Shown here: piece after piece, positions 1 to 64,000 of the stretch
Layout: each line of letters opens with the position of its first letter
Position numbering within the stretch: position 1 is the first letter of the stretch
DNA from: Porphyrobacter sp.
GTDB lineage: Bacteria > Pseudomonadota > Alphaproteobacteria > Sphingomonadales > Sphingomonadaceae
Assembly: GCA_016125555.1 (NCBI GenBank)
Contig: WGLN01000008.1
Span: 1-64,000, forward strand
Length of the DNA: 64,000 nt
Reading direction: 5' to 3'
The notes under the pieces: model-generated
Told to the model about the DNA's origin: nothing
The model's database searches: none
The model's input: the letters and a program-made list of their open reading frames with translations, nothing else
Made by a program: the position numbers and the translations under genes

Positions 1-1395
1 CGGCACGAACCACTGCGGGGTGCAGCGGAAGATCACCTTGGCCTTGGAGCGCCACGAATGCGGGTAGGAGTGCGCGTAGTCCGCGCTCGCGGCGAGCAGC
101 GCGCCCGCTTCGCGCAGGTCCGAGCAGATCGGGCCATCGGGCGCGTTGAACTTGGGGTTGATGACGCTCATGCGGCGCTCATCCGCGCCGCCGAGCCAGC
201 CCCAGTCGTCGCGGTAGCGCCCGTCGTCCATCACCGCGAAGACGGGGTTGATGCCGTTCGCTTTGCACAGGTCGAAGTCGTCCTCGCCATGATCGGGCGC
301 CATGTGGACGAGGCCGGTGCCAGAGTCGGTGGTGACGAAGTCGCCGGGGAGCAGCGGGCGCGGCGCGGCGTAGAATCCGCCGAGGTGGTGCATCGGGTGG
401 CGGACTAGGGTGCCGGCGAGGTCTTTGCCTTTGATTCTCCAGCTATCGTCTACGTCAAGCGCACTCGTGTCCTTGGCGACGCGCTTCAAGAACTCCAGCC
501 GGAGCGCTTCAGCTACAATGTAATAGCGATAGCCGGAATTTTCGTTGTCGGTCGGGTCATTCCCCAAGACCGCATTGAATACGACGTAATCAATCTCCGG
601 CCCATAGGCCAAAGCCTGGTTCACCGGGATCGTCCACGGGGTCGTCGTCCAGATCACCGCGTGGGCGCCGACCAACTCGGGGATCGGCGATTCCACGATC
701 TCGAACGCCACGTCGATCTGGGTCGAGGTGATGTCCTCGTATTCGACCTCCGCCTCGGCCAGCGCGGTCTGTTCGACCGGCGACCACATCACCGGTTTCG
801 AGCCGCGATAGAGGTTCCCCGCCTCGGCGAGCTTCAGGAGCTCGGCGACGATCACCGCCTCGCTCTCCTTCTGCATGGTGAGGTAGGGGTGTTCCCAATC
901 GCCCATGATGCCGAGGCGCTTCAGCTGGCCGCGCTGCACGTCGACCCAGTGTTGCGCATAGGCGCGGCACTCGTCGCGGAACGCCTTGACCGCCGCCTCG
1001 TCGCGCCCGCTGCCCGAGAGCACGGGCTTTGCCTTCTTCTCCTTGCGGTATTGCTCCTCGACCTTCCACTCGATCGGGAGACCGTGGCAGTCCCAGCCCG
1101 GAACATAGGGCGCGTCATAGCCCATCAGGTTGCGGGTGCGGCAGACCATGTCCTTGAGGATGTGGTTCAATGCATGGCCGATATGCATGTCGCCATTGGC
1201 ATAAGGCGGGCCATCATGAAGGATGAACTTCTCGCGGCCCTTGCGGCTCTTGCGCAGCGCGTCATAGAGCCCGATCTGCTCCCAGCGCGCGGCAATGCCC
1301 GGCTCCTTCTGGGGGAGGCCGGCCTTCATGGGGAAATCGGTCTTCGGCAGGAAGACGGTGTCCCGGTAATCGCGCTGCTTGGAGTCTTCGGTCAT
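1..1395 (-). CDS. ileS: isoleucyl-tRNA synthetase, N-terminal part (runs off window edge)
   Basis: Minus-strand translation from ATG at 1395: MTEDSKQRDYRDTVFLPKTDFPMKAGLPQKEP...FILHDGPPYANGDMHIGHALNHILKD...GWDCHGLPIEWKVE; class I aaRS HIGH motif and IleS-type sequence. Not in the supplied ORF list because it has no stop in the window. Confidence 0.95.
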   Translation of the reverse strand, partial: MTEDSKQRDYRDTVFLPKTDFPMKAGLPQKEPGIAARWEQIGLYDALRKSRKGREKFILHDGPPYANGDMHIGHALNHILKDMVCRTRNLMGYDAPYVPGWDCHGLPIEWKVEEQYRKEKKAKPVLSGSGRDEAAVKAFRDECRAYAQHWVDVQRGQLKRLGIMGDWEHPYLTMQKESEAVIVAELLKLAEAGNLYRGSKPVMWSPVEQTALAEAEVEYEDITSTQIDVAFEIVESPIPELVGAHAVIWTTTPWTIPVNQALAYGPEIDYVVFNAVLGNDPTDNENSGYRYYIVAEALRLEFLKRVAKDTSALDVDDSWRIKGKDLAGTLVRHPMHHLGGFYAAPRPLLPGDFVTTDSGTGLVHMAPDHGEDDFDLCKANGINPVFAVMDDGRYRDDWGWLGGADERRMSVINPKFNAPDGPICSDLREAGALLAASADYAHSYPHSWRSKAKVIFRCTPQWFVP

Positions 1396-2330
1396 AGCGG
1401 CTGCGCGCTTAGAAGCCGCCGCGCCTCGGCGCAATCCTTGTCCATCTGGGCAATCAGCGCCTCGAGCGAATCGAACTTCGCCTCGCCGCGCAGGAAGTGG
1501 TGGAAGGCGACCTCGATCTCCTGTCCATACAGGTCACCCGAGAAGTCGAAGAAGAAGGGTTCGAGCAGCTCCTTGGGCGGCTCGAACTGCGGGCGGATGC
1601 CGATATTCGCCGCGCCTTGCAGCACCTCGCCGGTGGCGAGGATGCGGCCCGTCACGGCGTAGATGCCGTATTTGGGGCGCAGGTAGTTGTCGATCGCGAG
1701 GTTGGCGGTGGGATAGCCGATGGTGCGGCCGCGCTTGTCGCCATGCTCGACGATGCCGCGGATCGCAAAGGGCCGGGTGAGCAGGTGCGCGGCAAGCTGC
1801 GGATTGCCGTCGCGCAGCGCCTGGCGGATGCGGCTGGAGGAGACGACCTCCTCGCCCTCGCTGACCGCCGCGACCACGCGCGATTCGAGCCCCAGTTCGC
1901 CGCCGAGGCTGCGCAGCAGCTCGACATTGCCCTTCGCCCCCTTGCCGAAGGTGAAGTCGCCGCCCGTCACCACCCCGTGCGCGCCGAAGCGCTCGATCAG
2001 GATGGTGCGGATGAAGTCCTCCGCGCTCGTCCCCGCCAGTTCGGCGTCGAAGTGGAACACCAGCATCGCGGTCGCCCCGGCGGCGAGGTAGAGCTCCTGC
2101 CGCTGTTCGAGCGTCGTGAGACGGAAGGGCGGCACCTCGGGCCTGAAGAAGCGCACCGGGTGCGGATCGAAGGTGGCGATGATCGAGGGACGGCCCTCGG
2201 CCTTGGCCCAGCTTATCGCCTCGCCCGCGACCGCCTGGTGCCCGCGGTGGAACCCGTCGAAATTGCCGAGCGCGATCACCGCGTCGCGTAGGGCATCGGG
2301 GATGGGATCGCGATGATCGAGCCAGCGCAT
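1392..2330 (-). CDS. ribF: bifunctional riboflavin kinase/FAD synthetase
   Basis: VIALGNFDGFHRGHQAV... nucleotidyl transferase motif and C-terminal riboflavin kinase KRGRTIGYPTANL; ATGA overlap with ileS. Start trimmed from the ORF to MRWLDHRD. Confidence 0.95.
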   Translation of the reverse strand: MRWLDHRDPIPDALRDAVIALGNFDGFHRGHQAVAGEAISWAKAEGRPSIIATFDPHPVRFFRPEVPPFRLTTLEQRQELYLAAGATAMLVFHFDAELAGTSAEDFIRTILIERFGAHGVVTGGDFTFGKGAKGNVELLRSLGGELGLESRVVAAVSEGEEVVSSSRIRQALRDGNPQLAAHLLTRPFAIRGIVEHGDKRGRTIGYPTANLAIDNYLRPKYGIYAVTGRILATGEVLQGAANIGIRPQFEPPKELLEPFFFDFSGDLYGQEIEVAFHHFLRGEAKFDSLEALIAQMDKDCAEARRLLSAQPL

Positions 2331-2839
2331 CAGTCGGCCTCGGCCTCGCCCCGGCGGTAGGTGAGGAAGGAGAAGGCGGGGTAATCGCCCTCGGCCGCAT
2401 GGTCCTCGCGCGCCACCTCGACCCATTCGGGGCCGAGCGGGGGCATGAAGGTGTCGCCCGCGTAATCCGCATGGATCTGCGTCAGTTCGACCCGGTCGGC
2501 GAGCGGCAGGAAGACGTCGAAGATCGCCGCCCCGCCGATCACCGCGACCTCGCCGTTCGCATTGTCGTCACCCGCGAGCGCCAGCGCCTCATCGACATCG
2601 CGGGCGAGTTCGGCGCCCTCGTGGTTCCAGCGTTCGCGGCGCGTGAGGACGATGTGGCGGCGTCCGGGGAGCAGGCCGGGCAAGCTCTCGAAGGTCTTGC
2701 GCCCCATCACCAGGGGCTTGCCCATGGTCAGCGTCTTGAAGCGCTTGAGGTCGGCCGGCAGGCGCCACGGCAGGTCGCCCTCGCGGCCGATAGCGCCGTT
2801 GGCGGCGCGGGCATAGACCAGGACGATCTCCGGCGTCAT
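2330..2839 (-). CDS. folA: dihydrofolate reductase
   Basis: NGAIGREGDLPWRLPADLKRFKTLTMGKPLVMGRKTFESL...; TGATG overlap with ribF. Confidence 0.95.
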   Translation of the reverse strand: MTPEIVLVYARAANGAIGREGDLPWRLPADLKRFKTLTMGKPLVMGRKTFESLPGLLPGRRHIVLTRRERWNHEGAELARDVDEALALAGDDNANGEVAVIGGAAIFDVFLPLADRVELTQIHADYAGDTFMPPLGPEWVEVAREDHAAEGDYPAFSFLTYRRGEAEAD

Positions 2840-3903
2840 TCCGCCGCATGCCCGACGCGGGTGACGTGCCCCATCTTGCGCCCCTCACGCGCCTCGCGCT
2901 TGCCGTAGAGGTGGAGGTGCGGCTCGCCCGGCTCGGCGAGGATCTGGTGCGCGGTAAGCGCGTCCTCGCCGACGATGTTGCGCATGTCGATATGCGCGAA
3001 GCGGGTCGCGGTGCCGCCCAGCGGCAGGTCGCAGATCGCGCGCACGTGGTTCTCGAACTGGCTGGTGGCCGCGCCCTCGATCGTCCAGTGGCCCGAATTG
3101 TGGACCCGCGGGGCCATCTCGTTGAACACCGGGCCCTGATTGGTGGCGAAGAATTCGAGCGTCAGCACCCCGACATAGCCGAGGGCCTGCGCCGTTCGCG
3201 CGGCCAGCTCGCGCGCGGCGGGCACCTGCGCCGCGATCAGCGCGCCGGCCGGCAGGAGCGACTGCACGAGCATTCCGCCCTCGTGGCGGTTGGCGGTCGA
3301 ATCCCAGAACCGCACCTCGCCCTTCCGGCTGCGCACGAGGATCACCGAGAACTCGGCGGCGAAGTCGACGAGGCCTTCATAGATGCAGGTCTTGCCCGGG
3401 AACCGCAGCCCTTTCGCCTCCTGAGCCGAGGCGATGCGCCACTGGCCCTTGCCGTCATAGCCGTCGCGCGCGGTCTTGAGGATGCCGGGCGTGCCGACCC
3501 GTTCCAGCGCGCGAAGGAGGTCGTCCTCGCTGTCGACGCGGGCATGGGGCGCCGCGACGCCGCCGAGCTGCGCGACGAAGCCCTTCTCCTTGAGGCGGTC
3601 CTGCGCGACTTCGAGCGCGCGAGCGGGGCAGGCGAGCCTGTCCGCCGGGATCGCCGCGACCGCGGCCAGCGGCACGTTCTCGAATTCCCAGGTCACCACG
3701 TCGCACTTGGCGGCGAAGGCAGCGAGCGCGGGCCGGTCGTCCCAGCCATTCTCGAAGACATCCGCGCACGCTTCGGCCGCGACATTGTCGCCGGGCGGCG
3801 CGTAGGCAATGCAGCGATAGCCGAGCTGGAGCGCGGCCATCGCCATCATCCGGCCAAGCTGGCCGCCGCCGAGAATGCCGATGGTGGAACCGGGAGGCAG
3901 CAT
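2836..3903 (-). CDS. purK: 5-(carboxyamino)imidazole ribonucleotide synthase
   Basis: TIGILGGGQLGRMMAMAALQLGYRC..., ATP-grasp fold, EMAPRVHNSGHWTIEGA. Confidence 0.95.
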   Translation of the reverse strand: MLPPGSTIGILGGGQLGRMMAMAALQLGYRCIAYAPPGDNVAAEACADVFENGWDDRPALAAFAAKCDVVTWEFENVPLAAVAAIPADRLACPARALEVAQDRLKEKGFVAQLGGVAAPHARVDSEDDLLRALERVGTPGILKTARDGYDGKGQWRIASAQEAKGLRFPGKTCIYEGLVDFAAEFSVILVRSRKGEVRFWDSTANRHEGGMLVQSLLPAGALIAAQVPAARELAARTAQALGYVGVLTLEFFATNQGPVFNEMAPRVHNSGHWTIEGAATSQFENHVRAICDLPLGGTATRFAHIDMRNIVGEDALTAHQILAEPGEPHLHLYGKREAREGRKMGHVTRVGHAAE

Positions 3904-4397
3904 CAGTCTTCGGGCACCTCGCCCACCGCGGCGCTCTTCGCGGCGCGCCAGTCTTGCAGGCGTTCGGACAGGTCCTTGTCGGAGAGCGCGAGGATCGCCG
4001 CCGCGAGCAGCGCGGCGTTCTTCGCGCCGGCCTCGCCGATCGCCAGCGTGCCGACCGGAATGCCGGCGGGCATCTGCACGATCGAGAGCAGGCTATCCAT
4101 GCCCGACAGCGCCCTCGACTGCACCGGCACGCCGAGCACCGGCAGGTGGGTCATGCTGGCAATCATCCCCGGCAGGTGCGCCGCGCCTCCGGCCCCGGCG
4201 ATGATCACGTCGAAGCCCTCGCCCTCGGCGCCCTTGGCGAAGGCGGCCATGCGGTCCGGCGTGCGGTGCGCCGAGGTGATCCGCGCCTCGTAAGGCACTT
4301 CCAATTCGTCCAGCACCTCGGCGGCGCACTTCATGGTCGGCCAGTCGGACTGGCTGCCCATCACGATCGCGACCTTGCCCCCGGTGCTCTCCATCAT
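3903..4397 (-). CDS. purE: 5-(carboxyamino)imidazole ribonucleotide mutase
   Basis: [15 protein letters not shown]...[11 protein letters not shown]...[15 protein letters not shown]; adjacent to purK. Confidence 0.96.
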
Positions 4398-5080
4398 GCG
4401 TCCTTCAGGTAGTACCGTGTCCCCGGCACCATCGCGTCGTCGAAGTCATAGATGATCGGCTGCCCGGTGGGAATCTCGAGCCCGGTGATGTCCTCGTCCG
4501 AGATGCCCGAGAGGTGCTTGACCAGCGCCCGCAGGGAATTGCCGTGGGCCGAGATGATCACCGTCTCGCCGCGCGCCAGCACCGGCAGGATGTCGCTTTC
4601 CCAATAGGGCAGCACGCGCTCGATGGTTAGCTTGAGACTTTCGGTGTTCGGCACTGCGATCCCGGCATAGCGCGGGTCGCTCGCCAGATCATAGGTGCTC
4701 CCGGCCTCCAGCGGCGGGGGCGGTACGTCGAAGCTACGGCGCCAGATGTGGACCTGCTCGTCGCCGTGCTTGTCGCGGGTCTCCTGCTTGTCGAGCCCGG
4801 TGAGGCCGCCATAGTGGCGCTCGTTGAGGCGCCAGTCCTTGACCTCTGGGATCCACAGCCGCCCGGCAGCCTCGAGCGCGAGGTGCAGCGTCTTGATCGC
4901 GCGGGTCTGGAGCGAGGTGAAGGCGCGCGTGGGCAGCACGTCCTTCTCGTGCAGCAGCGCGCCCGCCGCGCTCGCCTCGGCCACGCCCTGCTCGGTGAGG
5001 TCGACATCCCACCAGCCGGTGAAGCGGTTTTCGAGGTTCCACTGGCTCTGGCCATGGCGGACGAGGATGAGCTTGGGCAT
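4394..5080 (-). CDS. gpmA: 2,3-bisphosphoglycerate-dependent phosphoglycerate mutase
   Basis: [32 protein letters not shown]... phosphohistidine RHGQS motif. Confidence 0.95.
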
Positions 5081-5135
5081 TCTGTCTCCGGCGGTCCGAG
5101 GGGCGCGTGCTCACGAGATAGTCGAGCGCGGGGGG

Positions 5136-5306
5136 TTAGCTTTCGTCGGCGCGCTTGGGAAGCGTTTCCGTTGCATCTGCCGCATCCGAATCGGCCGGCG
5201 CGCCCGCGATCGCGCGGCCCTGGGCCTTGCGCCGCCGCAGGTTCTCGCGCAGCTTGGCGGCGAGACGCTCCTCGCGGGAAAGATTCTTGCGGGGGGCTTC
5301 ACTCAT
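5136..5306 (-). CDS. small hypothetical protein
   Basis: MSEAPRKNLSREERLAAKLRENLRRRKAQGRAIAG..., start trimmed from a longer ORF that runs antisense through the tRNA gene. Confidence 0.6.
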   Translation of the reverse strand: MSEAPRKNLSREERLAAKLRENLRRRKAQGRAIAGAPADSDAADATETLPKRADES

Positions 5307-5395
5307 GCGAAACGCCTTGCCGATATGGGCGGTCCGCATCAAGCCTTGCTTGACATTGCAGGGAAGCGCGACAATAGCGCGCGCCTGTTTCCGGC

Positions 5396-5470
5396 GCTGC
5401 TGTAGCTCAGTGGTAGAGCGCACCCTTGGTAAGGGTGAGGTCGGGAGTTCAATCCTCCCCAGCAGCACCA
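5396..5470 (+). tRNA. tRNA-Thr (anticodon GGT), CCA encoded
   Basis: Cloverleaf read by eye: acceptor GCTGCTG/CAGCAGC, D arm GCTC..GAGC, anticodon stem CACCC/GGGTG with loop TTGGTAA, T stem GGGAG/CTCCC with TTCAATC, ACCA 3' end. Confidence 0.95.
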
Positions 5471-5666
5471 TTTTCGGAAAACGCCCTTGCCGCCATCGCG
5501 GCAGGCCTGCACTTCCCGTCCTTCATCCAAGCCCCGACGAGCGCGTCGGCCCTGCGTGCACTCGCCCGCTGCGGGCGGAGGCGGCCGCCGGAATGTAACA
5601 GAAATGCCACATGTGAGGCGGCAATTCTGCCGGTTTTGCAATTTTGTTATGATTTATCGTCGCGGG

Positions 5667-5701
5667 CGGTAATTTTCGGGTGTCATTCCCTTGAATTACC
5701 G
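5667..5701 (+). promoter_or_regulatory. 8-bp perfect inverted repeat CGGTAATT...AATTACCG immediately upstream of the TonB receptor start
   Basis: CGGTAATT (5667-5674) and AATTACCG (5694-5701), 19-nt loop; abuts GAGGA (5704-5708), the likely RBS for ATG at 5717. Confidence 0.4.
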
Positions 5702-5716
5702 ATGAGGACAAATCCG

Positions 5717-8290
5717 ATGACCATTCGTTCGACCTACCGGGCCGGCAGCGCGCTGGCCGCGATCGCCCTGGCCTGCGCTGCGCAAACCGCCTTCGCCCAG
5801 GACGAGGGTTCGGCTGACGATGGCGAAAAGGCGTCGTCCGACGACATCATCATCGTCACCGGCACCCGCCGCACCGACCGCACCGTCTCCGAAAGCGCGG
5901 TGCCGATCGACGTGATCGGTTCCGAGGCACTGCTCAACCAGGGCACGACCGAAACCAACCGCCTGCTCAACAACCTCGTCCCCTCGTTCAACTTCCCCCA
6001 GCCCTCGCTCACCGACGGCACGGACTCGCTGCGCCCGGCGACGCTGCGCGGGCTGGCGCCCGATCAGGTGCTGGTGCTGGTCAATGGCAAGCGCCGCCAC
6101 TCCTCGGCGCTGCTCAACCTCAACGGCTCGATCGGCCGCGGCTCGACCGGCGTGGACATGAACACCATTCCGCCGCTGGCGATCGAGCGCATCGAAGTGC
6201 TGCGCGACGGCGCGGCTTCGCAATACGGCTCGGACGCGATCGCGGGCGTGATCAACATCCAGCTCAAGAAGCGCGAGGGCGGCCGCGCCCAGGTCACCTA
6301 CGGCAAGTACATCACCTCCATGGAGGACGTCGCGCAGGTCGACACAGTCTCGCCCACCACCGGGGCGAGCGACAATCCGGCGATCACCTATACCGGCAAG
6401 GACCGCAAGCGCCGCGATGGCGACACCGTCACCGTGGCCGCCAATTACGGCCTGCCGGTGGGCCCGTCCGCCTATGTGAACATTACCGCCGAATACAAGG
6501 ACCGCGATCCCACCAACCGGTCGGGCCCCGATCTGCGGCGCCAGTACGCGGATGCGGGCGACCCGCGCGAGACGACCTTCAACCGCTACAGCCACCGCTT
6601 CGGCGACGGCAAGTCGGAGGACGTCAACATCTTCGTCAACACCGGTGCCGATATCGGCGCGGATTTCGAAGTCTATGCCTTTGGCAGCTACGGCAACCGC
6701 AAGGCCAATGGCACGGGCTTCTACCGCCGCTCGCTGGACTCGCGGAACCGCGACTACGCCAACGGCGGTCAGCCCTTCTATCCCGACGGCTTCCTGCCGC
6801 AGATCGACGCCGATATCGAGGACATCGCCGGGGTGCTGGGCATCCGCGGCGAGACCGCCGGATGGAACCTCGACCTGTCGGTCAACTACGGCAGCAACCG
6901 GCTCGACTACGGCGTGTCGAACAGCTGGAACGCCTCGCTGGGCGGGCTGGTGAGCCCGACCGAGTTCGACGCGGGCGGGCTGCGCTCGGGGCAGACGTCG
7001 GTGAATTTCGATGCGCAGCGCGATATCAATCTCGGCATCGGCGACAGCTCGCTGGCCTTCGGCGGCGAGTGGCGCAACGAGAACTACAAGATCGTGCCGG
7101 GCGAGGAAGCGAGCTACATCGCCGGCCCGTACTTCTTCTCGGACGGCGCCTCGCCGGGCGCGCAGGTGTTCCCGGGCTTCCAGCCGTCGACCGCGGTCGA
7201 CGCCTCGCGTGACAGCTTCGCGGCCTACGCCGAACTCGACACCGATCTGTCGGACATGTTCAACGTCCAGGTGGCCGGCCGCTACGAGCACTTCTCGGAC
7301 TTCGGCAGCACCTTCAACGGCAAGGTGGCCGCGCGCGTCGAACCGGTCCAAGGCCTCGCCTTCCGCGGTTCGGTGTCGACCGGCTTCCGCGCGCCGGGGA
7401 TGGCGCAGCAGTTCTTCTCCACTACCTCGACCAACAACGTCGCGGGCGTGGGGCTGATCGAGATCGGCACCTTCCCGGTCGGCTCGCCGATCGCCGTCGC
7501 GCTGGGCGCCAAGCCGCTCCAGCCCGAGGAATCGGTGAACCTCAGCGGCGGTCTGGTGTTCACGATGGTCGAGGGGCTCAACCTCACGATCGACTACTAC
7601 AACATCAAGATCAACGATCGCATCGTGCTGACCGAGAACCTTCAGGGCGCCGACGTCGAGCAGCTGCTTGCCGATGCGAACGTGGTCGGCAGTTCGGCGC
7701 GGTTCTTCATCAACGGCATCGACACGCGGACCCAGGGTCTCGACATCGTCGCCAACTACCGCGCCCCCGATTTCGGCATGGGCCGCTTCACGCTGACCGC
7801 GGGATTCAACATCAACGACACCAAGATCACCGACCGGGCGACCTTCTCGGGCTTCGACGCCGGGCGCCTATTCGCCCGTCCCGAGAGCTTCCGCCTGACC
7901 GACGGGCAACCGTCGAACAAGCTGAACGTCGGGGTCGACTGGGAGATGAACCCGTTCGGTGCATCCCTGCGCGCCAACCGCTTCGGCTCGGTGTTCCTGC
8001 CGACCGGCTCGGTCAGCGACATCACCGTCGCCAAGGGCGATGCGCCGGGCGACATCACCCTGTCGCCCAAGTGGGTCGTCGATCTCGAGGCGCGCTTCAA
8101 GCCGACCGAGATCATCGAGCTGGCCGTGGGCGCCAACAACCTGTTCGACGAATATCCCGATCGCCTGCCCTTCGGCACGGTCGACGGGGTCAACTACGGG
8201 CTGAACAACAGCTTCCTGCCCTATTCCTCGCTGTCGCCCTTCGGTTTCAGCGGGCGGTTCCTGTACGGGCGCGTCAGCGTCCAGTTCTGA
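5717..8290 (+). CDS. TonB-dependent receptor
   Basis: Signal-peptide-like N-terminus MTIRSTYRAGSALAAIALACAAQTAFAQ; plug domain DDIIIVTGTRRTDRTVSES...TLRGLAPDQVLVLVNGKRRHSS...EVLRDGAASQYGSDAIAGVIN; C-terminal GRVSVQF. Alternative ATG at 5702. Confidence 0.92.
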   Translation: MTIRSTYRAGSALAAIALACAAQTAFAQDEGSADDGEKASSDDIIIVTGTRRTDRTVSESAVPIDVIGSEALLNQGTTETNRLLNNLVPSFNFPQPSLTDGTDSLRPATLRGLAPDQVLVLVNGKRRHSSALLNLNGSIGRGSTGVDMNTIPPLAIERIEVLRDGAASQYGSDAIAGVINIQLKKREGGRAQVTYGKYITSMEDVAQVDTVSPTTGASDNPAITYTGKDRKRRDGDTVTVAANYGLPVGPSAYVNITAEYKDRDPTNRSGPDLRRQYADAGDPRETTFNRYSHRFGDGKSEDVNIFVNTGADIGADFEVYAFGSYGNRKANGTGFYRRSLDSRNRDYANGGQPFYPDGFLPQIDADIEDIAGVLGIRGETAGWNLDLSVNYGSNRLDYGVSNSWNASLGGLVSPTEFDAGGLRSGQTSVNFDAQRDINLGIGDSSLAFGGEWRNENYKIVPGEEASYIAGPYFFSDGASPGAQVFPGFQPSTAVDASRDSFAAYAELDTDLSDMFNVQVAGRYEHFSDFGSTFNGKVAARVEPVQGLAFRGSVSTGFRAPGMAQQFFSTTSTNNVAGVGLIEIGTFPVGSPIAVALGAKPLQPEESVNLSGGLVFTMVEGLNLTIDYYNIKINDRIVLTENLQGADVEQLLADANVVGSSARFFINGIDTRTQGLDIVANYRAPDFGMGRFTLTAGFNINDTKITDRATFSGFDAGRLFARPESFRLTDGQPSNKLNVGVDWEMNPFGASLRANRFGSVFLPTGSVSDITVAKGDAPGDITLSPKWVVDLEARFKPTEIIELAVGANNLFDEYPDRLPFGTVDGVNYGLNNSFLPYSSLSPFGFSGRFLYGRVSVQF

Positions 8291-8313
8291 CCGCGCGAGC
8301 GGCTATCGGGAAG

Positions 8314-8339
8314 GAGGGGCGCCGCGTGCGGTGCCCCTC
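8314..8339 (+). terminator. putative rho-independent-like hairpin after the TonB receptor
   Basis: GAGGGGCGCC-GCGTGC-GGTGCCCCTC, 9/10 paired, followed by TTCTCGTTT. Confidence 0.5.
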
Positions 8340-8357
8340 TTCTCGTTTCGGGCGGGC

Positions 8358-8798
8358 CTAGTCGCCGCCCTCCAGCGTGCGGATCGTGAACTGGCTGACC
8401 AGCCGCTGCACTCCCGGCAGCGCCGACAGGATCTCGCGGTGGATGCGCTCGTAACTGTCATCGCCGCGCACCAGCACCTTGACGAGGTAATCGGACTCGC
8501 CGCTCATCAGATGGGCCTCGGTGACCTGCGGGGTGGCCGCGAGAGCGTGCTCGAAGGCCTGCATGGTCGCCTGGCGCTGGTCGGTGAGGGTGACGTGGAC
8601 GAACACGGTCGAGGGATGGCCGCGCGCCGCATGCGACAGCCGGGCGCGGTAGCCGAGGATCGCACCCGTCTCCTCGAGCGCCTTCACGCGCCGGTGCGCC
8701 GCCGAGGGTGACAGTCCCACGCGCGCACCGAGCTGTTCCCCGGTCAAACGGGAGTCGCGGGCGAGCAGATCAAGAATCTTCCGGTCGGTCTGGTCCAT
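8358..8798 (-). CDS. Lrp/AsnC family transcriptional regulator
   Basis: MDQTDRKILDLLARDSRLTGEQLGARVGLSPSAAHRRVKALEETGAILGYRARL.. wHTH plus RAM-type C-terminal domain. Confidence 0.93.
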   Translation of the reverse strand: MDQTDRKILDLLARDSRLTGEQLGARVGLSPSAAHRRVKALEETGAILGYRARLSHAARGHPSTVFVHVTLTDQRQATMQAFEHALAATPQVTEAHLMSGESDYLVKVLVRGDDSYERIHREILSALPGVQRLVSQFTIRTLEGGD

Positions 8799-8934
8799 AC
8801 GCGGGGATCATGCGCGCTGTCGCACGCTGACGCAAGAAACTCCCGCAACAAGGCATCGAGCCGCCTCTGATTGCGAAGATCGCGCGGGCGCTTCCTGCTA
8901 GATGGCGCGCAAAGACAGCCAAGGAGAGGCGAAG

Positions 8935-10029
8935 ATGCGCGTCGGCGTTCCCACCGAGATCAAGAACAACGAATACCGGGTCGGCCTGACCCCCGCGGCG
9001 GTCGCCGAACTGACCCGCGCGGGCCACGCGGTGGTGGTGCAGAGCGGCGCCGGGCTGGGCGTCGATTTCGAGGACGCCGATTACGTCGCCGCCGGGGCGG
9101 ACATTCTCCCCGATGCGCCCGCGGTGTTCGACGCGGCGGAGATGATCGTCAAGGTCAAGGAGCCGCAGGCGGGCGAGATCGCGATGCTGCGCGCGGACCA
9201 CCTGCTGTTCACCTATCTCCACCTCGCCGCCGACAAGCCCCAGACCGAGGGGCTGATGAAGAGCGGCGCGACCGCCATCGCCTACGAGACGGTCACGGCA
9301 GCCGACGGCACGCTGCCGCTGCTCAAGCCGATGTCCGAAGTCGCCGGGCGGATGAGCGTGCAGTGCGGCGCGCACTATCTCGAAAAGCATCAGGGCGGAC
9401 GCGGCGTGCTGCTCGGCGGGGTTCCGGGGGTGGAGCCGGGCAAGGTGGTGATCCTCGGCGGCGGGGTCGCCGGGTTCAACGCGGCGCAGATGGCGGTCGG
9501 CCTGCGCGCCGACGTGACGATCTTCGACATCTCGAACCGGCGTCTCGCGGAACTCGACACCGTCTTCGAGAACCGCATCAGGACGGCCTTTTCCTCCTCC
9601 GCGGCAATTGCCGAGGCGGTGGCCGGGGCCGACCTCGTGATCGGCGCGGTGCTGGTACCCGGCGCGGCCGCACCCAAGCTGGTGACCCGCGAGATGATCG
9701 CCGCGATGCGCCCCGGCGCGGTGCTGGTCGACATCGCCATCGACCAGGGCGGCTGCTTCGAGACCAGTCATGCCACCACCCACGAGGACCCCGTGTTCAC
9801 CGTCGACGGGGTGATCCACTACTGCGTCGCCAACATGCCCGGCGCGGTGGCGCGCACCTCGACCATTGCGCTCGGCAATGCGACCTTGCCCTTCGTGCTC
9901 AAGCTGGCGGGAATGGGCGCCGAGGCGGCGATGGCGGCCGATCCGCACCTCGCGCGCGGGCTCAACGTTTCGGGCGGCAGGATTCGCCACGAGGCGGTCG
10001 CCGAGGCGCTGGACCTGCCGCTCGGCTGA
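8935..10029 (+). CDS. ald: alanine dehydrogenase
   Basis: [40 protein letters not shown]...[21 protein letters not shown]...; divergent from an Lrp-family regulator. Confidence 0.93.
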
Positions 10030-10058
10030 TGCGCCGACCGGCGGCGGCCGGTCCAAAC

Positions 10059-10072
10059 CGTCAAAATTGACG
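10059..10072. promoter_or_regulatory. palindrome CGTCAA-AA-TTGACG upstream of the SDR/E1 operon
   Basis: Perfect 6-2-6 inverted repeat, about 66 bp upstream of ATG 10138. Confidence 0.4.
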
Positions 10073-10137
10073 ATACGCCCGGCCCCCGCGACCGGCTATC
10101 CCTTTCGGTCACAACACCGAAGAGGGAGAGCTGCGCC

Positions 10138-10902
10138 ATGGATCTGGGACTGAAGGGCAAGAAGGTCATCATGAACGGCGGGGCGCACGGCCTCGGCCTG
10201 CAGTCCCTCAAGCTGTTCGCCGCAGAGGGCGCGGATGTCGCCTTCTTCAGCCGCAAGGAGGACCGCATCGAGGCCGCCAAGGCCGAGATCGACGCCGCCG
10301 GCCCGGGCAAGGTGTTCGCCGAGGTGTTCGACATGAACACCGGCACCGAGGCCTACCAGGCGTGGCTCGAAAAGGCCGTCAAGGAACTGGGCGGCTGCGA
10401 CATCTTCGTCCACACCGCCAGCGCCTCGGGCACCGGCGGGGCAGGCGACTGGCAGGCCTGCCTCGACATGGATTTGAAGGGCGCGGCCTACGCGGTCGAA
10501 ACGCTCACCCCCTATCTCGAACAGTCGGGCACCGGCTCGATCGTGATGCTGTCCTCCACCGCCGCGCTCGAGACCTTCATCGCCCCCAACCCCTTCAACG
10601 CGATCAAGGCCGCGCTGATCACCTATGCCTCGCAATTGAGCCAGGCGATGGCGCCCAAGGGCATCCGGGTGAACACCGTCAGCCCCGGCGCGATCTACTA
10701 CACCGGCGGCAACTGGGAGGTGATCGAGGAGCACATGAAGCCGCTGTTCGACGCGACCCTCGCCAAGATGCCGATGGGCCGCTTCGGCGAGCCGGTCGAG
10801 GTCGCCAAGGCGATCGTCTTCGTGGCAAGTCCGGCGGTGCCCTACATGACCGGCGCGAACCTCGTGGTGGACGGCGGCTTCACCCAGCGCGTCCAGTTCT
10901 AA
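10138..10902 (+). CDS. SDR family oxidoreductase
   Basis: Rossmann MNGGAHGLGLQSLKLFAAEGADVAFFSR; C-terminal YMTGANLVVDGGFTQRVQF. Confidence 0.88.
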   Translation: MDLGLKGKKVIMNGGAHGLGLQSLKLFAAEGADVAFFSRKEDRIEAAKAEIDAAGPGKVFAEVFDMNTGTEAYQAWLEKAVKELGGCDIFVHTASASGTGGAGDWQACLDMDLKGAAYAVETLTPYLEQSGTGSIVMLSSTAALETFIAPNPFNAIKAALITYASQLSQAMAPKGIRVNTVSPGAIYYTGGNWEVIEEHMKPLFDATLAKMPMGRFGEPVEVAKAIVFVASPAVPYMTGANLVVDGGFTQRVQF

Positions 10903-10930
10903 TCCCCTTCCCCTGAGAGGTTCCAAAAAC

Positions 10931-11899
10931 ATGGCCGAAATCGACCGCGACAAGCTGCTCGACATCTACACCCGCACGATGAAGGTGAACCGCACCGACG
11001 AGAAGTTCCGGGCCCTGCTGATGGAAGGCAAGGTCGCGGTGATGTATTACTGCGTGCGCGGGCAGGAGCTGGTCTCGGCCGCGGCGATGGCGGCGCTCGA
11101 GAAGGACGATTACGTCGTGTGCACCTATCGCGGGCAGGGCGAGCAGACCGCCAAGGGCATCCCGATGGAGAAGTGGTGGGGCGAATGCCTCGGCAAGGCG
11201 ACCGGCACCTGCAAGGGCAAGGGCGGCACCATGCACATCACCGATCCCGAGACGGGGATCATGGTGACCACCGGCGTGGTGGGCAGCGGCCTCCCGATCG
11301 CCAACGGGCTTGCCATGGCGAGCCAGAACAACGGGGATGGCCGCGTGACGCTGGTCAGCTTCGGCGACGGGGCGGCGAACATCGGCGGCTTCCACGAGGC
11401 GATGAACATGGCCCAGCTCTACAAGCTGCCGGTCGTCTTCCTGTGCCAGAACAACCGCTACGGCGAGCACACCGCCTATGCCGACCACACCGACAGCCCC
11501 AACATCGCCACCCGCGCGGCGGGCTACGGGATGCCCGGTGTCACGGTCGACGGCAACGACGTGAACCAAATCTACCCCGCGGTGAAGGAAGCGGTCGACC
11601 GCGCCCGCCGGGGCGAGGGGCCGACGCTGGTCGAGGCGATGTGCTACCGCATGATGGGCCACTTCTTCGGCGCCGACTTCAGCTACATGCCGCCCGAACA
11701 CCTCGCCGAGATGAAGGCCGAGGACCCGCTGCCCAAGCTGCGCAAGGTGATGCTCGAACACCAGTTCACCGAAGAGGAGCTGGACAGCATCGTCGCCGAC
11801 ATTGACGCGCAGATCGACGCCGCGGTCGAGCACGCGCTGGCCGCGCCGCTACCGGACACCGACGAAATCTACAAGGACGTGCTGGAGGAGACCGCCTGA
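10931..11899 (+). CDS. TPP-dependent 2-oxoacid/acetoin dehydrogenase-type E1 alpha subunit
   Basis: TPP-binding GDGAANIGGFHEAMNMAQLYKLPVVFLCQNN; GKGGTMHI; YRMMGHFFGADF. Confidence 0.9.
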   Translation: MAEIDRDKLLDIYTRTMKVNRTDEKFRALLMEGKVAVMYYCVRGQELVSAAAMAALEKDDYVVCTYRGQGEQTAKGIPMEKWWGECLGKATGTCKGKGGTMHITDPETGIMVTTGVVGSGLPIANGLAMASQNNGDGRVTLVSFGDGAANIGGFHEAMNMAQLYKLPVVFLCQNNRYGEHTAYADHTDSPNIATRAAGYGMPGVTVDGNDVNQIYPAVKEAVDRARRGEGPTLVEAMCYRMMGHFFGADFSYMPPEHLAEMKAEDPLPKLRKVMLEHQFTEEELDSIVADIDAQIDAAVEHALAAPLPDTDEIYKDVLEETA

Positions 11900-12885
11900 T
11901 GGCCCAGATCACGATGACCCAGGCGCTGAACCTCGCAATCGACGAGGCGATGGCCGAGGATGACGGCGTGTTCTGCCTCGGCGAGGACGTTTCCGCCAAG
12001 CAGGGCGGGGGCGTGTTCAAGGTCACCCAGGGCTTGACCGAGAAATATGGCGAACACCGCATCCGCGCGACGCCGATCTCGGAAACCGCGATCATCGGCG
12101 CGGCGGTGGGTGCCGCTCTGGCGGGCCAGCGTCCGATTGCCGAGATCATGCTGATGAACTTTGTCGGCGTGTGCATGGACCAGATCGTCAACCACGCGGC
12201 CAAGCTGCGCTTCATGAGCGGAGGGCAGACCCCGTGCCCGATCGTGATCCGCACCACCACCGGCGTCGGAGTCGGCTTCGGCGGGCAGCACTCGGACATG
12301 CTTGAGGCGTGGTTCGCCCATGTCGCGGGCATTCACGTGGTCACGCCGTCGAACCCCGCCGACGCGCGCGGGCTGATGCGGGCGAGCATCGACGCCAACG
12401 ATCCGGTGATCTTCATCGAGAACATCCTGTGCTATGGCCTCAAGGCCGAGGACCCCGGCCCGGGCTACCGCGTCCCGCTCGGCAAGGCCGCGGTGGCGCG
12501 CGAGGGGACCGACATCTCGATCATCACCTATGGCCGCACGGTGCTCGATGCGCTGGCGGTGGCCGAGGACCTCGCCAAGGAAGGCATCTCGGTCGAGGTC
12601 GTCGACTTGCGCACCATCGCCCCCTACGACGAGGCGACCGTGCTCGCGAGCGTGCGCAAGACCGGCCGCGCGCTCACCCTGCACGAAGCCGTGCGCCCCT
12701 TCGGCACCGGCGCGGAACTCGCGGCGAACATTCAGGAAAAGTGCTGGCACGACCTCAAGGGCCCGGTGCGGCGCATCGGCGGGACCTTCTCGGCGGTGCC
12801 CTTCGCCTCGCATCTCGAACAGGCGTGGATCCCGACCAAGCCGCAGATCGTCGAACAGATCAAAGCCGCGATGGGTAAACTCTAG
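11899..12885 (+). CDS. 2-oxoacid/acetoin dehydrogenase-type E1 beta subunit (transketolase-like)
   Basis: FCLGEDVSAKQGGGVFKVTQGLTEKYGEHRIRATPISETAIIGAAVGAALAGQRPIAEIM...GGQHSDMLEAWFAHVAG; start overlaps the alpha stop. Confidence 0.92.
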   Translation: MAQITMTQALNLAIDEAMAEDDGVFCLGEDVSAKQGGGVFKVTQGLTEKYGEHRIRATPISETAIIGAAVGAALAGQRPIAEIMLMNFVGVCMDQIVNHAAKLRFMSGGQTPCPIVIRTTTGVGVGFGGQHSDMLEAWFAHVAGIHVVTPSNPADARGLMRASIDANDPVIFIENILCYGLKAEDPGPGYRVPLGKAAVAREGTDISIITYGRTVLDALAVAEDLAKEGISVEVVDLRTIAPYDEATVLASVRKTGRALTLHEAVRPFGTGAELAANIQEKCWHDLKGPVRRIGGTFSAVPFASHLEQAWIPTKPQIVEQIKAAMGKL

Positions 12886-13116
12886 ATGGCATCCGAAATC
12901 CGCATCCCTAAGCTCGGCATGAGCGCTACCGAAATGACCCTCGTCGAATGGATGTTTGGGCCCGGCGAGCGGGTCGAGAAGGGCGAGATCATCTACACGG
13001 TCGAGACCGACAAGAGCACCACCGAGATCGAGGCGCAGGCCAGCGGGATCATCCATCCCACCGGCGAGGAAGGCGCGGTCTACAAGGTCGGCGATCTCAT
13101 CGGCACGATCGAATAG
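12886..13116 (+). CDS. stand-alone lipoyl (biotinyl/lipoyl attachment) domain protein
   Basis: 76 aa: IRIPKLGMSATEMTLVEWMFGPGERVEKGEIIYTVETDKSTTEIEAQASGIIHPTG...; ETDKS lipoyl-lysine motif, no catalytic E2 domain follows. Confidence 0.9.
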   Translation: MASEIRIPKLGMSATEMTLVEWMFGPGERVEKGEIIYTVETDKSTTEIEAQASGIIHPTGEEGAVYKVGDLIGTIE

Positions 13117-13126
13117 GCGTGCGCCC

Positions 13127-13924
13127 TCAGCCGCGCGCATCGAGCCAGGCGCGGCTGGTGCGGGCGACTTCGCGGGCGCGTTCCTTCAGGTCGGGAAAGG
13201 CCTCGCGCAGGGCGGCCGAGCGTTCCTCGACCGCCAGCGGCAGGTGTGCGGGCAGGGCATCGAGCATTGCCCCCAGGTCCAGCCCGCCTTGCCCGAGCGG
13301 CATCCGCCGGTTGATCGCATCGTCGATGATCGCGTCGAAGTTCGTGAGGTCGGGCGGATCGGCGGGCGCATCGCAGGGTTGGCAATAGGACAGCCATTCC
13401 TGCGGAATCGCCGCAAGGTCCTCCGCCGTCCCGCCCGAGCGCGCCCAGTGCAGCGTATCGACCAGCAGCGCCTTCGCCTCGCCCTCGACCTGCTCGAGAA
13501 TGCCGCGTGCCATGTGGATCGTCTTGACCTCGGTGAAGATCCCGAATTCGAGATTGACCCTGACCCCGGTGCCCTTGGCGCGGTCGACCAGCGTCTGGAA
13601 CTTGGCGGTGGTGGCGGCCGTGTCGGGGTCGGAGGAGACGCACAGCAGGTTCCTGGCCCCCAGTTCGGCGGCGATGTCCACCAGCTGGGCCAGCCATGGA
13701 TCGGGTGGCCCCGGCATGATCCACGCGACCTCGAGGTCGAGCAGTTCCACCCCCGCATCGCGCGCCTGTTGCCGGATCGCGCGGGTGGTGGCGGGCGTCC
13801 ACGTGTCCTTTTCCACCCACATCCCGCCGAAGTCGAAATCGGATCCGGCGGCGCATTCGATGAGCTGTGCCGGGGTCGCCTCGGGCATGATGCCAGCGGC
13901 AAGCGAGATTTTCCGGCGCGTCAC
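13127..13924 (-). CDS. sugar phosphate isomerase/epimerase-like TIM-barrel protein
   Basis: (GTG start) VTRRKISLAAGIMPEATPAQLIECAAGSDFDFGGMWVEKDTWTPATTRAIRQQARDAGVELLDLEVAWI...; AP-endonuclease-2/xylose-isomerase-like; GTGA overlap with the upstream SDR. Confidence 0.75.
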   Translation of the reverse strand: MTRRKISLAAGIMPEATPAQLIECAAGSDFDFGGMWVEKDTWTPATTRAIRQQARDAGVELLDLEVAWIMPGPPDPWLAQLVDIAAELGARNLLCVSSDPDTAATTAKFQTLVDRAKGTGVRVNLEFGIFTEVKTIHMARGILEQVEGEAKALLVDTLHWARSGGTAEDLAAIPQEWLSYCQPCDAPADPPDLTNFDAIIDDAINRRMPLGQGGLDLGAMLDALPAHLPLAVEERSAALREAFPDLKERAREVARTSRAWLDARG

Positions 13925-14673
13925 AGCGTCTGCCCGTCGTCGAGCACGAAGTCGGCTCCGGTGACGAACTCGGCGGCGTCCGAGCACAGGAACAGGATCA
14001 TCGCGTCAAGTCCCTGTTCCTCCATCAGCCGGCGCTTGGGAAAGCGGGCGATCTGCTTCCGGCCTGCTTCGGTGTCGAACCACGCGTCGTTGATCGCGGT
14101 GCGGATATAGCCGGGCGAGACCGTGTTGACGCAGATGCCATGGCGCGCCCATTCGCGCGCCAGCGTCCGGCCCGCCTGCACCACGCCCGCCTTCGACGCG
14201 GCATAGGCGACGAGGCCGGGGGAGGGTTCGAAGGCGGTGATCGAGGCGATCATGACGATGCGCCCGCGCTCGACCTTGTGCGCGATCATCCGCTTCGCCC
14301 CCTCGCGCGCGGTCAGGATCGCACCCTTGAGATTGATCGCCAGCGTGGCTTCGATCTCCTCTTCGGAGATGGTGGTCGCCATGCCCGCGCCGTCGACGCC
14401 GGCATTGGCGATGACCGTGTCGACCGGGCCTGAGGCCGCCTCGGCAGCGTCGAACCCGGCGATGATGTCGGCCTCGCGCGCGACGTCCATCTGAATCGCG
14501 GCGGCATTGGGACCGATCTCTGCGGCAAGCGTCTCGAGCCGGTCCTTGCGCCGCGCGCCCAGAGCCACATGCGCGCCGCTCGCCGCGAGAATGCGTCCGA
14601 AGCGCGCGCCGAGGCCCGAGGATGCGCCGGTGACGAGCGCGGTGCGCCCGGTCAGGTCGAAGGAGAACCCCAT
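13921..14673 (-). CDS. SDR family oxidoreductase
   Basis: MGFSFDLTGRTALVTGASSGLGARFGRILAASGAHVALGAR...YAASKAGVVQAGRTLAREWARHGICVNTVSPGYIRT. Confidence 0.93.
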   Translation of the reverse strand: MGFSFDLTGRTALVTGASSGLGARFGRILAASGAHVALGARRKDRLETLAAEIGPNAAAIQMDVAREADIIAGFDAAEAASGPVDTVIANAGVDGAGMATTISEEEIEATLAINLKGAILTAREGAKRMIAHKVERGRIVMIASITAFEPSPGLVAYAASKAGVVQAGRTLAREWARHGICVNTVSPGYIRTAINDAWFDTEAGRKQIARFPKRRLMEEQGLDAMILFLCSDAAEFVTGADFVLDDGQTL

Positions 14674-14678
14674 CGCGC

Positions 14679-16106
14679 TCACTTGGCGGCGGGCAGTTCC
14701 CCATCGATATATTTCCTGAGCGTGGTCTGGAAATGCCGCACCCGGCTGTCCTGATAGTGGCCGAGTTCCATCATTCCGTCCTTCATCGCCTTCATGCCTT
14801 CCTGCACATAGGGAAGGTTCGCCATGTCCTGATCGAACACGTTGGCGAGCTGCGGGCCCATCTTGTCGGCGGCCCAGGCGAAGGGCTCGTCGTCCGGAAT
14901 CCGGGTCGGCTCCACCGCGCGCGGGCGCTGCTCGCCCTTGGGCGTGGGGAACAGCAGGCGGATTTCCATGATGCACCAGTCGGGGGTGTCACCCGGCAGC
15001 CAGCGGTACACCAGTGTCGGCAGGAAGCCGATCCACGGGGAGAAATTGGGGAAGATGTTGTAGGTGAAATTGTCGAGAATCTCGGCGTCCGAGGCGTCCG
15101 AGTAGTCGTGGCCGTATTGCTCGGCGAAGCCCTTGCGCCCGGCCTCGGCGAGCAGCTTGCGCGCGCCCAGCGGATCGTCGGCCTGGTAGCCTTCACCCGG
15201 GCCATCGCTGGCGGAAAAGCGCCGGTTGGTGCGCGCGTCCTGCCCGCCGGAGAACTCGTTCATCTTCTCCAGCACGTAGTCCGAGTTCTTGCCCTTAACG
15301 TGCGGGCTGAGCACGCCTGAGGGCGTGATCGCGCGGTTGAAGTGATCGCCGATCAGGTCGTAGCGGGTGTTGGCATCGCCGAGGAAGCCGAGCAGCTGCG
15401 GGTGGGTTGTGATCGAGTGCCAGGCCTCCATGAAGGCTTCCGCAGTCGCCTTCCAGTTGGCCGGAATGCGCTTCTGCACCCACATGCCGGTGTAGCGGTT
15501 CTCGAAGTCGTAGCGCTCGTAATGCGACGCCGCCGGGCCGAGCCAGGTCTTGAAGTCGGGCAGGTCGTGGTTCTCGGTCAGCATCACGAAGCCCTGCCAC
15601 AGCTCGACCCGCGCCTGCGGCAGGTCCATGTCCTTGCCCTCGAGGTGCTTGAAGTCCCACGCGCAGGGGATTTCCTTGAGGCTCCCGTCATTGCGCCAGG
15701 TGAAGCCGTGGAACGGGCAGCGCAGCTGCACCGAATTGCCGCTCTCGGTGCGCAGCTTGCGGCCGCGGTGGAGGCAGGCATTGTAGAAGGCCTTCACGCT
15801 GCCGTCCTTCTGGCGGATCAGCAGGAAGCTCTTGCCCGCGATGTCGAACACCACCGTGTCGCCCGCGTCGGGCATCTCGTCCTCGCGCGCGGCGAAGAGC
15901 CAGACGTTGGGCCACATCTTCTCGCGTTCCAGCGCCGCGAATTCCTCGGAGATATAGGGCGCGACCGAAAGCGGCTCGTCGCCCATCTCGATATGGGTTT
16001 CCTCGAAGAGATAGTCGGGCGGACGCCGCGTGTCGCCGTTGAGCATGTCGGTGTAGCTGATCCCAGGGCAGCGGTCGCCGCGGGCAATATCCTTGATCTC
16101 GTTCAT
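14679..16106 (-). CDS. Rieske non-heme iron oxygenase, alpha subunit
   Basis: Rieske motif NACLHRGRKLRTESGNSVQLRCPFHGFTW; catalytic-domain sequence EAFMEAWHSITTHPQL. Confidence 0.93.
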   Translation of the reverse strand: MNEIKDIARGDRCPGISYTDMLNGDTRRPPDYLFEETHIEMGDEPLSVAPYISEEFAALEREKMWPNVWLFAAREDEMPDAGDTVVFDIAGKSFLLIRQKDGSVKAFYNACLHRGRKLRTESGNSVQLRCPFHGFTWRNDGSLKEIPCAWDFKHLEGKDMDLPQARVELWQGFVMLTENHDLPDFKTWLGPAASHYERYDFENRYTGMWVQKRIPANWKATAEAFMEAWHSITTHPQLLGFLGDANTRYDLIGDHFNRAITPSGVLSPHVKGKNSDYVLEKMNEFSGGQDARTNRRFSASDGPGEGYQADDPLGARKLLAEAGRKGFAEQYGHDYSDASDAEILDNFTYNIFPNFSPWIGFLPTLVYRWLPGDTPDWCIMEIRLLFPTPKGEQRPRAVEPTRIPDDEPFAWAADKMGPQLANVFDQDMANLPYVQEGMKAMKDGMMELGHYQDSRVRHFQTTLRKYIDGELPAAK

Positions 16107-16228
16107 CGGCCTTACGCGTCCTTCCGGGGGCGAGCCCCGCCTCTCTTCCTCGCACTTTGTGCAGTGTCTCCGGGACAGAATATCACACAGCTTGGACGCA
16201 GGGTCACCCTAGCGGATTGGAGAGGAAC

Positions 16229-16765
16229 ATGGCGCTGGACGGCAAGATTGCGGCTTTGGGCGAGGTGATGCAGCTGGCCTTCGTGCCCGAGGACTTCGAC
16301 GCGGCGGTGGAGCACTGGACGCGGGTGATGGGCGTCGGGCCGTTCTTCCTGATCGAGAACATCCACCTGGAAGGCATGAAATATCGCGGCCAGCCCACGC
16401 AAGCGGTGTTCGACCTCGCGCTCGCCTATTGGGGCGACATCCAGGTCGAGCTGATCCGTCCGAAGGACGATTACCCCTCGATCTATCGCGGCGAATACGG
16501 CTCCACCGGCAACGGGCTGCACCACGTGTGCATCCTGGTGGACGACCTCGCCGAAGCGCGCCGCGTGTGCGAGGCCGAAGGGGCCGAGGTGGTGATCGAG
16601 GGCCGCTTCGGCACCAGCGAGGTGATCTATGTCGATCCCGGCACCGGTCCGGGCACGCTGGTCGAGATTCTCCAGCAGGCCAAGGAGGGGCCGGACCTGT
16701 TCGGGATGATCAAGGCGGCAGGCGTGGGCTGGGACGGGAGCGAGCCGTTGAGGCGGCTGGGGTAA
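16229..16765 (+). CDS. VOC (glyoxalase/epimerase fold) family protein
   Basis: LAFVPEDFDAAVEHWTRVMGVGPFFLIENI...NGLHHVCILVDDLAEARRVCEAEGAEV...YVDPGTGPGTLVEIL. Confidence 0.8.
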   Translation: MALDGKIAALGEVMQLAFVPEDFDAAVEHWTRVMGVGPFFLIENIHLEGMKYRGQPTQAVFDLALAYWGDIQVELIRPKDDYPSIYRGEYGSTGNGLHHVCILVDDLAEARRVCEAEGAEVVIEGRFGTSEVIYVDPGTGPGTLVEILQQAKEGPDLFGMIKAAGVGWDGSEPLRRLG

Positions 16766-16874
16766 TCGCCGCTCACAATGACGAATTCAAGAGCTGGTTC
16801 GGGCCGAAGGCCCGCGAGGCCGACCGGCCGCCCGCAGGTGCTCCGTAGCGAAGCGAAGGAAACAGCACTGAGGA

Positions 16875-16896
16875 CGGGGGCGCGGAGGCGCCCCCG
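16875..16896. terminator. bidirectional hairpin between converging VOC and LuxR genes
   Basis: CGGGGGCGC-GGAG-GCGCCCCCG, 9-bp perfect stem, located 4 bp from the LuxR stop. Confidence 0.5.
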
Positions 16897-16899
16897 CAC

Positions 16900-17709
16900 T
16901 CAATCGCTCGCTCCAAGGTATCCGAGCTGCCCGGCCTTGAAGATCGTCTGCGCGCGGTTGACGCTGTCGAGCTTCTCGCCTGCGCGGTGAATGTGGTAGC
17001 GGATCGTAGCGTGCGACCGGTTGAGGATCATGCTGATCTCCTTGTCGGTCTTGCCGATCGCCGCCCAGCGCAGGCACTCGACCTCGCGCTTGGACAGCAC
17101 GCAGTCCGAGGGGATGCGCCGCTTGGTGCGGTTGGCCTGGACGTAGCCGGCGACGAAGCAGCGCGTCACCATCGCGAAAAGCGCGCCATATTCGGCGAAT
17201 TCGGCCGTCAGGTCTTCCTTCTCGCGGTCCATCGAAATGAAGCTGCTGGCGGAAATCTGGCCGAAGGGCAGGTGCACCGGAATGACGATCGCCGCTTTGC
17301 ACAGCGCGCGGCGCTCGAAGTCGGCGAGGTCGATCTCGTCGAGATAGGAATTGCGCCAGCGGGTGTTGAAGCCGTGCTGGTTGACCCAGAAGGGTTCGCT
17401 CTCGTAGCGGCAGGCGCGCGGCAGCGGCGAATGCAGCGCGAGGCGGTGATCCTCCCACCAGCGCGCGCCGTCGTCGAGCCAGCGGAAGATGTCGGCATTG
17501 AGGATCGTGCCGTCGGCATCGACCATCGGTTCCTTCGAGGAAATGTCGTCGCACACCGCGATCTGCATTCCGCGTTCCTGGGCGATTCGCGCGAGGTTGA
17601 CGGCGGCATCGTGAATGTCCTCGGGACAGGTGATGGTCACCTGTTCGAGAAGTTGTTCAAGCGATTCACGACCTTGCGGCGTCCGCAGCTCGACAACATT
17701 ATGGGCCAT
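16900..17709 (-). CDS. LuxR family transcriptional regulator
   Basis: C-terminal HTH: LSKREVECLRWAAIGKTDKEISMILNRSHATIRYHIHRAGEKLDSVNRAQTIFKAGQLGYL; N-terminal ligand-binding-like domain. Start trimmed to MAHNVVELR. Confidence 0.88.
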   Translation of the reverse strand: MAHNVVELRTPQGRESLEQLLEQVTITCPEDIHDAAVNLARIAQERGMQIAVCDDISSKEPMVDADGTILNADIFRWLDDGARWWEDHRLALHSPLPRACRYESEPFWVNQHGFNTRWRNSYLDEIDLADFERRALCKAAIVIPVHLPFGQISASSFISMDREKEDLTAEFAEYGALFAMVTRCFVAGYVQANRTKRRIPSDCVLSKREVECLRWAAIGKTDKEISMILNRSHATIRYHIHRAGEKLDSVNRAQTIFKAGQLGYLGASD

Positions 17710-17841
17710 TGTCAGCCTCGCTCCTCTCGTTTGTTTTCTCGTGAGGGACCTTAGCGCAATCTCGCGCAATGTCCTCTCCATTTACGTAGGGGAAAGCGGG
17801 CGCAGGCGGGGCTAGCGAAAATGAGGAAGGAGAGCGGGCGG

Positions 17842-19461
17842 ATGCAGTTTGCGGGCGCGAATTTCGGGGTGGCGCTGAAACGGCTCGCGCAGGCGATCCC
17901 GCCCGATCGGCCCGCGCTGGTCCACGGGGACCGGGTGGTGCGCTGGGGCGAACTCGACGCGGTGACCGATGGGATCGCGGCGGGCCTCGCTGCGCGCGGC
18001 TTGCAACCGGGCGACATCGTCGGCCAGATGCTGCGCAACACGCCGGAATACCTGCTCGCGTGGTTCGGCTGCGTGAAGGCCGGGCTGGTGCCGGTCAACG
18101 TCAACTACCACTACAAGACCCGCGAACTGGCCGACATCTTCGCGCGCTTCGGCCTGAAGGTGCTGTTCGTCGAGAGCGACTTCGCCGAACTGGCGGGCGA
18201 GGCGATCCCCGAGGGCGCGCTGACGGTGGATGTGGGCGGCGCGGAGTGGGCGGCGCTGTGCGAGACCGACCTGCCGGAAGGCTTCGCCATCCACGACGAC
18301 CGCGAGGCGCTGTTCCTCACCGCGACCGGGGGCACCACGGGGATGCCCAAGGCGGTGATGTGGCCGATGGTCGAAGCCTGGGCCGCGTTCGGCATCGGCG
18401 TGTGGCAGCAGGGTCCCGGCAATCCGCCGCTGGTGACGACCTCGCTCGACGAGCAGGCCGAGCGGGCGGCGGCGATCGGCCCCGATCATCCGGCAAGCAC
18501 TTCGCCGCTGCTGCTGCTCTCCCCGCTGATGCACGGGGCGGGGCAGTTCACCGGATTGATCCACCTGCTGAAGGGCGGCACGCTAACGCTGCTGCCTGCG
18601 CCGAAATTTGACGCCGATCTTGCGCTCGACGAGGTGAAGCGGCTGGGCGCGCGGGGGCTGTTCATCGTCGGCGACGCCTTCGCCCTGCCGCTCGCCGACC
18701 GGCTCGATGCGCGGGGAGACGGGGCCGAGGTGCTGGCGTCGCTGCGCTCGATCACCTCCTCGGGCGCGGTGTTCTCGCCTGCCCTGAAACAACGGCTGAT
18801 CGCGCATCATCCCGCGCTGATGATCGTCGATGCGCTCGGCTCCTCGGAGAGTTCGGGTACGGGCATCGTCGTCACCACCGCGCAGGGCTCCACCGGCGGA
18901 GGCAAGTTCCAGCCGCTGCCGGGCCGCGAGACCAGGCTGTTCGACGAGAACCTCAAGGAAATCCCGCCCGGCGCGGAAGGCGTCGGCATCGTCGCGCGCA
19001 CCGGGCCGCTGCCGCTGGGCTATCTCGGCGAGGACGAAAAGAACGCGGCAACCTTCCCGGTGATCGACGGCAAGCGCTGGCTGATGACCGGCGACCGCGC
19101 GCGCTGGGCGGCGGACGGGAGCCTCGAATTCATCGGCCGCGACAACATGTGCATCAACACCGGCGGCGAGAAGGTCTTTCCCGAGGAGGTCGAGGCGGTG
19201 CTGATGGCGCATCCGGCGGTGCATGATTGCCGCGTGGTGAGCCTCCCCGATCCGCGTTTCGGGCGCAAGGTCGTGGCGGTGGTGCAGCCCGAGGGCGACG
19301 AGAAGGACGGGCTGGAAGAGGCGCTCGATACCCATGCCCGCGCAGGGCTGGCGGGCTACAAGATCCCGCGGCTCTACGTCTTCAGCAGTCGCTCGCTCAG
19401 GCTCAACAACGGCAAGCCCGACTACAAGACCGCGCAGGCACTGGCGGACGCGGCGGGGTAG
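17842..19461 (+). CDS. AMP-dependent acyl-CoA synthetase/ligase
   Basis: AMP-binding LFLTATGGTTGMPKAVMW; LMTGDRARWAADGSLEFIGRDNMCINTGGEKVFPEEVE; NNGKPDYK C-terminal Lys motif. Confidence 0.93.
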   Translation: MQFAGANFGVALKRLAQAIPPDRPALVHGDRVVRWGELDAVTDGIAAGLAARGLQPGDIVGQMLRNTPEYLLAWFGCVKAGLVPVNVNYHYKTRELADIFARFGLKVLFVESDFAELAGEAIPEGALTVDVGGAEWAALCETDLPEGFAIHDDREALFLTATGGTTGMPKAVMWPMVEAWAAFGIGVWQQGPGNPPLVTTSLDEQAERAAAIGPDHPASTSPLLLLSPLMHGAGQFTGLIHLLKGGTLTLLPAPKFDADLALDEVKRLGARGLFIVGDAFALPLADRLDARGDGAEVLASLRSITSSGAVFSPALKQRLIAHHPALMIVDALGSSESSGTGIVVTTAQGSTGGGKFQPLPGRETRLFDENLKEIPPGAEGVGIVARTGPLPLGYLGEDEKNAATFPVIDGKRWLMTGDRARWAADGSLEFIGRDNMCINTGGEKVFPEEVEAVLMAHPAVHDCRVVSLPDPRFGRKVVAVVQPEGDEKDGLEEALDTHARAGLAGYKIPRLYVFSSRSLRLNNGKPDYKTAQALADAAG

Positions 19462-19604
19462 TTGCGGGTCTTTGCGGTGCGTGCGCGGGAGCACGGCTGA
19501 CCCCGCCCGGTGAACGGTTCACCCCGATATTCATGGGCCGCGCTTGCGGCGCTCCCCTCGGTACGGAGCAATGCCTGCACTGTGCATTTGGGGGGGATGT
19601 CAGC

Positions 19605-20342
19605 ATGCTGGAGAGCGATCCGTTCAGCCCGCTGGTCTACTGGCCACACGTTGTTCTCGGGATAACCTCGGTATTCTTCGCGGCGATCGCCATCGCTGTC
19701 CGCAAGGGGAGCGCCCGGCACCGTCAGGCCGGATGGGCCTTCAGCGCCGCGATGAGCGTCGCCGCTGTGACGGCGATCGCCTTTTCCTTCGTCCGCTTCG
19801 CCCCGCCCGCGCTGTTTTCATCGAGCGTCGTGCTTTACGGCGTCGGGGCCGGCGTGCTTTCGCTCCGCAGGCGCGAAGGATCGCTGCGCCTGCTCCAGCG
19901 CGCTCTGTCCTTCGTTCCGATCCTGATCGCGCTCGCGGCCCTGGCCGCGGCCGCCGCCCTCGCGCTGGTCCCGCCCCCGCCCGAGGTCGAGGTGCCGCTC
20001 CCGCTGCTGATCGCCGGGCCCTTGCTGTTCCTGGCGGTCGCCGCGCTGTTCGCGGCGCTGGCGCGCGGCGATTTCCGCTTTCTGCGCGAGCAGACCCCCG
20101 GCAAGCCGCGCCGCTACCGCCGCCATGCGCTGCGCATGGCGCTGGCGGTGACGGAGGTGGTGCGCGCGCCGCTCATCAGCTTCGGGCCTCCGCTGGGCGA
20201 GGACGGCATCCTGTCCTTCCCGGTCTACTTCTTCGGGCCCTTCTTCCTGATCCCGCTGATCTATTTCCTCGCCATGCCGGCGTGGCTCAAGTCGGGGGAG
20301 GCGGGCGGGGAACCGCAGCTGTCGGGGCTCGCTGCCGAATAG
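19605..20342 (+). CDS. multi-pass membrane protein, unknown function (DUF2306-like topology)
   Basis: MLESDPFSPLVYWPHVVLGITSVFFAAIAIAVRKGSARHRQAGWAFSAAMSVAAVTAIAFSFVRF... several hydrophobic segments; family label tentative. Confidence 0.6.
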   Translation: MLESDPFSPLVYWPHVVLGITSVFFAAIAIAVRKGSARHRQAGWAFSAAMSVAAVTAIAFSFVRFAPPALFSSSVVLYGVGAGVLSLRRREGSLRLLQRALSFVPILIALAALAAAAALALVPPPPEVEVPLPLLIAGPLLFLAVAALFAALARGDFRFLREQTPGKPRRYRRHALRMALAVTEVVRAPLISFGPPLGEDGILSFPVYFFGPFFLIPLIYFLAMPAWLKSGEAGGEPQLSGLAAE

Positions 20343-20354
20343 CGCGCCCGGCGG

Positions 20355-21257
20355 TCACCCCGTCGTGCGATCGGCCTTGTCCTTTTCGTTGGTGCCCTTG
20401 ATCATCGCGCGCATCGCGTCCCACTCGGCATCGCCGAGGGCATGGAGGACGGGATAGAAGGTCCCGCCATTGGCCTGATAGCCCGCGCCGTCGATCGCGA
20501 TGGTCTGGCCGTTCACATATTCCGCGCCCGGGCCCATCAGGAACACCGCGAGGTTCGCCAGTTCGTGCATCTCGCCCGCGCGGCCCATCGGGTTGAGGTC
20601 GTTCTTGGAATTGCCGCCCTGCCCGCCGGGGGAAAGCCGCGCGCTCATCCCCTTGGTCGGGAAGAGCCCCGGGGCGATGGCGTTGAACCTCAGGCCATAG
20701 CGGCCCCATTCGGTCGCGAGGCTCTGGGTCATGGCGTTGATCGCGGTCTTGCTCATCGCGGAAGGCACCACGAAGGCGCTGCCCGACCACACCCAGGTGG
20801 TGAGGATCGAGAGGAAGCTGGCGCGCTTCTTCTCCGCGATCAGCCGCTTGCCGATGTCGAGCGTGACGTAGAAGGTGCCGCGCATCACGATGTCGGCAAT
20901 GGCGTTGAAGCCGTTGACCGACAGGTCCTCGGTGCGGCTGATGAAGTTGCCGGCCGCGTTGTTGACCACGCCCGTCAGCGCGCCGCCATCGGCCCAGATC
21001 GCGTCGACCATCGCGTGGATCGCGTCCGGATCGCGGATGTCGCAGGCATGGGCGACGACCTTGCCGCCGTGCAGGCCCATCAGTTCGGCGGCGGTGTCAT
21101 CCAGCTTGTTCTGCCGCCGCCCGCAGATATAGACCGTCGCGCCCAGCTTGAGGAAGCCTTCCGCCATCTCGCGTCCCAGCCCCGTGCCCCCGCCGGTGAC
21201 GAGGATGCGCTCGCCCTCCATCAGGCCTTCGCGGAACATCAGCTTCGATACGTCCAT
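20355..21257 (-). CDS. SDR family oxidoreductase
   Basis: GERILVTGGGTGLGREMAEGFLKLGATVYICGRRQNKLDDTAAEL...GVVNNAAGNFISRTEDLS; 2,4-dienoyl-CoA reductase-like. Confidence 0.9.
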   Translation of the reverse strand: MDVSKLMFREGLMEGERILVTGGGTGLGREMAEGFLKLGATVYICGRRQNKLDDTAAELMGLHGGKVVAHACDIRDPDAIHAMVDAIWADGGALTGVVNNAAGNFISRTEDLSVNGFNAIADIVMRGTFYVTLDIGKRLIAEKKRASFLSILTTWVWSGSAFVVPSAMSKTAINAMTQSLATEWGRYGLRFNAIAPGLFPTKGMSARLSPGGQGGNSKNDLNPMGRAGEMHELANLAVFLMGPGAEYVNGQTIAIDGAGYQANGGTFYPVLHALGDAEWDAMRAMIKGTNEKDKADRTTG

Positions 21258-21268
21258 TATCCGTCCTC

Positions 21269-22477
21269 TCAAAGCCCCAGCACGGTCTTGGCGATGATGT
21301 TCTTCTGCACCTCGTCCGAACCGCCGAAGATCGTCGCCGCGCGGTTGTTGAGGTAGCGGCCCATCGCGGTCTGGGCATATTCGCTGCCGACCGGCTCGGG
21401 CGCCTCATTGCCGTAGAGCGGGCGTTCCAGCGGCAGTTGCAGCGCGTCCGGGCCGAGCAGTTCCAATCGCAGCGTGTCGACCTTCTGGCCGATGTTCGAG
21501 CTCAGCAGCTTGACCAGCGAGGTCTGCGGCCCCGGCGCCTTGCCCTTGGCGAGTTCGGCGAGGATGCGCAGCTCGGTTACCTCCAGCGCCTCGGCCTCGA
21601 GCCGCACGCGCGACAGGCGGTCGCGGAAGCGCGGGTCGTGCGCCAGCGCGCCGTTGACGCCCGAGGGCTGGGTCCGGGCGAGTTCCTCGAGCCGGTCGAT
21701 CGACTGGAGCAGGCGCGGGGCAAAGCACGAGCCGCCGCGCTCGTTCTCGAGCAGGAACTTGGCGATGGTCCAGCCCTGCCCTTCCTCGCCGATGCGGTTC
21801 TCGGCAGGCGTGCGGGCGTCGGTGAAGAACACCGCGTTGACCTCGTGATCGCCCGACATCGAGTGGATCGGGGTGACCTCCACCCCCGGCTGGTCCATCG
21901 GCACGAGCAGGAAGCTGATCCCCTGCTGCTTCTTCACCGAGGCGTCGGTGCGCACCAGCGCGAAGATCCAGTCGGCGTGGTGCGCGTGGGTGGTCCAGAT
22001 CTTCGAGCCGTTGATGACATATTCATCGCCCTCGAGCCGCGCGCTTGTCTTGAGGCTGGCGAGGTCGGAGCCGCTGCCCGGTTCGGAATAGCCCTGGCAC
22101 CAGTAATCCTCGCCCGAGAGGATGCCGGGCAGGAAGCGCGCCTTCTGTTCGGGGGTGCCGAAGGCGCAGATCACCGGTCCGACGAGACGCAGGCCGAGAA
22201 TCGCCAAGGAGGGTGCGCCGGCAAGCGCGCATTCCTTCTCGAAGATGAACTTCTGTGTCGGGGTCCAGCCGGTGCCGCCGTCCTCCTTGGGCCAGTGCGG
22301 CGCGACCCAGCCCTTTTCATAGAGGATGCGGTGCCATTCCATCCCGATGTCGGGCTCGACGAAGACGCCCGGCGTGCGCCGCGCGCCGTCGCGCAGCCGT
22401 TCGGGCAGATTGTCGCGCAGGAACGCGCGCACTTCCTCGCGGAAGGCGATGTCCTCGGCCGAGAAGTCCATGTCCAT
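21269..22477 (-). CDS. acyl-CoA dehydrogenase family protein
   Basis: MDMDFSAEDIAFREEVRAFLRDNLPERL...YWCQGYSEPGSGSDLASLKTSARLEGDEYVINGSKIWTTHAHHADWIFALVRTD.... Confidence 0.93.
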   Translation of the reverse strand: MDMDFSAEDIAFREEVRAFLRDNLPERLRDGARRTPGVFVEPDIGMEWHRILYEKGWVAPHWPKEDGGTGWTPTQKFIFEKECALAGAPSLAILGLRLVGPVICAFGTPEQKARFLPGILSGEDYWCQGYSEPGSGSDLASLKTSARLEGDEYVINGSKIWTTHAHHADWIFALVRTDASVKKQQGISFLLVPMDQPGVEVTPIHSMSGDHEVNAVFFTDARTPAENRIGEEGQGWTIAKFLLENERGGSCFAPRLLQSIDRLEELARTQPSGVNGALAHDPRFRDRLSRVRLEAEALEVTELRILAELAKGKAPGPQTSLVKLLSSNIGQKVDTLRLELLGPDALQLPLERPLYGNEAPEPVGSEYAQTAMGRYLNNRAATIFGGSDEVQKNIIAKTVLGL

Positions 22478-22531
22478 GTCAGTCAGTCCCAGTTCGATCC
22501 CGTGAGATACGGTTCCCCGGCCGCATCAGCT

Positions 22532-23287
22532 TCAATTCCCCTCGCGCATCGCCCAGGCGATGGTGCGGCGCAGAAGGTCGTAATAGACGTCGTAGTTCCA
22601 CGCGCACATTTCCTTGTGCGGGTAGAAATCGACCATGCCCGGAAGGTCGTAATGCCCGCGGCAATGGCCGAGCGCATTGTAGACGATCCGCCCTTCGCCG
22701 ATGTCGCGGGTGTAGACGATCGGCACGGTCGTCTTATCCCACTGGCTTTGGGTGAAGCCGGTCGCCTCGCCTTCGAAGGTGGTCTGCATCAGCGTGTCGA
22801 TCGGGGCCGTGGTCTTGGAGAGGTAGAGCTCGTCGACCACCTCGAAGTCCGCGATGCCCCTTGTGAGCTCGTGGTCCTTGTTCACCACTTCGACCGGGAA
22901 CTTGTCGATCGGCGGATGGGCGACGAACTGCGTGCCGAGCATCTCCATCACGTCCGGCCGCTCATCCGGCGCATCGACGAGGCCGTCTGCCGTGAACACG
23001 AGGATCGAGTTGGTGCCGTGGAGCGCCATCCACTTGCCGCCCTTTTCCATCCACGCCTTGAGCTGCTTGGCCTGTTCCGGGGTGGGCATCAGGTCGCAGG
23101 TATAGGTGATGAGGAAGCGGCACGCATCGAGCCGCTCCAGCCCCGAATAGTCGGCAGCGACCGTGGTGCGGATGTGCGGGTGTTCGGCCAGCAGCTTCAA
23201 TATCTCGAGCCGAGGAAAGTCGATGTCGTGATACTTGCCCGCGGCGATGAAATGCGCGTCGATCCGGGTGGCGGGTTGCTCTGCCAT
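22532..23287 (-). CDS. ThuA-like domain protein
   Basis: FIAAGKYHDIDFPRLEILKLLAEHPHIRTTVAADYSGLERLDACRFLITYTCDLMPTPEQAKQLKAWMEKGGKWMALHGTNS...PIVYTRDIGEGRIVYNALGHCRGHYD. Confidence 0.8.
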   Translation of the reverse strand: MAEQPATRIDAHFIAAGKYHDIDFPRLEILKLLAEHPHIRTTVAADYSGLERLDACRFLITYTCDLMPTPEQAKQLKAWMEKGGKWMALHGTNSILVFTADGLVDAPDERPDVMEMLGTQFVAHPPIDKFPVEVVNKDHELTRGIADFEVVDELYLSKTTAPIDTLMQTTFEGEATGFTQSQWDKTTVPIVYTRDIGEGRIVYNALGHCRGHYDLPGMVDFYPHKEMCAWNYDVYYDLLRRTIAWAMREGN

Positions 23288-23288
23288 G

Positions 23289-24062
23289 TCAGCTCCTGAT
23301 GCTGCCGCCGCCGTCGACGGTGAAATCGACCCCTGTGGTGAAGCTCGCCGCGTCGCTGGCGAGGAAGACCACCGCGCGGGCGACCTCCTCGGGCTCGCCG
23401 ATGCGATTCATCGGGTGGGTGGCGGCGAAACTCGTCTCGATGTTCTCCGGCGTGTCGGCGCCCGAATGCTTGTAGCGGTTGTACATCGGGGTGCGGATCG
23501 CGCCGGGGTGAACCATGTTGACGCGGATCGGCAGGCCCCGCTCGGCGAGGTCGAGCGCGACCGATTGGGTGAGGCCGCGCAGGCCCGCCTTGGAGGCGGA
23601 ATAGGCCGCCACGAAGGAGGCCGGGCGCATCGCGATCATCGAGCCGATGTTGACGATCGCGCCCGGCTCGCCGCTCGCCTCGATCGCCGGGATCGCGGCG
23701 CGCATCCCGTAGAAGGGGCCGTGGAGATTGATGTCGATGGTGCGCTCCCACACGTCGAGCGATCCGTCGGGGACGTTGCCGGGCTCGGAAATGCCGGCGA
23801 TGTTGCACAGCACGGTCAGCTTGCCGAACCGCCCGCGGGTGGCGGAGACGGCCGCTTCCCACTGCTGGAGGTCGCGCACGTCGAGTTGCACCGCGTCTGC
23901 CCGCTCGCCCAGTTCGGCGGCGAGGGCTCGTGCCTTTTCCAGCTGGATATCGCCGAGCATCACGCTGCCGCCCTCGGCCACGATCAGCCGCGCCACCGCC
24001 GCGCCGATACCTTCCGCGCCGCCGCTGACCAGCGCGACCTTCCCCTCCATCGACCCGCTCAT
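23289..24062 (-). CDS. SDR family oxidoreductase
   Basis: MSGSMEGKVALVSGGAEGIGAAVARLIVAEGGSVMLGDIQ...YSASKAGLRGLTQSVALDLAERGLPIRVNMVHPGAIRT; the supplied 598-aa ORF is over-extended. Confidence 0.93.
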   Translation of the reverse strand: MSGSMEGKVALVSGGAEGIGAAVARLIVAEGGSVMLGDIQLEKARALAAELGERADAVQLDVRDLQQWEAAVSATRGRFGKLTVLCNIAGISEPGNVPDGSLDVWERTIDINLHGPFYGMRAAIPAIEASGEPGAIVNIGSMIAMRPASFVAAYSASKAGLRGLTQSVALDLAERGLPIRVNMVHPGAIRTPMYNRYKHSGADTPENIETSFAATHPMNRIGEPEEVARAVVFLASDAASFTTGVDFTVDGGGSIRS

Positions 24063-25222
24063 GCGCGCTCCAGGATCGCGACGGCGGAGAGCCCCGGCGC
24101 GCCGTAGACGTGGCTGTAGCCGAAGCGCGGTCCCTTGCCGTCCCTGCCCGGCACCTGCCGCTCGCCCCCGCGTCCGCGCAATTGCTGGACGTTCTCGTAG
24201 ACCTGCCTGAGGCCCGAGGCGCCGATCGGCTCCCCGCAGGCGAGGCAGCCGCCGTCGGTGTTGACGGGAAGCTTGCCGCCGATCTCCGACCAGCCATTGG
24301 CGAGCCATTCCTCCTGCTCGCCGTCCTTGCAGAAGCCGTTTTCGGCCATGTGCATGATTTCCGCGCCGCTTTCGGTGTCCTGCAACTGCGCGACCTCGAT
24401 GTCCTCGGGGCCGAGCCCGGCCTTCTCGAAGGCGGCCTTGCTGGCGAGCACGGTGGGCTTGCCGCCCTCCTTGATGCTGACGCCGGGCTGGAACACCTCG
24501 AAGGAGTCCGGCGGCCGCGTCTTGACCGCGAGGCTGCGCACCTTGACCCCGTCGGCGCCCAGCTCCTTCATCTTCTTCTCGCTGGCGAGGATCAGCGCCA
24601 CGCCCCCTTCGCTGGGCGAGCAGAACATGTACTTGGTCAGCGGGTCGTTGATCATCGGCGCGTTCATGATCGTGTCGAGATCGATAGGGCTGCGCCGCCA
24701 CGCATGCGGCGTGAGCGTGCCGTTGCGGAAGGCCTTTTCCGCCACCCGGCCGAGCGTTGTGCGGCTGATGCCGTAGAGCTGCATATAGCGCTGGATCTTC
24801 AGCGCGAAGAACTGCGTGGTCAGCATCATGCCCGTCTGGCCGTACCAGTCGGGCAGGCCATAATCGGCGGGCTTGGCGTTGAAGGCCCCGCGCGGATGCT
24901 TGTCGAAACCGGTGGCGAGCGCGAGGTCGTACATGCCGCTCGCGATCGCCTGCTGCGCGGCCGACAGCGCGCTGCCCCCGGTCGCGCAGCCATTGGCGAC
25001 ATTGGTGAAGGGCAGGCTGGTCAGCCCCAGCTCGTTCACCATGATGTCGGCATTGCCCGCCGCCGCGCTGCCGCCATAGGCGCATTCGATGTCGGGCCAG
25101 TCGAGCCCTGCATCCTTGAGCGCCTCGCGCACCGCATAGACCCCCTGCTCGCGGCCCGAACGGCCGTCGGTGCGCCCGAAGGGGTGGATGCCCGCGCCGA
25201 TGATGTAAACGTTCTCGCTCAT
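24059..25222 (-). CDS. thiolase-fold protein of the lipid-transfer-protein/SCP-x-like type (possible retro-aldolase)
   Basis: MSENVYIIGAGIHPFGR...NVANGCATGGSALSAAQQAIASGMYDLALATGFDKH...GGCLACGEPIGASGLRQVYENVQQLRG...RFGYSHVYGAPGLSAVAILERA; canonical GHP is GEP and the C-terminal CxG is YGAPG. Confidence 0.85.
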   Translation of the reverse strand: MSENVYIIGAGIHPFGRTDGRSGREQGVYAVREALKDAGLDWPDIECAYGGSAAAGNADIMVNELGLTSLPFTNVANGCATGGSALSAAQQAIASGMYDLALATGFDKHPRGAFNAKPADYGLPDWYGQTGMMLTTQFFALKIQRYMQLYGISRTTLGRVAEKAFRNGTLTPHAWRRSPIDLDTIMNAPMINDPLTKYMFCSPSEGGVALILASEKKMKELGADGVKVRSLAVKTRPPDSFEVFQPGVSIKEGGKPTVLASKAAFEKAGLGPEDIEVAQLQDTESGAEIMHMAENGFCKDGEQEEWLANGWSEIGGKLPVNTDGGCLACGEPIGASGLRQVYENVQQLRGRGGERQVPGRDGKGPRFGYSHVYGAPGLSAVAILERA

Positions 25223-25644
25223 GCCGCTTTGCTTTCCTGTGCAGCCACGGGCCGGAAGGCGTAGGTGTCGTGGGTGGCGTTGAAGGGCACCACGCAGAAC
25301 TCCATCTCCATGCCGAGATGGAGGTCCTCGAGGCTGCAATCGACGATCCGGCTCTCGACGATCACCTCGCCGGGCAGCTCGACATAGCCCAGGAGGAAGG
25401 GCCGGAAATCGGGCGGGCCTTCGCCGGGGCCGCTGCCGGGGCCTTCATAGGGTTCCTTGGGCAGGAAGCCCTGGCTGGTCCACGACCACAGCTTGCCGCG
25501 CCGCGACAGCCTGACCGGCTCCACCCCCTGCGCCGCGTCACCCGTGGGCATGGGGAAGACGATCTCGCCCGAAGGCAGGCGTCCGCCCATCAGGTGCGGC
25601 TCGGGGCCGTCGCTCCACAGGTCGGGGTCGATCTTCTGTCCCAT
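25219..25644 (-). CDS. DUF35 / OB-fold acyl-CoA-associated protein
   Basis: KLWSWTSQGFLPKEPYEGP...FRPFLLGYVELPGEVIVESRIVDCSLEDLHLGMEMEFCVVPFN; translationally coupled to the thiolase-fold gene. Confidence 0.85.
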   Translation of the reverse strand: MGQKIDPDLWSDGPEPHLMGGRLPSGEIVFPMPTGDAAQGVEPVRLSRRGKLWSWTSQGFLPKEPYEGPGSGPGEGPPDFRPFLLGYVELPGEVIVESRIVDCSLEDLHLGMEMEFCVVPFNATHDTYAFRPVAAQESKAA

Positions 25645-25655
25645 TGCCTCTCCCC

Positions 25656-26738
25656 TCAGGCCGCCAGCGCATATTCGGCGAGCACGGTGTCGGCATCGCC
25701 GAACAGCCGCGCCAGCAGCAGCACGCGCTTCAGGGCATGGCCGATCGCCAGTTCGTCGGTGATCCCCATGCCGCCGTGCATCTGCACCGCCTCGCGGGCG
25801 ATGGCGTCGACATTCTCGCCGATGAAGGCCTTGGCCCCGGCGGCGGACCGCTGCCAGCCTTGCGCATCGCCGCGGTCGGTGAGCGCGGCGCGGTAGAGCA
25901 TCGAGCGCGACTGTTCCGCCCGCGCGTAGCAATCGACCAGCCGGTGCTGGAGCGCCTGGAAAGAGCCGATCGCGACGCCGAACTGCTCGCGCTCCTTCAC
26001 GTAGGCGAGGGTATCGTCGAGCAGGCGCTGGCCGAGGCCGACCATCTCGGCGGCGGCATAGAGGCGCATGTCGGCGGCGACGGCGGCGAGCCCCGCGGCA
26101 TCGAGCGCAAGCCTGGCGCCCGCGGGCACGCGGGTCAGCCGCAATTCGCCCGCGATGCTGCCGTCCGCGAGGCGGTAGTGCCGCACCTCCAGCCCCGGCG
26201 CATCCTTGGGCACGAGGAAGCAGGCGGTCTCCCCGCTGAGGTCCGCAGTGACGATTAACAGATCGGCGAGCGCCGCGCCCATCACCATGGTCTTCTCGCC
26301 CGACAGCACGAAGCCGTCCGCGCTCTCCTCAGCCTTCATGCCCTTGGCCTTGAGGCTGTAACGCTGGCCGCGTTCGGTCCAGGCGAGGGTGGCGATGGTC
26401 TCGCCCGACAGCACGCCTTCGAGCGCCTCGGGGGCACCCCCGCGTTCGAGCAGCAGGGCGGGCAGGATGCCGAGTTCGAGCAGCGGGTCGGGCGCGTTGG
26501 CCTTGCCGAGCGCCTCGAGCACCAGCGCGAGATCGACCGCCGATCCGCCCATCCCGCCCGCGTCCTCCGACGCCGCCAGCGCGATCAGGCCCATCTCCGC
26601 AAGGCTCTGCCAGCGCGCGCGGTCATAGCCGCCCGGTGACTGGCGCAGCCGCCGCCGCGCCTCGACATCGACCGGCGCGGCGAAGCGCTGGGTCGAGGTC
26701 ACGAACATTTCCTGTTCTTCGGACAGGTCGAAATTCAT
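25656..26738 (-). CDS. acyl-CoA dehydrogenase family protein
   Basis: MNFDLSEEQEMFVTSTQRFAAPVDVEARRRLRQ...VQMHGGMGITDELAIGHALKRVLLLARLFGDADTVLAEY. Confidence 0.92.
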   Translation of the reverse strand: MNFDLSEEQEMFVTSTQRFAAPVDVEARRRLRQSPGGYDRARWQSLAEMGLIALAASEDAGGMGGSAVDLALVLEALGKANAPDPLLELGILPALLLERGGAPEALEGVLSGETIATLAWTERGQRYSLKAKGMKAEESADGFVLSGEKTMVMGAALADLLIVTADLSGETACFLVPKDAPGLEVRHYRLADGSIAGELRLTRVPAGARLALDAAGLAAVAADMRLYAAAEMVGLGQRLLDDTLAYVKEREQFGVAIGSFQALQHRLVDCYARAEQSRSMLYRAALTDRGDAQGWQRSAAGAKAFIGENVDAIAREAVQMHGGMGITDELAIGHALKRVLLLARLFGDADTVLAEYALAA

Positions 26739-26743
26739 GGGCG

Positions 26744-27985
26744 TCAGGCTTTCCGGCTGAAGGTGATCGGCAGGCGGGTGACGCCGCGCAGCAGGATGTT
26801 GGGCAGGATGCGGATGCCGTCCTTGTCGGCCACGGCGAAGTCGTCCAGCCGCTCGAGCAGTTCGTCGAAGGCGACCAGCATCTCCTTGCGGCTCAGCATG
26901 TTGCCCACGCACATGTGCGGGCCCTTGCCGAAGCTGAGGTGGGTGCGGGCGTTGGGCCGCTCGATATCGAACCTGTCGGGATCGGGGAACTTCTTCGGGT
27001 CGCGGTTGGCCGCGGCATAGCGCAGCTGCACCACGCTGCCCGCCGGAATCTCGGTGTCGCCAAGGGTGGTGTCCTGCTTCACGATCCGCCACATCCCCGC
27101 GGTGGGGGTTTCGTAGCGCAGCGCCTCCTCGACGAGATTGGTGATGACCTTGGGATCGCGCCCGCCCGCGGCCGCTTTCGCCTTGGCCATCTGGTCGGGA
27201 TTGCGGATCAGCTGGAGCAACCCGCCGGCGAGCGTCGAGGTGGTGGTCTCGTTCCCGGCGACCATGAACTGCTGCATGATCGACATGATTTCCGGGTCGG
27301 TGAGCGGGGTTTCCCCCTCCACCCGCGCCTCGACCAAGTCGGTCAGCAGGTCGTTCCCGCCATTGGCGCGGCGATCGTCGATCTTGCCCTTCATGTAGTG
27401 CTGGTATTCGACGAGGCTGCGCGCGCATTCCTTCTTGCGCTCGTGATCGACCATCTGGCTGAAGCGGTCCACCGCGGCGTCGGACCATGCCTTGACCTGC
27501 CCCGGATCATTGTCGAGCCCGATCTGCCCGGCGATCATCGCCACCGGCAGCGGCACCGCAAATTCCTCGACGAACTCGCATTGCCCCTTGTCGGCGAAGG
27601 CCTCGATCAGCTCGATCGACTTGGCGCGCATCTCGGCCTCGATGGCGTTCACGCGCGGAGCCGAGAAGGCAAGGTTGACGAGCTTGCGGTTGCGGGTGTG
27701 GACGGGCGCGTCGGCGGTCAGCAGGGTGGGCACGTCGGGCCAGCCCTCCGCAAGGATCGCCTGGATCTCCGCGTCGCCCTCGCGCCCCATCAGCGCGCTG
27801 AAATCGTTCGAGAAGATTTCGGGCTTGGTGTTCGCCTCGCTGCACAGGTCGTAGCTGTAGACGACATAGGTGTTCATGCCCGGGATCAGCTCGATCTCGA
27901 CCCCGGCAGCGTGCATCGCGGCGTAGTGATCGAACGGATCGAGCAGCGTTTCCGGGGCAAACAGATTGCCTTCGGGCTTGTTCAT
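26744..27985 (-). CDS. cytochrome P450
   Basis: I-helix VAGNETTTSTLAGG; EEALRYETPTAG (ExxR); heme motif LSFGKGPHMCVGNMLSRKEM. Start trimmed to MNKPEGNLF. Confidence 0.95.
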   Translation of the reverse strand: MNKPEGNLFAPETLLDPFDHYAAMHAAGVEIELIPGMNTYVVYSYDLCSEANTKPEIFSNDFSALMGREGDAEIQAILAEGWPDVPTLLTADAPVHTRNRKLVNLAFSAPRVNAIEAEMRAKSIELIEAFADKGQCEFVEEFAVPLPVAMIAGQIGLDNDPGQVKAWSDAAVDRFSQMVDHERKKECARSLVEYQHYMKGKIDDRRANGGNDLLTDLVEARVEGETPLTDPEIMSIMQQFMVAGNETTTSTLAGGLLQLIRNPDQMAKAKAAAGGRDPKVITNLVEEALRYETPTAGMWRIVKQDTTLGDTEIPAGSVVQLRYAAANRDPKKFPDPDRFDIERPNARTHLSFGKGPHMCVGNMLSRKEMLVAFDELLERLDDFAVADKDGIRILPNILLRGVTRLPITFSRKA

Positions 27986-28073
27986 GGCGGCAGGCTCCAA
28001 CCCTTGCAGATTACGAGGCAAGCCTAGCCACGATGCCGCGCCCGACGCGATGCGCGAATGTGTTAGGGTGGGC

Positions 28074-28451
28074 TCAGCCGGTGGCGAATTCGCGGGCGAA
28101 CTCGGCCATGTCGAAATAGTCGCGCCAGGCGGCGATGCGGCCGTTCGCATCCAGCGCGAAGGTGCCCATCACCCGGATCGCGGCCTTGCGTCCGTCCTTG
28201 AACACGAAGCCGTCGGTGCGTTCGGTGAGGACGACATTGCCGTTCGCCGCGATCGCGTGGGTCTGCCATTCGCAGCGGGCAATGTCGGCGAGGAAGGTTT
28301 CGACCATGGCGCGCATCGCGGTGGTGCCGTGGACCGGCTCCATCGGGATGTTGTGATAGACGATATCTTCCGCGCACAGCGCCATCAGCGCGTCGATGTC
28401 GCAGGCGTTCCAGCGGGCGATGAAGGCTTCGACGGTCGCTTGCGGGGTCAT
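28074..28451 (-). CDS. NTF2-like / limonene-epoxide-hydrolase-like protein
   Basis: MTPQATVEAFIARWNACDIDALMALCAEDIVYHNIPMEPVHGTTAMRAMVETFLADIA...GRIAAWRDYFDMAEF. Confidence 0.82.
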   Translation of the reverse strand: MTPQATVEAFIARWNACDIDALMALCAEDIVYHNIPMEPVHGTTAMRAMVETFLADIARCEWQTHAIAANGNVVLTERTDGFVFKDGRKAAIRVMGTFALDANGRIAAWRDYFDMAEFAREFATG

Positions 28452-29212
28452 GGCGTTGCTCCGGAGGTGTAATCGAGCGCCTGTGCGAGCATCCGGCGCA
28501 CGGCGGGGTTGGCATAGGTGGCGGGGCCGTCGCCGAACTGGAGATAGACGAGGGGCGCGGGGCAGGTGCGGCTCTCCCACGCGACGCAGTTGCTCCCCGG
28601 CGGATGCTCCCAGCCCTCGTTGCTGAACATCGCGCCCGCGACGGCATTGGCGGCGGAGTAGAAATTGCCGGAGTTGAAGGCGAAGCCCTCGGCGCGCACC
28701 AGCGGGGTGAGGGCGCTTTCATCGACCGGGCAGAGGTAAAGCTCGTCGGTGACCGGGAAGCTGGCGGGCAATCCGCGCGTCACCGGGTGATCGGCGACGA
28801 TGCGCGCCTCGTAGGTGACGTCGTGGCGATAGCCGGAATCGGGGCCGTGAGCGCCCGGCTGGTAATGGAACTGCCCGCCGAGCCAGTCGTGCCATTCCGG
28901 CCATTCCGCCCATCCCGCAATCGCATGGTGCATCGCCACCGCGCCCTTGCCGCTGGCGAAGCGGGCGGTGATGGCGGCGCGTAAGGCGGGCGAGGGCGCT
29001 CGGGTTGTGACTGAGCCCTCGCCGAAGCTGTAGCCCGCCATGTCGTAGAACAGCAGCGCGTCCGCCGCCCGGATCGCCTCCGCGGCGTCGGCCTCCCCGC
29101 CCTCGGGATGGACGAGGTGGGTCACCTCCCCTGCGCCAAGCGCGCCCAGCAATTCGTCGAACGGTCCGGCCTCGTAGGGGTGGCCGCCCGAGAGGACCAG
29201 CAGGGAGCGCAT
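28448..29212 (-). CDS. ThuA-like domain protein
   Basis: LLVLSGGHPYEAGPFDELLGALGAGEVTHLVHPE...GKGAVAMHHAIAGWAEWPEWHDWLGGQFHYQP...HPVTRGLPASFPVTDELYLCPVDES. Confidence 0.85.
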   Translation of the reverse strand: MRSLLVLSGGHPYEAGPFDELLGALGAGEVTHLVHPEGGEADAAEAIRAADALLFYDMAGYSFGEGSVTTRAPSPALRAAITARFASGKGAVAMHHAIAGWAEWPEWHDWLGGQFHYQPGAHGPDSGYRHDVTYEARIVADHPVTRGLPASFPVTDELYLCPVDESALTPLVRAEGFAFNSGNFYSAANAVAGAMFSNEGWEHPPGSNCVAWESRTCPAPLVYLQFGDGPATYANPAVRRMLAQALDYTSGATP

Positions 29213-30222
29213 CAGGCGATCTTGAGGATCATCTTGCCGTCATTCGTCCCCGCGAACAGCCGCATGAAGCTGTCGAAGGCGTTCTCCAGCCCCTCGTCGA
29301 TATGCTCGTCGATGGTGAGCCGCCCTTGCGCTGCCCAGACGCCCATTTGCTGCGCCCCTTCGGCGAAGCGCGGGACAAAGTCGGCCACCAGCAGGCCGCG
29401 GATGTGGGCGCGCTTGACGATCAGCTGCCACAGGTTGCGGATGCCGCGCGGCTCGGTGTTGTATTCGCTGATGAGCCCGCACAGCCCGACGCGCGAATGG
29501 AGGTTCAAATTCATCAGTCCCGCATCGAGGATGATGCCGCCGACATTCTCGAAGATCACGTCGACTCCGTCGGGGCAGGCCTCGGCAATGGCGGCGGTGA
29601 GCGCGGCTTCGTCCTTGCCCTTGTAGTCAATCGCGGCGTCGAAGCCGTATTTCTCCGTCAGCCGCGCGCACTTGGCAGGTCCCCCCGCGATGCCGACAGC
29701 GCGGCAGCCGTGGATCTTGGCGAGCTGGCCCACAAGGCTCCCAACCGCGCCGGCCGCGCCGCTCACCAGCACGGTCTCGCCCGCCTTGGGCTCGCACACT
29801 TCGAGGAAGCCGAAATAGGCGGTCATGCCCACGGCGCCGAAGATCGAGAGGTAATTGGTGACGCTCGGCACGAGATCCGGGTCGATCGGCTGGGTGAACC
29901 CGCCGGAAACGCCGATGGAGTAGTCCTCCAGCGCATTCAGCCCCATCACCCACTGGCCGGGTTCGAACCCTTCCGCGCGGCTTTCCTCGACCACGCCGAT
30001 GGTGCTGGCGCGCACCGGATCGCCCAAGGGGATCGGCGGCATGTAATTGCCCTCTGCGTCCATCCACCCGCGCATCGCCGGGTCGAGCGAGGCGTAGTGG
30101 TTGCGGATCAGGAACTGCCCTTCCCCGAGCGCGGGGGTCTCTTCCGTGACGAGTGCGAAGTCCTCGCGCACGGGCGTCCCGTCGGGGCGGCGTTGCAGCA
30201 GAAAGCGGCGGTTGGTGGGCAT
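29212..30222 (-). CDS. MDR-family NADP-dependent oxidoreductase (zinc-free, LTB4DH-like)
   Basis: MPTNRRFLLQRRPDGTPVREDFALVTEETPALGEGQFLIRNHYASLDPAMRGWMD...VLVSGAAGAVGSLVGQLAKIHGCRAVGIAGG. Confidence 0.93.
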   Translation of the reverse strand: MPTNRRFLLQRRPDGTPVREDFALVTEETPALGEGQFLIRNHYASLDPAMRGWMDAEGNYMPPIPLGDPVRASTIGVVEESRAEGFEPGQWVMGLNALEDYSIGVSGGFTQPIDPDLVPSVTNYLSIFGAVGMTAYFGFLEVCEPKAGETVLVSGAAGAVGSLVGQLAKIHGCRAVGIAGGPAKCARLTEKYGFDAAIDYKGKDEAALTAAIAEACPDGVDVIFENVGGIILDAGLMNLNLHSRVGLCGLISEYNTEPRGIRNLWQLIVKRAHIRGLLVADFVPRFAEGAQQMGVWAAQGRLTIDEHIDEGLENAFDSFMRLFAGTNDGKMILKIA

Positions 30223-30246
30223 GGATGTCCTTGGGTCGAGAGGGAA

Positions 30247-32388
30247 TCAGGCCGGTTCGAGCTTCACCGGAATGGCGCTTTGCAGGCTCTGGCCGGTGAT
30301 CGGATCGTAATCGACCACCTCGCTCACCAGCCGGTTGGTCGAGGAGCCGCGTGTCCGCACGTCGTCCTTCCCCGCATCGGCATCGCCATAGGCGTGCGCC
30401 ATCGAGACGATCCCGCGCCGCACCTTATCGCTCGCCTTGACCACGCCGTGGATGGTGGCGTGGGGGCTGGTGATCGCGACCAGCCCGCCTTCTTCCAGAC
30501 CGAGGGCCGCGATGTCCTCGGGGTGGATATAGGCGGGATTGGTGGTGGTCTTCTCCTGCAATTTCTTGAGCGGGTGGCCGATCGAATTGAACCGCGTCTT
30601 CGAGCGGCGGCTGATCAGGCGGAAGTCGAAGCCCGCCTTGCTCGCCGGGTTCTCGGCATAGCGCAGGATCTGCGCAGGCATCGCCCCCGCGGCGAGGTCG
30701 AAGCGGTGGAACTGGCTTTCGTCGAGCGGCTGCACCAGCGGATGGACCTCGGGATAGATCATCGCCGCGCCGCCGTTGGCCTGACAGTCGCGGCGCACGT
30801 CGGACGGCTTCTTGAGGCTGCCCGCCACCATCAGGTCGAGGAACTCCTGTTTCGACGGCTTCCTGTCCATCGGCAGCGGCCCGCCGTTCAGCACCATCGT
30901 CAGGCCCAGGTGGTGGGCGAGGGTCCAGAACATCTCGTATTCGTCGATGCAGTCGCCCGGCGCCTGCACCACCGCCTCGGTGTAGCGGGCATAGGGTTCC
31001 TCGTGCCACCATTCGGAAAGGTTGGTGATGTCCTCGCGCTCAAGACATTGCGAGGGCGCGAGGACCACGGTGGCGCGCTTGGCGCTGGCGCTCATCCACG
31101 GGTCGATCTGCACGAACAGCTCAAGATCATCGAGCGCGCGCACCATCTTGGCCTGGTCGGGGAAGCCCACCACCGGATTGCCGCCGACCGAGATCAGCGC
31201 GCGCACCTGGCCTTCGCCGGGGGTGAGGATCTCGTCCGCCAGCACGTTGCAGGGCATTTCCCAGCCCAGATGGCCGAGGCCGCGGAAGCGCGACTTGGGC
31301 ATCCCTTCCGCGCCGAACATCGGCACCGGCGGGGCGACCTGTGCGCGCCGCGCGGTCTGGTAAGGGCTGAACACGCCGGGGATCGCGGCCTTCTCGCCCT
31401 CCTGCTTGAAGCGCGCGCAGATCGTGTTGAGGCAGGTGACGAGATATTCGGTCAGCGTCCCGTGGCCCGCCATTTCGGGGCCGGTGCCGGTCGTGGCGCA
31501 GCCTTTCGATCCGCCCGCGAACATCCGCGCCGCGGCGACCAGCTGGTCCTCGTCGAGCCCCGCGCGCCGCGCCGCCACCTCGGGCGGGAAGGCCTTTACC
31601 GCCTCGGCGAGCTCGTCGAAGCCGTCGACATGCGCGGCGACGAAATTGCGGTCGTAGAGCCCTTCGGAGATGATCACGTTGAGCATCCCCGCCAGCATCG
31701 CCGGATCCTCGCCCGGCTTCACGGGGAGGTAGATGTCGGCGAGCCGCGCGACGTCGCTCTCGCGCGGGTCGGCGACGATCAGCTTCAGCCCTTCCGCCTT
31801 TTTGTCGCGGATGCGGCGTGAGGGGCTGAAGGGCGGCACCCCGCCGACGGGGGCGTAGTGCGAGACCACCGGGTTGTTGCCGATGAAGAAGGCGACGTCG
31901 CTTTCGGAGAAGGTGTTCGGCCCCGCCATCCACTTGCCGTAACGCTGCGTGGTGAAGACCTTGGCGGGCTGGTCGAGTGTCACCGAGGTGTAGAAGTTGC
32001 GGCTGCCGACGGCGTTGGCGAAGGACAGCGAAGCGGCCATCGCGGCGGAGTTCTGGAAGCCGCCCGAGCCCATGAACACCGCCACCGAATGCGGGCCGTG
32101 GGTGTCGATGATGCGCCGCAACTCGCCCGCCACGTGGGCGAGCGCCTGATCCATCGGGGTCTCGACGAATTCGCCCGCTTCGTTGCGGACCAGGCTGTGG
32201 TGCAATCGGTTCTCCGAGTTGTGGCTGTCGGGCAGCTCGCGCCCCTTCATGCAGGTATAGCCGCCATAGGCCGGGTCCGCCGGATCGCCGCGCACCTCCA
32301 CCACCTTTCCATCGGCGACATCGACCTCCATCGCGCAATTGGCATGGCAGAAGCGGCAGAAGGTCTTGCGAGTCTCGACACCCATCAT
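30247..32388 (-). CDS. molybdopterin oxidoreductase (DMSO reductase superfamily), single subunit
   Basis: MMGVETRKTFCRFCHANCAMEVDVADGKVVEVRGDPADPAYGGYTCMKGRELP: CxxCxxxC...C Fe-S motif; ...TNPAYIHPEDIAALGLEEGGLVAITSPHATI molybdopterin dinucleotide-binding domain. Start trimmed. Confidence 0.93.
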   Translation of the reverse strand: MMGVETRKTFCRFCHANCAMEVDVADGKVVEVRGDPADPAYGGYTCMKGRELPDSHNSENRLHHSLVRNEAGEFVETPMDQALAHVAGELRRIIDTHGPHSVAVFMGSGGFQNSAAMAASLSFANAVGSRNFYTSVTLDQPAKVFTTQRYGKWMAGPNTFSESDVAFFIGNNPVVSHYAPVGGVPPFSPSRRIRDKKAEGLKLIVADPRESDVARLADIYLPVKPGEDPAMLAGMLNVIISEGLYDRNFVAAHVDGFDELAEAVKAFPPEVAARRAGLDEDQLVAAARMFAGGSKGCATTGTGPEMAGHGTLTEYLVTCLNTICARFKQEGEKAAIPGVFSPYQTARRAQVAPPVPMFGAEGMPKSRFRGLGHLGWEMPCNVLADEILTPGEGQVRALISVGGNPVVGFPDQAKMVRALDDLELFVQIDPWMSASAKRATVVLAPSQCLEREDITNLSEWWHEEPYARYTEAVVQAPGDCIDEYEMFWTLAHHLGLTMVLNGGPLPMDRKPSKQEFLDLMVAGSLKKPSDVRRDCQANGGAAMIYPEVHPLVQPLDESQFHRFDLAAGAMPAQILRYAENPASKAGFDFRLISRRSKTRFNSIGHPLKKLQEKTTTNPAYIHPEDIAALGLEEGGLVAITSPHATIHGVVKASDKVRRGIVSMAHAYGDADAGKDDVRTRGSSTNRLVSEVVDYDPITGQSLQSAIPVKLEPA

Positions 32389-32442
32389 TGCTCTCCCCGG
32401 ACGTCTTGCGAGACTACCACAGGGGCGGGGGCGCTCGACTGA

Positions 32443-32450
32443 CACTTTTG
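32443..32450. promoter_or_regulatory. CAAAAGTG motif in the divergent intergenic region
   Basis: Plus strand cacttttg; 55 bp from the Mo-oxidoreductase start and about 60 bp from the MDR start. Confidence 0.4.
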
Positions 32451-32509
32451 TCCGTGGAGGGGCGCGGCACGCCTCCGCAATAGGACGACCAGGAACAAGG
32501 AGAAGCGCG

Positions 32510-33514
32510 ATGCCCACGACCACCCGCCAATGGCTGCTCAACGGACACCCGCGCGGCCGCGGGATCGATCTCGACAACGATTTCCGTCTGGCGAGCGCCG
32601 AACTGCCCGACCCCGGCCCGGGCGAAATGCTCTTGAAGACCCACTACCTCGGCTTCGACCCGGCGCAGAAGGGCTGGATGGAGAACATCGCCGATTACGT
32701 CGCGCCGATGAACATCGGCGACGTGATGCGCGGCTCGGGCATCTGCGAGGTGGTCGCCAGCAACAACGGGCGCTTTCAGGTCGGCGACATGGTGTTCGGC
32801 ACCACCGGCTGGACCGAATACCTGGTCACCGACGGGAAGGAGCTGACCAAGGTGGAGACCGATCTCTCTCCCACCGCCGTCCTCTCGGTGCTGGGGACGA
32901 CGGGGCTGACGGCCTATTGCGGGCTGTTCAAGGTGGGCAGGCCCGTCGCGGGCGATACCGTGCTGGTCTCTGGCGCGGCCGGGGCGACCGGGAGCATCGT
33001 CGGCCAGTTGGCCAGAATCGCCGGGTGCCGCGTGGTCGGCATCGCGGGGGGACCCGACAAGTGCGACTGGCTGGTGCGCGAGGCGGGCTACGACGCGGCG
33101 ATCGACTACAAGGCGGGCGGGGTGAAGGAGCAGATCCGCGAGCACTGCCCGCGCGGCGTCGATGTCATCTACGACAATGTCGGCGGCAAGATCCTGAACG
33201 ACATGCTCGCCTGCATCGCCACCGGCGCGCGGGTGGTGATCTGCGGCGGGATCAGCCGCTACGAGACCGGGAGCCTGCCGGCGGGTCCGGAGAACTATTT
33301 CAACCTCGTGTTCCGGCGCGGCACCATGGCGGGCTTCATCGTGCTCGACTGGGCGAACGAGTTCCCCGCCATCCGCAAGCGGCTGGAGGGCTTCGTCAAG
33401 GACGGCAGCCTCAAGTATCAGGAAGACATCCAGCACGGCTTCGAAAACGCGCCGCAGACGCTCCAGCGCCTGTTCACCGGACAGAACCGCGGCAAGCAGA
33501 TGCTGAAGCTTTAG
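32510..33514 (+). CDS. MDR-family NADP-dependent oxidoreductase
   Basis: MPTTTRQWLLNGHPRGRGIDLDNDFRLASAELPDPGPGEMLLKTHYLGFDPAQKGWM...VLVSGAAGATGSIVGQLARIAGCRVVGIAGG. Confidence 0.93.
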   Translation: MPTTTRQWLLNGHPRGRGIDLDNDFRLASAELPDPGPGEMLLKTHYLGFDPAQKGWMENIADYVAPMNIGDVMRGSGICEVVASNNGRFQVGDMVFGTTGWTEYLVTDGKELTKVETDLSPTAVLSVLGTTGLTAYCGLFKVGRPVAGDTVLVSGAAGATGSIVGQLARIAGCRVVGIAGGPDKCDWLVREAGYDAAIDYKAGGVKEQIREHCPRGVDVIYDNVGGKILNDMLACIATGARVVICGGISRYETGSLPAGPENYFNLVFRRGTMAGFIVLDWANEFPAIRKRLEGFVKDGSLKYQEDIQHGFENAPQTLQRLFTGQNRGKQMLKL

Positions 33515-34020
33515 GGCAGGTCCTCGGGTGTGTTCACGTTGAGCAGCGGCGGGTCGAAGCCGATCCGCCGCGCCTCGACCCTTTCGGCAAAGCCGTAGAG
33601 GGCGCGCCCGCCGCTTTCGAGGTATTCGGCCAGCGTTGCCCCGATTTCGGCCGGCCACAGCCCCACCACGGGCTGGCTCTGGACGATTGCGGGACCCTCT
33701 CCGGCGAGCGTCGCAGCGAGGTCGGGCGGCAGGTTGGGCGCGTCCACCCCGCAGCTCAGCACGCGGGCAAAGCCTTCGCGCGCGGCATGGGCGAGCGCGG
33801 CGTTGAGCCCGCCGAGCGGCCCGAGCCCCGGGCCGGGCAGGTCGGGTATGCAGGTGAAGCCTTCCTCCTCGCGTCCGCACACCACGATCGCGTCGCACTG
33901 CACTGCGAGCCGGTCATAGACGAGGTCGATCAGCCGCCAGCCCTCGAGCCGCGCGTGCGCCTTGTCGCTGCCGAAGCGGCGCGCCTGCCCGCCGGCGAGG
34001 ATGGCGCCGAGGATACTCAG
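33511..34020 (-). CDS. mobA: molybdenum cofactor guanylyltransferase-like protein, apparent CTG start
   Basis: In-frame sequence LSILGAILAGGQARRFGSDKAHARLEGWRLIDLVYDRLAVQCDAIVVCG... contains the LAGGxxRRFGxDK nucleotide-binding motif, absent from the supplied ATG-initiated ORF (33511..33903). Confidence 0.8.
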   Translation of the reverse strand: MSILGAILAGGQARRFGSDKAHARLEGWRLIDLVYDRLAVQCDAIVVCGREEEGFTCIPDLPGPGLGPLGGLNAALAHAAREGFARVLSCGVDAPNLPPDLAATLAGEGPAIVQSQPVVGLWPAEIGATLAEYLESGGRALYGFAERVEARRIGFDPPLLNVNTPEDLP

Positions 34021-34358
34021 TCAAACGCCTCGGTGGCGAGCCCCTGGTCGTTGTAGACCGGCGCTTCGGCATCGACCCGATACTTGCGGCTGGCGGCGGC
34101 GGTCAGCCCGAACTTGCCGATATGATCGCGCATCCCGGCATAGGCGGGGTCCTTGAAATGCGCCGCGAGCGCTTCCTCGCTCTCCCATTCCTCGAACACG
34201 TTGACCCGCGCGGGGTTCATCGAACAGGCGCTCCAGTCGTAGTGGATGCAGCCCTTCTCGGCCAATGCCGCCTCGATATGCGGGCGCGCGCTGCGCAGCG
34301 CCTCGTCGCGCTGTGCGGGATCGAGGTCGATCTGCGCGGAAATCAGGATCTTCGCCAT
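34017..34358 (-). CDS. antibiotic biosynthesis monooxygenase (ABM) domain protein
   Basis: MAKILISAQIDLDPAQRDEALRSARPHIEAALAEKGCIHYDWSACSMNPARVNVFEEWESEEALAAHFKDPAYAGM. Confidence 0.85.
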   Translation of the reverse strand: MAKILISAQIDLDPAQRDEALRSARPHIEAALAEKGCIHYDWSACSMNPARVNVFEEWESEEALAAHFKDPAYAGMRDHIGKFGLTAAASRKYRVDAEAPVYNDQGLATEAFD

Positions 34359-34362
34359 CTGG

Positions 34363-34773
34363 TCAGCCCTCCGCCCCGAACTCGGCGACGATCCGGAAGA
34401 TGCGGCTGGTGAACACCCAGCGCCCGTCCACCTTCGCCAGTTCGTCCTCGTAAAGCCCGCCGACATGGCGCGCCTTGCCGTCCCTGGGCTTGAGGATTTC
34501 CTGCGTCTGCACCCGCGAGACGGCGGTGTCGCCGGTCACCTGAATCATGCAGGGCACGCATTGGAAGCTCACCGCCTCCAGCCCGCCCATCGCGCCGTTC
34601 CAGAAGGCGACGATCGCCGTGCGGCCCTTGGACTTGTGGCCCATCAGGTCCCAGTCGGCATCCTCGGCCCAGACGCTTCCCCAGGTCTCGGGATCGCTCC
34701 GCACCACTCCGTCGGCATAGACGCCGTTCAATTCCGCGATCGCGACGCGATCCTCCAAGGGCCCTGTGAACAT
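34363..34773 (-). CDS. NTF2-like/SnoaL-like protein
   Basis: MFTGPLEDRVAIAELNGVYADGVVRSDPETWGSVWAEDADWDLMGH...GGLYEDELAKVDGRWVFTSRIFRIVAEF. Confidence 0.85.
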   Translation of the reverse strand: MFTGPLEDRVAIAELNGVYADGVVRSDPETWGSVWAEDADWDLMGHKSKGRTAIVAFWNGAMGGLEAVSFQCVPCMIQVTGDTAVSRVQTQEILKPRDGKARHVGGLYEDELAKVDGRWVFTSRIFRIVAEFGAEG

Positions 34774-34836
34774 GGCTCGTCTCTCCCCTTGCCTGTCGCT
34801 TTCGCTATCGAGCGCGGGCGCGGGGCGGACAATGGA

Positions 34837-34844
34837 CACTTTTG
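34837..34844. promoter_or_regulatory. CAAAAGTG motif in the divergent intergenic region
   Basis: Plus strand cacttttg within ggacaatggacacttttggg; 64 bp from the NTF2 start and about 57 bp from the SDR start. Confidence 0.4.
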
Positions 34845-34900
34845 GGAAGGGTGGCGAGGCCGCGCCCCGTGCTACCCGGCGGGGCGAGAGGAGAGAGGCG

Positions 34901-35713
34901 ATGGGACAACTCGAAGGCAAGAGCGCGGTCATCCTGGGGGCGGCTTCGGAGGGCAACATGGGGCAGGTCACCGCCCGGCTGTTCGCCGCCGAGGGCGCGA
35001 AGGTGATGGTCGCGGGCCGCAAGGAAGCCCCGCTCAAGGCGCTGGCCGAGGAGATCGGCGGCGAATACGCGCTGTGCGACATTTCCAGCCACGAGCAGGT
35101 CCACGCGCTCGCCGACAAGGCCGTCGCCGCTTTCGGACGGGTCGATGCGGCGATCAACACCACCGGCTGGGGCCTGCTCGCCAACACGCTCGAGATCACG
35201 CAGGAACAGCTCGACCGGATCACCGACCTCCAGTTCAAGGGCGTCCACCACTTCGTGCAGGCCTTCGTCCGGGTGATGAGCGCGCAGCAGCCGACCGGCG
35301 GCTCGATCATCTCGCTGAGCTCGGCGACGACCAAGGCGGTGATCAACAACCACATGGCCTATATTGCTTCCAAGCGGGCAGGCGAGGCGATGATGGAGTG
35401 CGTCGCGAACGACTTCGGGCACCTCGGGATCAGGGCGAACACCGTCTCGCCCGCCTTCACCCATAGCCCGATGACCGCCGAGAGCTTCCAAGTTCCCGGC
35501 CTCGTCGATGCCTTCCTGCCGCGCTATCCTCTGGGGCGCCTGAACACCTCCGAGGACGTCGCGCATGCCTGCCTGTGGCTGTGCAGCGACCATGCCTTCG
35601 TGACGGGCCAGAACATCCAGCCCAATGGCGGCCTCACCCTGCGCGGCAACCCGCAGGCGCGCGATATCGAGGCGGCGGTGGGCGCGGCGATGGCGAAGGC
35701 GAACGGGGGCTGA
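34901..35713 (+). CDS. SDR family protein
   Basis: MGQLEGKSAVILGAASEGNMGQVTARLFAAEGAKVMVAGR...YIASKRAGEAMMECVANDFGHLGIRANTVSPAFTHS. Confidence 0.92.
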   Translation: MGQLEGKSAVILGAASEGNMGQVTARLFAAEGAKVMVAGRKEAPLKALAEEIGGEYALCDISSHEQVHALADKAVAAFGRVDAAINTTGWGLLANTLEITQEQLDRITDLQFKGVHHFVQAFVRVMSAQQPTGGSIISLSSATTKAVINNHMAYIASKRAGEAMMECVANDFGHLGIRANTVSPAFTHSPMTAESFQVPGLVDAFLPRYPLGRLNTSEDVAHACLWLCSDHAFVTGQNIQPNGGLTLRGNPQARDIEAAVGAAMAKANGG

Positions 35714-35785
35714 GCCGCCCGCTTGTTCCACGTGAAACAGCGGCCAGACCGGGTCTGGCGCGGGCTAGACCGGGGCCAGACCGGG

Positions 35786-36562
35786 CTAGTACTGCGCCGT
35801 CCCGCCGTCGACGCTGATCTGCGCGCCGGTGATGCCCGCGCCCGCCTTGCTGGCGAGCAGCACCGCGACCGCGGCGATCTCCTCGATCTCGTTGGGGCGC
35901 TTGATCGCGGCTTCCTGCGCGAACAGCTCGATCATCTCCTCGAACTCCATGCCCATCGCCTTCGCGGTGGCGGGGCCGTTGTTGCGGATGATGTCGGTGA
36001 TGACGAGGCCGGGGCAGATCGCGTTGACCGTCACTCCCTGCGCACCCACCTCGCGCGCGAGGCTCTTGGTCATGCCGTTCACCGCGTGCTTGGCGGCCGA
36101 GTAGGCCGTCAGCACCGGCTTGCCGTGCTTGCCCTCCATCGAGGAGATGTTGATGATCCGCCCGTCGCCTTTCTCGAGCATGGTCGGTAGCGCGCGGCGG
36201 GTCGCCCAGAAGGTCGAATAGACGTTCCACTTCATCGCCTCGTCGAAGGCATGATCGGACAGGTTGACGAGCGGCTGGAGGTCGCCCGCCCCGCCGGCGT
36301 TGTTCACCAGAATGTCGAGCGTCCCGAAATGTTCGATCGTCCAGTCGATGAAGCCTTCGAGCTCGCGCTGCTCCATCACGTCGCCGGAGACGAACAGGCC
36401 CTTGTCGCCCGCGCCCATCTCCGCGAGCACCCTCGCGCCCTTCTCGGCATTGCGGGCGAACAGCGCGACCTTCGCCCCTTCCGCGAGGAACGCCTCGGCG
36501 ATGCCGCGCCCCATGCCTGCCGTGCCCCCGGTGATGGCGGCGACCTTGCCTTCGAGTTTCAT
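35786..36562 (-). CDS. SDR family oxidoreductase
   Basis: MKLEGKVAAITGGTAGMGRGIAEAFLAEGAKVALFARN...YSAAKHAVNGMTKSLAREVGAQGVTVNAICPGLV; the supplied 1111-aa ORF is over-extended. Confidence 0.93.
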   Translation of the reverse strand: MKLEGKVAAITGGTAGMGRGIAEAFLAEGAKVALFARNAEKGARVLAEMGAGDKGLFVSGDVMEQRELEGFIDWTIEHFGTLDILVNNAGGAGDLQPLVNLSDHAFDEAMKWNVYSTFWATRRALPTMLEKGDGRIINISSMEGKHGKPVLTAYSAAKHAVNGMTKSLAREVGAQGVTVNAICPGLVITDIIRNNGPATAKAMGMEFEEMIELFAQEAAIKRPNEIEEIAAVAVLLASKAGAGITGAQISVDGGTAQY

Positions 36563-36664
36563 GGCCCATTCTCCTTTGGGGGTGAGGTAGCTGGACCCGC
36601 GGCCCCGTGCACCTTGCCAAAATGACGGGTTGCCGAACGGGCGGCGCGCCGCGTCTATCGGGGC

Positions 36665-38284
36665 ATGAGCGATGTCGACGTGATCGTGCTGGGGACGGGG
36701 GCGGCGGGGCTTGCGGCGGCGCTTGCCGCCAGCGAGGCGGGGGCGAGCGTCGCGCTGGTCGAGCGCGGGGACCGGATCGGCGGCACCTCGGCGATTTCGG
36801 GCGGGGTGATCTGGGTGGCGGACAACCCCCGGATGCGCGCCGCGGGCATGGCCGACAGCCGCGAGGAGGCGCTCGCCTATTTCCGCAGCCTCGATCACGG
36901 CGATCTGGTGGACGAGACGCTCGAGGCCTTCGTCGACCGCGCGCCCGAGGCGCTCGCCTTCCTTGAAAGCATCGACGCCCTCAAGGTCGCGGTGCTGCCG
37001 GGCTATCCCGACTATTACCTCGACCGGCCCGGCGCCAAGCCGCAAGGTTCCCGCGCGCTCGACCACGACCTGTTCGATCTGCCCGAGTTGGGCGAATGGG
37101 CGGCGCGGATCTACGCCGTCGAGGAACCCAAGCCGCTGATGCTGCGCGAGACGCCGCTCGGCGGGGCGAGTGCCCTGCCGCCGCCGGAGGTGCTGGGGCA
37201 GCGCATCGCGGCGCGGCAATGCGGGTTCGGTCAGGCGATGGTGGCGCGGCTCTTGAAGGCCTGCCTCGCGCGCGGGATCGAACCGCTGCTCGGGGTCGAA
37301 ACGCGGCGGCTGGTGAAGGGCGGCGGGCGGGCCACCGGGATCGAAGGCGTCCGCGACGGCGCGCCCTTCGCGCTGCCCGCCCGGCGCGGGGTGATCGTCG
37401 CCACCGGCGGGTTCGAATGGGACGCGGACCTGCGCCAGACCTTCCTGCGCGGCCCCGTCACGGCGCCCGCCAGCCCGCCGACCGCGCGCGGCGAGGGGCT
37501 TGCGCTGGCGATGGCGGCGGGCGCGAAGCTCGGCAACATGACCAGCGCCTGGTGGGCGCCGACGCTGGTGACGCCCGACGCGCCCTGGCCGGGCGGCGAG
37601 AGGCGCGCGCAGATCATCCTGATCGAGCGCACCGTGCCGCATGCGATCATGGTCAACCGGAGCGGCAAGCGCTTCTGCAACGAGGCGGCGAATTACTCGG
37701 CGCTGGGCGGCGTGTTCCACCAGTTCGATCCGGCGCGTTACGATTATCCGAACCTGCCGTGCTGGCTGGTGTTCGACGCGCAATATGCCGCACGCTATCC
37801 GCTGGGGACGCGCCAGCCGGGCCAGCCGCTGCCCGACTGGGTGCTGCGCGCCGACACGCTCGAAGACCTGGCGGCGCAGATCGGGATCGACCCGGCCGCG
37901 CTCACCGAGACCGTCGCGCGCTTCAACATCCATGCCGATGCGGGCGAGGACCCCGATTTCGGGCGCGGGACCAGCGCCTATGACCATTTCTACGGCGACC
38001 GCAGCCGAGAGGGCACGGCGGTGACATTGGGCGCGATCCGCGAGGCGCCGTTCCATGCGGTCGAGATCGCCTCGGGCCTGCTCGGCACCAACGGCGGACC
38101 GCGCACCGACGGCGAGGCGCGCATCCTCGGCCATGACGGCGAGCCGATCCCCGGCCTGTTCGGCGCGGGCAATGCCATCGCCTGTCCGACCGGCGGCATC
38201 TATGCGGGGGCGGGCGGGACGCTCGGCCCGGCGTTGACCTTCGGCTATATCGCGGGGCGCACGGCGGCTTTGGCGAACGGCTAA
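36665..38284 (+). CDS. FAD-binding dehydrogenase, 3-ketosteroid-delta1-dehydrogenase-like
   Basis: DVIVLGTGAAGLAAALAASEAGASVALVERGDRIGGTSAISGGVIWVADNP...GTNGGPRTDGEARILGHDGEPIPGLFGAGNAIACPTGGIYAGAGGTLGPALTFGYIAGR. Confidence 0.88.
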   Translation: MSDVDVIVLGTGAAGLAAALAASEAGASVALVERGDRIGGTSAISGGVIWVADNPRMRAAGMADSREEALAYFRSLDHGDLVDETLEAFVDRAPEALAFLESIDALKVAVLPGYPDYYLDRPGAKPQGSRALDHDLFDLPELGEWAARIYAVEEPKPLMLRETPLGGASALPPPEVLGQRIAARQCGFGQAMVARLLKACLARGIEPLLGVETRRLVKGGGRATGIEGVRDGAPFALPARRGVIVATGGFEWDADLRQTFLRGPVTAPASPPTARGEGLALAMAAGAKLGNMTSAWWAPTLVTPDAPWPGGERRAQIILIERTVPHAIMVNRSGKRFCNEAANYSALGGVFHQFDPARYDYPNLPCWLVFDAQYAARYPLGTRQPGQPLPDWVLRADTLEDLAAQIGIDPAALTETVARFNIHADAGEDPDFGRGTSAYDHFYGDRSREGTAVTLGAIREAPFHAVEIASGLLGTNGGPRTDGEARILGHDGEPIPGLFGAGNAIACPTGGIYAGAGGTLGPALTFGYIAGRTAALANG

Positions 38285-39564
38285 CGCTTCCTCGCGACGA
38301 ACGCGATGTTCAGCTGCTTGAGGCTCCGCAGCAGGAAGTGCGGGTGGTAGCTGAAGTCGTTCTCGCCTTCGGCGAACCACATCTCCTCGAAGCGGTCGAC
38401 CACTGCCTGAAAGCCCCAGGTGAGTTCCCGCCGGGCGAGCGGCGCGCCGAGGCAGTGGTGGGTGCCCGAGCCGAAGGCCATGTGCGCGCCCGCGCGGGGA
38501 CGGTCGAGATCGAGCTTCTCGGGACATTCGAACGCCCGCTCGTCGCGGTTGGCCGCGCCGTAGCGGACATTGACCACCGAGCCCGCGGGGATCGTCACCC
38601 CGGCGAGTTCGACATCCGCGTGGGTGAAGCGCATCAGGCTCTGCACCGGGCTTTCCAAGCGCAGCACCTCCTCCACGAAATTGCGCATGTAGCGATCGGG
38701 ATCGGATTTGAGTTTGTGCCAGACATCCTTGTTCTCGATCAGCAGCTTCATCCCCGCTGCGAGCGCGTTGGTGGTGGTCTCGCTGCCGCCGACGAAGGTG
38801 TCGGCCATCATCTCGGCGTGAAGTTCCTCGTCGTTCAAGGGCCGCCCCCAGCCCTCGATCACGGTGTTGACCAGCACCGAGATGAGGCTGCCGTCGGGCT
38901 CGGCGCGCAATTTCTCGAAGATCGGCTGGAAATAGTGCTGCGCCTCGATCTCGCGGTCGACCATTTCGAGGTGCTTGTCCTCGGGCAGCATCAGCGAGAT
39001 GCGGTGGAAGAAGGCGTCGGTCCACGACTTGATGCGCCACATGTCCTCGCGTTTCGCGCCCATCTGCTCGCCGATGATGAACAGCGGCAGCGGCACGCAG
39101 AACTGGCGCACCCAGTCGCATTTCCCGTCATCGAGAAAGGCGTCGATCAGCTCGTAGGCGAGGGTCTCGACGCGCGGATCGATGTCCTTGATGCGGCTCG
39201 GCTTGAAGGCCTCGTTGAACATAGCGCGCATCTGCTTGTGGTTCGGGTCGTCGCGCCCGGCGAGCGTCGGCGCGGGGAGCCAGCCCTTCTCGCGGAAGCG
39301 CGCGGCGACCTTGCGCCCGCGCTCCATGTCGACCGGGGAAGCGCGCATCAGCTCGTTCTTCGCGGTCGAGGGGAAGCGCGCCGGGTCCATCAGCACCTCG
39401 CGCACGTGGTCGTAGCGGCTGACGACGTAAATCTGCGTGCCGGGGATGTTGTAGACCGGCGCCTCGTCGCGAAGCTGCTTGTAGGCCGCATAGGGGCATT
39501 GCTGGAGCGCGGGGTCGAAGAGATTTATCGCGGGCGCGCCTGCCTTTGCCGCCTCCCTTGCCAT
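38281..39564 (-). CDS. cytochrome P450
   Basis: FVGGSETTTNALAAGM; EEVLRLESPVQSL (ExxR); heme motif MAFGSGTHHCLGAPLARRELTWGF. Start trimmed to MAREAAKAG. Confidence 0.95.
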   Translation of the reverse strand: MAREAAKAGAPAINLFDPALQQCPYAAYKQLRDEAPVYNIPGTQIYVVSRYDHVREVLMDPARFPSTAKNELMRASPVDMERGRKVAARFREKGWLPAPTLAGRDDPNHKQMRAMFNEAFKPSRIKDIDPRVETLAYELIDAFLDDGKCDWVRQFCVPLPLFIIGEQMGAKREDMWRIKSWTDAFFHRISLMLPEDKHLEMVDREIEAQHYFQPIFEKLRAEPDGSLISVLVNTVIEGWGRPLNDEELHAEMMADTFVGGSETTTNALAAGMKLLIENKDVWHKLKSDPDRYMRNFVEEVLRLESPVQSLMRFTHADVELAGVTIPAGSVVNVRYGAANRDERAFECPEKLDLDRPRAGAHMAFGSGTHHCLGAPLARRELTWGFQAVVDRFEEMWFAEGENDFSYHPHFLLRSLKQLNIAFVARKR

Positions 39565-39629
39565 TGCACCCTCACAATTTAGCCCGTTTCCGTAAGGGCG
39601 AGGCTGCGGGACAAGGCTCAGAGGAGCAA

Positions 39630-40973
39630 TTGGCGGATTCGCTAAGCGGGAAAGAGGCGGCTTTGCAGCAAGACGCACCGCGCACCTTGGAGGAGGTCGA
39701 TCTGTTCGCCCCCGGCGCGCAGGAACACTGGTATGCTGCCTATGCTATCCTGCACGATGAGGCCCCGGTGCAGCGCCTGCCGGGTGAGGGGCTGACGCCC
39801 GGCAGCGATGCCTTCGTCCTCACCAAATACGCGGACATTTCGCGCGTGGTGAAGGACTGGGACCGCTTCCCGCCGACGCTCTCGCTGTTGGTGGCGCAGA
39901 TCATCGCCTCGGGCGAGATGCCGAGCCACATTCCCGATATCGACGCGATGGTCGCGAGCATCGTCTCGCTGCGCCCCACGCCCGAATTGTGGCGCGCGCA
40001 CCGGAAGGAGCTGACCGATTCGTGGGTCGGCCCGGGCTGCACCCGGCACGCGGGCATGATCGCGGGCCATGTCGATGCGCTTGTTGCAGGGATGCTCGAG
40101 AAGGCCCGCTCGGGCGAGCCGGTCGATTTCGTCGCCGACTTCGCCCGCCCCCTCCCCCAGCGGGTGATGGCGAGCGTGCTGGGCTTCCCGCAAGGCGACA
40201 TCCCGCGGCTCGAGCAATGGGGCAATGCGCAGGTCATGTCCTATGTCCACGGGCGCACGCACCGGAACATCCTCACCCCAGAGCAGAGCGCCGAGAAGTT
40301 CCGGCTGCTGGCGGGGATGAAGGAATATGTGGCGGAGCAAACGCGGGCGAAGCGCGCCAATCCGCAGGACGACATGGTGAGCTTCCTGACGCAGGTCGAG
40401 TATCAGGCCTTGGGGCGCAAGCTGACCGACGACGAGATAAACGGCGTGGTCTACGCGATGGTGATCGGCGGGCTGGAGACGACCCAATATGCCCTCGCCG
40501 AACAGACGCAATTGCTGTGCGAGCGGCCCGGCACCTTCGCGGCGCTGCGCGATGACCGCAGCCTCATCCGCACCTTCATCGAGGAGGGGATGCGGCTGCG
40601 CTCGCCCACCCAGGGGCTCTCGACCCGCATCTGTGCGCAGGACGAGGTGTTTCAGGGCGTGCCCGTGCCTGCCGGGTCGATGCTCCACCTGCGCTGGGCC
40701 GCCGCCAATATCGACCCCGACGAATTCGAGGACCCGCTCGAACTGAAGCTCGACCGCAAGGCGGCGACGCGCCATCTCGCCTTCAGCCAGGGGCCGCGCT
40801 CCTGCCCGGGATCGAACCTCTCGCGATTGGAGCAGACGATCGCGTGGGACCGGCTCTGCGATGCCTTTTCCGACCTCGCCTTTGCGCCAGGCAACGATTT
40901 CCGCCACCAAGGGGGCATCATGCTCGGCATTCACCGCCTGCTCTTGAACCTCACGCCCACGGAGACGCGCTGA
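39630..40973 (+). CDS. cytochrome P450, probable TTG start
   Basis: VIGGLETTQYALAEQ; EEGMRLRSPTQGL (ExxR); heme motif LAFSQGPRSCPGSNLSRLEQ. The only upstream in-frame ATG (39546) would overlap the divergent P450; TTG at 39630 (AGAGGAG RBS) or 39663 preferred. Confidence 0.9.
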   Translation: MADSLSGKEAALQQDAPRTLEEVDLFAPGAQEHWYAAYAILHDEAPVQRLPGEGLTPGSDAFVLTKYADISRVVKDWDRFPPTLSLLVAQIIASGEMPSHIPDIDAMVASIVSLRPTPELWRAHRKELTDSWVGPGCTRHAGMIAGHVDALVAGMLEKARSGEPVDFVADFARPLPQRVMASVLGFPQGDIPRLEQWGNAQVMSYVHGRTHRNILTPEQSAEKFRLLAGMKEYVAEQTRAKRANPQDDMVSFLTQVEYQALGRKLTDDEINGVVYAMVIGGLETTQYALAEQTQLLCERPGTFAALRDDRSLIRTFIEEGMRLRSPTQGLSTRICAQDEVFQGVPVPAGSMLHLRWAAANIDPDEFEDPLELKLDRKAATRHLAFSQGPRSCPGSNLSRLEQTIAWDRLCDAFSDLAFAPGNDFRHQGGIMLGIHRLLLNLTPTETR

Positions 40974-41374
40974 TGGCCACATTGCTCGCCCATATCCGGA
41001 TCAAGCCCGGCAAGGAGGAGAAATGGGAGGCGATCATGCGCGACATGGTCCACCGCACCTTCGGCACCGAGGAAGGCGTGATCCGCTACGAATACTGGAA
41101 GGGGCAGGAGCCGCTCAGCTACTACTGCCTGCTGTCGTTCCGCGACAAGTGGGCCTTCTATCACCACCAGATGTCCGACCACCACGAAGGCCACGACTTC
41201 GCCGAGGTGCTGGCGGACATCCGCCTCGAATATGTCGATCCGGTGGAGGGCGCGGGCGGGGGGCTGCCGCATACGTCCGACCCGGCGCTGCCCGAAGATG
41301 CGAGCGATGCCATGAAAACCGCGCAGGACCGCTTCCCGCTTGCGATCCCGGCATGGTGGGAGACCCGCGCATGA
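40973..41374 (+). CDS. ABM/dimeric alpha-beta barrel-like protein
   Basis: MATLLAHIRIKPGKEEKWEAIMRDMVHRTFGTEEGVIRYEYWKGQEPLSYYCLLSFRDKWAFYHHQMSDHHEG; ATG overlaps the P450 stop. Confidence 0.72.
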   Translation: MATLLAHIRIKPGKEEKWEAIMRDMVHRTFGTEEGVIRYEYWKGQEPLSYYCLLSFRDKWAFYHHQMSDHHEGHDFAEVLADIRLEYVDPVEGAGGGLPHTSDPALPEDASDAMKTAQDRFPLAIPAWWETRA

Positions 41375-41886
41375 AGCTGCCGGAGATTCAAGAGCTGCTC
41401 GACAAGCAGGCGATACAGGAACTCGTGGCGCGCTATTCGCGCACGCTCGACTGGCTCGACGACGCGGGGCAGGCGAGCTGCTACTGGCCCGATGCGCATA
41501 TCGACTACGGCTTTTTCAAGGGCAGCGCGGCGGAGTTCGTGCCGGTGGTGATGCAGGTCGAACGCTCGACCGGGCGGCGCTGGCACATGCTGTCCTCGCT
41601 TGCGATCAAGCTGACCTCGGCGACCACCGCCGAGGGCGAATGCTATGGAATCGCGGTGGGCCTCAGGCGCGAGGGGGAGGAGCCCTACAAGGGCAACATG
41701 TATGGCGGGCGCTATCTCGACAGCTACGAGAAGCGGGACGGTGAGTGGCGCATTTCCAGCCGCCGCTACGTGATGGACTGGACGCTCCCGATGCCCGACC
41801 AGCCCGATGCCTCCCCGCGCGCCGATTTCCCGCTGCCGATGCTCGACCTCACCGAAAGCGGGCACCCGGATTACCGGCCGATGTAG
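41371..41886 (+). CDS. SnoaL/NTF2-like protein
   Basis: MKLPEIQELLDKQAIQELVARYSRTLDWLDDAGQASCYWPDAHIDYGFFKGSAAEFV...GGRYLDSYEKRDGEWRISSRRYVMDW. Confidence 0.87.
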   Translation: MKLPEIQELLDKQAIQELVARYSRTLDWLDDAGQASCYWPDAHIDYGFFKGSAAEFVPVVMQVERSTGRRWHMLSSLAIKLTSATTAEGECYGIAVGLRREGEEPYKGNMYGGRYLDSYEKRDGEWRISSRRYVMDWTLPMPDQPDASPRADFPLPMLDLTESGHPDYRPM

Positions 41887-41887
41887 G

Positions 41888-42241
41888 TCACTCCGCCGCC
41901 GGGTCCATGTAGTCGCGGTAATAGGTGAGCTTGCCGTTCTCGACCTTGTAGATGCCCACGCCCCCGCGCGGGGCCGCGCCCTCCATGTGCATCGTCCAGC
42001 GCGCCCACACGGCGTGGGTGTCGCCGCAGATCTCGTCGACGGTGAAATGGACTTTGCGGTCCCCCATCTCCTTCACCATCGTAGTCATGAAGCCCATGAT
42101 CGCCTCGCGCCCGCGATATTGCCCCCAGATCGGGTCTTCGAGGAAGGCGTCCTCGGCGAAGAGATCGACCAGTTTCGTGTAGTCGCCCTCGTCCTGGATG
42201 CGCCAGAACTGCTCGATCACGGCTTGCGCTTCGCCCGGCAT
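41888..42241 (-). CDS. SnoaL/NTF2-like protein
   Basis: MPGEAQAVIEQFWRIQDEGDYTKLVDLFAEDAFLEDPIWGQYRGREAIMGFM...GVGIYKVENGKLTYYRDYMDPA. Confidence 0.87.
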   Translation of the reverse strand: MPGEAQAVIEQFWRIQDEGDYTKLVDLFAEDAFLEDPIWGQYRGREAIMGFMTTMVKEMGDRKVHFTVDEICGDTHAVWARWTMHMEGAAPRGGVGIYKVENGKLTYYRDYMDPAAE

Positions 42242-42361
42242 CGTCTCGTCTCCCTTGCTGGCGGCAATCTGCCATGACGGCGCGCGCCGACCCCCTGTGA
42301 AAATCGCGAGGGCCGGGAGGGGCGGGGCGGCTGTTATCCTGTGCGGCGAAGGAGAGGCCTG

Positions 42362-42895
42362 ATGTCGACCATCCCCCGCGTGTCCTCGGCGGTTCCCGGA
42401 GAGCCGGCGCATTTCGGGAGCGTGCTCGCGCACCAGCCCGAAATCGCCGCCAGCTTCTTCGCGCTCTACGGGCGCTTCTGGCAGTCCGAAGTGCTCTCCG
42501 CGCGGATCAAGGAGGTCGCGCGGATGCGCAATGCACGGGTCACCCAATGCGGCTTCTGCCGCAATGTCCGCTTCGACAAGGCCGTCGCGCAAGGACTGGG
42601 CGAGGACGCGGTGGACGACATCGCCGATGGCTACGAGACCTCGGGCCGCCTGACGCCAGCCGAAAAGGCGGTGCTGAAGTTCACCGATGCGCTGATCCAC
42701 GATCCCGAACTGCTGACAGGCGATGCGAAGGCGGCATTGCAGCGCCACCTCACGCCTGCGCAGATCGCCGAATTGGGGCTGGGGGTGACGCTGTTCCTCG
42801 CGCTCGCCAAGGCGCTGATCACCATGGGGCTTGAGCCCGAGACGATGGACCGCACCGTGCTGCCCACGCCCGCCGTGCTGGAGGCCGCGGAATGA
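42362..42895 (+). CDS. carboxymuconolactone decarboxylase/AhpD-like family protein
   Basis: FFALYGRFWQSEVLSARIKEVARMRNARVTQCGFCRNVRFDKAV: CxxC motif in CMD-type context. Confidence 0.82.
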   Translation: MSTIPRVSSAVPGEPAHFGSVLAHQPEIAASFFALYGRFWQSEVLSARIKEVARMRNARVTQCGFCRNVRFDKAVAQGLGEDAVDDIADGYETSGRLTPAEKAVLKFTDALIHDPELLTGDAKAALQRHLTPAQIAELGLGVTLFLALAKALITMGLEPETMDRTVLPTPAVLEAAE

Positions 42896-43272
42896 CCCCG
42901 ACAGGGGGCAGCGCCGTGCACGCCGCGCTGGCGGGCGATGCGGTGCTGGCGGAGCACTATGCCGCCTTCCGCGCCAGCACCGAGGCCGCGCTCGACCCCG
43001 CGCTGGTCGCGCTGGTGCGGCAAGGGGTGGCGGCGGTGCACGGGCTGGAGAGCGCGCCCGACGAAAGCGGCCTCGACGAGGGCACCCGGGACTGCCTCGC
43101 CTATGCCCGCCGGATGCCGTTCGAGCACACCGCGATCGAGGATGCCGAGGCGGCGGGGGTGGTCGCGCATCTGGGCGAGGCGGGCTTCGTCGCCTTCTCG
43201 GTGCTGGCGGCGCTGGCCGATGCGGAGTGCCGGGCGGCGCTGGTGGACTTGCCGGGGCTGGCGGGGAGCTAG
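42892..43272 (+). CDS. hypothetical protein, possibly a degenerate CMD/AhpD-like paralogue
   Basis: MTPTGGSAVHAALAGDAVLAEHYAAFRASTEAALDPALVALVRQGVAAVHGLE...; ATGA overlap with the CMD gene; no CxxC. Confidence 0.6.
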   Translation: MTPTGGSAVHAALAGDAVLAEHYAAFRASTEAALDPALVALVRQGVAAVHGLESAPDESGLDEGTRDCLAYARRMPFEHTAIEDAEAAGVVAHLGEAGFVAFSVLAALADAECRAALVDLPGLAGS

Positions 43273-43787
43273 CCCAACTCCCGCAGCAGATCGCGGCCGT
43301 CCCAGCCCTGCGCGGCGCCGGCCACGAAATCGTAGAACCCGGTCAGCTGCGCGGTCGGCTCGTAGAGTTCGAGCATGTGCCCGAGGCTCTCGCGGGTATC
43401 GACGAAGGCGAAGGCGGTGCCGGTCCGCGTCACCGATAGCTGCGCGAGCGGCGCGCCATCGCTTGCGAAGCGGGCAATCGCCGCGTCGAGATCATCGACG
43501 AACAGCGCCGCGTGATGCAGCCCCTCGGCCCCCGAGCCATGCGGGAACATGTCGTGCAGCGCGGATGGCTCGGGATTGTGCTGCACCACCAGCTCCACCA
43601 TCACGCTGCCCCATTGGCCATAGGCGCTGGAATGGTCGAAGGGGCGCTCGACCCCGCGATGCTGCGAGGACGCGAGCGCCACGTGGCGCAACACGAAAAA
43701 CGGTCCCGAGCCGAACCGCCGGTGATGCGCCTGCGCCGCCGCTGCGAGGTCGCCGACCTTGTAGGCCAGCTGGCGAACGGGCAGCAC
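43269..43787 (-). CDS. VOC family protein
   Basis: LAYKVGDLAAAAQAHHRRFGSGPFFVLRHVAL...GLHHAALFVDDLDAAIARFASDGAPL...GHMLELYEPTAQLTGFYDFV. Confidence 0.85.
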   Translation of the reverse strand: MLPVRQLAYKVGDLAAAAQAHHRRFGSGPFFVLRHVALASSQHRGVERPFDHSSAYGQWGSVMVELVVQHNPEPSALHDMFPHGSGAEGLHHAALFVDDLDAAIARFASDGAPLAQLSVTRTGTAFAFVDTRESLGHMLELYEPTAQLTGFYDFVAGAAQGWDGRDLLRELG

Positions 43788-43788
43788 C

Positions 43789-45381
43789 CTAGTTCACCGC
43801 GCGGTCTTTCCCCGCCCAATAGGGCGCGCGCAACTCGCGGCGCAGGATCTTGCCCGAGGGGTTCCTCGGCAGGGCGGGGATGAAGTCGACCGACTTGGGG
43901 CACTTGTAGCCCGCGATGTGCTGGCGCGCGTGGGCGATGAGTTCGGCCTCGGTCAGGCTCTCGCCCGCCTTCACCACCACGCAGGCCTTCACCGCCTCGC
44001 CCCACTTGGCGTCCGGCACGCCGATCACCGCGACATCGGCGACCGCGGGGTGCGAATAGAGCGCGTTCTCGACCTCGGCCGGATAGACGTTCTCGCCGCC
44101 CGAGATGATCATGTCCTTCACCCGGTCGTGGATGTAGAGATAGCCGTCCTCATCGAGGTATCCGGCGTCCCCGGTGCGCAGCCAGCCCTCGGCATCGATG
44201 GTCGCGGCGGTCGCCTCGGGATTGTTCCAGTAGCCGCGCATGTTCTTGGATGAGCGGGTGGCGATCTCGCCGACCGTGCCGGTGGGGACGTCGTTCCCCT
44301 CCTCGTCGATGATCCTGATCTCCACCCCGGCGAGCGGCTTGCCGACCGAGCGCATCTTCGGGCTGCCTTCGGGAACGTGATCCTCGGGGTCCAATGCGAC
44401 GATGGTGCCGCTGGTCTCGGTCATCCCGTACATCTGCACGAAGCCGCAGCCCAGCACCCGCATCGCCTCGCGCATCAATTCGAGCGGGATCGGCGAAGCG
44501 CCGTAGGTGACGTATTTGAGCCGGCTGAAATCGACCTCGTTCACCCGCGGGTGGTTGAGCAGGATCTGGATCGCTGCCGGAACGAGGAAGATCTTGGAGA
44601 TGTTGTAGTTCGCGATCAGGTCGAGCGCCCTGGTCGGATCGTATTCGGGCAGGACGATCGCATTTGTCCCCGCCACCATCGTCCCGATGCCGGTGCCGGT
44701 GCCCGAGATGTGGAAGCACGGCATGGCGAGCAGCGTCACGTCGCCCGGGATCGGCTCCTGCCATTGGCGCATCGCCTCGCCGTTCGCCTTGGCATCGCGG
44801 CTGGAGAGGATCGAGCCGTGGGTCATCACCGCGCCCTTGGGCTTGCCGGTGGTGCCCGAGGTGTAGAGCTGCAGCGCGTCGTCCTCGGGCTTCACCTTGT
44901 GCGCAGGCGGCGTGGCGGGAAAGCCGTCCCGCCAAGTGCGGTAGTCGGTGCCGGCAAACTCGGGCGCGTCGATGCCGATCACCTCTTCGACCTGCGGCAC
45001 ATCGCCGCGCACCTGGTCGATCATCGCGGCGAACCCCTCGCCGACGAACACCACGCGCGCCTGCGAATTGTCGAGGATATAGGCGACCTCGGGCGCGGCG
45101 AGGCGCCAGTTGACCGGGGTCATTACCGCCCCGATCCGCGCGGCGCCGACCAGCGCCTCGAAGTAGAGCGGGTGGTTCTTGCCGAGAAAGGCGACCCGCT
45201 CGCCCGGCTTGACCCCCAGCGCGGCAAGCCCGTTCGCCACCCGGTTCGCGCCTTCGTCCAATGCGGCGAAGGAGATTTCCTCTTGCGCATAGGTGAAGGC
45301 GATCACCTCGCCCTGCGCCCGGGCGTGCTCGGCCACGATGTCGCAGAAGGATGTCGCGAGCGTTTCTGCCATGTCTCCCAT
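43789..45381 (-). CDS. AMP-dependent acyl-CoA synthetase/ligase
   Basis: LQLYTSGTTGKPKGAVMTHGS; GWLRTGDAGYLDEDGYLYIHDRVKDMIISGGENVYPAEVE; LPRNPSGKILRRELR. Confidence 0.95.
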   Translation of the reverse strand: MGDMAETLATSFCDIVAEHARAQGEVIAFTYAQEEISFAALDEGANRVANGLAALGVKPGERVAFLGKNHPLYFEALVGAARIGAVMTPVNWRLAAPEVAYILDNSQARVVFVGEGFAAMIDQVRGDVPQVEEVIGIDAPEFAGTDYRTWRDGFPATPPAHKVKPEDDALQLYTSGTTGKPKGAVMTHGSILSSRDAKANGEAMRQWQEPIPGDVTLLAMPCFHISGTGTGIGTMVAGTNAIVLPEYDPTRALDLIANYNISKIFLVPAAIQILLNHPRVNEVDFSRLKYVTYGASPIPLELMREAMRVLGCGFVQMYGMTETSGTIVALDPEDHVPEGSPKMRSVGKPLAGVEIRIIDEEGNDVPTGTVGEIATRSSKNMRGYWNNPEATAATIDAEGWLRTGDAGYLDEDGYLYIHDRVKDMIISGGENVYPAEVENALYSHPAVADVAVIGVPDAKWGEAVKACVVVKAGESLTEAELIAHARQHIAGYKCPKSVDFIPALPRNPSGKILRRELRAPYWAGKDRAVN

Positions 45382-45468
45382 GGCTGGGGGAGATAGCCCG
45401 CGCGCGGGCGCGCTGTCATTGGCACAATTCATAGCGGCGCGCAGGCGAGGGCGGGCTAGGGTGGGCGC

Positions 45469-45876
45469 ATGGATATCCCCTTAGGCTTCACCCCCGCCGG
45501 CTTCAGCCCCGGCTTCCTCGATCACGGCGGGCCCTATTTCCTCGGCCCTGCGGTGGAGGGGGTGCGCGTGGTGGGCCTCGGCATCATGCCGCACCACATC
45601 AATTTCGAGGACGCGGCGCATGGCGGGGTGATTGCGACCTTTGCCGATGTCGCGCTCAGCCATGCCGTCTACGACGCCGAGCGGCCCCGGCTCGCGCCCT
45701 CCACGGTGACGCTGACGGTCAACTACCTCGCCGGCGTGAAGCGCGGCGACTGGCTCGAGGCGCGCGTGCGCATCGACCGGCTGGGCGGGCGCACCGCCTA
45801 CACCTCGGGCGGGATCTTGCGCGGGGAGGAGCAGGTGGCGACGATGAGCGGGGTGTTCGCCTTCCGGCGCGGCTAG
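45469..45876 (+). CDS. PaaI-type hotdog-fold thioesterase
   Basis: HHINFEDAAHGGVIATFADVALSHAVYDAERPRLAPSTVTLTVNYLAGVKRGDWLEARVRIDRLGGRTAYTSGGI. Confidence 0.85.
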   Translation: MDIPLGFTPAGFSPGFLDHGGPYFLGPAVEGVRVVGLGIMPHHINFEDAAHGGVIATFADVALSHAVYDAERPRLAPSTVTLTVNYLAGVKRGDWLEARVRIDRLGGRTAYTSGGILRGEEQVATMSGVFAFRRG

Positions 45877-46424
45877 CCCAGCCAGTGCCGCATCGCCGCC
45901 GTCGAGGGATCGCGTTCGTCATGGTAACCCGCCGCGCCCTCGGGCGTGTCGGACAGGTCGACGCCCTCCACCACCCGGAACTCGCGCCAGTCGTAGAGGC
46001 CGGTGCGCTGCGCCAGCCGCCACTCCGCCCCGTTCGGGCCACCCCGCTTCTCGAAGCGGTCGACATAGCGCCCTGCGACGATCGCCGAGTAGACCATGCC
46101 CTTGTCGGGAAACACCGCCGCCAGCGGGTAGCCGGGCGGGATGGTGTGCATCGCGGTCATGTAGGTTTCGGTGTGGCAGGTGTCCGCGCCCTCGAACCCG
46201 AACAGGGTCTGCCCCAGCTGGTGCTGGGTCGCGAGGCAGGGGTCGATAACGCTGCGCGCCTGCTCGACGAAGTCGCGCCAACCGCCTTCGATCACCCCGA
46301 AACGGAAGGTCGCGTCATCATGGAACAGGCGCTCCATCATCCCCCAGCGCCGCCGATCGATGGCATGGGCATAGGCGGCGAGGATGTCGCGGATCGCCTC
46401 GCGGTCTTCAAGCGTCCCTGTCAT
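45873..46424 (-). CDS. SnoaL/NTF2-like protein
   Basis: MTGTLEDREAIRDILAAYAHAIDRRRWGMMERLFHDDATFRFG...GRYVDRFEKRGGPNGAEWRLAQRTGLYDWREF. Confidence 0.88.
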   Translation of the reverse strand: MTGTLEDREAIRDILAAYAHAIDRRRWGMMERLFHDDATFRFGVIEGGWRDFVEQARSVIDPCLATQHQLGQTLFGFEGADTCHTETYMTAMHTIPPGYPLAAVFPDKGMVYSAIVAGRYVDRFEKRGGPNGAEWRLAQRTGLYDWREFRVVEGVDLSDTPEGAAGYHDERDPSTAAMRHWLG

Positions 46425-47422
46425 GTGCCCAGCTCCACGATCACCTTGCCGATATTGCCGCCGGTGAACAGCTTGGCATAGGCGGCCAGCGTGTTTTCGA
46501 GGCCCCTCGTCACGTCATAGGGCATGACGAGATCGCCCGCCTCGTGCCACGCGCGCAGGCGTTCGGTCAGCACCGGGCCTTCGTGCATGAAATCGGGCGA
46601 GAAGAACCCCTCGACGCGCAGGCGCCGCATGAGCACCTGGTCGAATTCCTTGGGCGCGGTGCGATTGCCTGAGGAATAGTCGGCGAGCAGCCCGCACACT
46701 GCGATCCGGCCGTAGTGGTTCATGCGGGTCAGCACCGCGTCGAGCAGCGGTCCGCCGACATTGTCGAAATAGACGTCGAAGCCGCCTGCCTTGTCGAGCT
46801 GCGCGCCGACGTCCCCCGCCTTGTAATCCACCGCCCCCGCGATCCCGAGTTCATCGGCCAGATAGGCGCACTTGGCCGCGCCGCCCGCGATGCCCCACGC
46901 CTCGCAGCCGAGCAGCCGGGCGATCTGCACCGCGAGGATGCCGGTCGCCCCGGCGGCCGCGGAGACCAGCACCTTCTCGCCCGGCTTGGCCGCGCCGGTG
47001 CGCTCCACGCCCCACAGCGCGGTCCAGCCGTTCATGCCGAGCGGGCCGAACCATGCGCGGCGGTCGCTCACCGAAGGGTCGAGCTTGAGCGCCCCCGACA
47101 TGACAGCATCGACCGTCGACCAGTCACCCCATTGCCCGAAGGCGCGCACCAGATCGCCCGGGGCAAAGCCTTCGGCGCGGCTCTCGGTCACCTCGCCCAG
47201 CACCAGCCCCGTCATCGCGATGCCGAGCGGCAGCGGCGGCTGGTAGCCATCCTCGCGGCTCGTGAGCCACAGGCGGGTGCCGGCATCCATAGAGAGGTGC
47301 GAATTGCGGATGCGGACCTCGCCTTCCGCCAGCGGGGCGAGCGGCGCTTCCACCAGCTCCAGCGCGGCGGCGAAGTCATTGCCCTCGGGGCGGCGCGCGA
47401 TGCGCCAGAAGCGGTTTGCCAT
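46421..47422 (-). CDS. MDR-family NADP-dependent oxidoreductase
   Basis: MANRFWRIARRPEGNDFAAALELVEAPLAPLAEGEVRIRNSHLSMDAGTRLWL...VLVSAAAGATGILAVQIARLLGCEAWGIAGG. Confidence 0.93.
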   Translation of the reverse strand: MANRFWRIARRPEGNDFAAALELVEAPLAPLAEGEVRIRNSHLSMDAGTRLWLTSREDGYQPPLPLGIAMTGLVLGEVTESRAEGFAPGDLVRAFGQWGDWSTVDAVMSGALKLDPSVSDRRAWFGPLGMNGWTALWGVERTGAAKPGEKVLVSAAAGATGILAVQIARLLGCEAWGIAGGAAKCAYLADELGIAGAVDYKAGDVGAQLDKAGGFDVYFDNVGGPLLDAVLTRMNHYGRIAVCGLLADYSSGNRTAPKEFDQVLMRRLRVEGFFSPDFMHEGPVLTERLRAWHEAGDLVMPYDVTRGLENTLAAYAKLFTGGNIGKVIVELGT

Positions 47423-47557
47423 GCCCTGCTTGTCCGGCGCAGGCGCCGCTACGGCAACCCCGCCATTTCGCTAGGCCGCTATCACTTTGGCGCGGTGCGC
47501 GGGGTGAGGGCGCTTCCTAGTCTCGCGCCCAAACAGACCACGAGGGGAGAGACATTC

Positions 47558-48505
47558 ATGGCACTCATCACGGTGATCGGCGCGAGCGGGCGGCAGGGCC
47601 TTGCGCAGGTGCGCCAAGCGCTCAAGGCAGGCTACGACGTGCGCGCGATCTCGCGCCGCCCGGACGCCTTCGAAGGCGCCCCGGTCGAGGGGATCGAGCG
47701 GGTGGAGGTGCGCCCCATGGACCTTTACGACACATCCACTTTCAAGGACGCGCTCGAAGGCTCGGACTACGTCTTCTATACCCATCCGCTGCAGGCCCGC
47801 GCCGACCGCGCGCATCTGGTCGGCGAGGTTGGCAAGGTCGCAGCCCACCTCGGGGTCAAGCGGGTGGTGTGGAACACCTCGAGCTGGATTCCCGATCGCC
47901 CCGGCGATCCCTTCACCTATGGCGAGAACACCAAGGGCATCAACGCCCTGTGGCGCAGCGGCGCGCCGGGGACGGTGTTCGGATCGGTGCTGTTCATGGA
48001 CAACCTGCTGACCAACTGGGCGCGGCCCTTCATCGTCAACGAGGGCCGCTACGTCTATCCGCACAAGCCGACGCTGGAGGCCAACTGGATCAGCCTCGAC
48101 GATGTCGCGCGCTTCATGCTGGCGAGCCTCGAACGGCCCGACATGGAGGGCGCGTGGCTCAATATCGGCGGGCCGGAGCGGCTGGTCGGCAAGCAGGTGA
48201 CGCAGTACCTCTCCGAGGCGCTGGGCAAGGACATCACCTATGATCCCTGCACGCCCGAGGAGTTTGGCCGCTACCTCGTCGAGGCGGCGGGGGATTCGAT
48301 GCCCCCCGAGATGCGCGTGGACTTCGCGCGAGGCATCCAAGCCTTCTACGAATACAACAATGAGGCGCCGACCAAGCCCTTCGAAGTCGACATGGAATAT
48401 GTCTACGAACGCTTCCCCGAACTCGACGGCAAGCTGGAAACGCTGGGCGAATGGACCAAGCGGCAGGACTGGGGCGAGAGCAACTACCGGCCCGCTTTTG
48501 GTTGA
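47558..48505 (+). CDS. NmrA-like/atypical SDR NAD(P)-binding protein
   Basis: MALITVIGASGRQGLAQVRQALKAGYDVRAISRRPDAFEGAPVEGIERVEVRPMDLYDTSTFKDALEGSDYVFYTHPLQA.... Confidence 0.88.
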   Translation: MALITVIGASGRQGLAQVRQALKAGYDVRAISRRPDAFEGAPVEGIERVEVRPMDLYDTSTFKDALEGSDYVFYTHPLQARADRAHLVGEVGKVAAHLGVKRVVWNTSSWIPDRPGDPFTYGENTKGINALWRSGAPGTVFGSVLFMDNLLTNWARPFIVNEGRYVYPHKPTLEANWISLDDVARFMLASLERPDMEGAWLNIGGPERLVGKQVTQYLSEALGKDITYDPCTPEEFGRYLVEAAGDSMPPEMRVDFARGIQAFYEYNNEAPTKPFEVDMEYVYERFPELDGKLETLGEWTKRQDWGESNYRPAFG

Positions 48506-48508
48506 TTG

Positions 48509-48530
48509 CGGGAGCGCCTGCGCGCTCCCG
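48509..48530 (+). terminator. GC hairpin directly after the NmrA-like gene
   Basis: CGGGAGCGC-CTGC-GCGCTCCCG inverted repeat starting 4 bp after the stop; no U tract. Confidence 0.35.
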
Positions 48531-48929
48531 TCCTCGCTGGATGCGCAGCAAAGCTGCGCCCGCTGCGGGCGCGCGGTCGCGCTTGCGACGCCTGCGGCGT
48601 CGGCATGGCGCGACGGTGTGTGTCCGTGGATGGGCCTCGGTCGCGTCAGCGGCCGCAAGGCCAAGCGGCCGCCCATAGGCGCGGCGCGTTGTGCCGCGTG
48701 TCGCCCGAAGGCTCCTGTTGGAGACACATGAGACACTGTCCAGAGAGCGAAAAACCCTCCGCTCTCCATGCGCCGTTCATGCGAGGCAACCGGGCGGCGC
48801 GAGGGGCGATGGGAGCAAGTCACGCGGCCGATGCTGACAGGTGCAGCGCGGGTAGGAAAGAAGGTCGGCTTTGGGCCTGCTCGCGACGGAAGCTGCCGTT
48901 CAGCTATCGACCCCAGAGCAGACGTTTAG

Positions 48930-49487
48930 CTATAGGCCATCTTCACGGTTAGACAGCCAGCCCGAGAACCGGACCTTGAGGGCCTGAGCTTCTTCTAACG
49001 ATGATAGAAAGAGATCGAAGCCACCGGCGTATGGCGCATAGATCCGTCCGTTCTCCGGCTCGAACCATGTAACGTAGGGACCGGCATCGTTGGCCAAATC
49101 CTTCAGTGAGTCATCGAACTTGCCGTTTGCCCACGTTTCGTCGCGGATAAAGAACTTCCATACTAAGCTCTCCGGATCACTCTCATCTTCTGTCCACCCA
49201 CCAGCGGGAACTCCCGGTCCGGCCTCGCCGTCACACCTTGACGTGATGATCCAGCACTTCTGCGACGGTTCGAGCAGTGCACTCGCGAGTGTGTTCCCGC
49301 GGGACAGGATGATTTCGGACTCCTGCTCGGTCTCGGCATACCTCTTCGAGGCGGGCAACGCATGAAAGCGCACCCATGGAAGAGAACCGTCTTGCCGGAG
49401 CACATACCCTAGTGGTTGACGCCCTTTGTGATGCTTGTCCCAGTCCAGCCAGAACTCTCGGGCGTCTACGATGCCTGTGGTATCCAT
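48930..49487 (-). CDS. hypothetical protein, DUF3885-like
   Basis: MDTTGIVDAREFWLDWDKHHKGRQPLGYVLRQDGSLPWVRFHALPASKRYAETEQESEIILSRGNTLASALL...; locally lower GC than flanks. Family label from recollection of the FHxLPxSKRY pattern. Confidence 0.6.
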   Translation of the reverse strand: MDTTGIVDAREFWLDWDKHHKGRQPLGYVLRQDGSLPWVRFHALPASKRYAETEQESEIILSRGNTLASALLEPSQKCWIITSRCDGEAGPGVPAGGWTEDESDPESLVWKFFIRDETWANGKFDDSLKDLANDAGPYVTWFEPENGRIYAPYAGGFDLFLSSLEEAQALKVRFSGWLSNREDGL

Positions 49488-49594
49488 GCGGTCACGGATA
49501 CGCAGAGATGTGTCTCTTTTCCACCCACGAGCGGTCACAAGCAACAGCCGCCGAACTTCCCGAAAGCGGTCGTTCCAGACGCGGCCGTGAACCC

Positions 49595-50824
49595 CTACTC
49601 CGCCGCCTGCCGCTGCTCGGCGGCGAAGATCTCGACCAGTTCCGCGTCGCTGGCGTTTGTCAGCCGCTCGACCCATTGGTGGAAGACCTGCCCGCCCTTC
49701 TCGTTGCGGCCGAACAGGACCTCCTTCATCAGCCCCGATTGCAGCGCCTGGTGCTGGCGCCTGCCGGTGGCGTAGTCCTCGTCGCGCACCACCACTTCGA
49801 GGAAGTCGAACTGCTCGTGCGCGGACTTCACGTCGGCCTCGGTCTCGGGGCGGTTCTCCATGACGTAGAACTGGGTGGTGAAGCTCTCGCCCACGCTCTC
49901 GCCCGGGAACAGCTGGCTGATCATCGCCCCGCGCTGCCCGCCGCCGTAGAAGCTGGCGATCGAGATGTGCGGGAAGATCGTCCACACGCCCTGCACCAGC
50001 GCGTCTTGCGGCAGCTCATCGTCGGCGAGCTGGGCAAGGTCGAGCTGCTGGTCGTCATCGCCCGAAACCTTGATCGCGAATTGCGACGGGGTCGAGAGGC
50101 GCTGGTGGGGGCCGAAGGCGAAGTAGTTGGCGCGGTTGTAGAAATCCGCGCCGAAGGTGTCCTTGTGCAGCACCGGCAGGTGGTAGAAATCGAGATAGCC
50201 GTCATAGGCCGTCTTCCAGTTCGGCCCCTTGAGCGTGCGCTGCGCGAACAGCGTCCAGCCGTCGAACCCGAAGGCTTCGAGCAATTCGTCGTAGCCGCAC
50301 AGGTAATCGGCGATGGAGAGCGTGCTGTGGGGATCGAGCGTCACCCAGATCAGCCCCGCCTTCTCGTGCACCGGGAACTTCGTGAGGCAGTGCTGGCTCT
50401 TGTCGATTGCGCCGAAATCCTGCGGGCTGGCGACGCCGATGAGGTCGCCGTCGGCCTTGAAGGTCCAGCCGTGATAGCCGCAGGTGAAGCGGCTGGCATT
50501 GCCGGTGCCGCTGGCGAGCGGGTTGCCGCGGTGGGTGCACATGTTGAGGAAGGCGCCGATACTGCCGTCCTTCTGGCGGGAGAGCAGCAGCGGAACGCCG
50601 CAGATGTCCATCGCCTTGTAATCGCCCGGGTTGGGCAATTCGCACGAGGGCGCGACCATCAGCGGCAGGCGGCGGAAGATCTGCCTCTTCTCGCGCTCGA
50701 ACAGCGCTTCGTCGGTGTAGGCACTGGCGGGCACGCGCACGATCTCGTCGGCATATTCCATCGTGTCCGCCGCGCCGTGGGCGACGAGGTTGCGGGTCAT
50801 GGCGACCAGCGTTTCGCGTGACAT
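49595..50824 (-). CDS. Rieske non-heme iron oxygenase, alpha subunit
   Basis: Rieske motif NMCTHRGNPLASGTGNASRFTCGYHGWTFKADGDL; TAYDGYLDFYHLPVLH catalytic domain. Start trimmed to MSRETLVAM. Confidence 0.94.
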   Translation of the reverse strand: MSRETLVAMTRNLVAHGAADTMEYADEIVRVPASAYTDEALFEREKRQIFRRLPLMVAPSCELPNPGDYKAMDICGVPLLLSRQKDGSIGAFLNMCTHRGNPLASGTGNASRFTCGYHGWTFKADGDLIGVASPQDFGAIDKSQHCLTKFPVHEKAGLIWVTLDPHSTLSIADYLCGYDELLEAFGFDGWTLFAQRTLKGPNWKTAYDGYLDFYHLPVLHKDTFGADFYNRANYFAFGPHQRLSTPSQFAIKVSGDDDQQLDLAQLADDELPQDALVQGVWTIFPHISIASFYGGGQRGAMISQLFPGESVGESFTTQFYVMENRPETEADVKSAHEQFDFLEVVVRDEDYATGRRQHQALQSGLMKEVLFGRNEKGGQVFHQWVERLTNASDAELVEIFAAEQRQAAE

Positions 50825-50882
50825 GGGGTTCCTCTCCGTTCCTGCCGCGAGTGTCCGCCCTCGCGGCGTGCACGGCAATGCT

Positions 50883-50890
50883 CACTTTTG
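50883..50890. promoter_or_regulatory. CAAAAGTG motif upstream of the Rieske gene
   Basis: Plus strand ggcaatgctcacttttgg; 59 bp from the Rieske start at 50824. Confidence 0.4.
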
Positions 50891-50957
50891 GCAGAGCGGC
50901 CATGCGAAAGGGGCGGACCGTCGCCGGCCCGCCCCCTCGTTTTTGCTGCAAGAGCGA

Positions 50958-53501
50958 TCAGAACTTGAAGCTGGCCTCGACGAAGACCTGGCGCCCGCGG
51001 TTCTGGGTCATGATGAAGTCGTCGCCCACCCCCGGCTCGAGGAACGGCCGGCCCCCGGTGGTGATGGTGTAGATCTTGTCGGTGATGTTCTGCCCGATCA
51101 GCGAGAGCTTCCACTTGCCGTCGGGGTCGCCGACCGAGACGTTGGCGTCGAGCAGCCAGAAGCTCGGCTGGACGTAGTCGTTGAGCGAGGTCTCGTCGGT
51201 GATGTAGCCATCATTGTAGGCCGCGTTGCCCGACAGGAACAGCTCGAGTCCGTCGCTGATCGGGATCGACCAGTCCGCCGCGATGTTCCCCGACCATTCG
51301 GGCGACTGGCTGGCGCGGCGCCCGTTGAGGTCGACAAAGCCGCCCTGGCCGCCCGGCTGCAGGAACTGGTCGGTGTACTTGGCATCGAGATAGGACAGGT
51401 TGGCGGTGAGGTTCAGCCCTTCCACCGGGGTCCGCCAGCGGGATTCGAGATCGACGCCCTTGGTGGTCAGCTCGCCCGCGTTGCTGGTGATGAACTGCAC
51501 CGTCACCGCGTTGAAGTTCTGCACCTGCAGATCGGTGAACACGTAGTAGAAGGCGGTCGCGTTGAAGGTGAAGCTGCGCCCCGCCCACTGCGACTTGAAG
51601 CCGACTTCACCGCCCTTGGCCTTTTCCGACTTGAAGATCAGCGAGCTGAAATCGCCCGTGGCGGCCGCCTGGCTGAGGCTGTTGGACGGCAGCGCCGAGT
51701 TGTCGATCCCGCCCGACTTGAAGCCGGTCTTGTAGGAGGCGAAGAAGTTGATGTCGTCGGTCGCCTGGTAGCGCAGCGTGACTTCTGGCGAGAAGTTGTC
51801 GTCGTTGAAGTTGATCGGCCCCGAGAAATAGCCGCTCTGCAGGAAGGCCGGGCTCGGCAGGAAGGTCCCCGGGTTGTTGGGATCGGGGACATAGGCCAGC
51901 AGGTTGTGGACGTAGGGCACCGAGATGGTCTGCACCTTGCTTTCGTCCGTCCAGCGCAGACCGCCCGACAGCTGCAGCTGATCGGTCAGGTCGATGCTCA
52001 CGCTGCCGAAGAAGGACAGCGCCTCGGTCTTGGTGAGGTGGGTCTTGTCCCAGTCGTAGGTGTAGCCCGTGCCCTGCGCGATGCCGCCGGGGTTGATGGG
52101 CGAATCCGGCGAGATCGGCAGGCTCGGGTCGGGCCCGAGGAAGGAGATGTTCACGCCCTGCTGCGCGGTGTCGAAGGTGAAGGTGCGGTCTTCGTAGAAC
52201 GCGCCGAGCATGAAGTTGAACGGCCCGTCATAGTCCGAGGCGAGGCGCAGTTCCTGGCTGTATTGCTCGAGCTTGTTGATCGGGTCCGAAGACCCCGCGC
52301 CGCCCGGCAGGAAGGTGCCGTTGGGGCCGGGGAAGCGGCCGCCGTAGGAATAGCTGTCGAAGTCGACCGCATCGAGGTTGAGCAATCCGCTCACCGAGGT
52401 CAGCTTGAGCGCGTCGTTGAGATCAAGCTCGAACTGCAACCGGCCGAACCAGATGTCGGTCTTGCCGAAGGGCACCCCGTTGCGCCCGGCCGCGGCCGAG
52501 GGCAGCGGCACGCTGGCGGCGAGCGGCGCGGCGGCATCGGTGAGGTAGTAGCGCTGGTCGTAGACGTTGCAGTCGTAGCCCGCCGGGATCTGCAGGCCGC
52601 CCTGCAGCAGGTAGACCGAATCCGCCACCCCGTTGGCGCCGCAGTTGACCTCGGCGGTGCCGATCGCCCCGTCGTTCTCGTTGCGGGTGTATTGCAGCTT
52701 GAAATTGGCGTGGAATCGGTCGGTCGGCTGCCAATCCAGCGTGCCGCGCACGATCAGGTCCTTCAGCCCGCGCTTCTGGTTCACCGCGGGGGTGTTGTCC
52801 TGCAGCAGCTGGAACTCGTCGATGTCGTTCCACTGCGCGGCAAGGCGCACGCCGAGCGTGTCGGTCACCGGGCCGGAGATGTAGCTGCTGAGCAGATAAC
52901 CCTTCTCTTCGAACTCCCACGAGGCACGCCCGCCGATCTCCCAGTCGGGCGTCGGGTTGGCCGAGCGCAGCGACAGCACGCCGGCGGTCGCCGATTTGCC
53001 GAAGAACAGCGATTGCGGGCCGCGCAGCACGTCGACCTGCTCGACGTCGAAGAAGCCGGCCTGCACCATGCGCATGGTCGAGACGATCACCCCGTCATAT
53101 TCGAATGCGACCGCCGAATCGAAGGCCGCCGAGATGTTCGACGAGCCGACGCCGCGCAAGCTGAGCTGGCCGCCCGAACCCGAGCCGCCGACCTGCACGT
53201 TGAGCGTCGGCACGCGGCTGGTGATGTCGGCGACCTGGTCGATGTTGTACTTGTCGAGCGTGTCGCCGCCGATCGCGGTGACGGTGACGGGAACCTCCTG
53301 CAGGGTCTCGTTCTGGCGGCGTGCCTGGACGATGATGACCGGCTCCGCATTGCGGGCCTGGTCGTCTGCGCCGGCATCGTCCTGGGCATGGGCGACGCCT
53401 GGCAAGGCGAGCACCCCGGTGAACGCCGCGCCGCTCATCAGGACTGTCCGCAGGCCGCTCGCACGGGCGCGGGATGCAATTCGGGCATCAAGTTTGGTCA
53501 T
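50958..53501 (-). CDS. TonB-dependent receptor
   Basis: Signal peptide, EPVIIVQARRQNETLQEVPVTVTAIGGDTLDKYNIDQVADITSRVPTLNVQVGGSGSGGQLSLRGVGSSNISAAFDSAVAFEYDG...; C-terminal QVFVEASFKF. Confidence 0.94.
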   Translation of the reverse strand: MTKLDARIASRARASGLRTVLMSGAAFTGVLALPGVAHAQDDAGADDQARNAEPVIIVQARRQNETLQEVPVTVTAIGGDTLDKYNIDQVADITSRVPTLNVQVGGSGSGGQLSLRGVGSSNISAAFDSAVAFEYDGVIVSTMRMVQAGFFDVEQVDVLRGPQSLFFGKSATAGVLSLRSANPTPDWEIGGRASWEFEEKGYLLSSYISGPVTDTLGVRLAAQWNDIDEFQLLQDNTPAVNQKRGLKDLIVRGTLDWQPTDRFHANFKLQYTRNENDGAIGTAEVNCGANGVADSVYLLQGGLQIPAGYDCNVYDQRYYLTDAAAPLAASVPLPSAAAGRNGVPFGKTDIWFGRLQFELDLNDALKLTSVSGLLNLDAVDFDSYSYGGRFPGPNGTFLPGGAGSSDPINKLEQYSQELRLASDYDGPFNFMLGAFYEDRTFTFDTAQQGVNISFLGPDPSLPISPDSPINPGGIAQGTGYTYDWDKTHLTKTEALSFFGSVSIDLTDQLQLSGGLRWTDESKVQTISVPYVHNLLAYVPDPNNPGTFLPSPAFLQSGYFSGPINFNDDNFSPEVTLRYQATDDINFFASYKTGFKSGGIDNSALPSNSLSQAAATGDFSSLIFKSEKAKGGEVGFKSQWAGRSFTFNATAFYYVFTDLQVQNFNAVTVQFITSNAGELTTKGVDLESRWRTPVEGLNLTANLSYLDAKYTDQFLQPGGQGGFVDLNGRRASQSPEWSGNIAADWSIPISDGLELFLSGNAAYNDGYITDETSLNDYVQPSFWLLDANVSVGDPDGKWKLSLIGQNITDKIYTITTGGRPFLEPGVGDDFIMTQNRGRQVFVEASFKF

Positions 53502-53697
53502 GCTTCTCTCTCCCCTGCGGGCGGCAGCGCCTGCCCCCCTGGTTCCCCTGGCCGTGACGCGTTTCGCCGCGCCTATCGGTAGGGCGTGAAGGTGTATGGA
53601 GTGCAGGCCTTCGCGCTATCAGCAAAAGCGATAGTGACCCGGCCAATCTGCGACAAAAACGTCACAATGGCCCGCGAAAGCGCACCTTTCCGTAGCG

Positions 53698-55002
53698 TCA
53701 CGAAGCCATCGCGGCGTGCTCGCGCTCCATCTGGGAGAGGCGCGGCTCGGCGGGCCACACCCACTCCGGTCCGATCACCGGCTCGGCCCGGAGGTCCTCG
53801 GGCACGCGCCCGGTTCCGATCATCGCATCGAGGCTCTGGTGGAAGGCATAGATCCGCGCCTCCTGGTTTGACAGCGGCACCGAGCGGAACGCGGCCGATT
53901 GCATCGCCTGCTGGATTGCCTCGCCGAACTGGGTGTCCTCGAGGATGATCGGGCTCATCCGCCGCCCGTTTGGCTGCGAGGCATCCGGCACGGTCCACAG
54001 GTCGGGCGCGGGCGCGTCGCCCCAGTCCAGTGCCATGGTCACCAGCTCGAGCCGGGTGGTGGTCAGCGAGGTCGGCCAGAACACCAGCGGCGGGACGAAG
54101 TAGTTGGACAGCGGGCTGACCCAGTTGGGGAACAGCGTGTAGCTCTGGGTGCAGGTGCGGCCGAGCTCGCCGACGCTGTCGATCTGCTGCCAGCCGGGCG
54201 GGGAATCGATCGCGCGCACGTGCTCGCGATTGGTCTGGCGCGGCGGCGGGGCGAGCATCCGCGCGTGGCCGTTGGGATAGAGCGTGTTGAGATTGCGGGT
54301 CGAATCCACCAGCGGCGCGACCGTGTCGGGGTGGATGAAGGGAACATGGTAGACCTCCATGTTGGCCTCCATCGCCACCTTCCAGTTGCACTGGAGGTCG
54401 AAGCTGTGCCGCGCCGCGAGGCGGATGCGGCCAAAGGCGAACTCCTCCCACTCGCGCGCCAAAGGCCCAAGCCAGTCGAGCAGCGGCATGGCCTCGAGGT
54501 CGAAATTGACGAAGATGACCTTGCCGAAGAGCTCGCAGCGGACTGGCAGCAGCCCGCGGCACGACAGGTCGAAATCCGCCGGGAAGTCGCGCCGCTCGGG
54601 CACGCCCACAAGGCTGCCGTCGGTCTTGTAGGTCCAGTTGTGATAGCTGCACATCAGGCGGCTGGACTTGCCGCTGTCCTCGGTCACCACCGGCGCCCCG
54701 CGGTGGCGGCAGGAATTGTGGAAGGCGCGCACCACCCCGTCCATGCCGTGCACGATCACCAGCGGATCGCCGGCATTGTGCCAGCGCATCCAGCACCCCG
54801 GCTCGGGCACTTCATCGAGGTGTCCGGCGAACAGCCACGACTTGCGGAACACGTGTTCCTGTTCGAGCGCGAAATATTCTGGCGAAGTGTAGCGCGCGGC
54901 GGGCAGGTCGGGCAGCGCGGGGAACCCCTGCGGCGGGGCGGTGCGCGTGCCTTCCCATTCCATCAGCGCCTTGAGCATCGCGATCTCTTGCGCGTCCATC
55001 AT
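53698..55002 (-). CDS. Rieske non-heme iron oxygenase, alpha subunit
   Basis: Rieske motif NSCRHRGAPVVTEDSGKSSRLMCSYHNWTYKTDGSLVGVPE; EANMEVYHVPFIHPDTV. Start trimmed to MMDAQEIAML. Confidence 0.93.
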   Translation of the reverse strand: MMDAQEIAMLKALMEWEGTRTAPPQGFPALPDLPAARYTSPEYFALEQEHVFRKSWLFAGHLDEVPEPGCWMRWHNAGDPLVIVHGMDGVVRAFHNSCRHRGAPVVTEDSGKSSRLMCSYHNWTYKTDGSLVGVPERRDFPADFDLSCRGLLPVRCELFGKVIFVNFDLEAMPLLDWLGPLAREWEEFAFGRIRLAARHSFDLQCNWKVAMEANMEVYHVPFIHPDTVAPLVDSTRNLNTLYPNGHARMLAPPPRQTNREHVRAIDSPPGWQQIDSVGELGRTCTQSYTLFPNWVSPLSNYFVPPLVFWPTSLTTTRLELVTMALDWGDAPAPDLWTVPDASQPNGRRMSPIILEDTQFGEAIQQAMQSAAFRSVPLSNQEARIYAFHQSLDAMIGTGRVPEDLRAEPVIGPEWVWPAEPRLSQMEREHAAMAS

Positions 55003-55129
55003 ACCGCCTCTCCCTCGATTGGAGGATAGGCCCGGCCCGGCGCCGGTGCGAATGCGCGCTTTCGACAGTGGCACGGGTCCGCCCGCCCGATAGGCTGCCG
55101 CGCACAACACGGCTTTTGGGAGAGAGCAG

Positions 55130-55909
55130 ATGGCGGGAAGGGTCGCGGGCAAGGTCGCGCTCGTCACGGGCGGGGCGATGGGGCTGGGCAAGGCCGATTG
55201 CGAGGCGCTGGCGCGCGAGGGCGCCACGGTGATCGTCACCGACCGCGAGGTCGAACTGGCGCACAAGGTCGCGGAGGACATCGGGGGCGACGCCCTGGCG
55301 CTCGACGTCACCCGCGAGGACCAGTGGATCGAGGTGATGCGCGCGGTGAGGGAGCGCCACGGCGGGCTCGACATCCTCGTCAACAATGCCGGCAACGTGA
55401 TCTTCGAGAGCATCGAGGAGTGCAGCCTCGCGCACTTCAAGCTGCATCTCGACATCCACGTGGTCGGCACCTTCCTCGGGTGCAAATACGCCGTGCCACT
55501 GATGAAGCACCGGCACGAGAAGGTGGGCGGGGGCGGCTCGTCGATCGTCAACATGGCCTCGACCGCAGCCTTCCTCGGCTATGGCAACATCCCCGCCTAT
55601 GCCGCGTGCAAGGCGGGGATCGCGGGGATGACCCGCAGCCTCGCGATGGATTTCCAGGACAAGGGCTACGGCATCCGCGTCAATGCGCTCGCGCCGGGCG
55701 GGATAGAGACCCCGATGGTGATGGGCGTCTCGGGCCGGGCGGGGCAGGCGCCGATGGCGATCCCCGAAGGCCCGCTGCCCGCCGATGCGCTCGGCGCGCC
55801 GAAGGACGTGGCCGGCTGCGTGCTGTTCCTCGCCTCGGACGAGGCGCGCTTCCTCAACGGGCTGACGATCCCGGTGGACAATGGCCTCACCGCGCGTCCC
55901 CATCATTAA
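55130..55909 (+). CDS. SDR family oxidoreductase
   Basis: MAGRVAGKVALVTGGAMGLGKADCEALAREGATVIVTDREVELAHKVAEDIGGDALALDVTRE...YAACKAGIAGMTRSLAMDFQDKGYGIRVNALAPGG. Confidence 0.93.
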   Translation: MAGRVAGKVALVTGGAMGLGKADCEALAREGATVIVTDREVELAHKVAEDIGGDALALDVTREDQWIEVMRAVRERHGGLDILVNNAGNVIFESIEECSLAHFKLHLDIHVVGTFLGCKYAVPLMKHRHEKVGGGGSSIVNMASTAAFLGYGNIPAYAACKAGIAGMTRSLAMDFQDKGYGIRVNALAPGGIETPMVMGVSGRAGQAPMAIPEGPLPADALGAPKDVAGCVLFLASDEARFLNGLTIPVDNGLTARPHH

Positions 55910-57206
55910 GGGGCGCCCCACCGAGCCCGGGGCCGAGGCGCCGGGGGCCTACCGATGGTACGTCCTCGCGCTGCTGACGCTGACCAGTGCCTTCAGCGTC
56001 GCCGACCGGCTGGTGTTCGGCATCCTCGTCGAGGACATCAAGGCCGAGTTCGCGCTCAGCGATCTCCAGCTCGGGCTCCTCGGCGGGCTGGCCTTCAGCC
56101 TCGTCTACGTGCTCGCCGGCTTTCCCGCCGCGCGCCTTGCCGACCGCTCGGTGCGCAAGAACATCGTCGCCGCGGCGATCACCTTCTGGAGCGTGATGAC
56201 CGCGGCCTGCGGGCTTGCCGCCGGGTTCTGGACGCTCTTCGCCGCGCGCACCGGCGTCGGGGTGGGGGAGGGCTGCTCGGGCCCTTCCTCGCAGAGCCTC
56301 GTCGCCGATTTCTTCGCCCGCGGCGAGCTCGCCAAGGCGATGGGCTTCCTTACCATCGGGGCGAGCATGGGGACAGCCGGCGGCCTGCTGATCGGCGGGC
56401 AGCTGGCCGAGATCTTCAACTGGCGCTGGGCCTTCGCGCTGATGGGCGTGCCGGGCCTGCTGCTGGGCGGCCTCATCTATTTCACCGCGCGCGAGCCGCT
56501 GCGCGGGCGCTTTGCCCCGGCGGGGACCGACATGGCGCAGCGCCCGCTGGGAGAGACGATCCGGAGCCTCACGGGGAACCGCGTGTTCATGGGGCTGGCG
56601 CTGGGCTGGGCGGTGCAGATCATGATCGGCTATGCGCTGGCCTTCTGGATGGCGGCGGTGATGCTGCGCCAGTTCGCGGTCTCGACCGGCGAGGTCGGCA
56701 TCTGGCTGGGCCTGACCTTCTTCCTCGGCGGCATCCCGGGGCCGATCCTCGGCGGCTACGTCACGCAGTGGCTGTGCAAGCGCGACGAGCGCTGGCGGGC
56801 GTGGCTGCCCGGCGCGGTCAGCCTTGGCTGCGTTGTGCCGCTGGCGCTGAGCCTGTCCTCCAGCGATTTCGGGGTGTTCCTGGGCTGGTTCGGGGTGGCC
56901 TACGCGATCTACGTCGCCAGCCAGGCGGGGATCCTGTCGGGGATACAGGCCGCGGTCGAACCGGCGAGCCGCGGCTTCGCGGTCGCCATCGCGCTGTTCT
57001 TCAACAACCTTGTCGGGCAGGCGCTGGGCCTTGCGGTGATTGGCGCGGTCAGCGACGCGCTGGCGCCCAGCCGCGGCGAAAGCGCACTGGCGCTGGCGGT
57101 GTTCGGCGTGTGCCTTGCCTCGGGCCTGCTGGCGATGGCGGTGTTCGCCTGGACCGCCGCGCAGATGGGGCCGAGCGGCTATCTGGCGAAGATGCAGGGC
57201 GATTAG
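55881..57206 (+). CDS. MFS transporter (Spinster-like)
   Basis: YRWYVLALLTLTSAFSVADRLVFGILVEDIKAEFALSDLQLGLLGGLAFSLVYVLAGFPAARLADR...; about 12 hydrophobic segments. Start uncertain because it overlaps the SDR by 29 bp. Confidence 0.9.
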   Translation: MASPRVPIIKGRPTEPGAEAPGAYRWYVLALLTLTSAFSVADRLVFGILVEDIKAEFALSDLQLGLLGGLAFSLVYVLAGFPAARLADRSVRKNIVAAAITFWSVMTAACGLAAGFWTLFAARTGVGVGEGCSGPSSQSLVADFFARGELAKAMGFLTIGASMGTAGGLLIGGQLAEIFNWRWAFALMGVPGLLLGGLIYFTAREPLRGRFAPAGTDMAQRPLGETIRSLTGNRVFMGLALGWAVQIMIGYALAFWMAAVMLRQFAVSTGEVGIWLGLTFFLGGIPGPILGGYVTQWLCKRDERWRAWLPGAVSLGCVVPLALSLSSSDFGVFLGWFGVAYAIYVASQAGILSGIQAAVEPASRGFAVAIALFFNNLVGQALGLAVIGAVSDALAPSRGESALALAVFGVCLASGLLAMAVFAWTAAQMGPSGYLAKMQGD

Positions 57207-57215
57207 AAGCGCCGT

Positions 57216-57995
57216 CTAGAAGCCGGGATGGATCGATAGCGCCGCGCCGTCGACCAGCATCTCGGCCCCGGTCATGAAGGGGCATTCGTCGCTGGCGAGG
57301 AAGGCGATCGCAGCGGCGGTCTCCGCCGGATCGGCGAGGCGATTGAGGGGCGAGGTCGCGGCCACCGCCGCCATCAGCCCCGGCATGTCCTGCTCCGCCG
57401 CGTCGAGAATGCCGGTATGGGTCGCGCCGGGGATCACCGTGTTGCAGCGGATCGCGAGCCCCTGCTTGGCGCACCATGTCGCGACCGATTTCGACAGCAT
57501 TCTGACCGCGGCCTTGCTCGCCGAATAGCCGACATCGGTCGGCAGCGGAGCGATCGCGGTGGTCGAGGCGATGTTGACGATCGCGCCTTTCGCGCCGCCG
57601 GGGTTCTCCCGCATCGCCGCAATCGCCGCGCGGCAACCCGCCATGGTGCCGGTGAGGTTGACCGCCAGCACCCGGTCCCACGCGGCGAACATCGCCTCGT
57701 CCTCGAGGTCGCCGATCCCCGCGCCCGAGACCATCCCGGCATTGTTGACGAGGATGTCGAGCCGCCCGAAGCACTCCACGGCCTCGCCCACGATCTGCGG
57801 CCACAAGGCGCGGTCGGAGACGTCCTGCACGGCGAAGCGCGCGCCGACCTCCTCGCACAGCGCCCGGCCTGCCGCCGCGTTCACGTCGGTGCCGAACACC
57901 CGCGCCCCGTCCGCGACGAAGCGCCGCAGGGTCGCCGCGCCGATCCCGCTCGCGCAGCCGGTGACGATCGCGACCTTCCCGGAAAGGTCGGGCAT
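57216..57995 (-). CDS. SDR family oxidoreductase
   Basis: MPDLSGKVAIVTGCASGIGAATLRRFVADGARVFGTDVNAAAGRALCEEVG...YSASKAAVRMLSKSVATWCAKQGLAIRCNTVIPGATHTG. Confidence 0.93.
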   Translation of the reverse strand: MPDLSGKVAIVTGCASGIGAATLRRFVADGARVFGTDVNAAAGRALCEEVGARFAVQDVSDRALWPQIVGEAVECFGRLDILVNNAGMVSGAGIGDLEDEAMFAAWDRVLAVNLTGTMAGCRAAIAAMRENPGGAKGAIVNIASTTAIAPLPTDVGYSASKAAVRMLSKSVATWCAKQGLAIRCNTVIPGATHTGILDAAEQDMPGLMAAVAATSPLNRLADPAETAAAIAFLASDECPFMTGAEMLVDGAALSIHPGF

Positions 57996-57996
57996 C

Positions 57997-58644
57997 CTAT
58001 TCGGCCTCTTTCCAGATTGCGGCGCAGGCGCGCTGGTTGTGGGTGTCGACGAAGCGCGCAAGGTTGTCGGTGCCCTCGGGCAGCTTCCAGCCCACGGTGA
58101 AGCCGAAATTCGCAAAGGCGAAGATCATCAGATCGGCAAAGGTGAAGCGCCCCAGCGCGATGTGGTTGCTGCCGCCCAGAAACGCGTCGAACATCCGCCA
58201 CTTCTCGTCCGCCATGGCCGAGAGTTCCGCCCCCGCCTCGGGCGAGACCACCGCCATGCGCGGCTCGAACATCGGGCGGCCCGCGCCGGCGCGGAAGCCC
58301 ATCGTCATCGGCACCACCACTTCCTGATCGAACAGCCGCGCCCACTTGCGCACCGTCGCGCGCTCCACCGGGGTCTCGCCGAACAGGTTGGGCTCGGGAT
58401 GCATCTCCTCGATATATTCGCAGATCGGCCAGCTTTCGGTCAGGCAAGTGCCGTCGTCGAGTTCGAGCGTCGGGGTGGTCCCCATCGGGTTCTTCGCGAC
58501 GTAGGCGGCGTCCTGGCGGTTCTCGCCGGTGATGATGTCGTAGTGCACCCGCTCGAAATCCCGGCCTTCCTCGAGGTCCTTTTCGACCATGAACATGCGC
58601 ACCAGGCGCGGGTTGGGGCCGAGGCTGGAATGGAGCTTGGTCAT
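57997..58644 (-). CDS. glutathione S-transferase family protein
   Basis: NPRLVRMFMVEKDLEEGRDFERVHYDIITGENRQDAAYVAKNPMGTTPTLELDDGTCLTESWPICEYIEEMHPEPNLFG. Confidence 0.92.
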   Translation of the reverse strand: MTKLHSSLGPNPRLVRMFMVEKDLEEGRDFERVHYDIITGENRQDAAYVAKNPMGTTPTLELDDGTCLTESWPICEYIEEMHPEPNLFGETPVERATVRKWARLFDQEVVVPMTMGFRAGAGRPMFEPRMAVVSPEAGAELSAMADEKWRMFDAFLGGSNHIALGRFTFADLMIFAFANFGFTVGWKLPEGTDNLARFVDTHNQRACAAIWKEAE

Positions 58645-58758
58645 GCGTCTCTCCCGGATGTGATTTTCGCGCGAAACTCTATGCGGCAGGGGGCTTGCGC
58701 GCCAGCCTCACAAATGCGCTAGGGGACGGCAAAGCCACGACAGGGGATGGAGCCGGCC

Positions 58759-59928
58759 ATGAACTTCCAGCTGACCGACGAGCAGCGCGAGCTGCAGGAA
58801 ACCGCGCGCAAGTTCGCGCAGAAAGAGCTGCCCGCGCTGGCGCGCGACATGGAGGAAAAGGACTACCCCGTCCCGCACGACATGCTGCGCACCTATGGCG
58901 ATATGGGCTTCCTGGGCGTCAACCTGCCGGCCGAATATGGCGGCCTCGGCCTCGGCCATCTCGAGGCGCTGCTGGTGCTCGAGGAATTCGCGAAGATCTC
59001 CAACGCGGTCGCCTTTCCGGTGTTCGAAGCCCTCGTGGGCCCGGTGCGCACCATCGACAAGTTCGGCTCGGCCGAAATGAAGGCCAAGGTGCTTCCCGAA
59101 GTGATCCGCGGCGAGAAGGTGGTCGCGGTCTCGATGTCCGAACCCGACGCGGGGACGGCGCTCACCGATCTGAAAACCCGCGCGGTGCTCGACGGCAACC
59201 ACTATGTCGTCAACGGCTACAAGCGCTGGACCTCCGGGGGCGGGCATTCGGACTACTACGTCACCTATTGCCGCTTCACCGACGAGCCCGGCGCCAAGGG
59301 CATCGGCGCGATCCTGCTCGAGAAGGACCTGCCCGGTATGCAGTTCGGCAAGCGCGAGGAGCTGATGGGCTTCCGCGGCATCGCCACCGCCGACTACGCG
59401 ATCGAGGATGTGCGGGTGCCCGCGGAGAACGTCATCATCGGCGCGGGCGGCTTTGCCAAGCTGATGAGCGCCTTCGGATTGGAGCGCTGCGGCAATGCCA
59501 CCCAGTCCTTGGGCGTGGCGGCCGCAGCGCTGGAGGCCGCGACCCAGTATGTCCAGGAGCGCGAGGCCTTCGGCAAGCCGATCGTCGAGTTCCAGGCGGT
59601 GCAATTGAAGATCGCCGAGATGGCGATGAAGGTCGAGGCCGCGCGGCTGCTGATCCACCGCGCCGCCGCCAATGCCGCCCACCAGCCCGACGGGCTGCCG
59701 ACCGTCTACGAAAGCTCGGTCGCGAAATGCTACGCCAACGAGATCGTGCGCGAGGTGGCGGCGATGGGCATGCAGGTGATGGGCGGCTACGGCTATCACA
59801 AGGACTACGGCATGGAGCAGCGGCTGCGCGATGCCTATGCCTGGGGCATCGCCGGCGGCTCCATCGACGTGCAGAAGACCAACATCGCCGCATCGCTGGT
59901 GGGCCGCCGCTTCGACCAGCGCCGCTGA
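58759..59928 (+). CDS. acyl-CoA dehydrogenase
   Basis: MNFQLTDEQRELQETARKFAQKELPALARDMEEKDYPVPHDMLRTYGDMGFLGVNLPAEYGGLGLGH...MGMQVMGGYGYHKDYGMEQRLRDAYAWGIAGGS. Alternative ATG at 58747. Confidence 0.94.
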   Translation: MNFQLTDEQRELQETARKFAQKELPALARDMEEKDYPVPHDMLRTYGDMGFLGVNLPAEYGGLGLGHLEALLVLEEFAKISNAVAFPVFEALVGPVRTIDKFGSAEMKAKVLPEVIRGEKVVAVSMSEPDAGTALTDLKTRAVLDGNHYVVNGYKRWTSGGGHSDYYVTYCRFTDEPGAKGIGAILLEKDLPGMQFGKREELMGFRGIATADYAIEDVRVPAENVIIGAGGFAKLMSAFGLERCGNATQSLGVAAAALEAATQYVQEREAFGKPIVEFQAVQLKIAEMAMKVEAARLLIHRAAANAAHQPDGLPTVYESSVAKCYANEIVREVAAMGMQVMGGYGYHKDYGMEQRLRDAYAWGIAGGSIDVQKTNIAASLVGRRFDQRR

Positions 59929-59985
59929 GCCGCGCCCCGGCGAAAAGTCTTGCGCGAGGGCAGTGTGTTGCGCCACTAAGGCACC

Positions 59986-60504
59986 ATGGACCAGACCCTT
60001 GCGCCCAGCCCTGCCGCCCCGCCGCTCGCCGAGGAGGGCGAGCTCACGCGGCTGCATCCCAACTACACCCACGCAGTGCGGCTGCGCACCACGCTGGCGG
60101 CGATCCCCTTCCTGCTCGCCGCGCTGGTGGCCGAGGCGATCAGCGGCGATGCCGGGCTGCTGCCGCCGGGCGTGATCGGCGGGCCGGTGCTGCTGGTCGC
60201 GCTGGCGCTCATCATCCGCGTGCCGATGCGCCGCTACAGCGCGCGCGGCTACCAGATGAGCGCCGACCGGCTGCGGGTGGTCAAGGGCCTACTGTGGCGC
60301 TCGGACACCGTGGTGCCCTTCGGCCGGGTGCAGCACATCGACGTGAACCAGGGCCCGCTCGAGCGCTTCTTCGGCATCGCCACCATGACGCTCCACACCG
60401 CGGGCAACCATAATGCCAGCGTCAAGCTGCCGGGCCTCGGCGAGGAGCTCGCGCGCGAGATGCGCGAGGATATCCGCGCGCATATCCGCCGGGAAAGCAT
60501 GTGA
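59986..60504 (+). CDS. bacterial PH-domain membrane protein (YdbS-like)
   Basis: Two hydrophobic segments then YSARGYQMSADRLRVVKGLLWRSDTVVPFGRVQHIDVNQGPLERFFGIATMTLHTAGN. Confidence 0.85.
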   Translation: MDQTLAPSPAAPPLAEEGELTRLHPNYTHAVRLRTTLAAIPFLLAALVAEAISGDAGLLPPGVIGGPVLLVALALIIRVPMRRYSARGYQMSADRLRVVKGLLWRSDTVVPFGRVQHIDVNQGPLERFFGIATMTLHTAGNHNASVKLPGLGEELAREMREDIRAHIRRESM

Positions 60505-62072
60505 GCGAGCCTCGCCACACTGCCCCGCTGAGCGTCCTCGTCGGTGCGCTGAACGCGATACGCAGCGCCATCGTGCCGGCCATCGCGGTCGCCTTCTCGG
60601 GGATCGGCGGCTCGGGACGAATCCTTGTCGCCCTCGGAGTGGGTGTGGCGGCGATCGTCATCGGCTCGGCGATCAGCTATGTCGGCTGGCGGCGGCTGAC
60701 CTACACCGTCGGCGCGGCCGACATCCGGGTCGAGAGCGGCATCCTCGGCCGCGCGGCGCGTTCGGTGCCCTACGAGCGGATCCAGGACGTCAGCCTCGAG
60801 GCGAAGCTGCTGCCGCGCCTGTTGGGGCTGGTCGCGGTCAAGTTCGAGACCGGGGCGGGCGCGGGCGAGGATATCAGCCTTCAATACCTCACCGCCGCCG
60901 AGGGCGAGCGCCTGCGCCGCCTGGTGCGCGAGCGACGCGACGAGGAGCAGGCGGCGGCGGCGCCGACCGATTGCGAGGCCGCGTCTCCCACTGCGGAAGA
61001 GGACGAGGGCGAGGTGCTGTTCACCCTCCCGCCGCGGCGTCTCCTGACCTTCGGCCTGTTCGAGTTCTCGCTCGCGGTCTTCGCGGTGCTCGGCGGCGCG
61101 CTGCAATATGTCGACAACTTCACCGGCATCAACATCTGGAATGTCGCGCTGTGGCGCGATTTTCTCGAAGAGCGCGGGGTCGACTGGATGACGCTCGACG
61201 CGCGGCTGCAGGCGCTCGGGGCGCTGACCGGGCTGCTCGGCCTCGTCATCATCGGCTTTGCCACCGGGATCGCGCGCACCGTCACGCGTGAATGGGACTT
61301 CGTGCTCACCCGCTCCGCGCGGGGCTTCCGGCGGCGGCGCGGGCTGTTCACCCGCACCGACGTGGTGATGCCCGTCCACCGGGTGCAGGCGTTAGAAATC
61401 GGCACCGGCCTGCTGCGTTACCGCTTCGGCTGGCACGGTCTCAGCTTCGTCAGCCTTGCGCAGGACGCGGGCGATGCGAGCCACGTGGTCGCGCCCTTCG
61501 CTAGGATGGAGGAGATCGCCCCGATCGTCGCCGCGGCGGGGTTCCGCCTGCCGGATGCGGCGACGCATTGGCACCGGGCGAGCCGGAATTACCTCGTCGA
61601 CCGCATAGTCATCGAAACCGCCATTCCGCTGCTCGCGACCATCCCCGCGGCGATCCTCGCCCCCTTCGGGGTGGCGCTGATCCCGCTCGGGCTGGCGGTG
61701 CTGCTCGCCGGGGCGAACCTCTATGCCTGGGAGTTCCGCCGCCACGCCATCGACGAGACCCAGGTCTACACCAGCCACGGCTTCCTCTCGCCGCAGCAGC
61801 AGGTCGCGACGCGGCTGAAGCTCCATTCGGTCGAGATCGCGCAGGGTCCGATCGCACGCTGGCGCGGCTATGCGACAATCCATCTGGGGCTTGCGGGCGG
61901 GACTTTCGCGATGCACGGCGTCCCGATCGAGGAGGCGCGCGCGGTTCGGCGCGCGGTGCTCGCCACCATCGCCGCGACCGATTTCTCGCGGCTCGACACG
62001 CCGCCCGCGGCCGAGGTTCAGGCCCTGAGTTCGGCCCAGTCGGGGTTCTCCTCGAACTTCGCAGCGACATAG
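60501..62072 (+). CDS. bacterial PH-domain membrane protein (YdbT-like)
   Basis: LTYTVGAADIRVESGILGRAARSVPYERIQDVSLEAKLLPRLLGLVAVKFETG...; repeated PH-like segments; ATGA-type overlap with the upstream gene. Confidence 0.85.
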   Translation: MSEPRHTAPLSVLVGALNAIRSAIVPAIAVAFSGIGGSGRILVALGVGVAAIVIGSAISYVGWRRLTYTVGAADIRVESGILGRAARSVPYERIQDVSLEAKLLPRLLGLVAVKFETGAGAGEDISLQYLTAAEGERLRRLVRERRDEEQAAAAPTDCEAASPTAEEDEGEVLFTLPPRRLLTFGLFEFSLAVFAVLGGALQYVDNFTGINIWNVALWRDFLEERGVDWMTLDARLQALGALTGLLGLVIIGFATGIARTVTREWDFVLTRSARGFRRRRGLFTRTDVVMPVHRVQALEIGTGLLRYRFGWHGLSFVSLAQDAGDASHVVAPFARMEEIAPIVAAAGFRLPDAATHWHRASRNYLVDRIVIETAIPLLATIPAAILAPFGVALIPLGLAVLLAGANLYAWEFRRHAIDETQVYTSHGFLSPQQQVATRLKLHSVEIAQGPIARWRGYATIHLGLAGGTFAMHGVPIEEARAVRRAVLATIAATDFSRLDTPPAAEVQALSSAQSGFSSNFAAT

Positions 62073-62326
62073 GAGCAGTCGGGGCGGACCAGAAAGCCGA
62101 TCCGCCGCGCGTCTTCCACCAGCCTGTCGACCAGCTGCGCCGCGACCCCGCGCCCGCCGATCTCCTTGGGCACCACGGTATGCGCGGCGATGCGCACTTC
62201 CTTGGCGCCCTTGCTGCCGCCCGGCTCCCACTTTAGGTAGCCTTCCTGCGGCGCGCCCGCGACCGTCGCGACATAGCTGCCGCCCTGTCCCTGGACGTGG
62301 TGGGTGATGCTGATCGTGTCGCTCAT
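62018..62326 (-). CDS. small GNAT-like acetyltransferase (YjdJ type)
   Basis: YLKWEPGGSKGAKEVRIAAHTVVPKEIGGRGVAAQLVDRLVEDARRIGFLVRPDCSYVAAKFEENPDW. Confidence 0.85.
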   Translation of the reverse strand: MSDTISITHHVQGQGGSYVATVAGAPQEGYLKWEPGGSKGAKEVRIAAHTVVPKEIGGRGVAAQLVDRLVEDARRIGFLVRPDCSYVAAKFEENPDWAELRA

Positions 62327-62378
62327 CTGTCGTGCTCCCGCTTGCAACCGCCGCGCGGCGCTCTAGAGGCGTCTTGCC

Positions 62379-63398
62379 ATGACCCTCGCCAAGCCCTTCC
62401 TGTCCGACAACGCCGCCGCCGTCCACCCCCGCCTGTGGGAGGCGATGCGCGCAGCCGATGAGCCGGACAATCCCTACGACGGGGACCGCCTCTCAGCCGA
62501 GCTCGACGCCCGCTTCACCGCACTGTTCGGTCGCGAATGCGCCGCCTTGTGGGTGGCGACGGGAACCGCGGCGAACTGCCTGGCGCTGGGCACGATGGTC
62601 CAGCCGCACGGCGGAGTCGTATGCCACCGCGAAGCCCATATCGAGGTCGACGAGGGCGGGGCACCCGGATTCTTCCTGCACGGCGCCAAGCTGATGCTGG
62701 CCGAAGGCGAGGGCGCGAAGCTGACGCCGCAGGATATCGCCGCGCTGGTCGATCCGATCCGCGACGACGTGCACCAGGTCCAGCCCCACGCCATCGCCAT
62801 CACCCAGGCAAGCGAATACGGGCGCAGCTACAGGCCCGATGAACTGGCGGCGCTGGGCGACTTCGCGAAGGCGCGCGGTCTCGGCCTCCACATGGACGGG
62901 GCGCGCTTCGCCAACGCCGCGGCCTTCCTCGGCGGCTCGGCCGAGGCGGCGGCGCGCGCGGCGAGCGGCCCGGTCGACAGCCTCGCCTTCGGCTTCATCA
63001 AGAACGGCGGGATGGGGGCGGAGGCCGTCATCCTGTTCGATGCCGAGGCGGCTGCGCAGGTGCGTTATCGCCGCAAGCGCGCGGGGCACCTGCAGTGCAA
63101 GGGCCGCTATCTCGCCGCGCAGATCCTCGCGATGCTGGACGGCGACCTGTGGCTCGCCAATGCCGCCCACGCCAATGCCGCCGCGAGAGAAGTGGCTGAG
63201 GGCTGCGGGGAGCGGCTGATGCACCCGGTCGAGGCCAACGAGTTGTTCGTGCGCCTCTCGCCAGAGGAACGCGCGGCTCTCAGGGCGCAGGATTTCGCCT
63301 TCTACGACTGCGGCGCCGATGCGGCGCGCTTCGTGACCGCGTGGAACACCAGGGCCGAGGACGCCGCCGCGCTCGGCAAGGCCATCGCCGCCCTATGA
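62379..63398 (+). CDS. low-specificity threonine aldolase / beta-eliminating lyase family PLP enzyme
   Basis: FLSDNAAAVHPRLWEAMRAADEPDNPYDGDRLSAELDARFTALFGRECAALWVATGTAANCLALGTM...GLHMDGARFANA...SLAFGFIKNGGMGAEA (PLP lysine region). Confidence 0.92.
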   Translation: MTLAKPFLSDNAAAVHPRLWEAMRAADEPDNPYDGDRLSAELDARFTALFGRECAALWVATGTAANCLALGTMVQPHGGVVCHREAHIEVDEGGAPGFFLHGAKLMLAEGEGAKLTPQDIAALVDPIRDDVHQVQPHAIAITQASEYGRSYRPDELAALGDFAKARGLGLHMDGARFANAAAFLGGSAEAAARAASGPVDSLAFGFIKNGGMGAEAVILFDAEAAAQVRYRRKRAGHLQCKGRYLAAQILAMLDGDLWLANAAHANAAAREVAEGCGERLMHPVEANELFVRLSPEERAALRAQDFAFYDCGADAARFVTAWNTRAEDAAALGKAIAAL

Positions 63399-64000
63399 GC
63401 GAGGTGTCCGCGCCGGGCATGCTCAGCCCGAAAGTGCTGATCCCGTTCCTTCTGACCGGCACGATCTGGGGTTCGACCTGGTTCGTCATCACGGGGCAGA
63501 TCGACGTCGCCCCCGCGGCATGGAGCGTGTTCTACCGCTTCCTGATCGCCTGCCCGGCGCTGTTCGGCGTCGCGGTGCTGATGGGCAGGCGGCTGCGGCT
63601 GACGGGGCGGGAGCAGTTGCTCGCGCTGGGGGTCGGGATCGCGCAGTTCTCGGGCAATTTCCTGTTCGTCTACCATGCCGAGATGTATATCACATCGGGC
63701 ATCGTTGCGGTGATGTTCGCGCTGCTGATGGTGCCCAACGCGCTGTTCGCGCGGGTGTTCATCGGCGAAAAGGTGCAGGGCGGCTTCATCGGCGGGAGCC
63801 TGGTGGCGATCGCCGGGGTGGCGCTGCTGCTGGTGCACGAATGGCGCGCCGCGCCGCTCGGCGGGAATGTCTTGCTGGGGATCGCGCTCGCGGTGTGCGG
63901 GATGCTCTCCGCCTCGATCGCCAACGTGGTGCAGGCCAATCCGACCGGGCGCGGGGTGCCGATGGTGAGCCTGCTTGCGTGGGCGATGCTCTACGGCACG
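63395..64000 (+). CDS. EamA/DMT-family transporter (runs off window edge)
   Basis: MSEVSAPGMLSPKVLIPFLLTGTIWGSTWFVITGQIDVAPAAWSVFYRFLIACPALFGVAVLMGRR.... Confidence 0.88.
   Translation, partial: MSEVSAPGMLSPKVLIPFLLTGTIWGSTWFVITGQIDVAPAAWSVFYRFLIACPALFGVAVLMGRRLRLTGREQLLALGVGIAQFSGNFLFVYHAEMYITSGIVAVMFALLMVPNALFARVFIGEKVQGGFIGGSLVAIAGVALLLVHEWRAAPLGGNVLLGIALAVCGMLSASIANVVQANPTGRGVPMVSLLAWAMLYGT

Follow-up and report, generated by a model that had tools for sequence, protein, structure and literature searches.

A tRNA-adjacent catabolic island of an Erythrobacter-like bacterium with a recurrent thiolase-fold/DUF35 core and a plausible alicyclic or terpenoid-like substrate

A block of ~48 kb with ~50 catabolic-type genes, adjoining a tRNA gene, was delineated by gene calling and Pfam/NCBIfam assignment in the 64,000-nt stretch of DNA analysed here (the window), which derives from an Erythrobacter-like host. 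The block is a genomic island that some members of the genus carry and others lack, with limits at about 10138 and about 58644. Our preferred reading, to which we assign a probability of about 0.5, is that its enzymes act jointly to degrade, aerobically, a single hydrophobic acid or ketone of alicyclic, probably isoprenoid, structure. As judged from sequence, the part around the LTP thiolase would be a widely shared core for oily ring compounds, distinct from the known steroid-ring pathway. Members of Erythrobacter and Porphyrobacter are common in marine and freshwater habitats, and many species of the two share the conserved block. What was a vague catabolic island becomes a defined, deletable module with a predicted active site and a predicted product (isobutyryl-CoA).

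The inventory was made from our own gene calls and subsequent Pfam/NCBIfam family assignment over positions 10138–59928 (Table 1). A first-pass annotation had described g10–g60 as almost wholly catabolic, which was confirmed, and its counts were correct throughout: three Rieske alphas, three P450s, eight SDRs, three MDRs and three acyl-CoA dehydrogenases. The two CoA ligases, the LTP thiolase with DUF35, the KstD-like protein, the TonB receptor and the MFS transporter were all found, as were the E1/lipoyl proteins (g11–g13), the Mo enzyme (g32) and the ThuA proteins (g23 and g30). The flanks are of the housekeeping type that it had described (ribF, folA, purK, purE, gpm, tRNA-Thr and bPH_2 proteins). 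Missing from it were five NTF2/SnoaL-like proteins (g29, g36, g43, g44, g50), two ABM proteins (g35, g42), two small VOC proteins (g17, g47), the LuxR regulator (g18), the MobA-like g34, the CMD-like g45, the thioesterase g49, the NmrA-like g52 and the GST g59.

Table 1. Features of the island and its site; counts in the last column refer to the neighbourhoods of 36 orthologous LTPs.
Feature	Position	Strand	Evidence or remark
tRNA-Thr(GGT)	5396..5470	+	ARAGORN, Rfam; backbone landmark of island site
g10 SDR	10138..10902	+	operon with E1; near 12/36
g11 2-oxoacid dehydrogenase E1-alpha	10931..11899	+	PF00676
g12 E1-beta	11899..12885	+	PF02779/PF02780
g13 stand-alone lipoyl domain, 76 aa, ETDKST motif	12886..13116	+	PF00364
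g14 AP_endonuc_2/sugar-isomerase-like TIM barrel	13127..13888	-	family match
g15 SDR	13921..14673	-	lone homologue left at G042 island site
g16 Rieske oxygenase alpha, 475 aa	14679..16106	-	near 21/36
g17 VOC protein, weakly epimerase-like	16229..16765	+	near 20/36
g18 LuxR-family regulator	16900..17568	-	near 32/36
g19 acyl-CoA ligase	17842..19461	+	family match
g21 SDR, 2,4-dienoyl-CoA-reductase-like	20355..21257	-	family match
g22 PimC-like acyl-CoA dehydrogenase	21269..22477	-	near 33/36
g23 ThuA protein, core member	22532..23287	-	near 28/36
g24 SDR	23289..24062	-	family match
g25 LTP/SCP2-type thiolase-fold enzyme	24059..25222	-	C79/Q281/E331 signature
g26 DUF35 OB-fold partner, stand-alone	25219..25644	-	PF01796; near 36/36
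g27 PimD/IpdE2-like acyl-CoA dehydrogenase	25656..26738	-	near 31/36
g28 P450	26744..27985	-	CYP142/CYP125 nearest solved structures
g29 LEH/SnoaL NTF2-like protein	28074..28451	-	family match
g30 second ThuA protein	28448..29212	-	family match
g31 MDR, CurA-like alkene reductase	29212..30222	-	CurA/ADH_N_2 type
g32 Fe4S4/molybdopterin oxidoreductase	30247..32388	-	PF00384
g33 MDR, CurA-like	32510..33514	+	CurA/ADH_N_2 type
g34 MobA-like nucleotidyltransferase	33511..33903	-	upstream frame extension covers LAGGxxxRFGSDKA motif
g35 ABM protein	34017..34358	-	family match
g36 SnoaL_4 protein	34363..34773	-	family match
g37 SDR	34901..35713	+	family match
g38 SDR	35786..36562	-	family match
g39 KstD/ChcC1-like flavin dehydrogenase	36665..38284	+	family match
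g40 P450	38281..39564	-	nearest solved relatives CYP142/CYP125
g41 P450	39663..40973	+	family match
g42 ABM protein	40973..41374	+	family match
g43 SnoaL_4 protein	41371..41886	+	remote BaiE/LinA/scytalone dehydratase similarity
g44 SnoaL_2 protein	41888..42241	-	family match
g45 CMD-like protein and g46 (no family name)	42362..43272	+	family match
g47 VOC protein	43269..43787	-	family match
g48 acyl-CoA ligase	43789..45381	-	family match
g49 4HBT thioesterase	45469..45876	+	family match
g50 SnoaL_4 protein	45873..46424	-	family match
g51 MDR, CurA/ADH_N_2 type	46421..47422	-	family match
g52 NmrA-like protein	47558..48505	+	family match
g53 Rieske oxygenase alpha	49595..50824	-	family match
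g54 TonB-dependent receptor	50958..53438	-	family match
g55 Rieske oxygenase alpha	53698..55002	-	family match
g56 SDR	55130..55909	+	family match
g57 MFS transporter	55881..57206	+	family match
g58 SDR and g59 GST	57216..58644	-	right end of island
g60 acyl-CoA dehydrogenase	58759..59928	+	backbone; after tRNA-Thr in island-less congeners

The block is absent, at the tRNA gene, from two otherwise collinear congeners. In G122 the g60 orthologue directly follows the same tRNA-Thr, and in G042 ~1.9 kb lies between the tRNA-Thr and g60, carrying a single homologue of an island gene (g15). Gene g60 is therefore backbone, and the right limit, previously placed at 59928, was moved to ~58644. The GC content is even over the whole window, and integrase or transposase families were not present among its scanned genes. 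A mobile element with att repeats was rejected, as a search of the window gave no second copy of 13 nt or more of the tRNA-Thr end. The density of P450s and Rieske alphas in the block is above chance: 3 of the 6 P450s and 3 of the 5 Rieske alphas of the genome fall in ~1.6% of its 3.07 Mb. The synteny check proposed with the first-pass annotation was carried out, and gene order was found to be kept in ~40 contigs, mostly of Erythrobacter/Porphyrobacter. The earlier claim of a dedicated catabolic island for a hydrophobic substrate is supported, and the island is conserved as a unit. Its likeness to no named pathway also held: the libraries and papers searched, including literature on ThuA, LTP, Novosphingobium and isobutyryl-CoA/gem-dimethyl compounds, yielded neither a characterised match nor a function for the block.

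The recurrent core consists of the LTP thiolase, DUF35, PimC/PimD acyl-CoA dehydrogenases, E1-alpha/beta, a lipoyl domain or full E2, LuxR and ThuA. In windows of ±20 kb around 36 orthologous LTPs, DUF35 was present in all 36 cases, PimC in 33, LuxR in 32, PimD in 31, ThuA in 28 and E1-alpha and E1-beta in 26 each. E1, E2, ThuA or g18 occurred in 0 of 20 neighbourhoods of paralogous LTPs (Fisher p ~1e-7 to 1e-8; these control windows were mostly ±10 kb). The E1/lipoyl proteins, the Mo enzyme and ThuA had been noted as matching no textbook cluster; in relatives they repeatedly accompany the LTP thiolase, and so belong to the system. The composition of the core differs between genera; LTP homologues of Rhodococcus and Mycobacterium lack E1, so that E1 and LTP need not share one reaction. 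As in AcoABC and BCKDH, E1-alpha, E1-beta and lipoyl/E2 proteins lie in one operon, but here they are linked to an LTP thiolase and acyl-CoA dehydrogenases, and in Erythrobacter the E2 has shrunk to the 76-aa lipoyl domain of g13. The acyltransferase (E2 catalytic) domain is missing from the window, whereas 14 related clusters have a full-length E2 at this place. The genome has two further E1 paralogues, from which g11 is distinct (35% and 31%). The ThuA protein g23 has the invariant residues H90, E153 and H208-C209-R210-G211-H212, and g32 is the sole PF00384 protein of the genome apart from one 675-aa frame resembling NuoG. The module is co-located in alphaproteobacteria of several families, and related modules lie on plasmids, namely pNL2 of Novosphingobium aromaticivorans DSM 12444, ES2-1 p1, Croceicoccus pCME4A9I and plasmids of N. 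humi and N. capsulatum. As N. aromaticivorans is a laboratory model, the core is directly testable there, at SARO_RS18605-18680.

Residue comparison showed the signature Cys79, Gln281 and Glu331 in 52 of 52 homologues of g25. The nearest solved relatives are the benzoylsuccinyl-CoA thiolase BbsAB, of which BbsA is the DUF35 partner, and SCP2 thiolases. Compared with these, g25 and its orthologues keep the thiolase Cys, but both catalytic-His positions (HDxF/NEAF and GHP) are Gln and Glu. A classical thiolase was rejected on the replacement of both His. The active site of the Ltp2 aldolase has no Cys and a Tyr/Tyr pair; with Cys79 present and Tyr/Tyr absent, an Ltp2-type aldolase was likewise rejected. 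Because of its Cys/Gln/Glu site, g25 thus fits neither type.

A link to the valine branch was seen in 3 of ~45 neighbourhoods. One relative (G466) has a contiguous same-strand run of ligase, DUF35, LTP, MDR, acylating aldehyde dehydrogenase, acyl-CoA dehydrogenase, 3-hydroxyisobutyryl-CoA hydrolase and MmsB, of which the valine-branch genes may be the ordinary valine operon of the host. The N. humi plasmid carries MmsA, an acyl-CoA dehydrogenase, 3-hydroxyisobutyryl-CoA hydrolase and MmsB, and G058 has, within 20 kb, a homologue of MmsA and an N. humi-like acyl-CoA dehydrogenase. These neighbours suggest isobutyryl-CoA as a product, which in turn would point to a terpenoid-like substrate with an isopropyl or gem-dimethyl group. 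The pathway that we infer (substrate class, reaction order and isobutyryl-CoA product) would begin with uptake by the TonB receptor and the MFS carrier. P450s and Rieske oxygenases would hydroxylate the substrate and SDRs oxidise the resulting alcohols; the KstD-like enzyme and the CurA-like MDRs would add or remove double bonds in ring and side chain, and the NTF2-fold proteins may catalyse dehydration or isomerisation. CoA ligases would activate the acid for entry into the conserved lower module. There, the dedicated E1-lipoyl system may convert a 2-oxo acid into a CoA ester or cleave an alpha-ketol, the heteromeric PimC/PimD-type dehydrogenase would desaturate a hindered acyl-CoA, and the LTP–DUF35 pair would make or break a C–C bond beside a branched carbon, probably yielding isobutyryl-CoA among its products. 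More tentatively, and in our estimate with the odds clearly against it, this could be a new lower pathway for a quaternary or gem-dimethyl carbon, in which a repurposed Cys/Gln/Glu thiolase and its DUF35 partner free isobutyryl-CoA, fed by a dedicated ThDP-lipoyl system that in Erythrobacter uses a single lipoyl domain in place of an E2. The compounds concerned are ones on which ordinary beta-oxidation stalls.

The island could also unite several unrelated pathways at one site, that is, the g10–g33 core and oxidation modules (g35–g43 and g48–g59) for different substrates. Such a composite would explain the redundancy (two CoA ligases, three Rieske alphas, three P450s), the different assortment in Novosphingobium (g24–g26, g52, g14, g55, g39, g33) and several relatives that carry the core without g39–g59. 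We consider it unlikely, if a serious contender, as the g28–g52 order is conserved across Erythrobacter species and one genome (G181) has nearly the whole g10–g59 set at one site. An aromatic or phenylpropanoid substrate (stilbene, lignan-like) is improbable. The Rieske oxygenases and the sphingomonad background would suit it, and a stilbene-type carotenoid oxygenase of the lignostilbene-dioxygenase clade within the cluster of four relatives (G001, G091, G096, G158) may be a sign of a different, or an aromatic, substrate. This oxygenase is, however, missing from the Erythrobacter version, the family assignments gave no ring-cleavage dioxygenase in the island, and the KstD-like enzyme and the several alkene reductases are better suited to alicyclic ketones. 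An apocarotenoid pathway was considered on account of the same RPE65-family gene, which is not decisive since it is nearest to lignostilbene dioxygenases and is itself absent from Erythrobacter versions. Abscisic acid and tomatidine pathways were considered from papers (PMC7996341, PMC9599779, PMC10653915) and no link to the island emerged; a keyword search of PMC10653915 gave no mention of thiolase or acyl-CoA genes.

Steroid catabolism, with igr-style degradation of a sterol or bile-acid side chain and the 9,10-seco pathway for the ring, is likewise improbable. Sphingomonadaceae include known steroid degraders (PMC12882949, PMC8540908), and Caenibius tardaugens carries an igr-like operon (PMC12882949). 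The igr operon (cyp125-fadE28/29-chsH1/H2-ltp2) shares with the island LTP with DUF35 in one block, and may also share a P450 of CYP142/125 affinity (g28, g40; a similarity to the nearest solved relatives only) and heteromeric acyl-CoA dehydrogenases (here PimC/PimD-like, with g27 also IpdE2-like); the KstD-like g39 also fits a steroid. Unlike igr, the island has no MaoC domain (ChsH1/ChsH2-type hydratase) among its proteins, g26 being DUF35 alone, its LTP has the Cys-Gln-Glu in place of the Tyr/Tyr aldolase site, and E1-lipoyl, ThuA and Mo proteins are added. Family searches of the 99.99%-complete genome gave no PF19298 match (KshA), no two-domain extradiol dioxygenase of ~300 aa (HsaC-type) among 17 PF00903 hits, and no IpdAB-type CoA transferase, the one CoA_trans pair being of SCOT size (240 and 216 aa) and outside the island. 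The one long PF00903 protein, of 376 aa, was read as a 4-hydroxyphenylpyruvate dioxygenase from its sequence rather than by a family search. The canonical ring route was rejected on these three absences; modification of a steroid side chain alone may occur. Of the substrates proposed earlier, an alicyclic or terpenoid-like one is still plausible; a steroid degraded by the canonical 9,10-seco route is unsupported. The nearest solved protein to g39 is a 3-oxosteroid 1-dehydrogenase (7p18). Gene g39 is related to ChcC1 and to 3-ketosteroid delta1-dehydrogenases but scores far below both equivalog cut-offs (431 bits against 1000 for ChcC1 and 425 against 789 for KstD). Its orthologues in Sphingorhabdus and Parasphingorhabdus lie amid CaiB-, hydantoinase- and lyase-like genes (named from the starts of their sequences rather than by family search), so that g39 is not bound to one pathway.

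Conservation of the genes around g25, an LTP protein with the SCP2-type thiolase fold, was assessed within ±20 kb of 36 orthologues (>60% identity) from the family. DUF35 was present near all 36, the PimC- and PimD-type acyl-CoA dehydrogenases (ACADs) near 33 and 31, LuxR near 32, ThuA near 28, E1-alpha and E1-beta near 26 each, the CurA-like MDR near 26 and Rieske g16 near 21; 14 clusters encode the lipoyl protein as a full E2 and 13 as a domain of 76 aa. Around 20 paralogous LTPs (∼31–36% identity), used as controls, no homologues of E1, E2, ThuA or the LuxR g18 were found, in windows that were mostly ±10 kb; the orthologue and paralogue neighbourhoods differed with Fisher p values of 6e-8 and 8e-9, a comparison limited by the mostly smaller control windows. 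The E1-alpha g11 is distinct from the genome's two other E1-alpha-like genes. Outside the family, 10 more genomes in a class sample of 289 have LTP orthologues (62–69% identity), with E1 in 4 of the 9 neighbourhoods examined. The module, or its Novosphingobium form, is also borne by plasmids (N. aromaticivorans pNL2, ES2-1 p1, Croceicoccus pCME4A9I and those of N. humi and N. capsulatum); on N. resinovorum pSA2 and Rhodococcus plasmids the LTP lies with an ACAD and a phosphotransferase, E1 not adjoining. An APH-type kinase and ACAD pair, recalling 4-hydroxyacyl-CoA degradation, was seen near the LTP in 12–13 related clusters.

Alignment with BbsB and SCP2 thiolases showed that g25 retains the nucleophile cysteine (C79), whereas their HDxF/NEAF and GHP motifs are replaced by Q281-D-T-E and G-E331-P. 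This C/Q/E site was present in 36/36 family orthologues and 16/16 other homologues, including those of Rhodococcus and Mycobacterium at 48–61%. The control paralogues mostly had H/H, N/H, Y/E or Y/Y, but C/Q/E also occurred in three of them, so the g25 clade is not alone in having it. The Ltp2 aldolase uses Tyr/Tyr.

The dedicated pathway proposed in the first-pass annotation is supported; its substrate and reactions are inferred. Isobutyryl-CoA is suggested as a product, which would imply that the substrate bears an isopropyl or gem-dimethyl group. In an alphaproteobacterium of another family (G466), DUF35 and LTP lie in one contiguous same-strand run with valine-branch-type genes; the 96-kb N. 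humi plasmid carries MmsA, an ACAD, 3-hydroxyisobutyryl-CoA hydrolase, enoyl-CoA hydratase and MmsB besides the module; and in G058 a homologue of MmsA (76%) lies ≤20 kb away, as does an ACAD resembling that of N. humi (73%). Linked cases are few, and these genes may be chance neighbours from an ordinary valine operon. MmsB is encoded elsewhere in the window's genome. A canonical steroid-ring pathway was not supported: whole-genome family searches (genome 99.99% complete) gave no KshA_C match, no VOC protein of ∼300 aa, the one long VOC hit (376 aa) resembling HPPD, and a single CoA-transferase pair, of SCOT size (the names HPPD and SCOT are our reading of the sequences, made without a family search). 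The closest solved relatives of the P450s g28 and g40 are CYP142/125. A lignostilbene-dioxygenase-type gene is linked to the cluster in four relatives.

Only two PF00384 proteins were found in the genome, g32 and a 675-aa frame on contig C3 that, by size, may be NuoG. In G460, of another family, two g32-like frames directly adjoin the LTP orthologue (L257). The MobA-like g34 adjoins g32–g33; its frame read upstream (LSILGAILAGGQARRFGSDKA) holds the motif LAGGxxxRFGSDKA, and the lack of an ATG, GTG or TTG ahead of it makes a non-standard or altered start likely.

Gene calling and Pfam/NCBIfam scans bore out the enzyme inventory claimed for 10138–59928, and added NTF2/SnoaL-like (five), ABM (two) and VOC (two) proteins, a LuxR regulator, a MobA-like protein, CMD, thioesterase, NmrA and GST. 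Of the P450s in the genome, 3 of 6 lie there, as do 3 of its 5 Rieske alphas; GC is uniform along the window. A synteny search showed that the order g28–g52 is kept in relatives with g39 (KstD-like) at 85–89% identity, Erythrobacter and Porphyrobacter by name. The congener G181 has nearly the entire block between g6 and g61, with g10 adjoining g6, which places g7–g9 outside the block there. Two congeners without the LTP gene (G042, G122) have g1–g6 and tRNA-Thr followed by g60–g63, with <100 bases between tRNA and g60 in G122; g60 is therefore a backbone gene, and of the extent first assigned the catabolic content stands but the right boundary does not. A single SDR g15 homologue (81%) left between tRNA-Thr and g60 suggests island loss in G042.

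Coordinates and composition of features in the window and in related genomes
Feature	Position	Remark
TonB receptor g7, Lrp-type g8, alanine dehydrogenase g9	5717–10029	between tRNA-Thr and island; not at that place in G181
g20	19605–20342	membrane-protein-like; no Pfam or NCBIfam match
g34, MobA-like	33511–34020	
g46	42892–43272	no Pfam or NCBIfam match
Stretch inside island	48506–49594	∼1.1 kb, no called gene, lower GC
g15 homologue in G042	L283 ∼15500	
APH-type kinase and ACAD pair	e.g. L158:11764–12837	
Carotenoid oxygenase, lignostilbene-dioxygenase clade	L126:7466–8923; equivalents in G091, G096, G158	adjoins g32/g48 homologues
G466 run, in order		CoA ligase, DUF35, LTP, MDR, acylating aldehyde dehydrogenase, ACAD, 3-hydroxyisobutyryl-CoA hydrolase, MmsB
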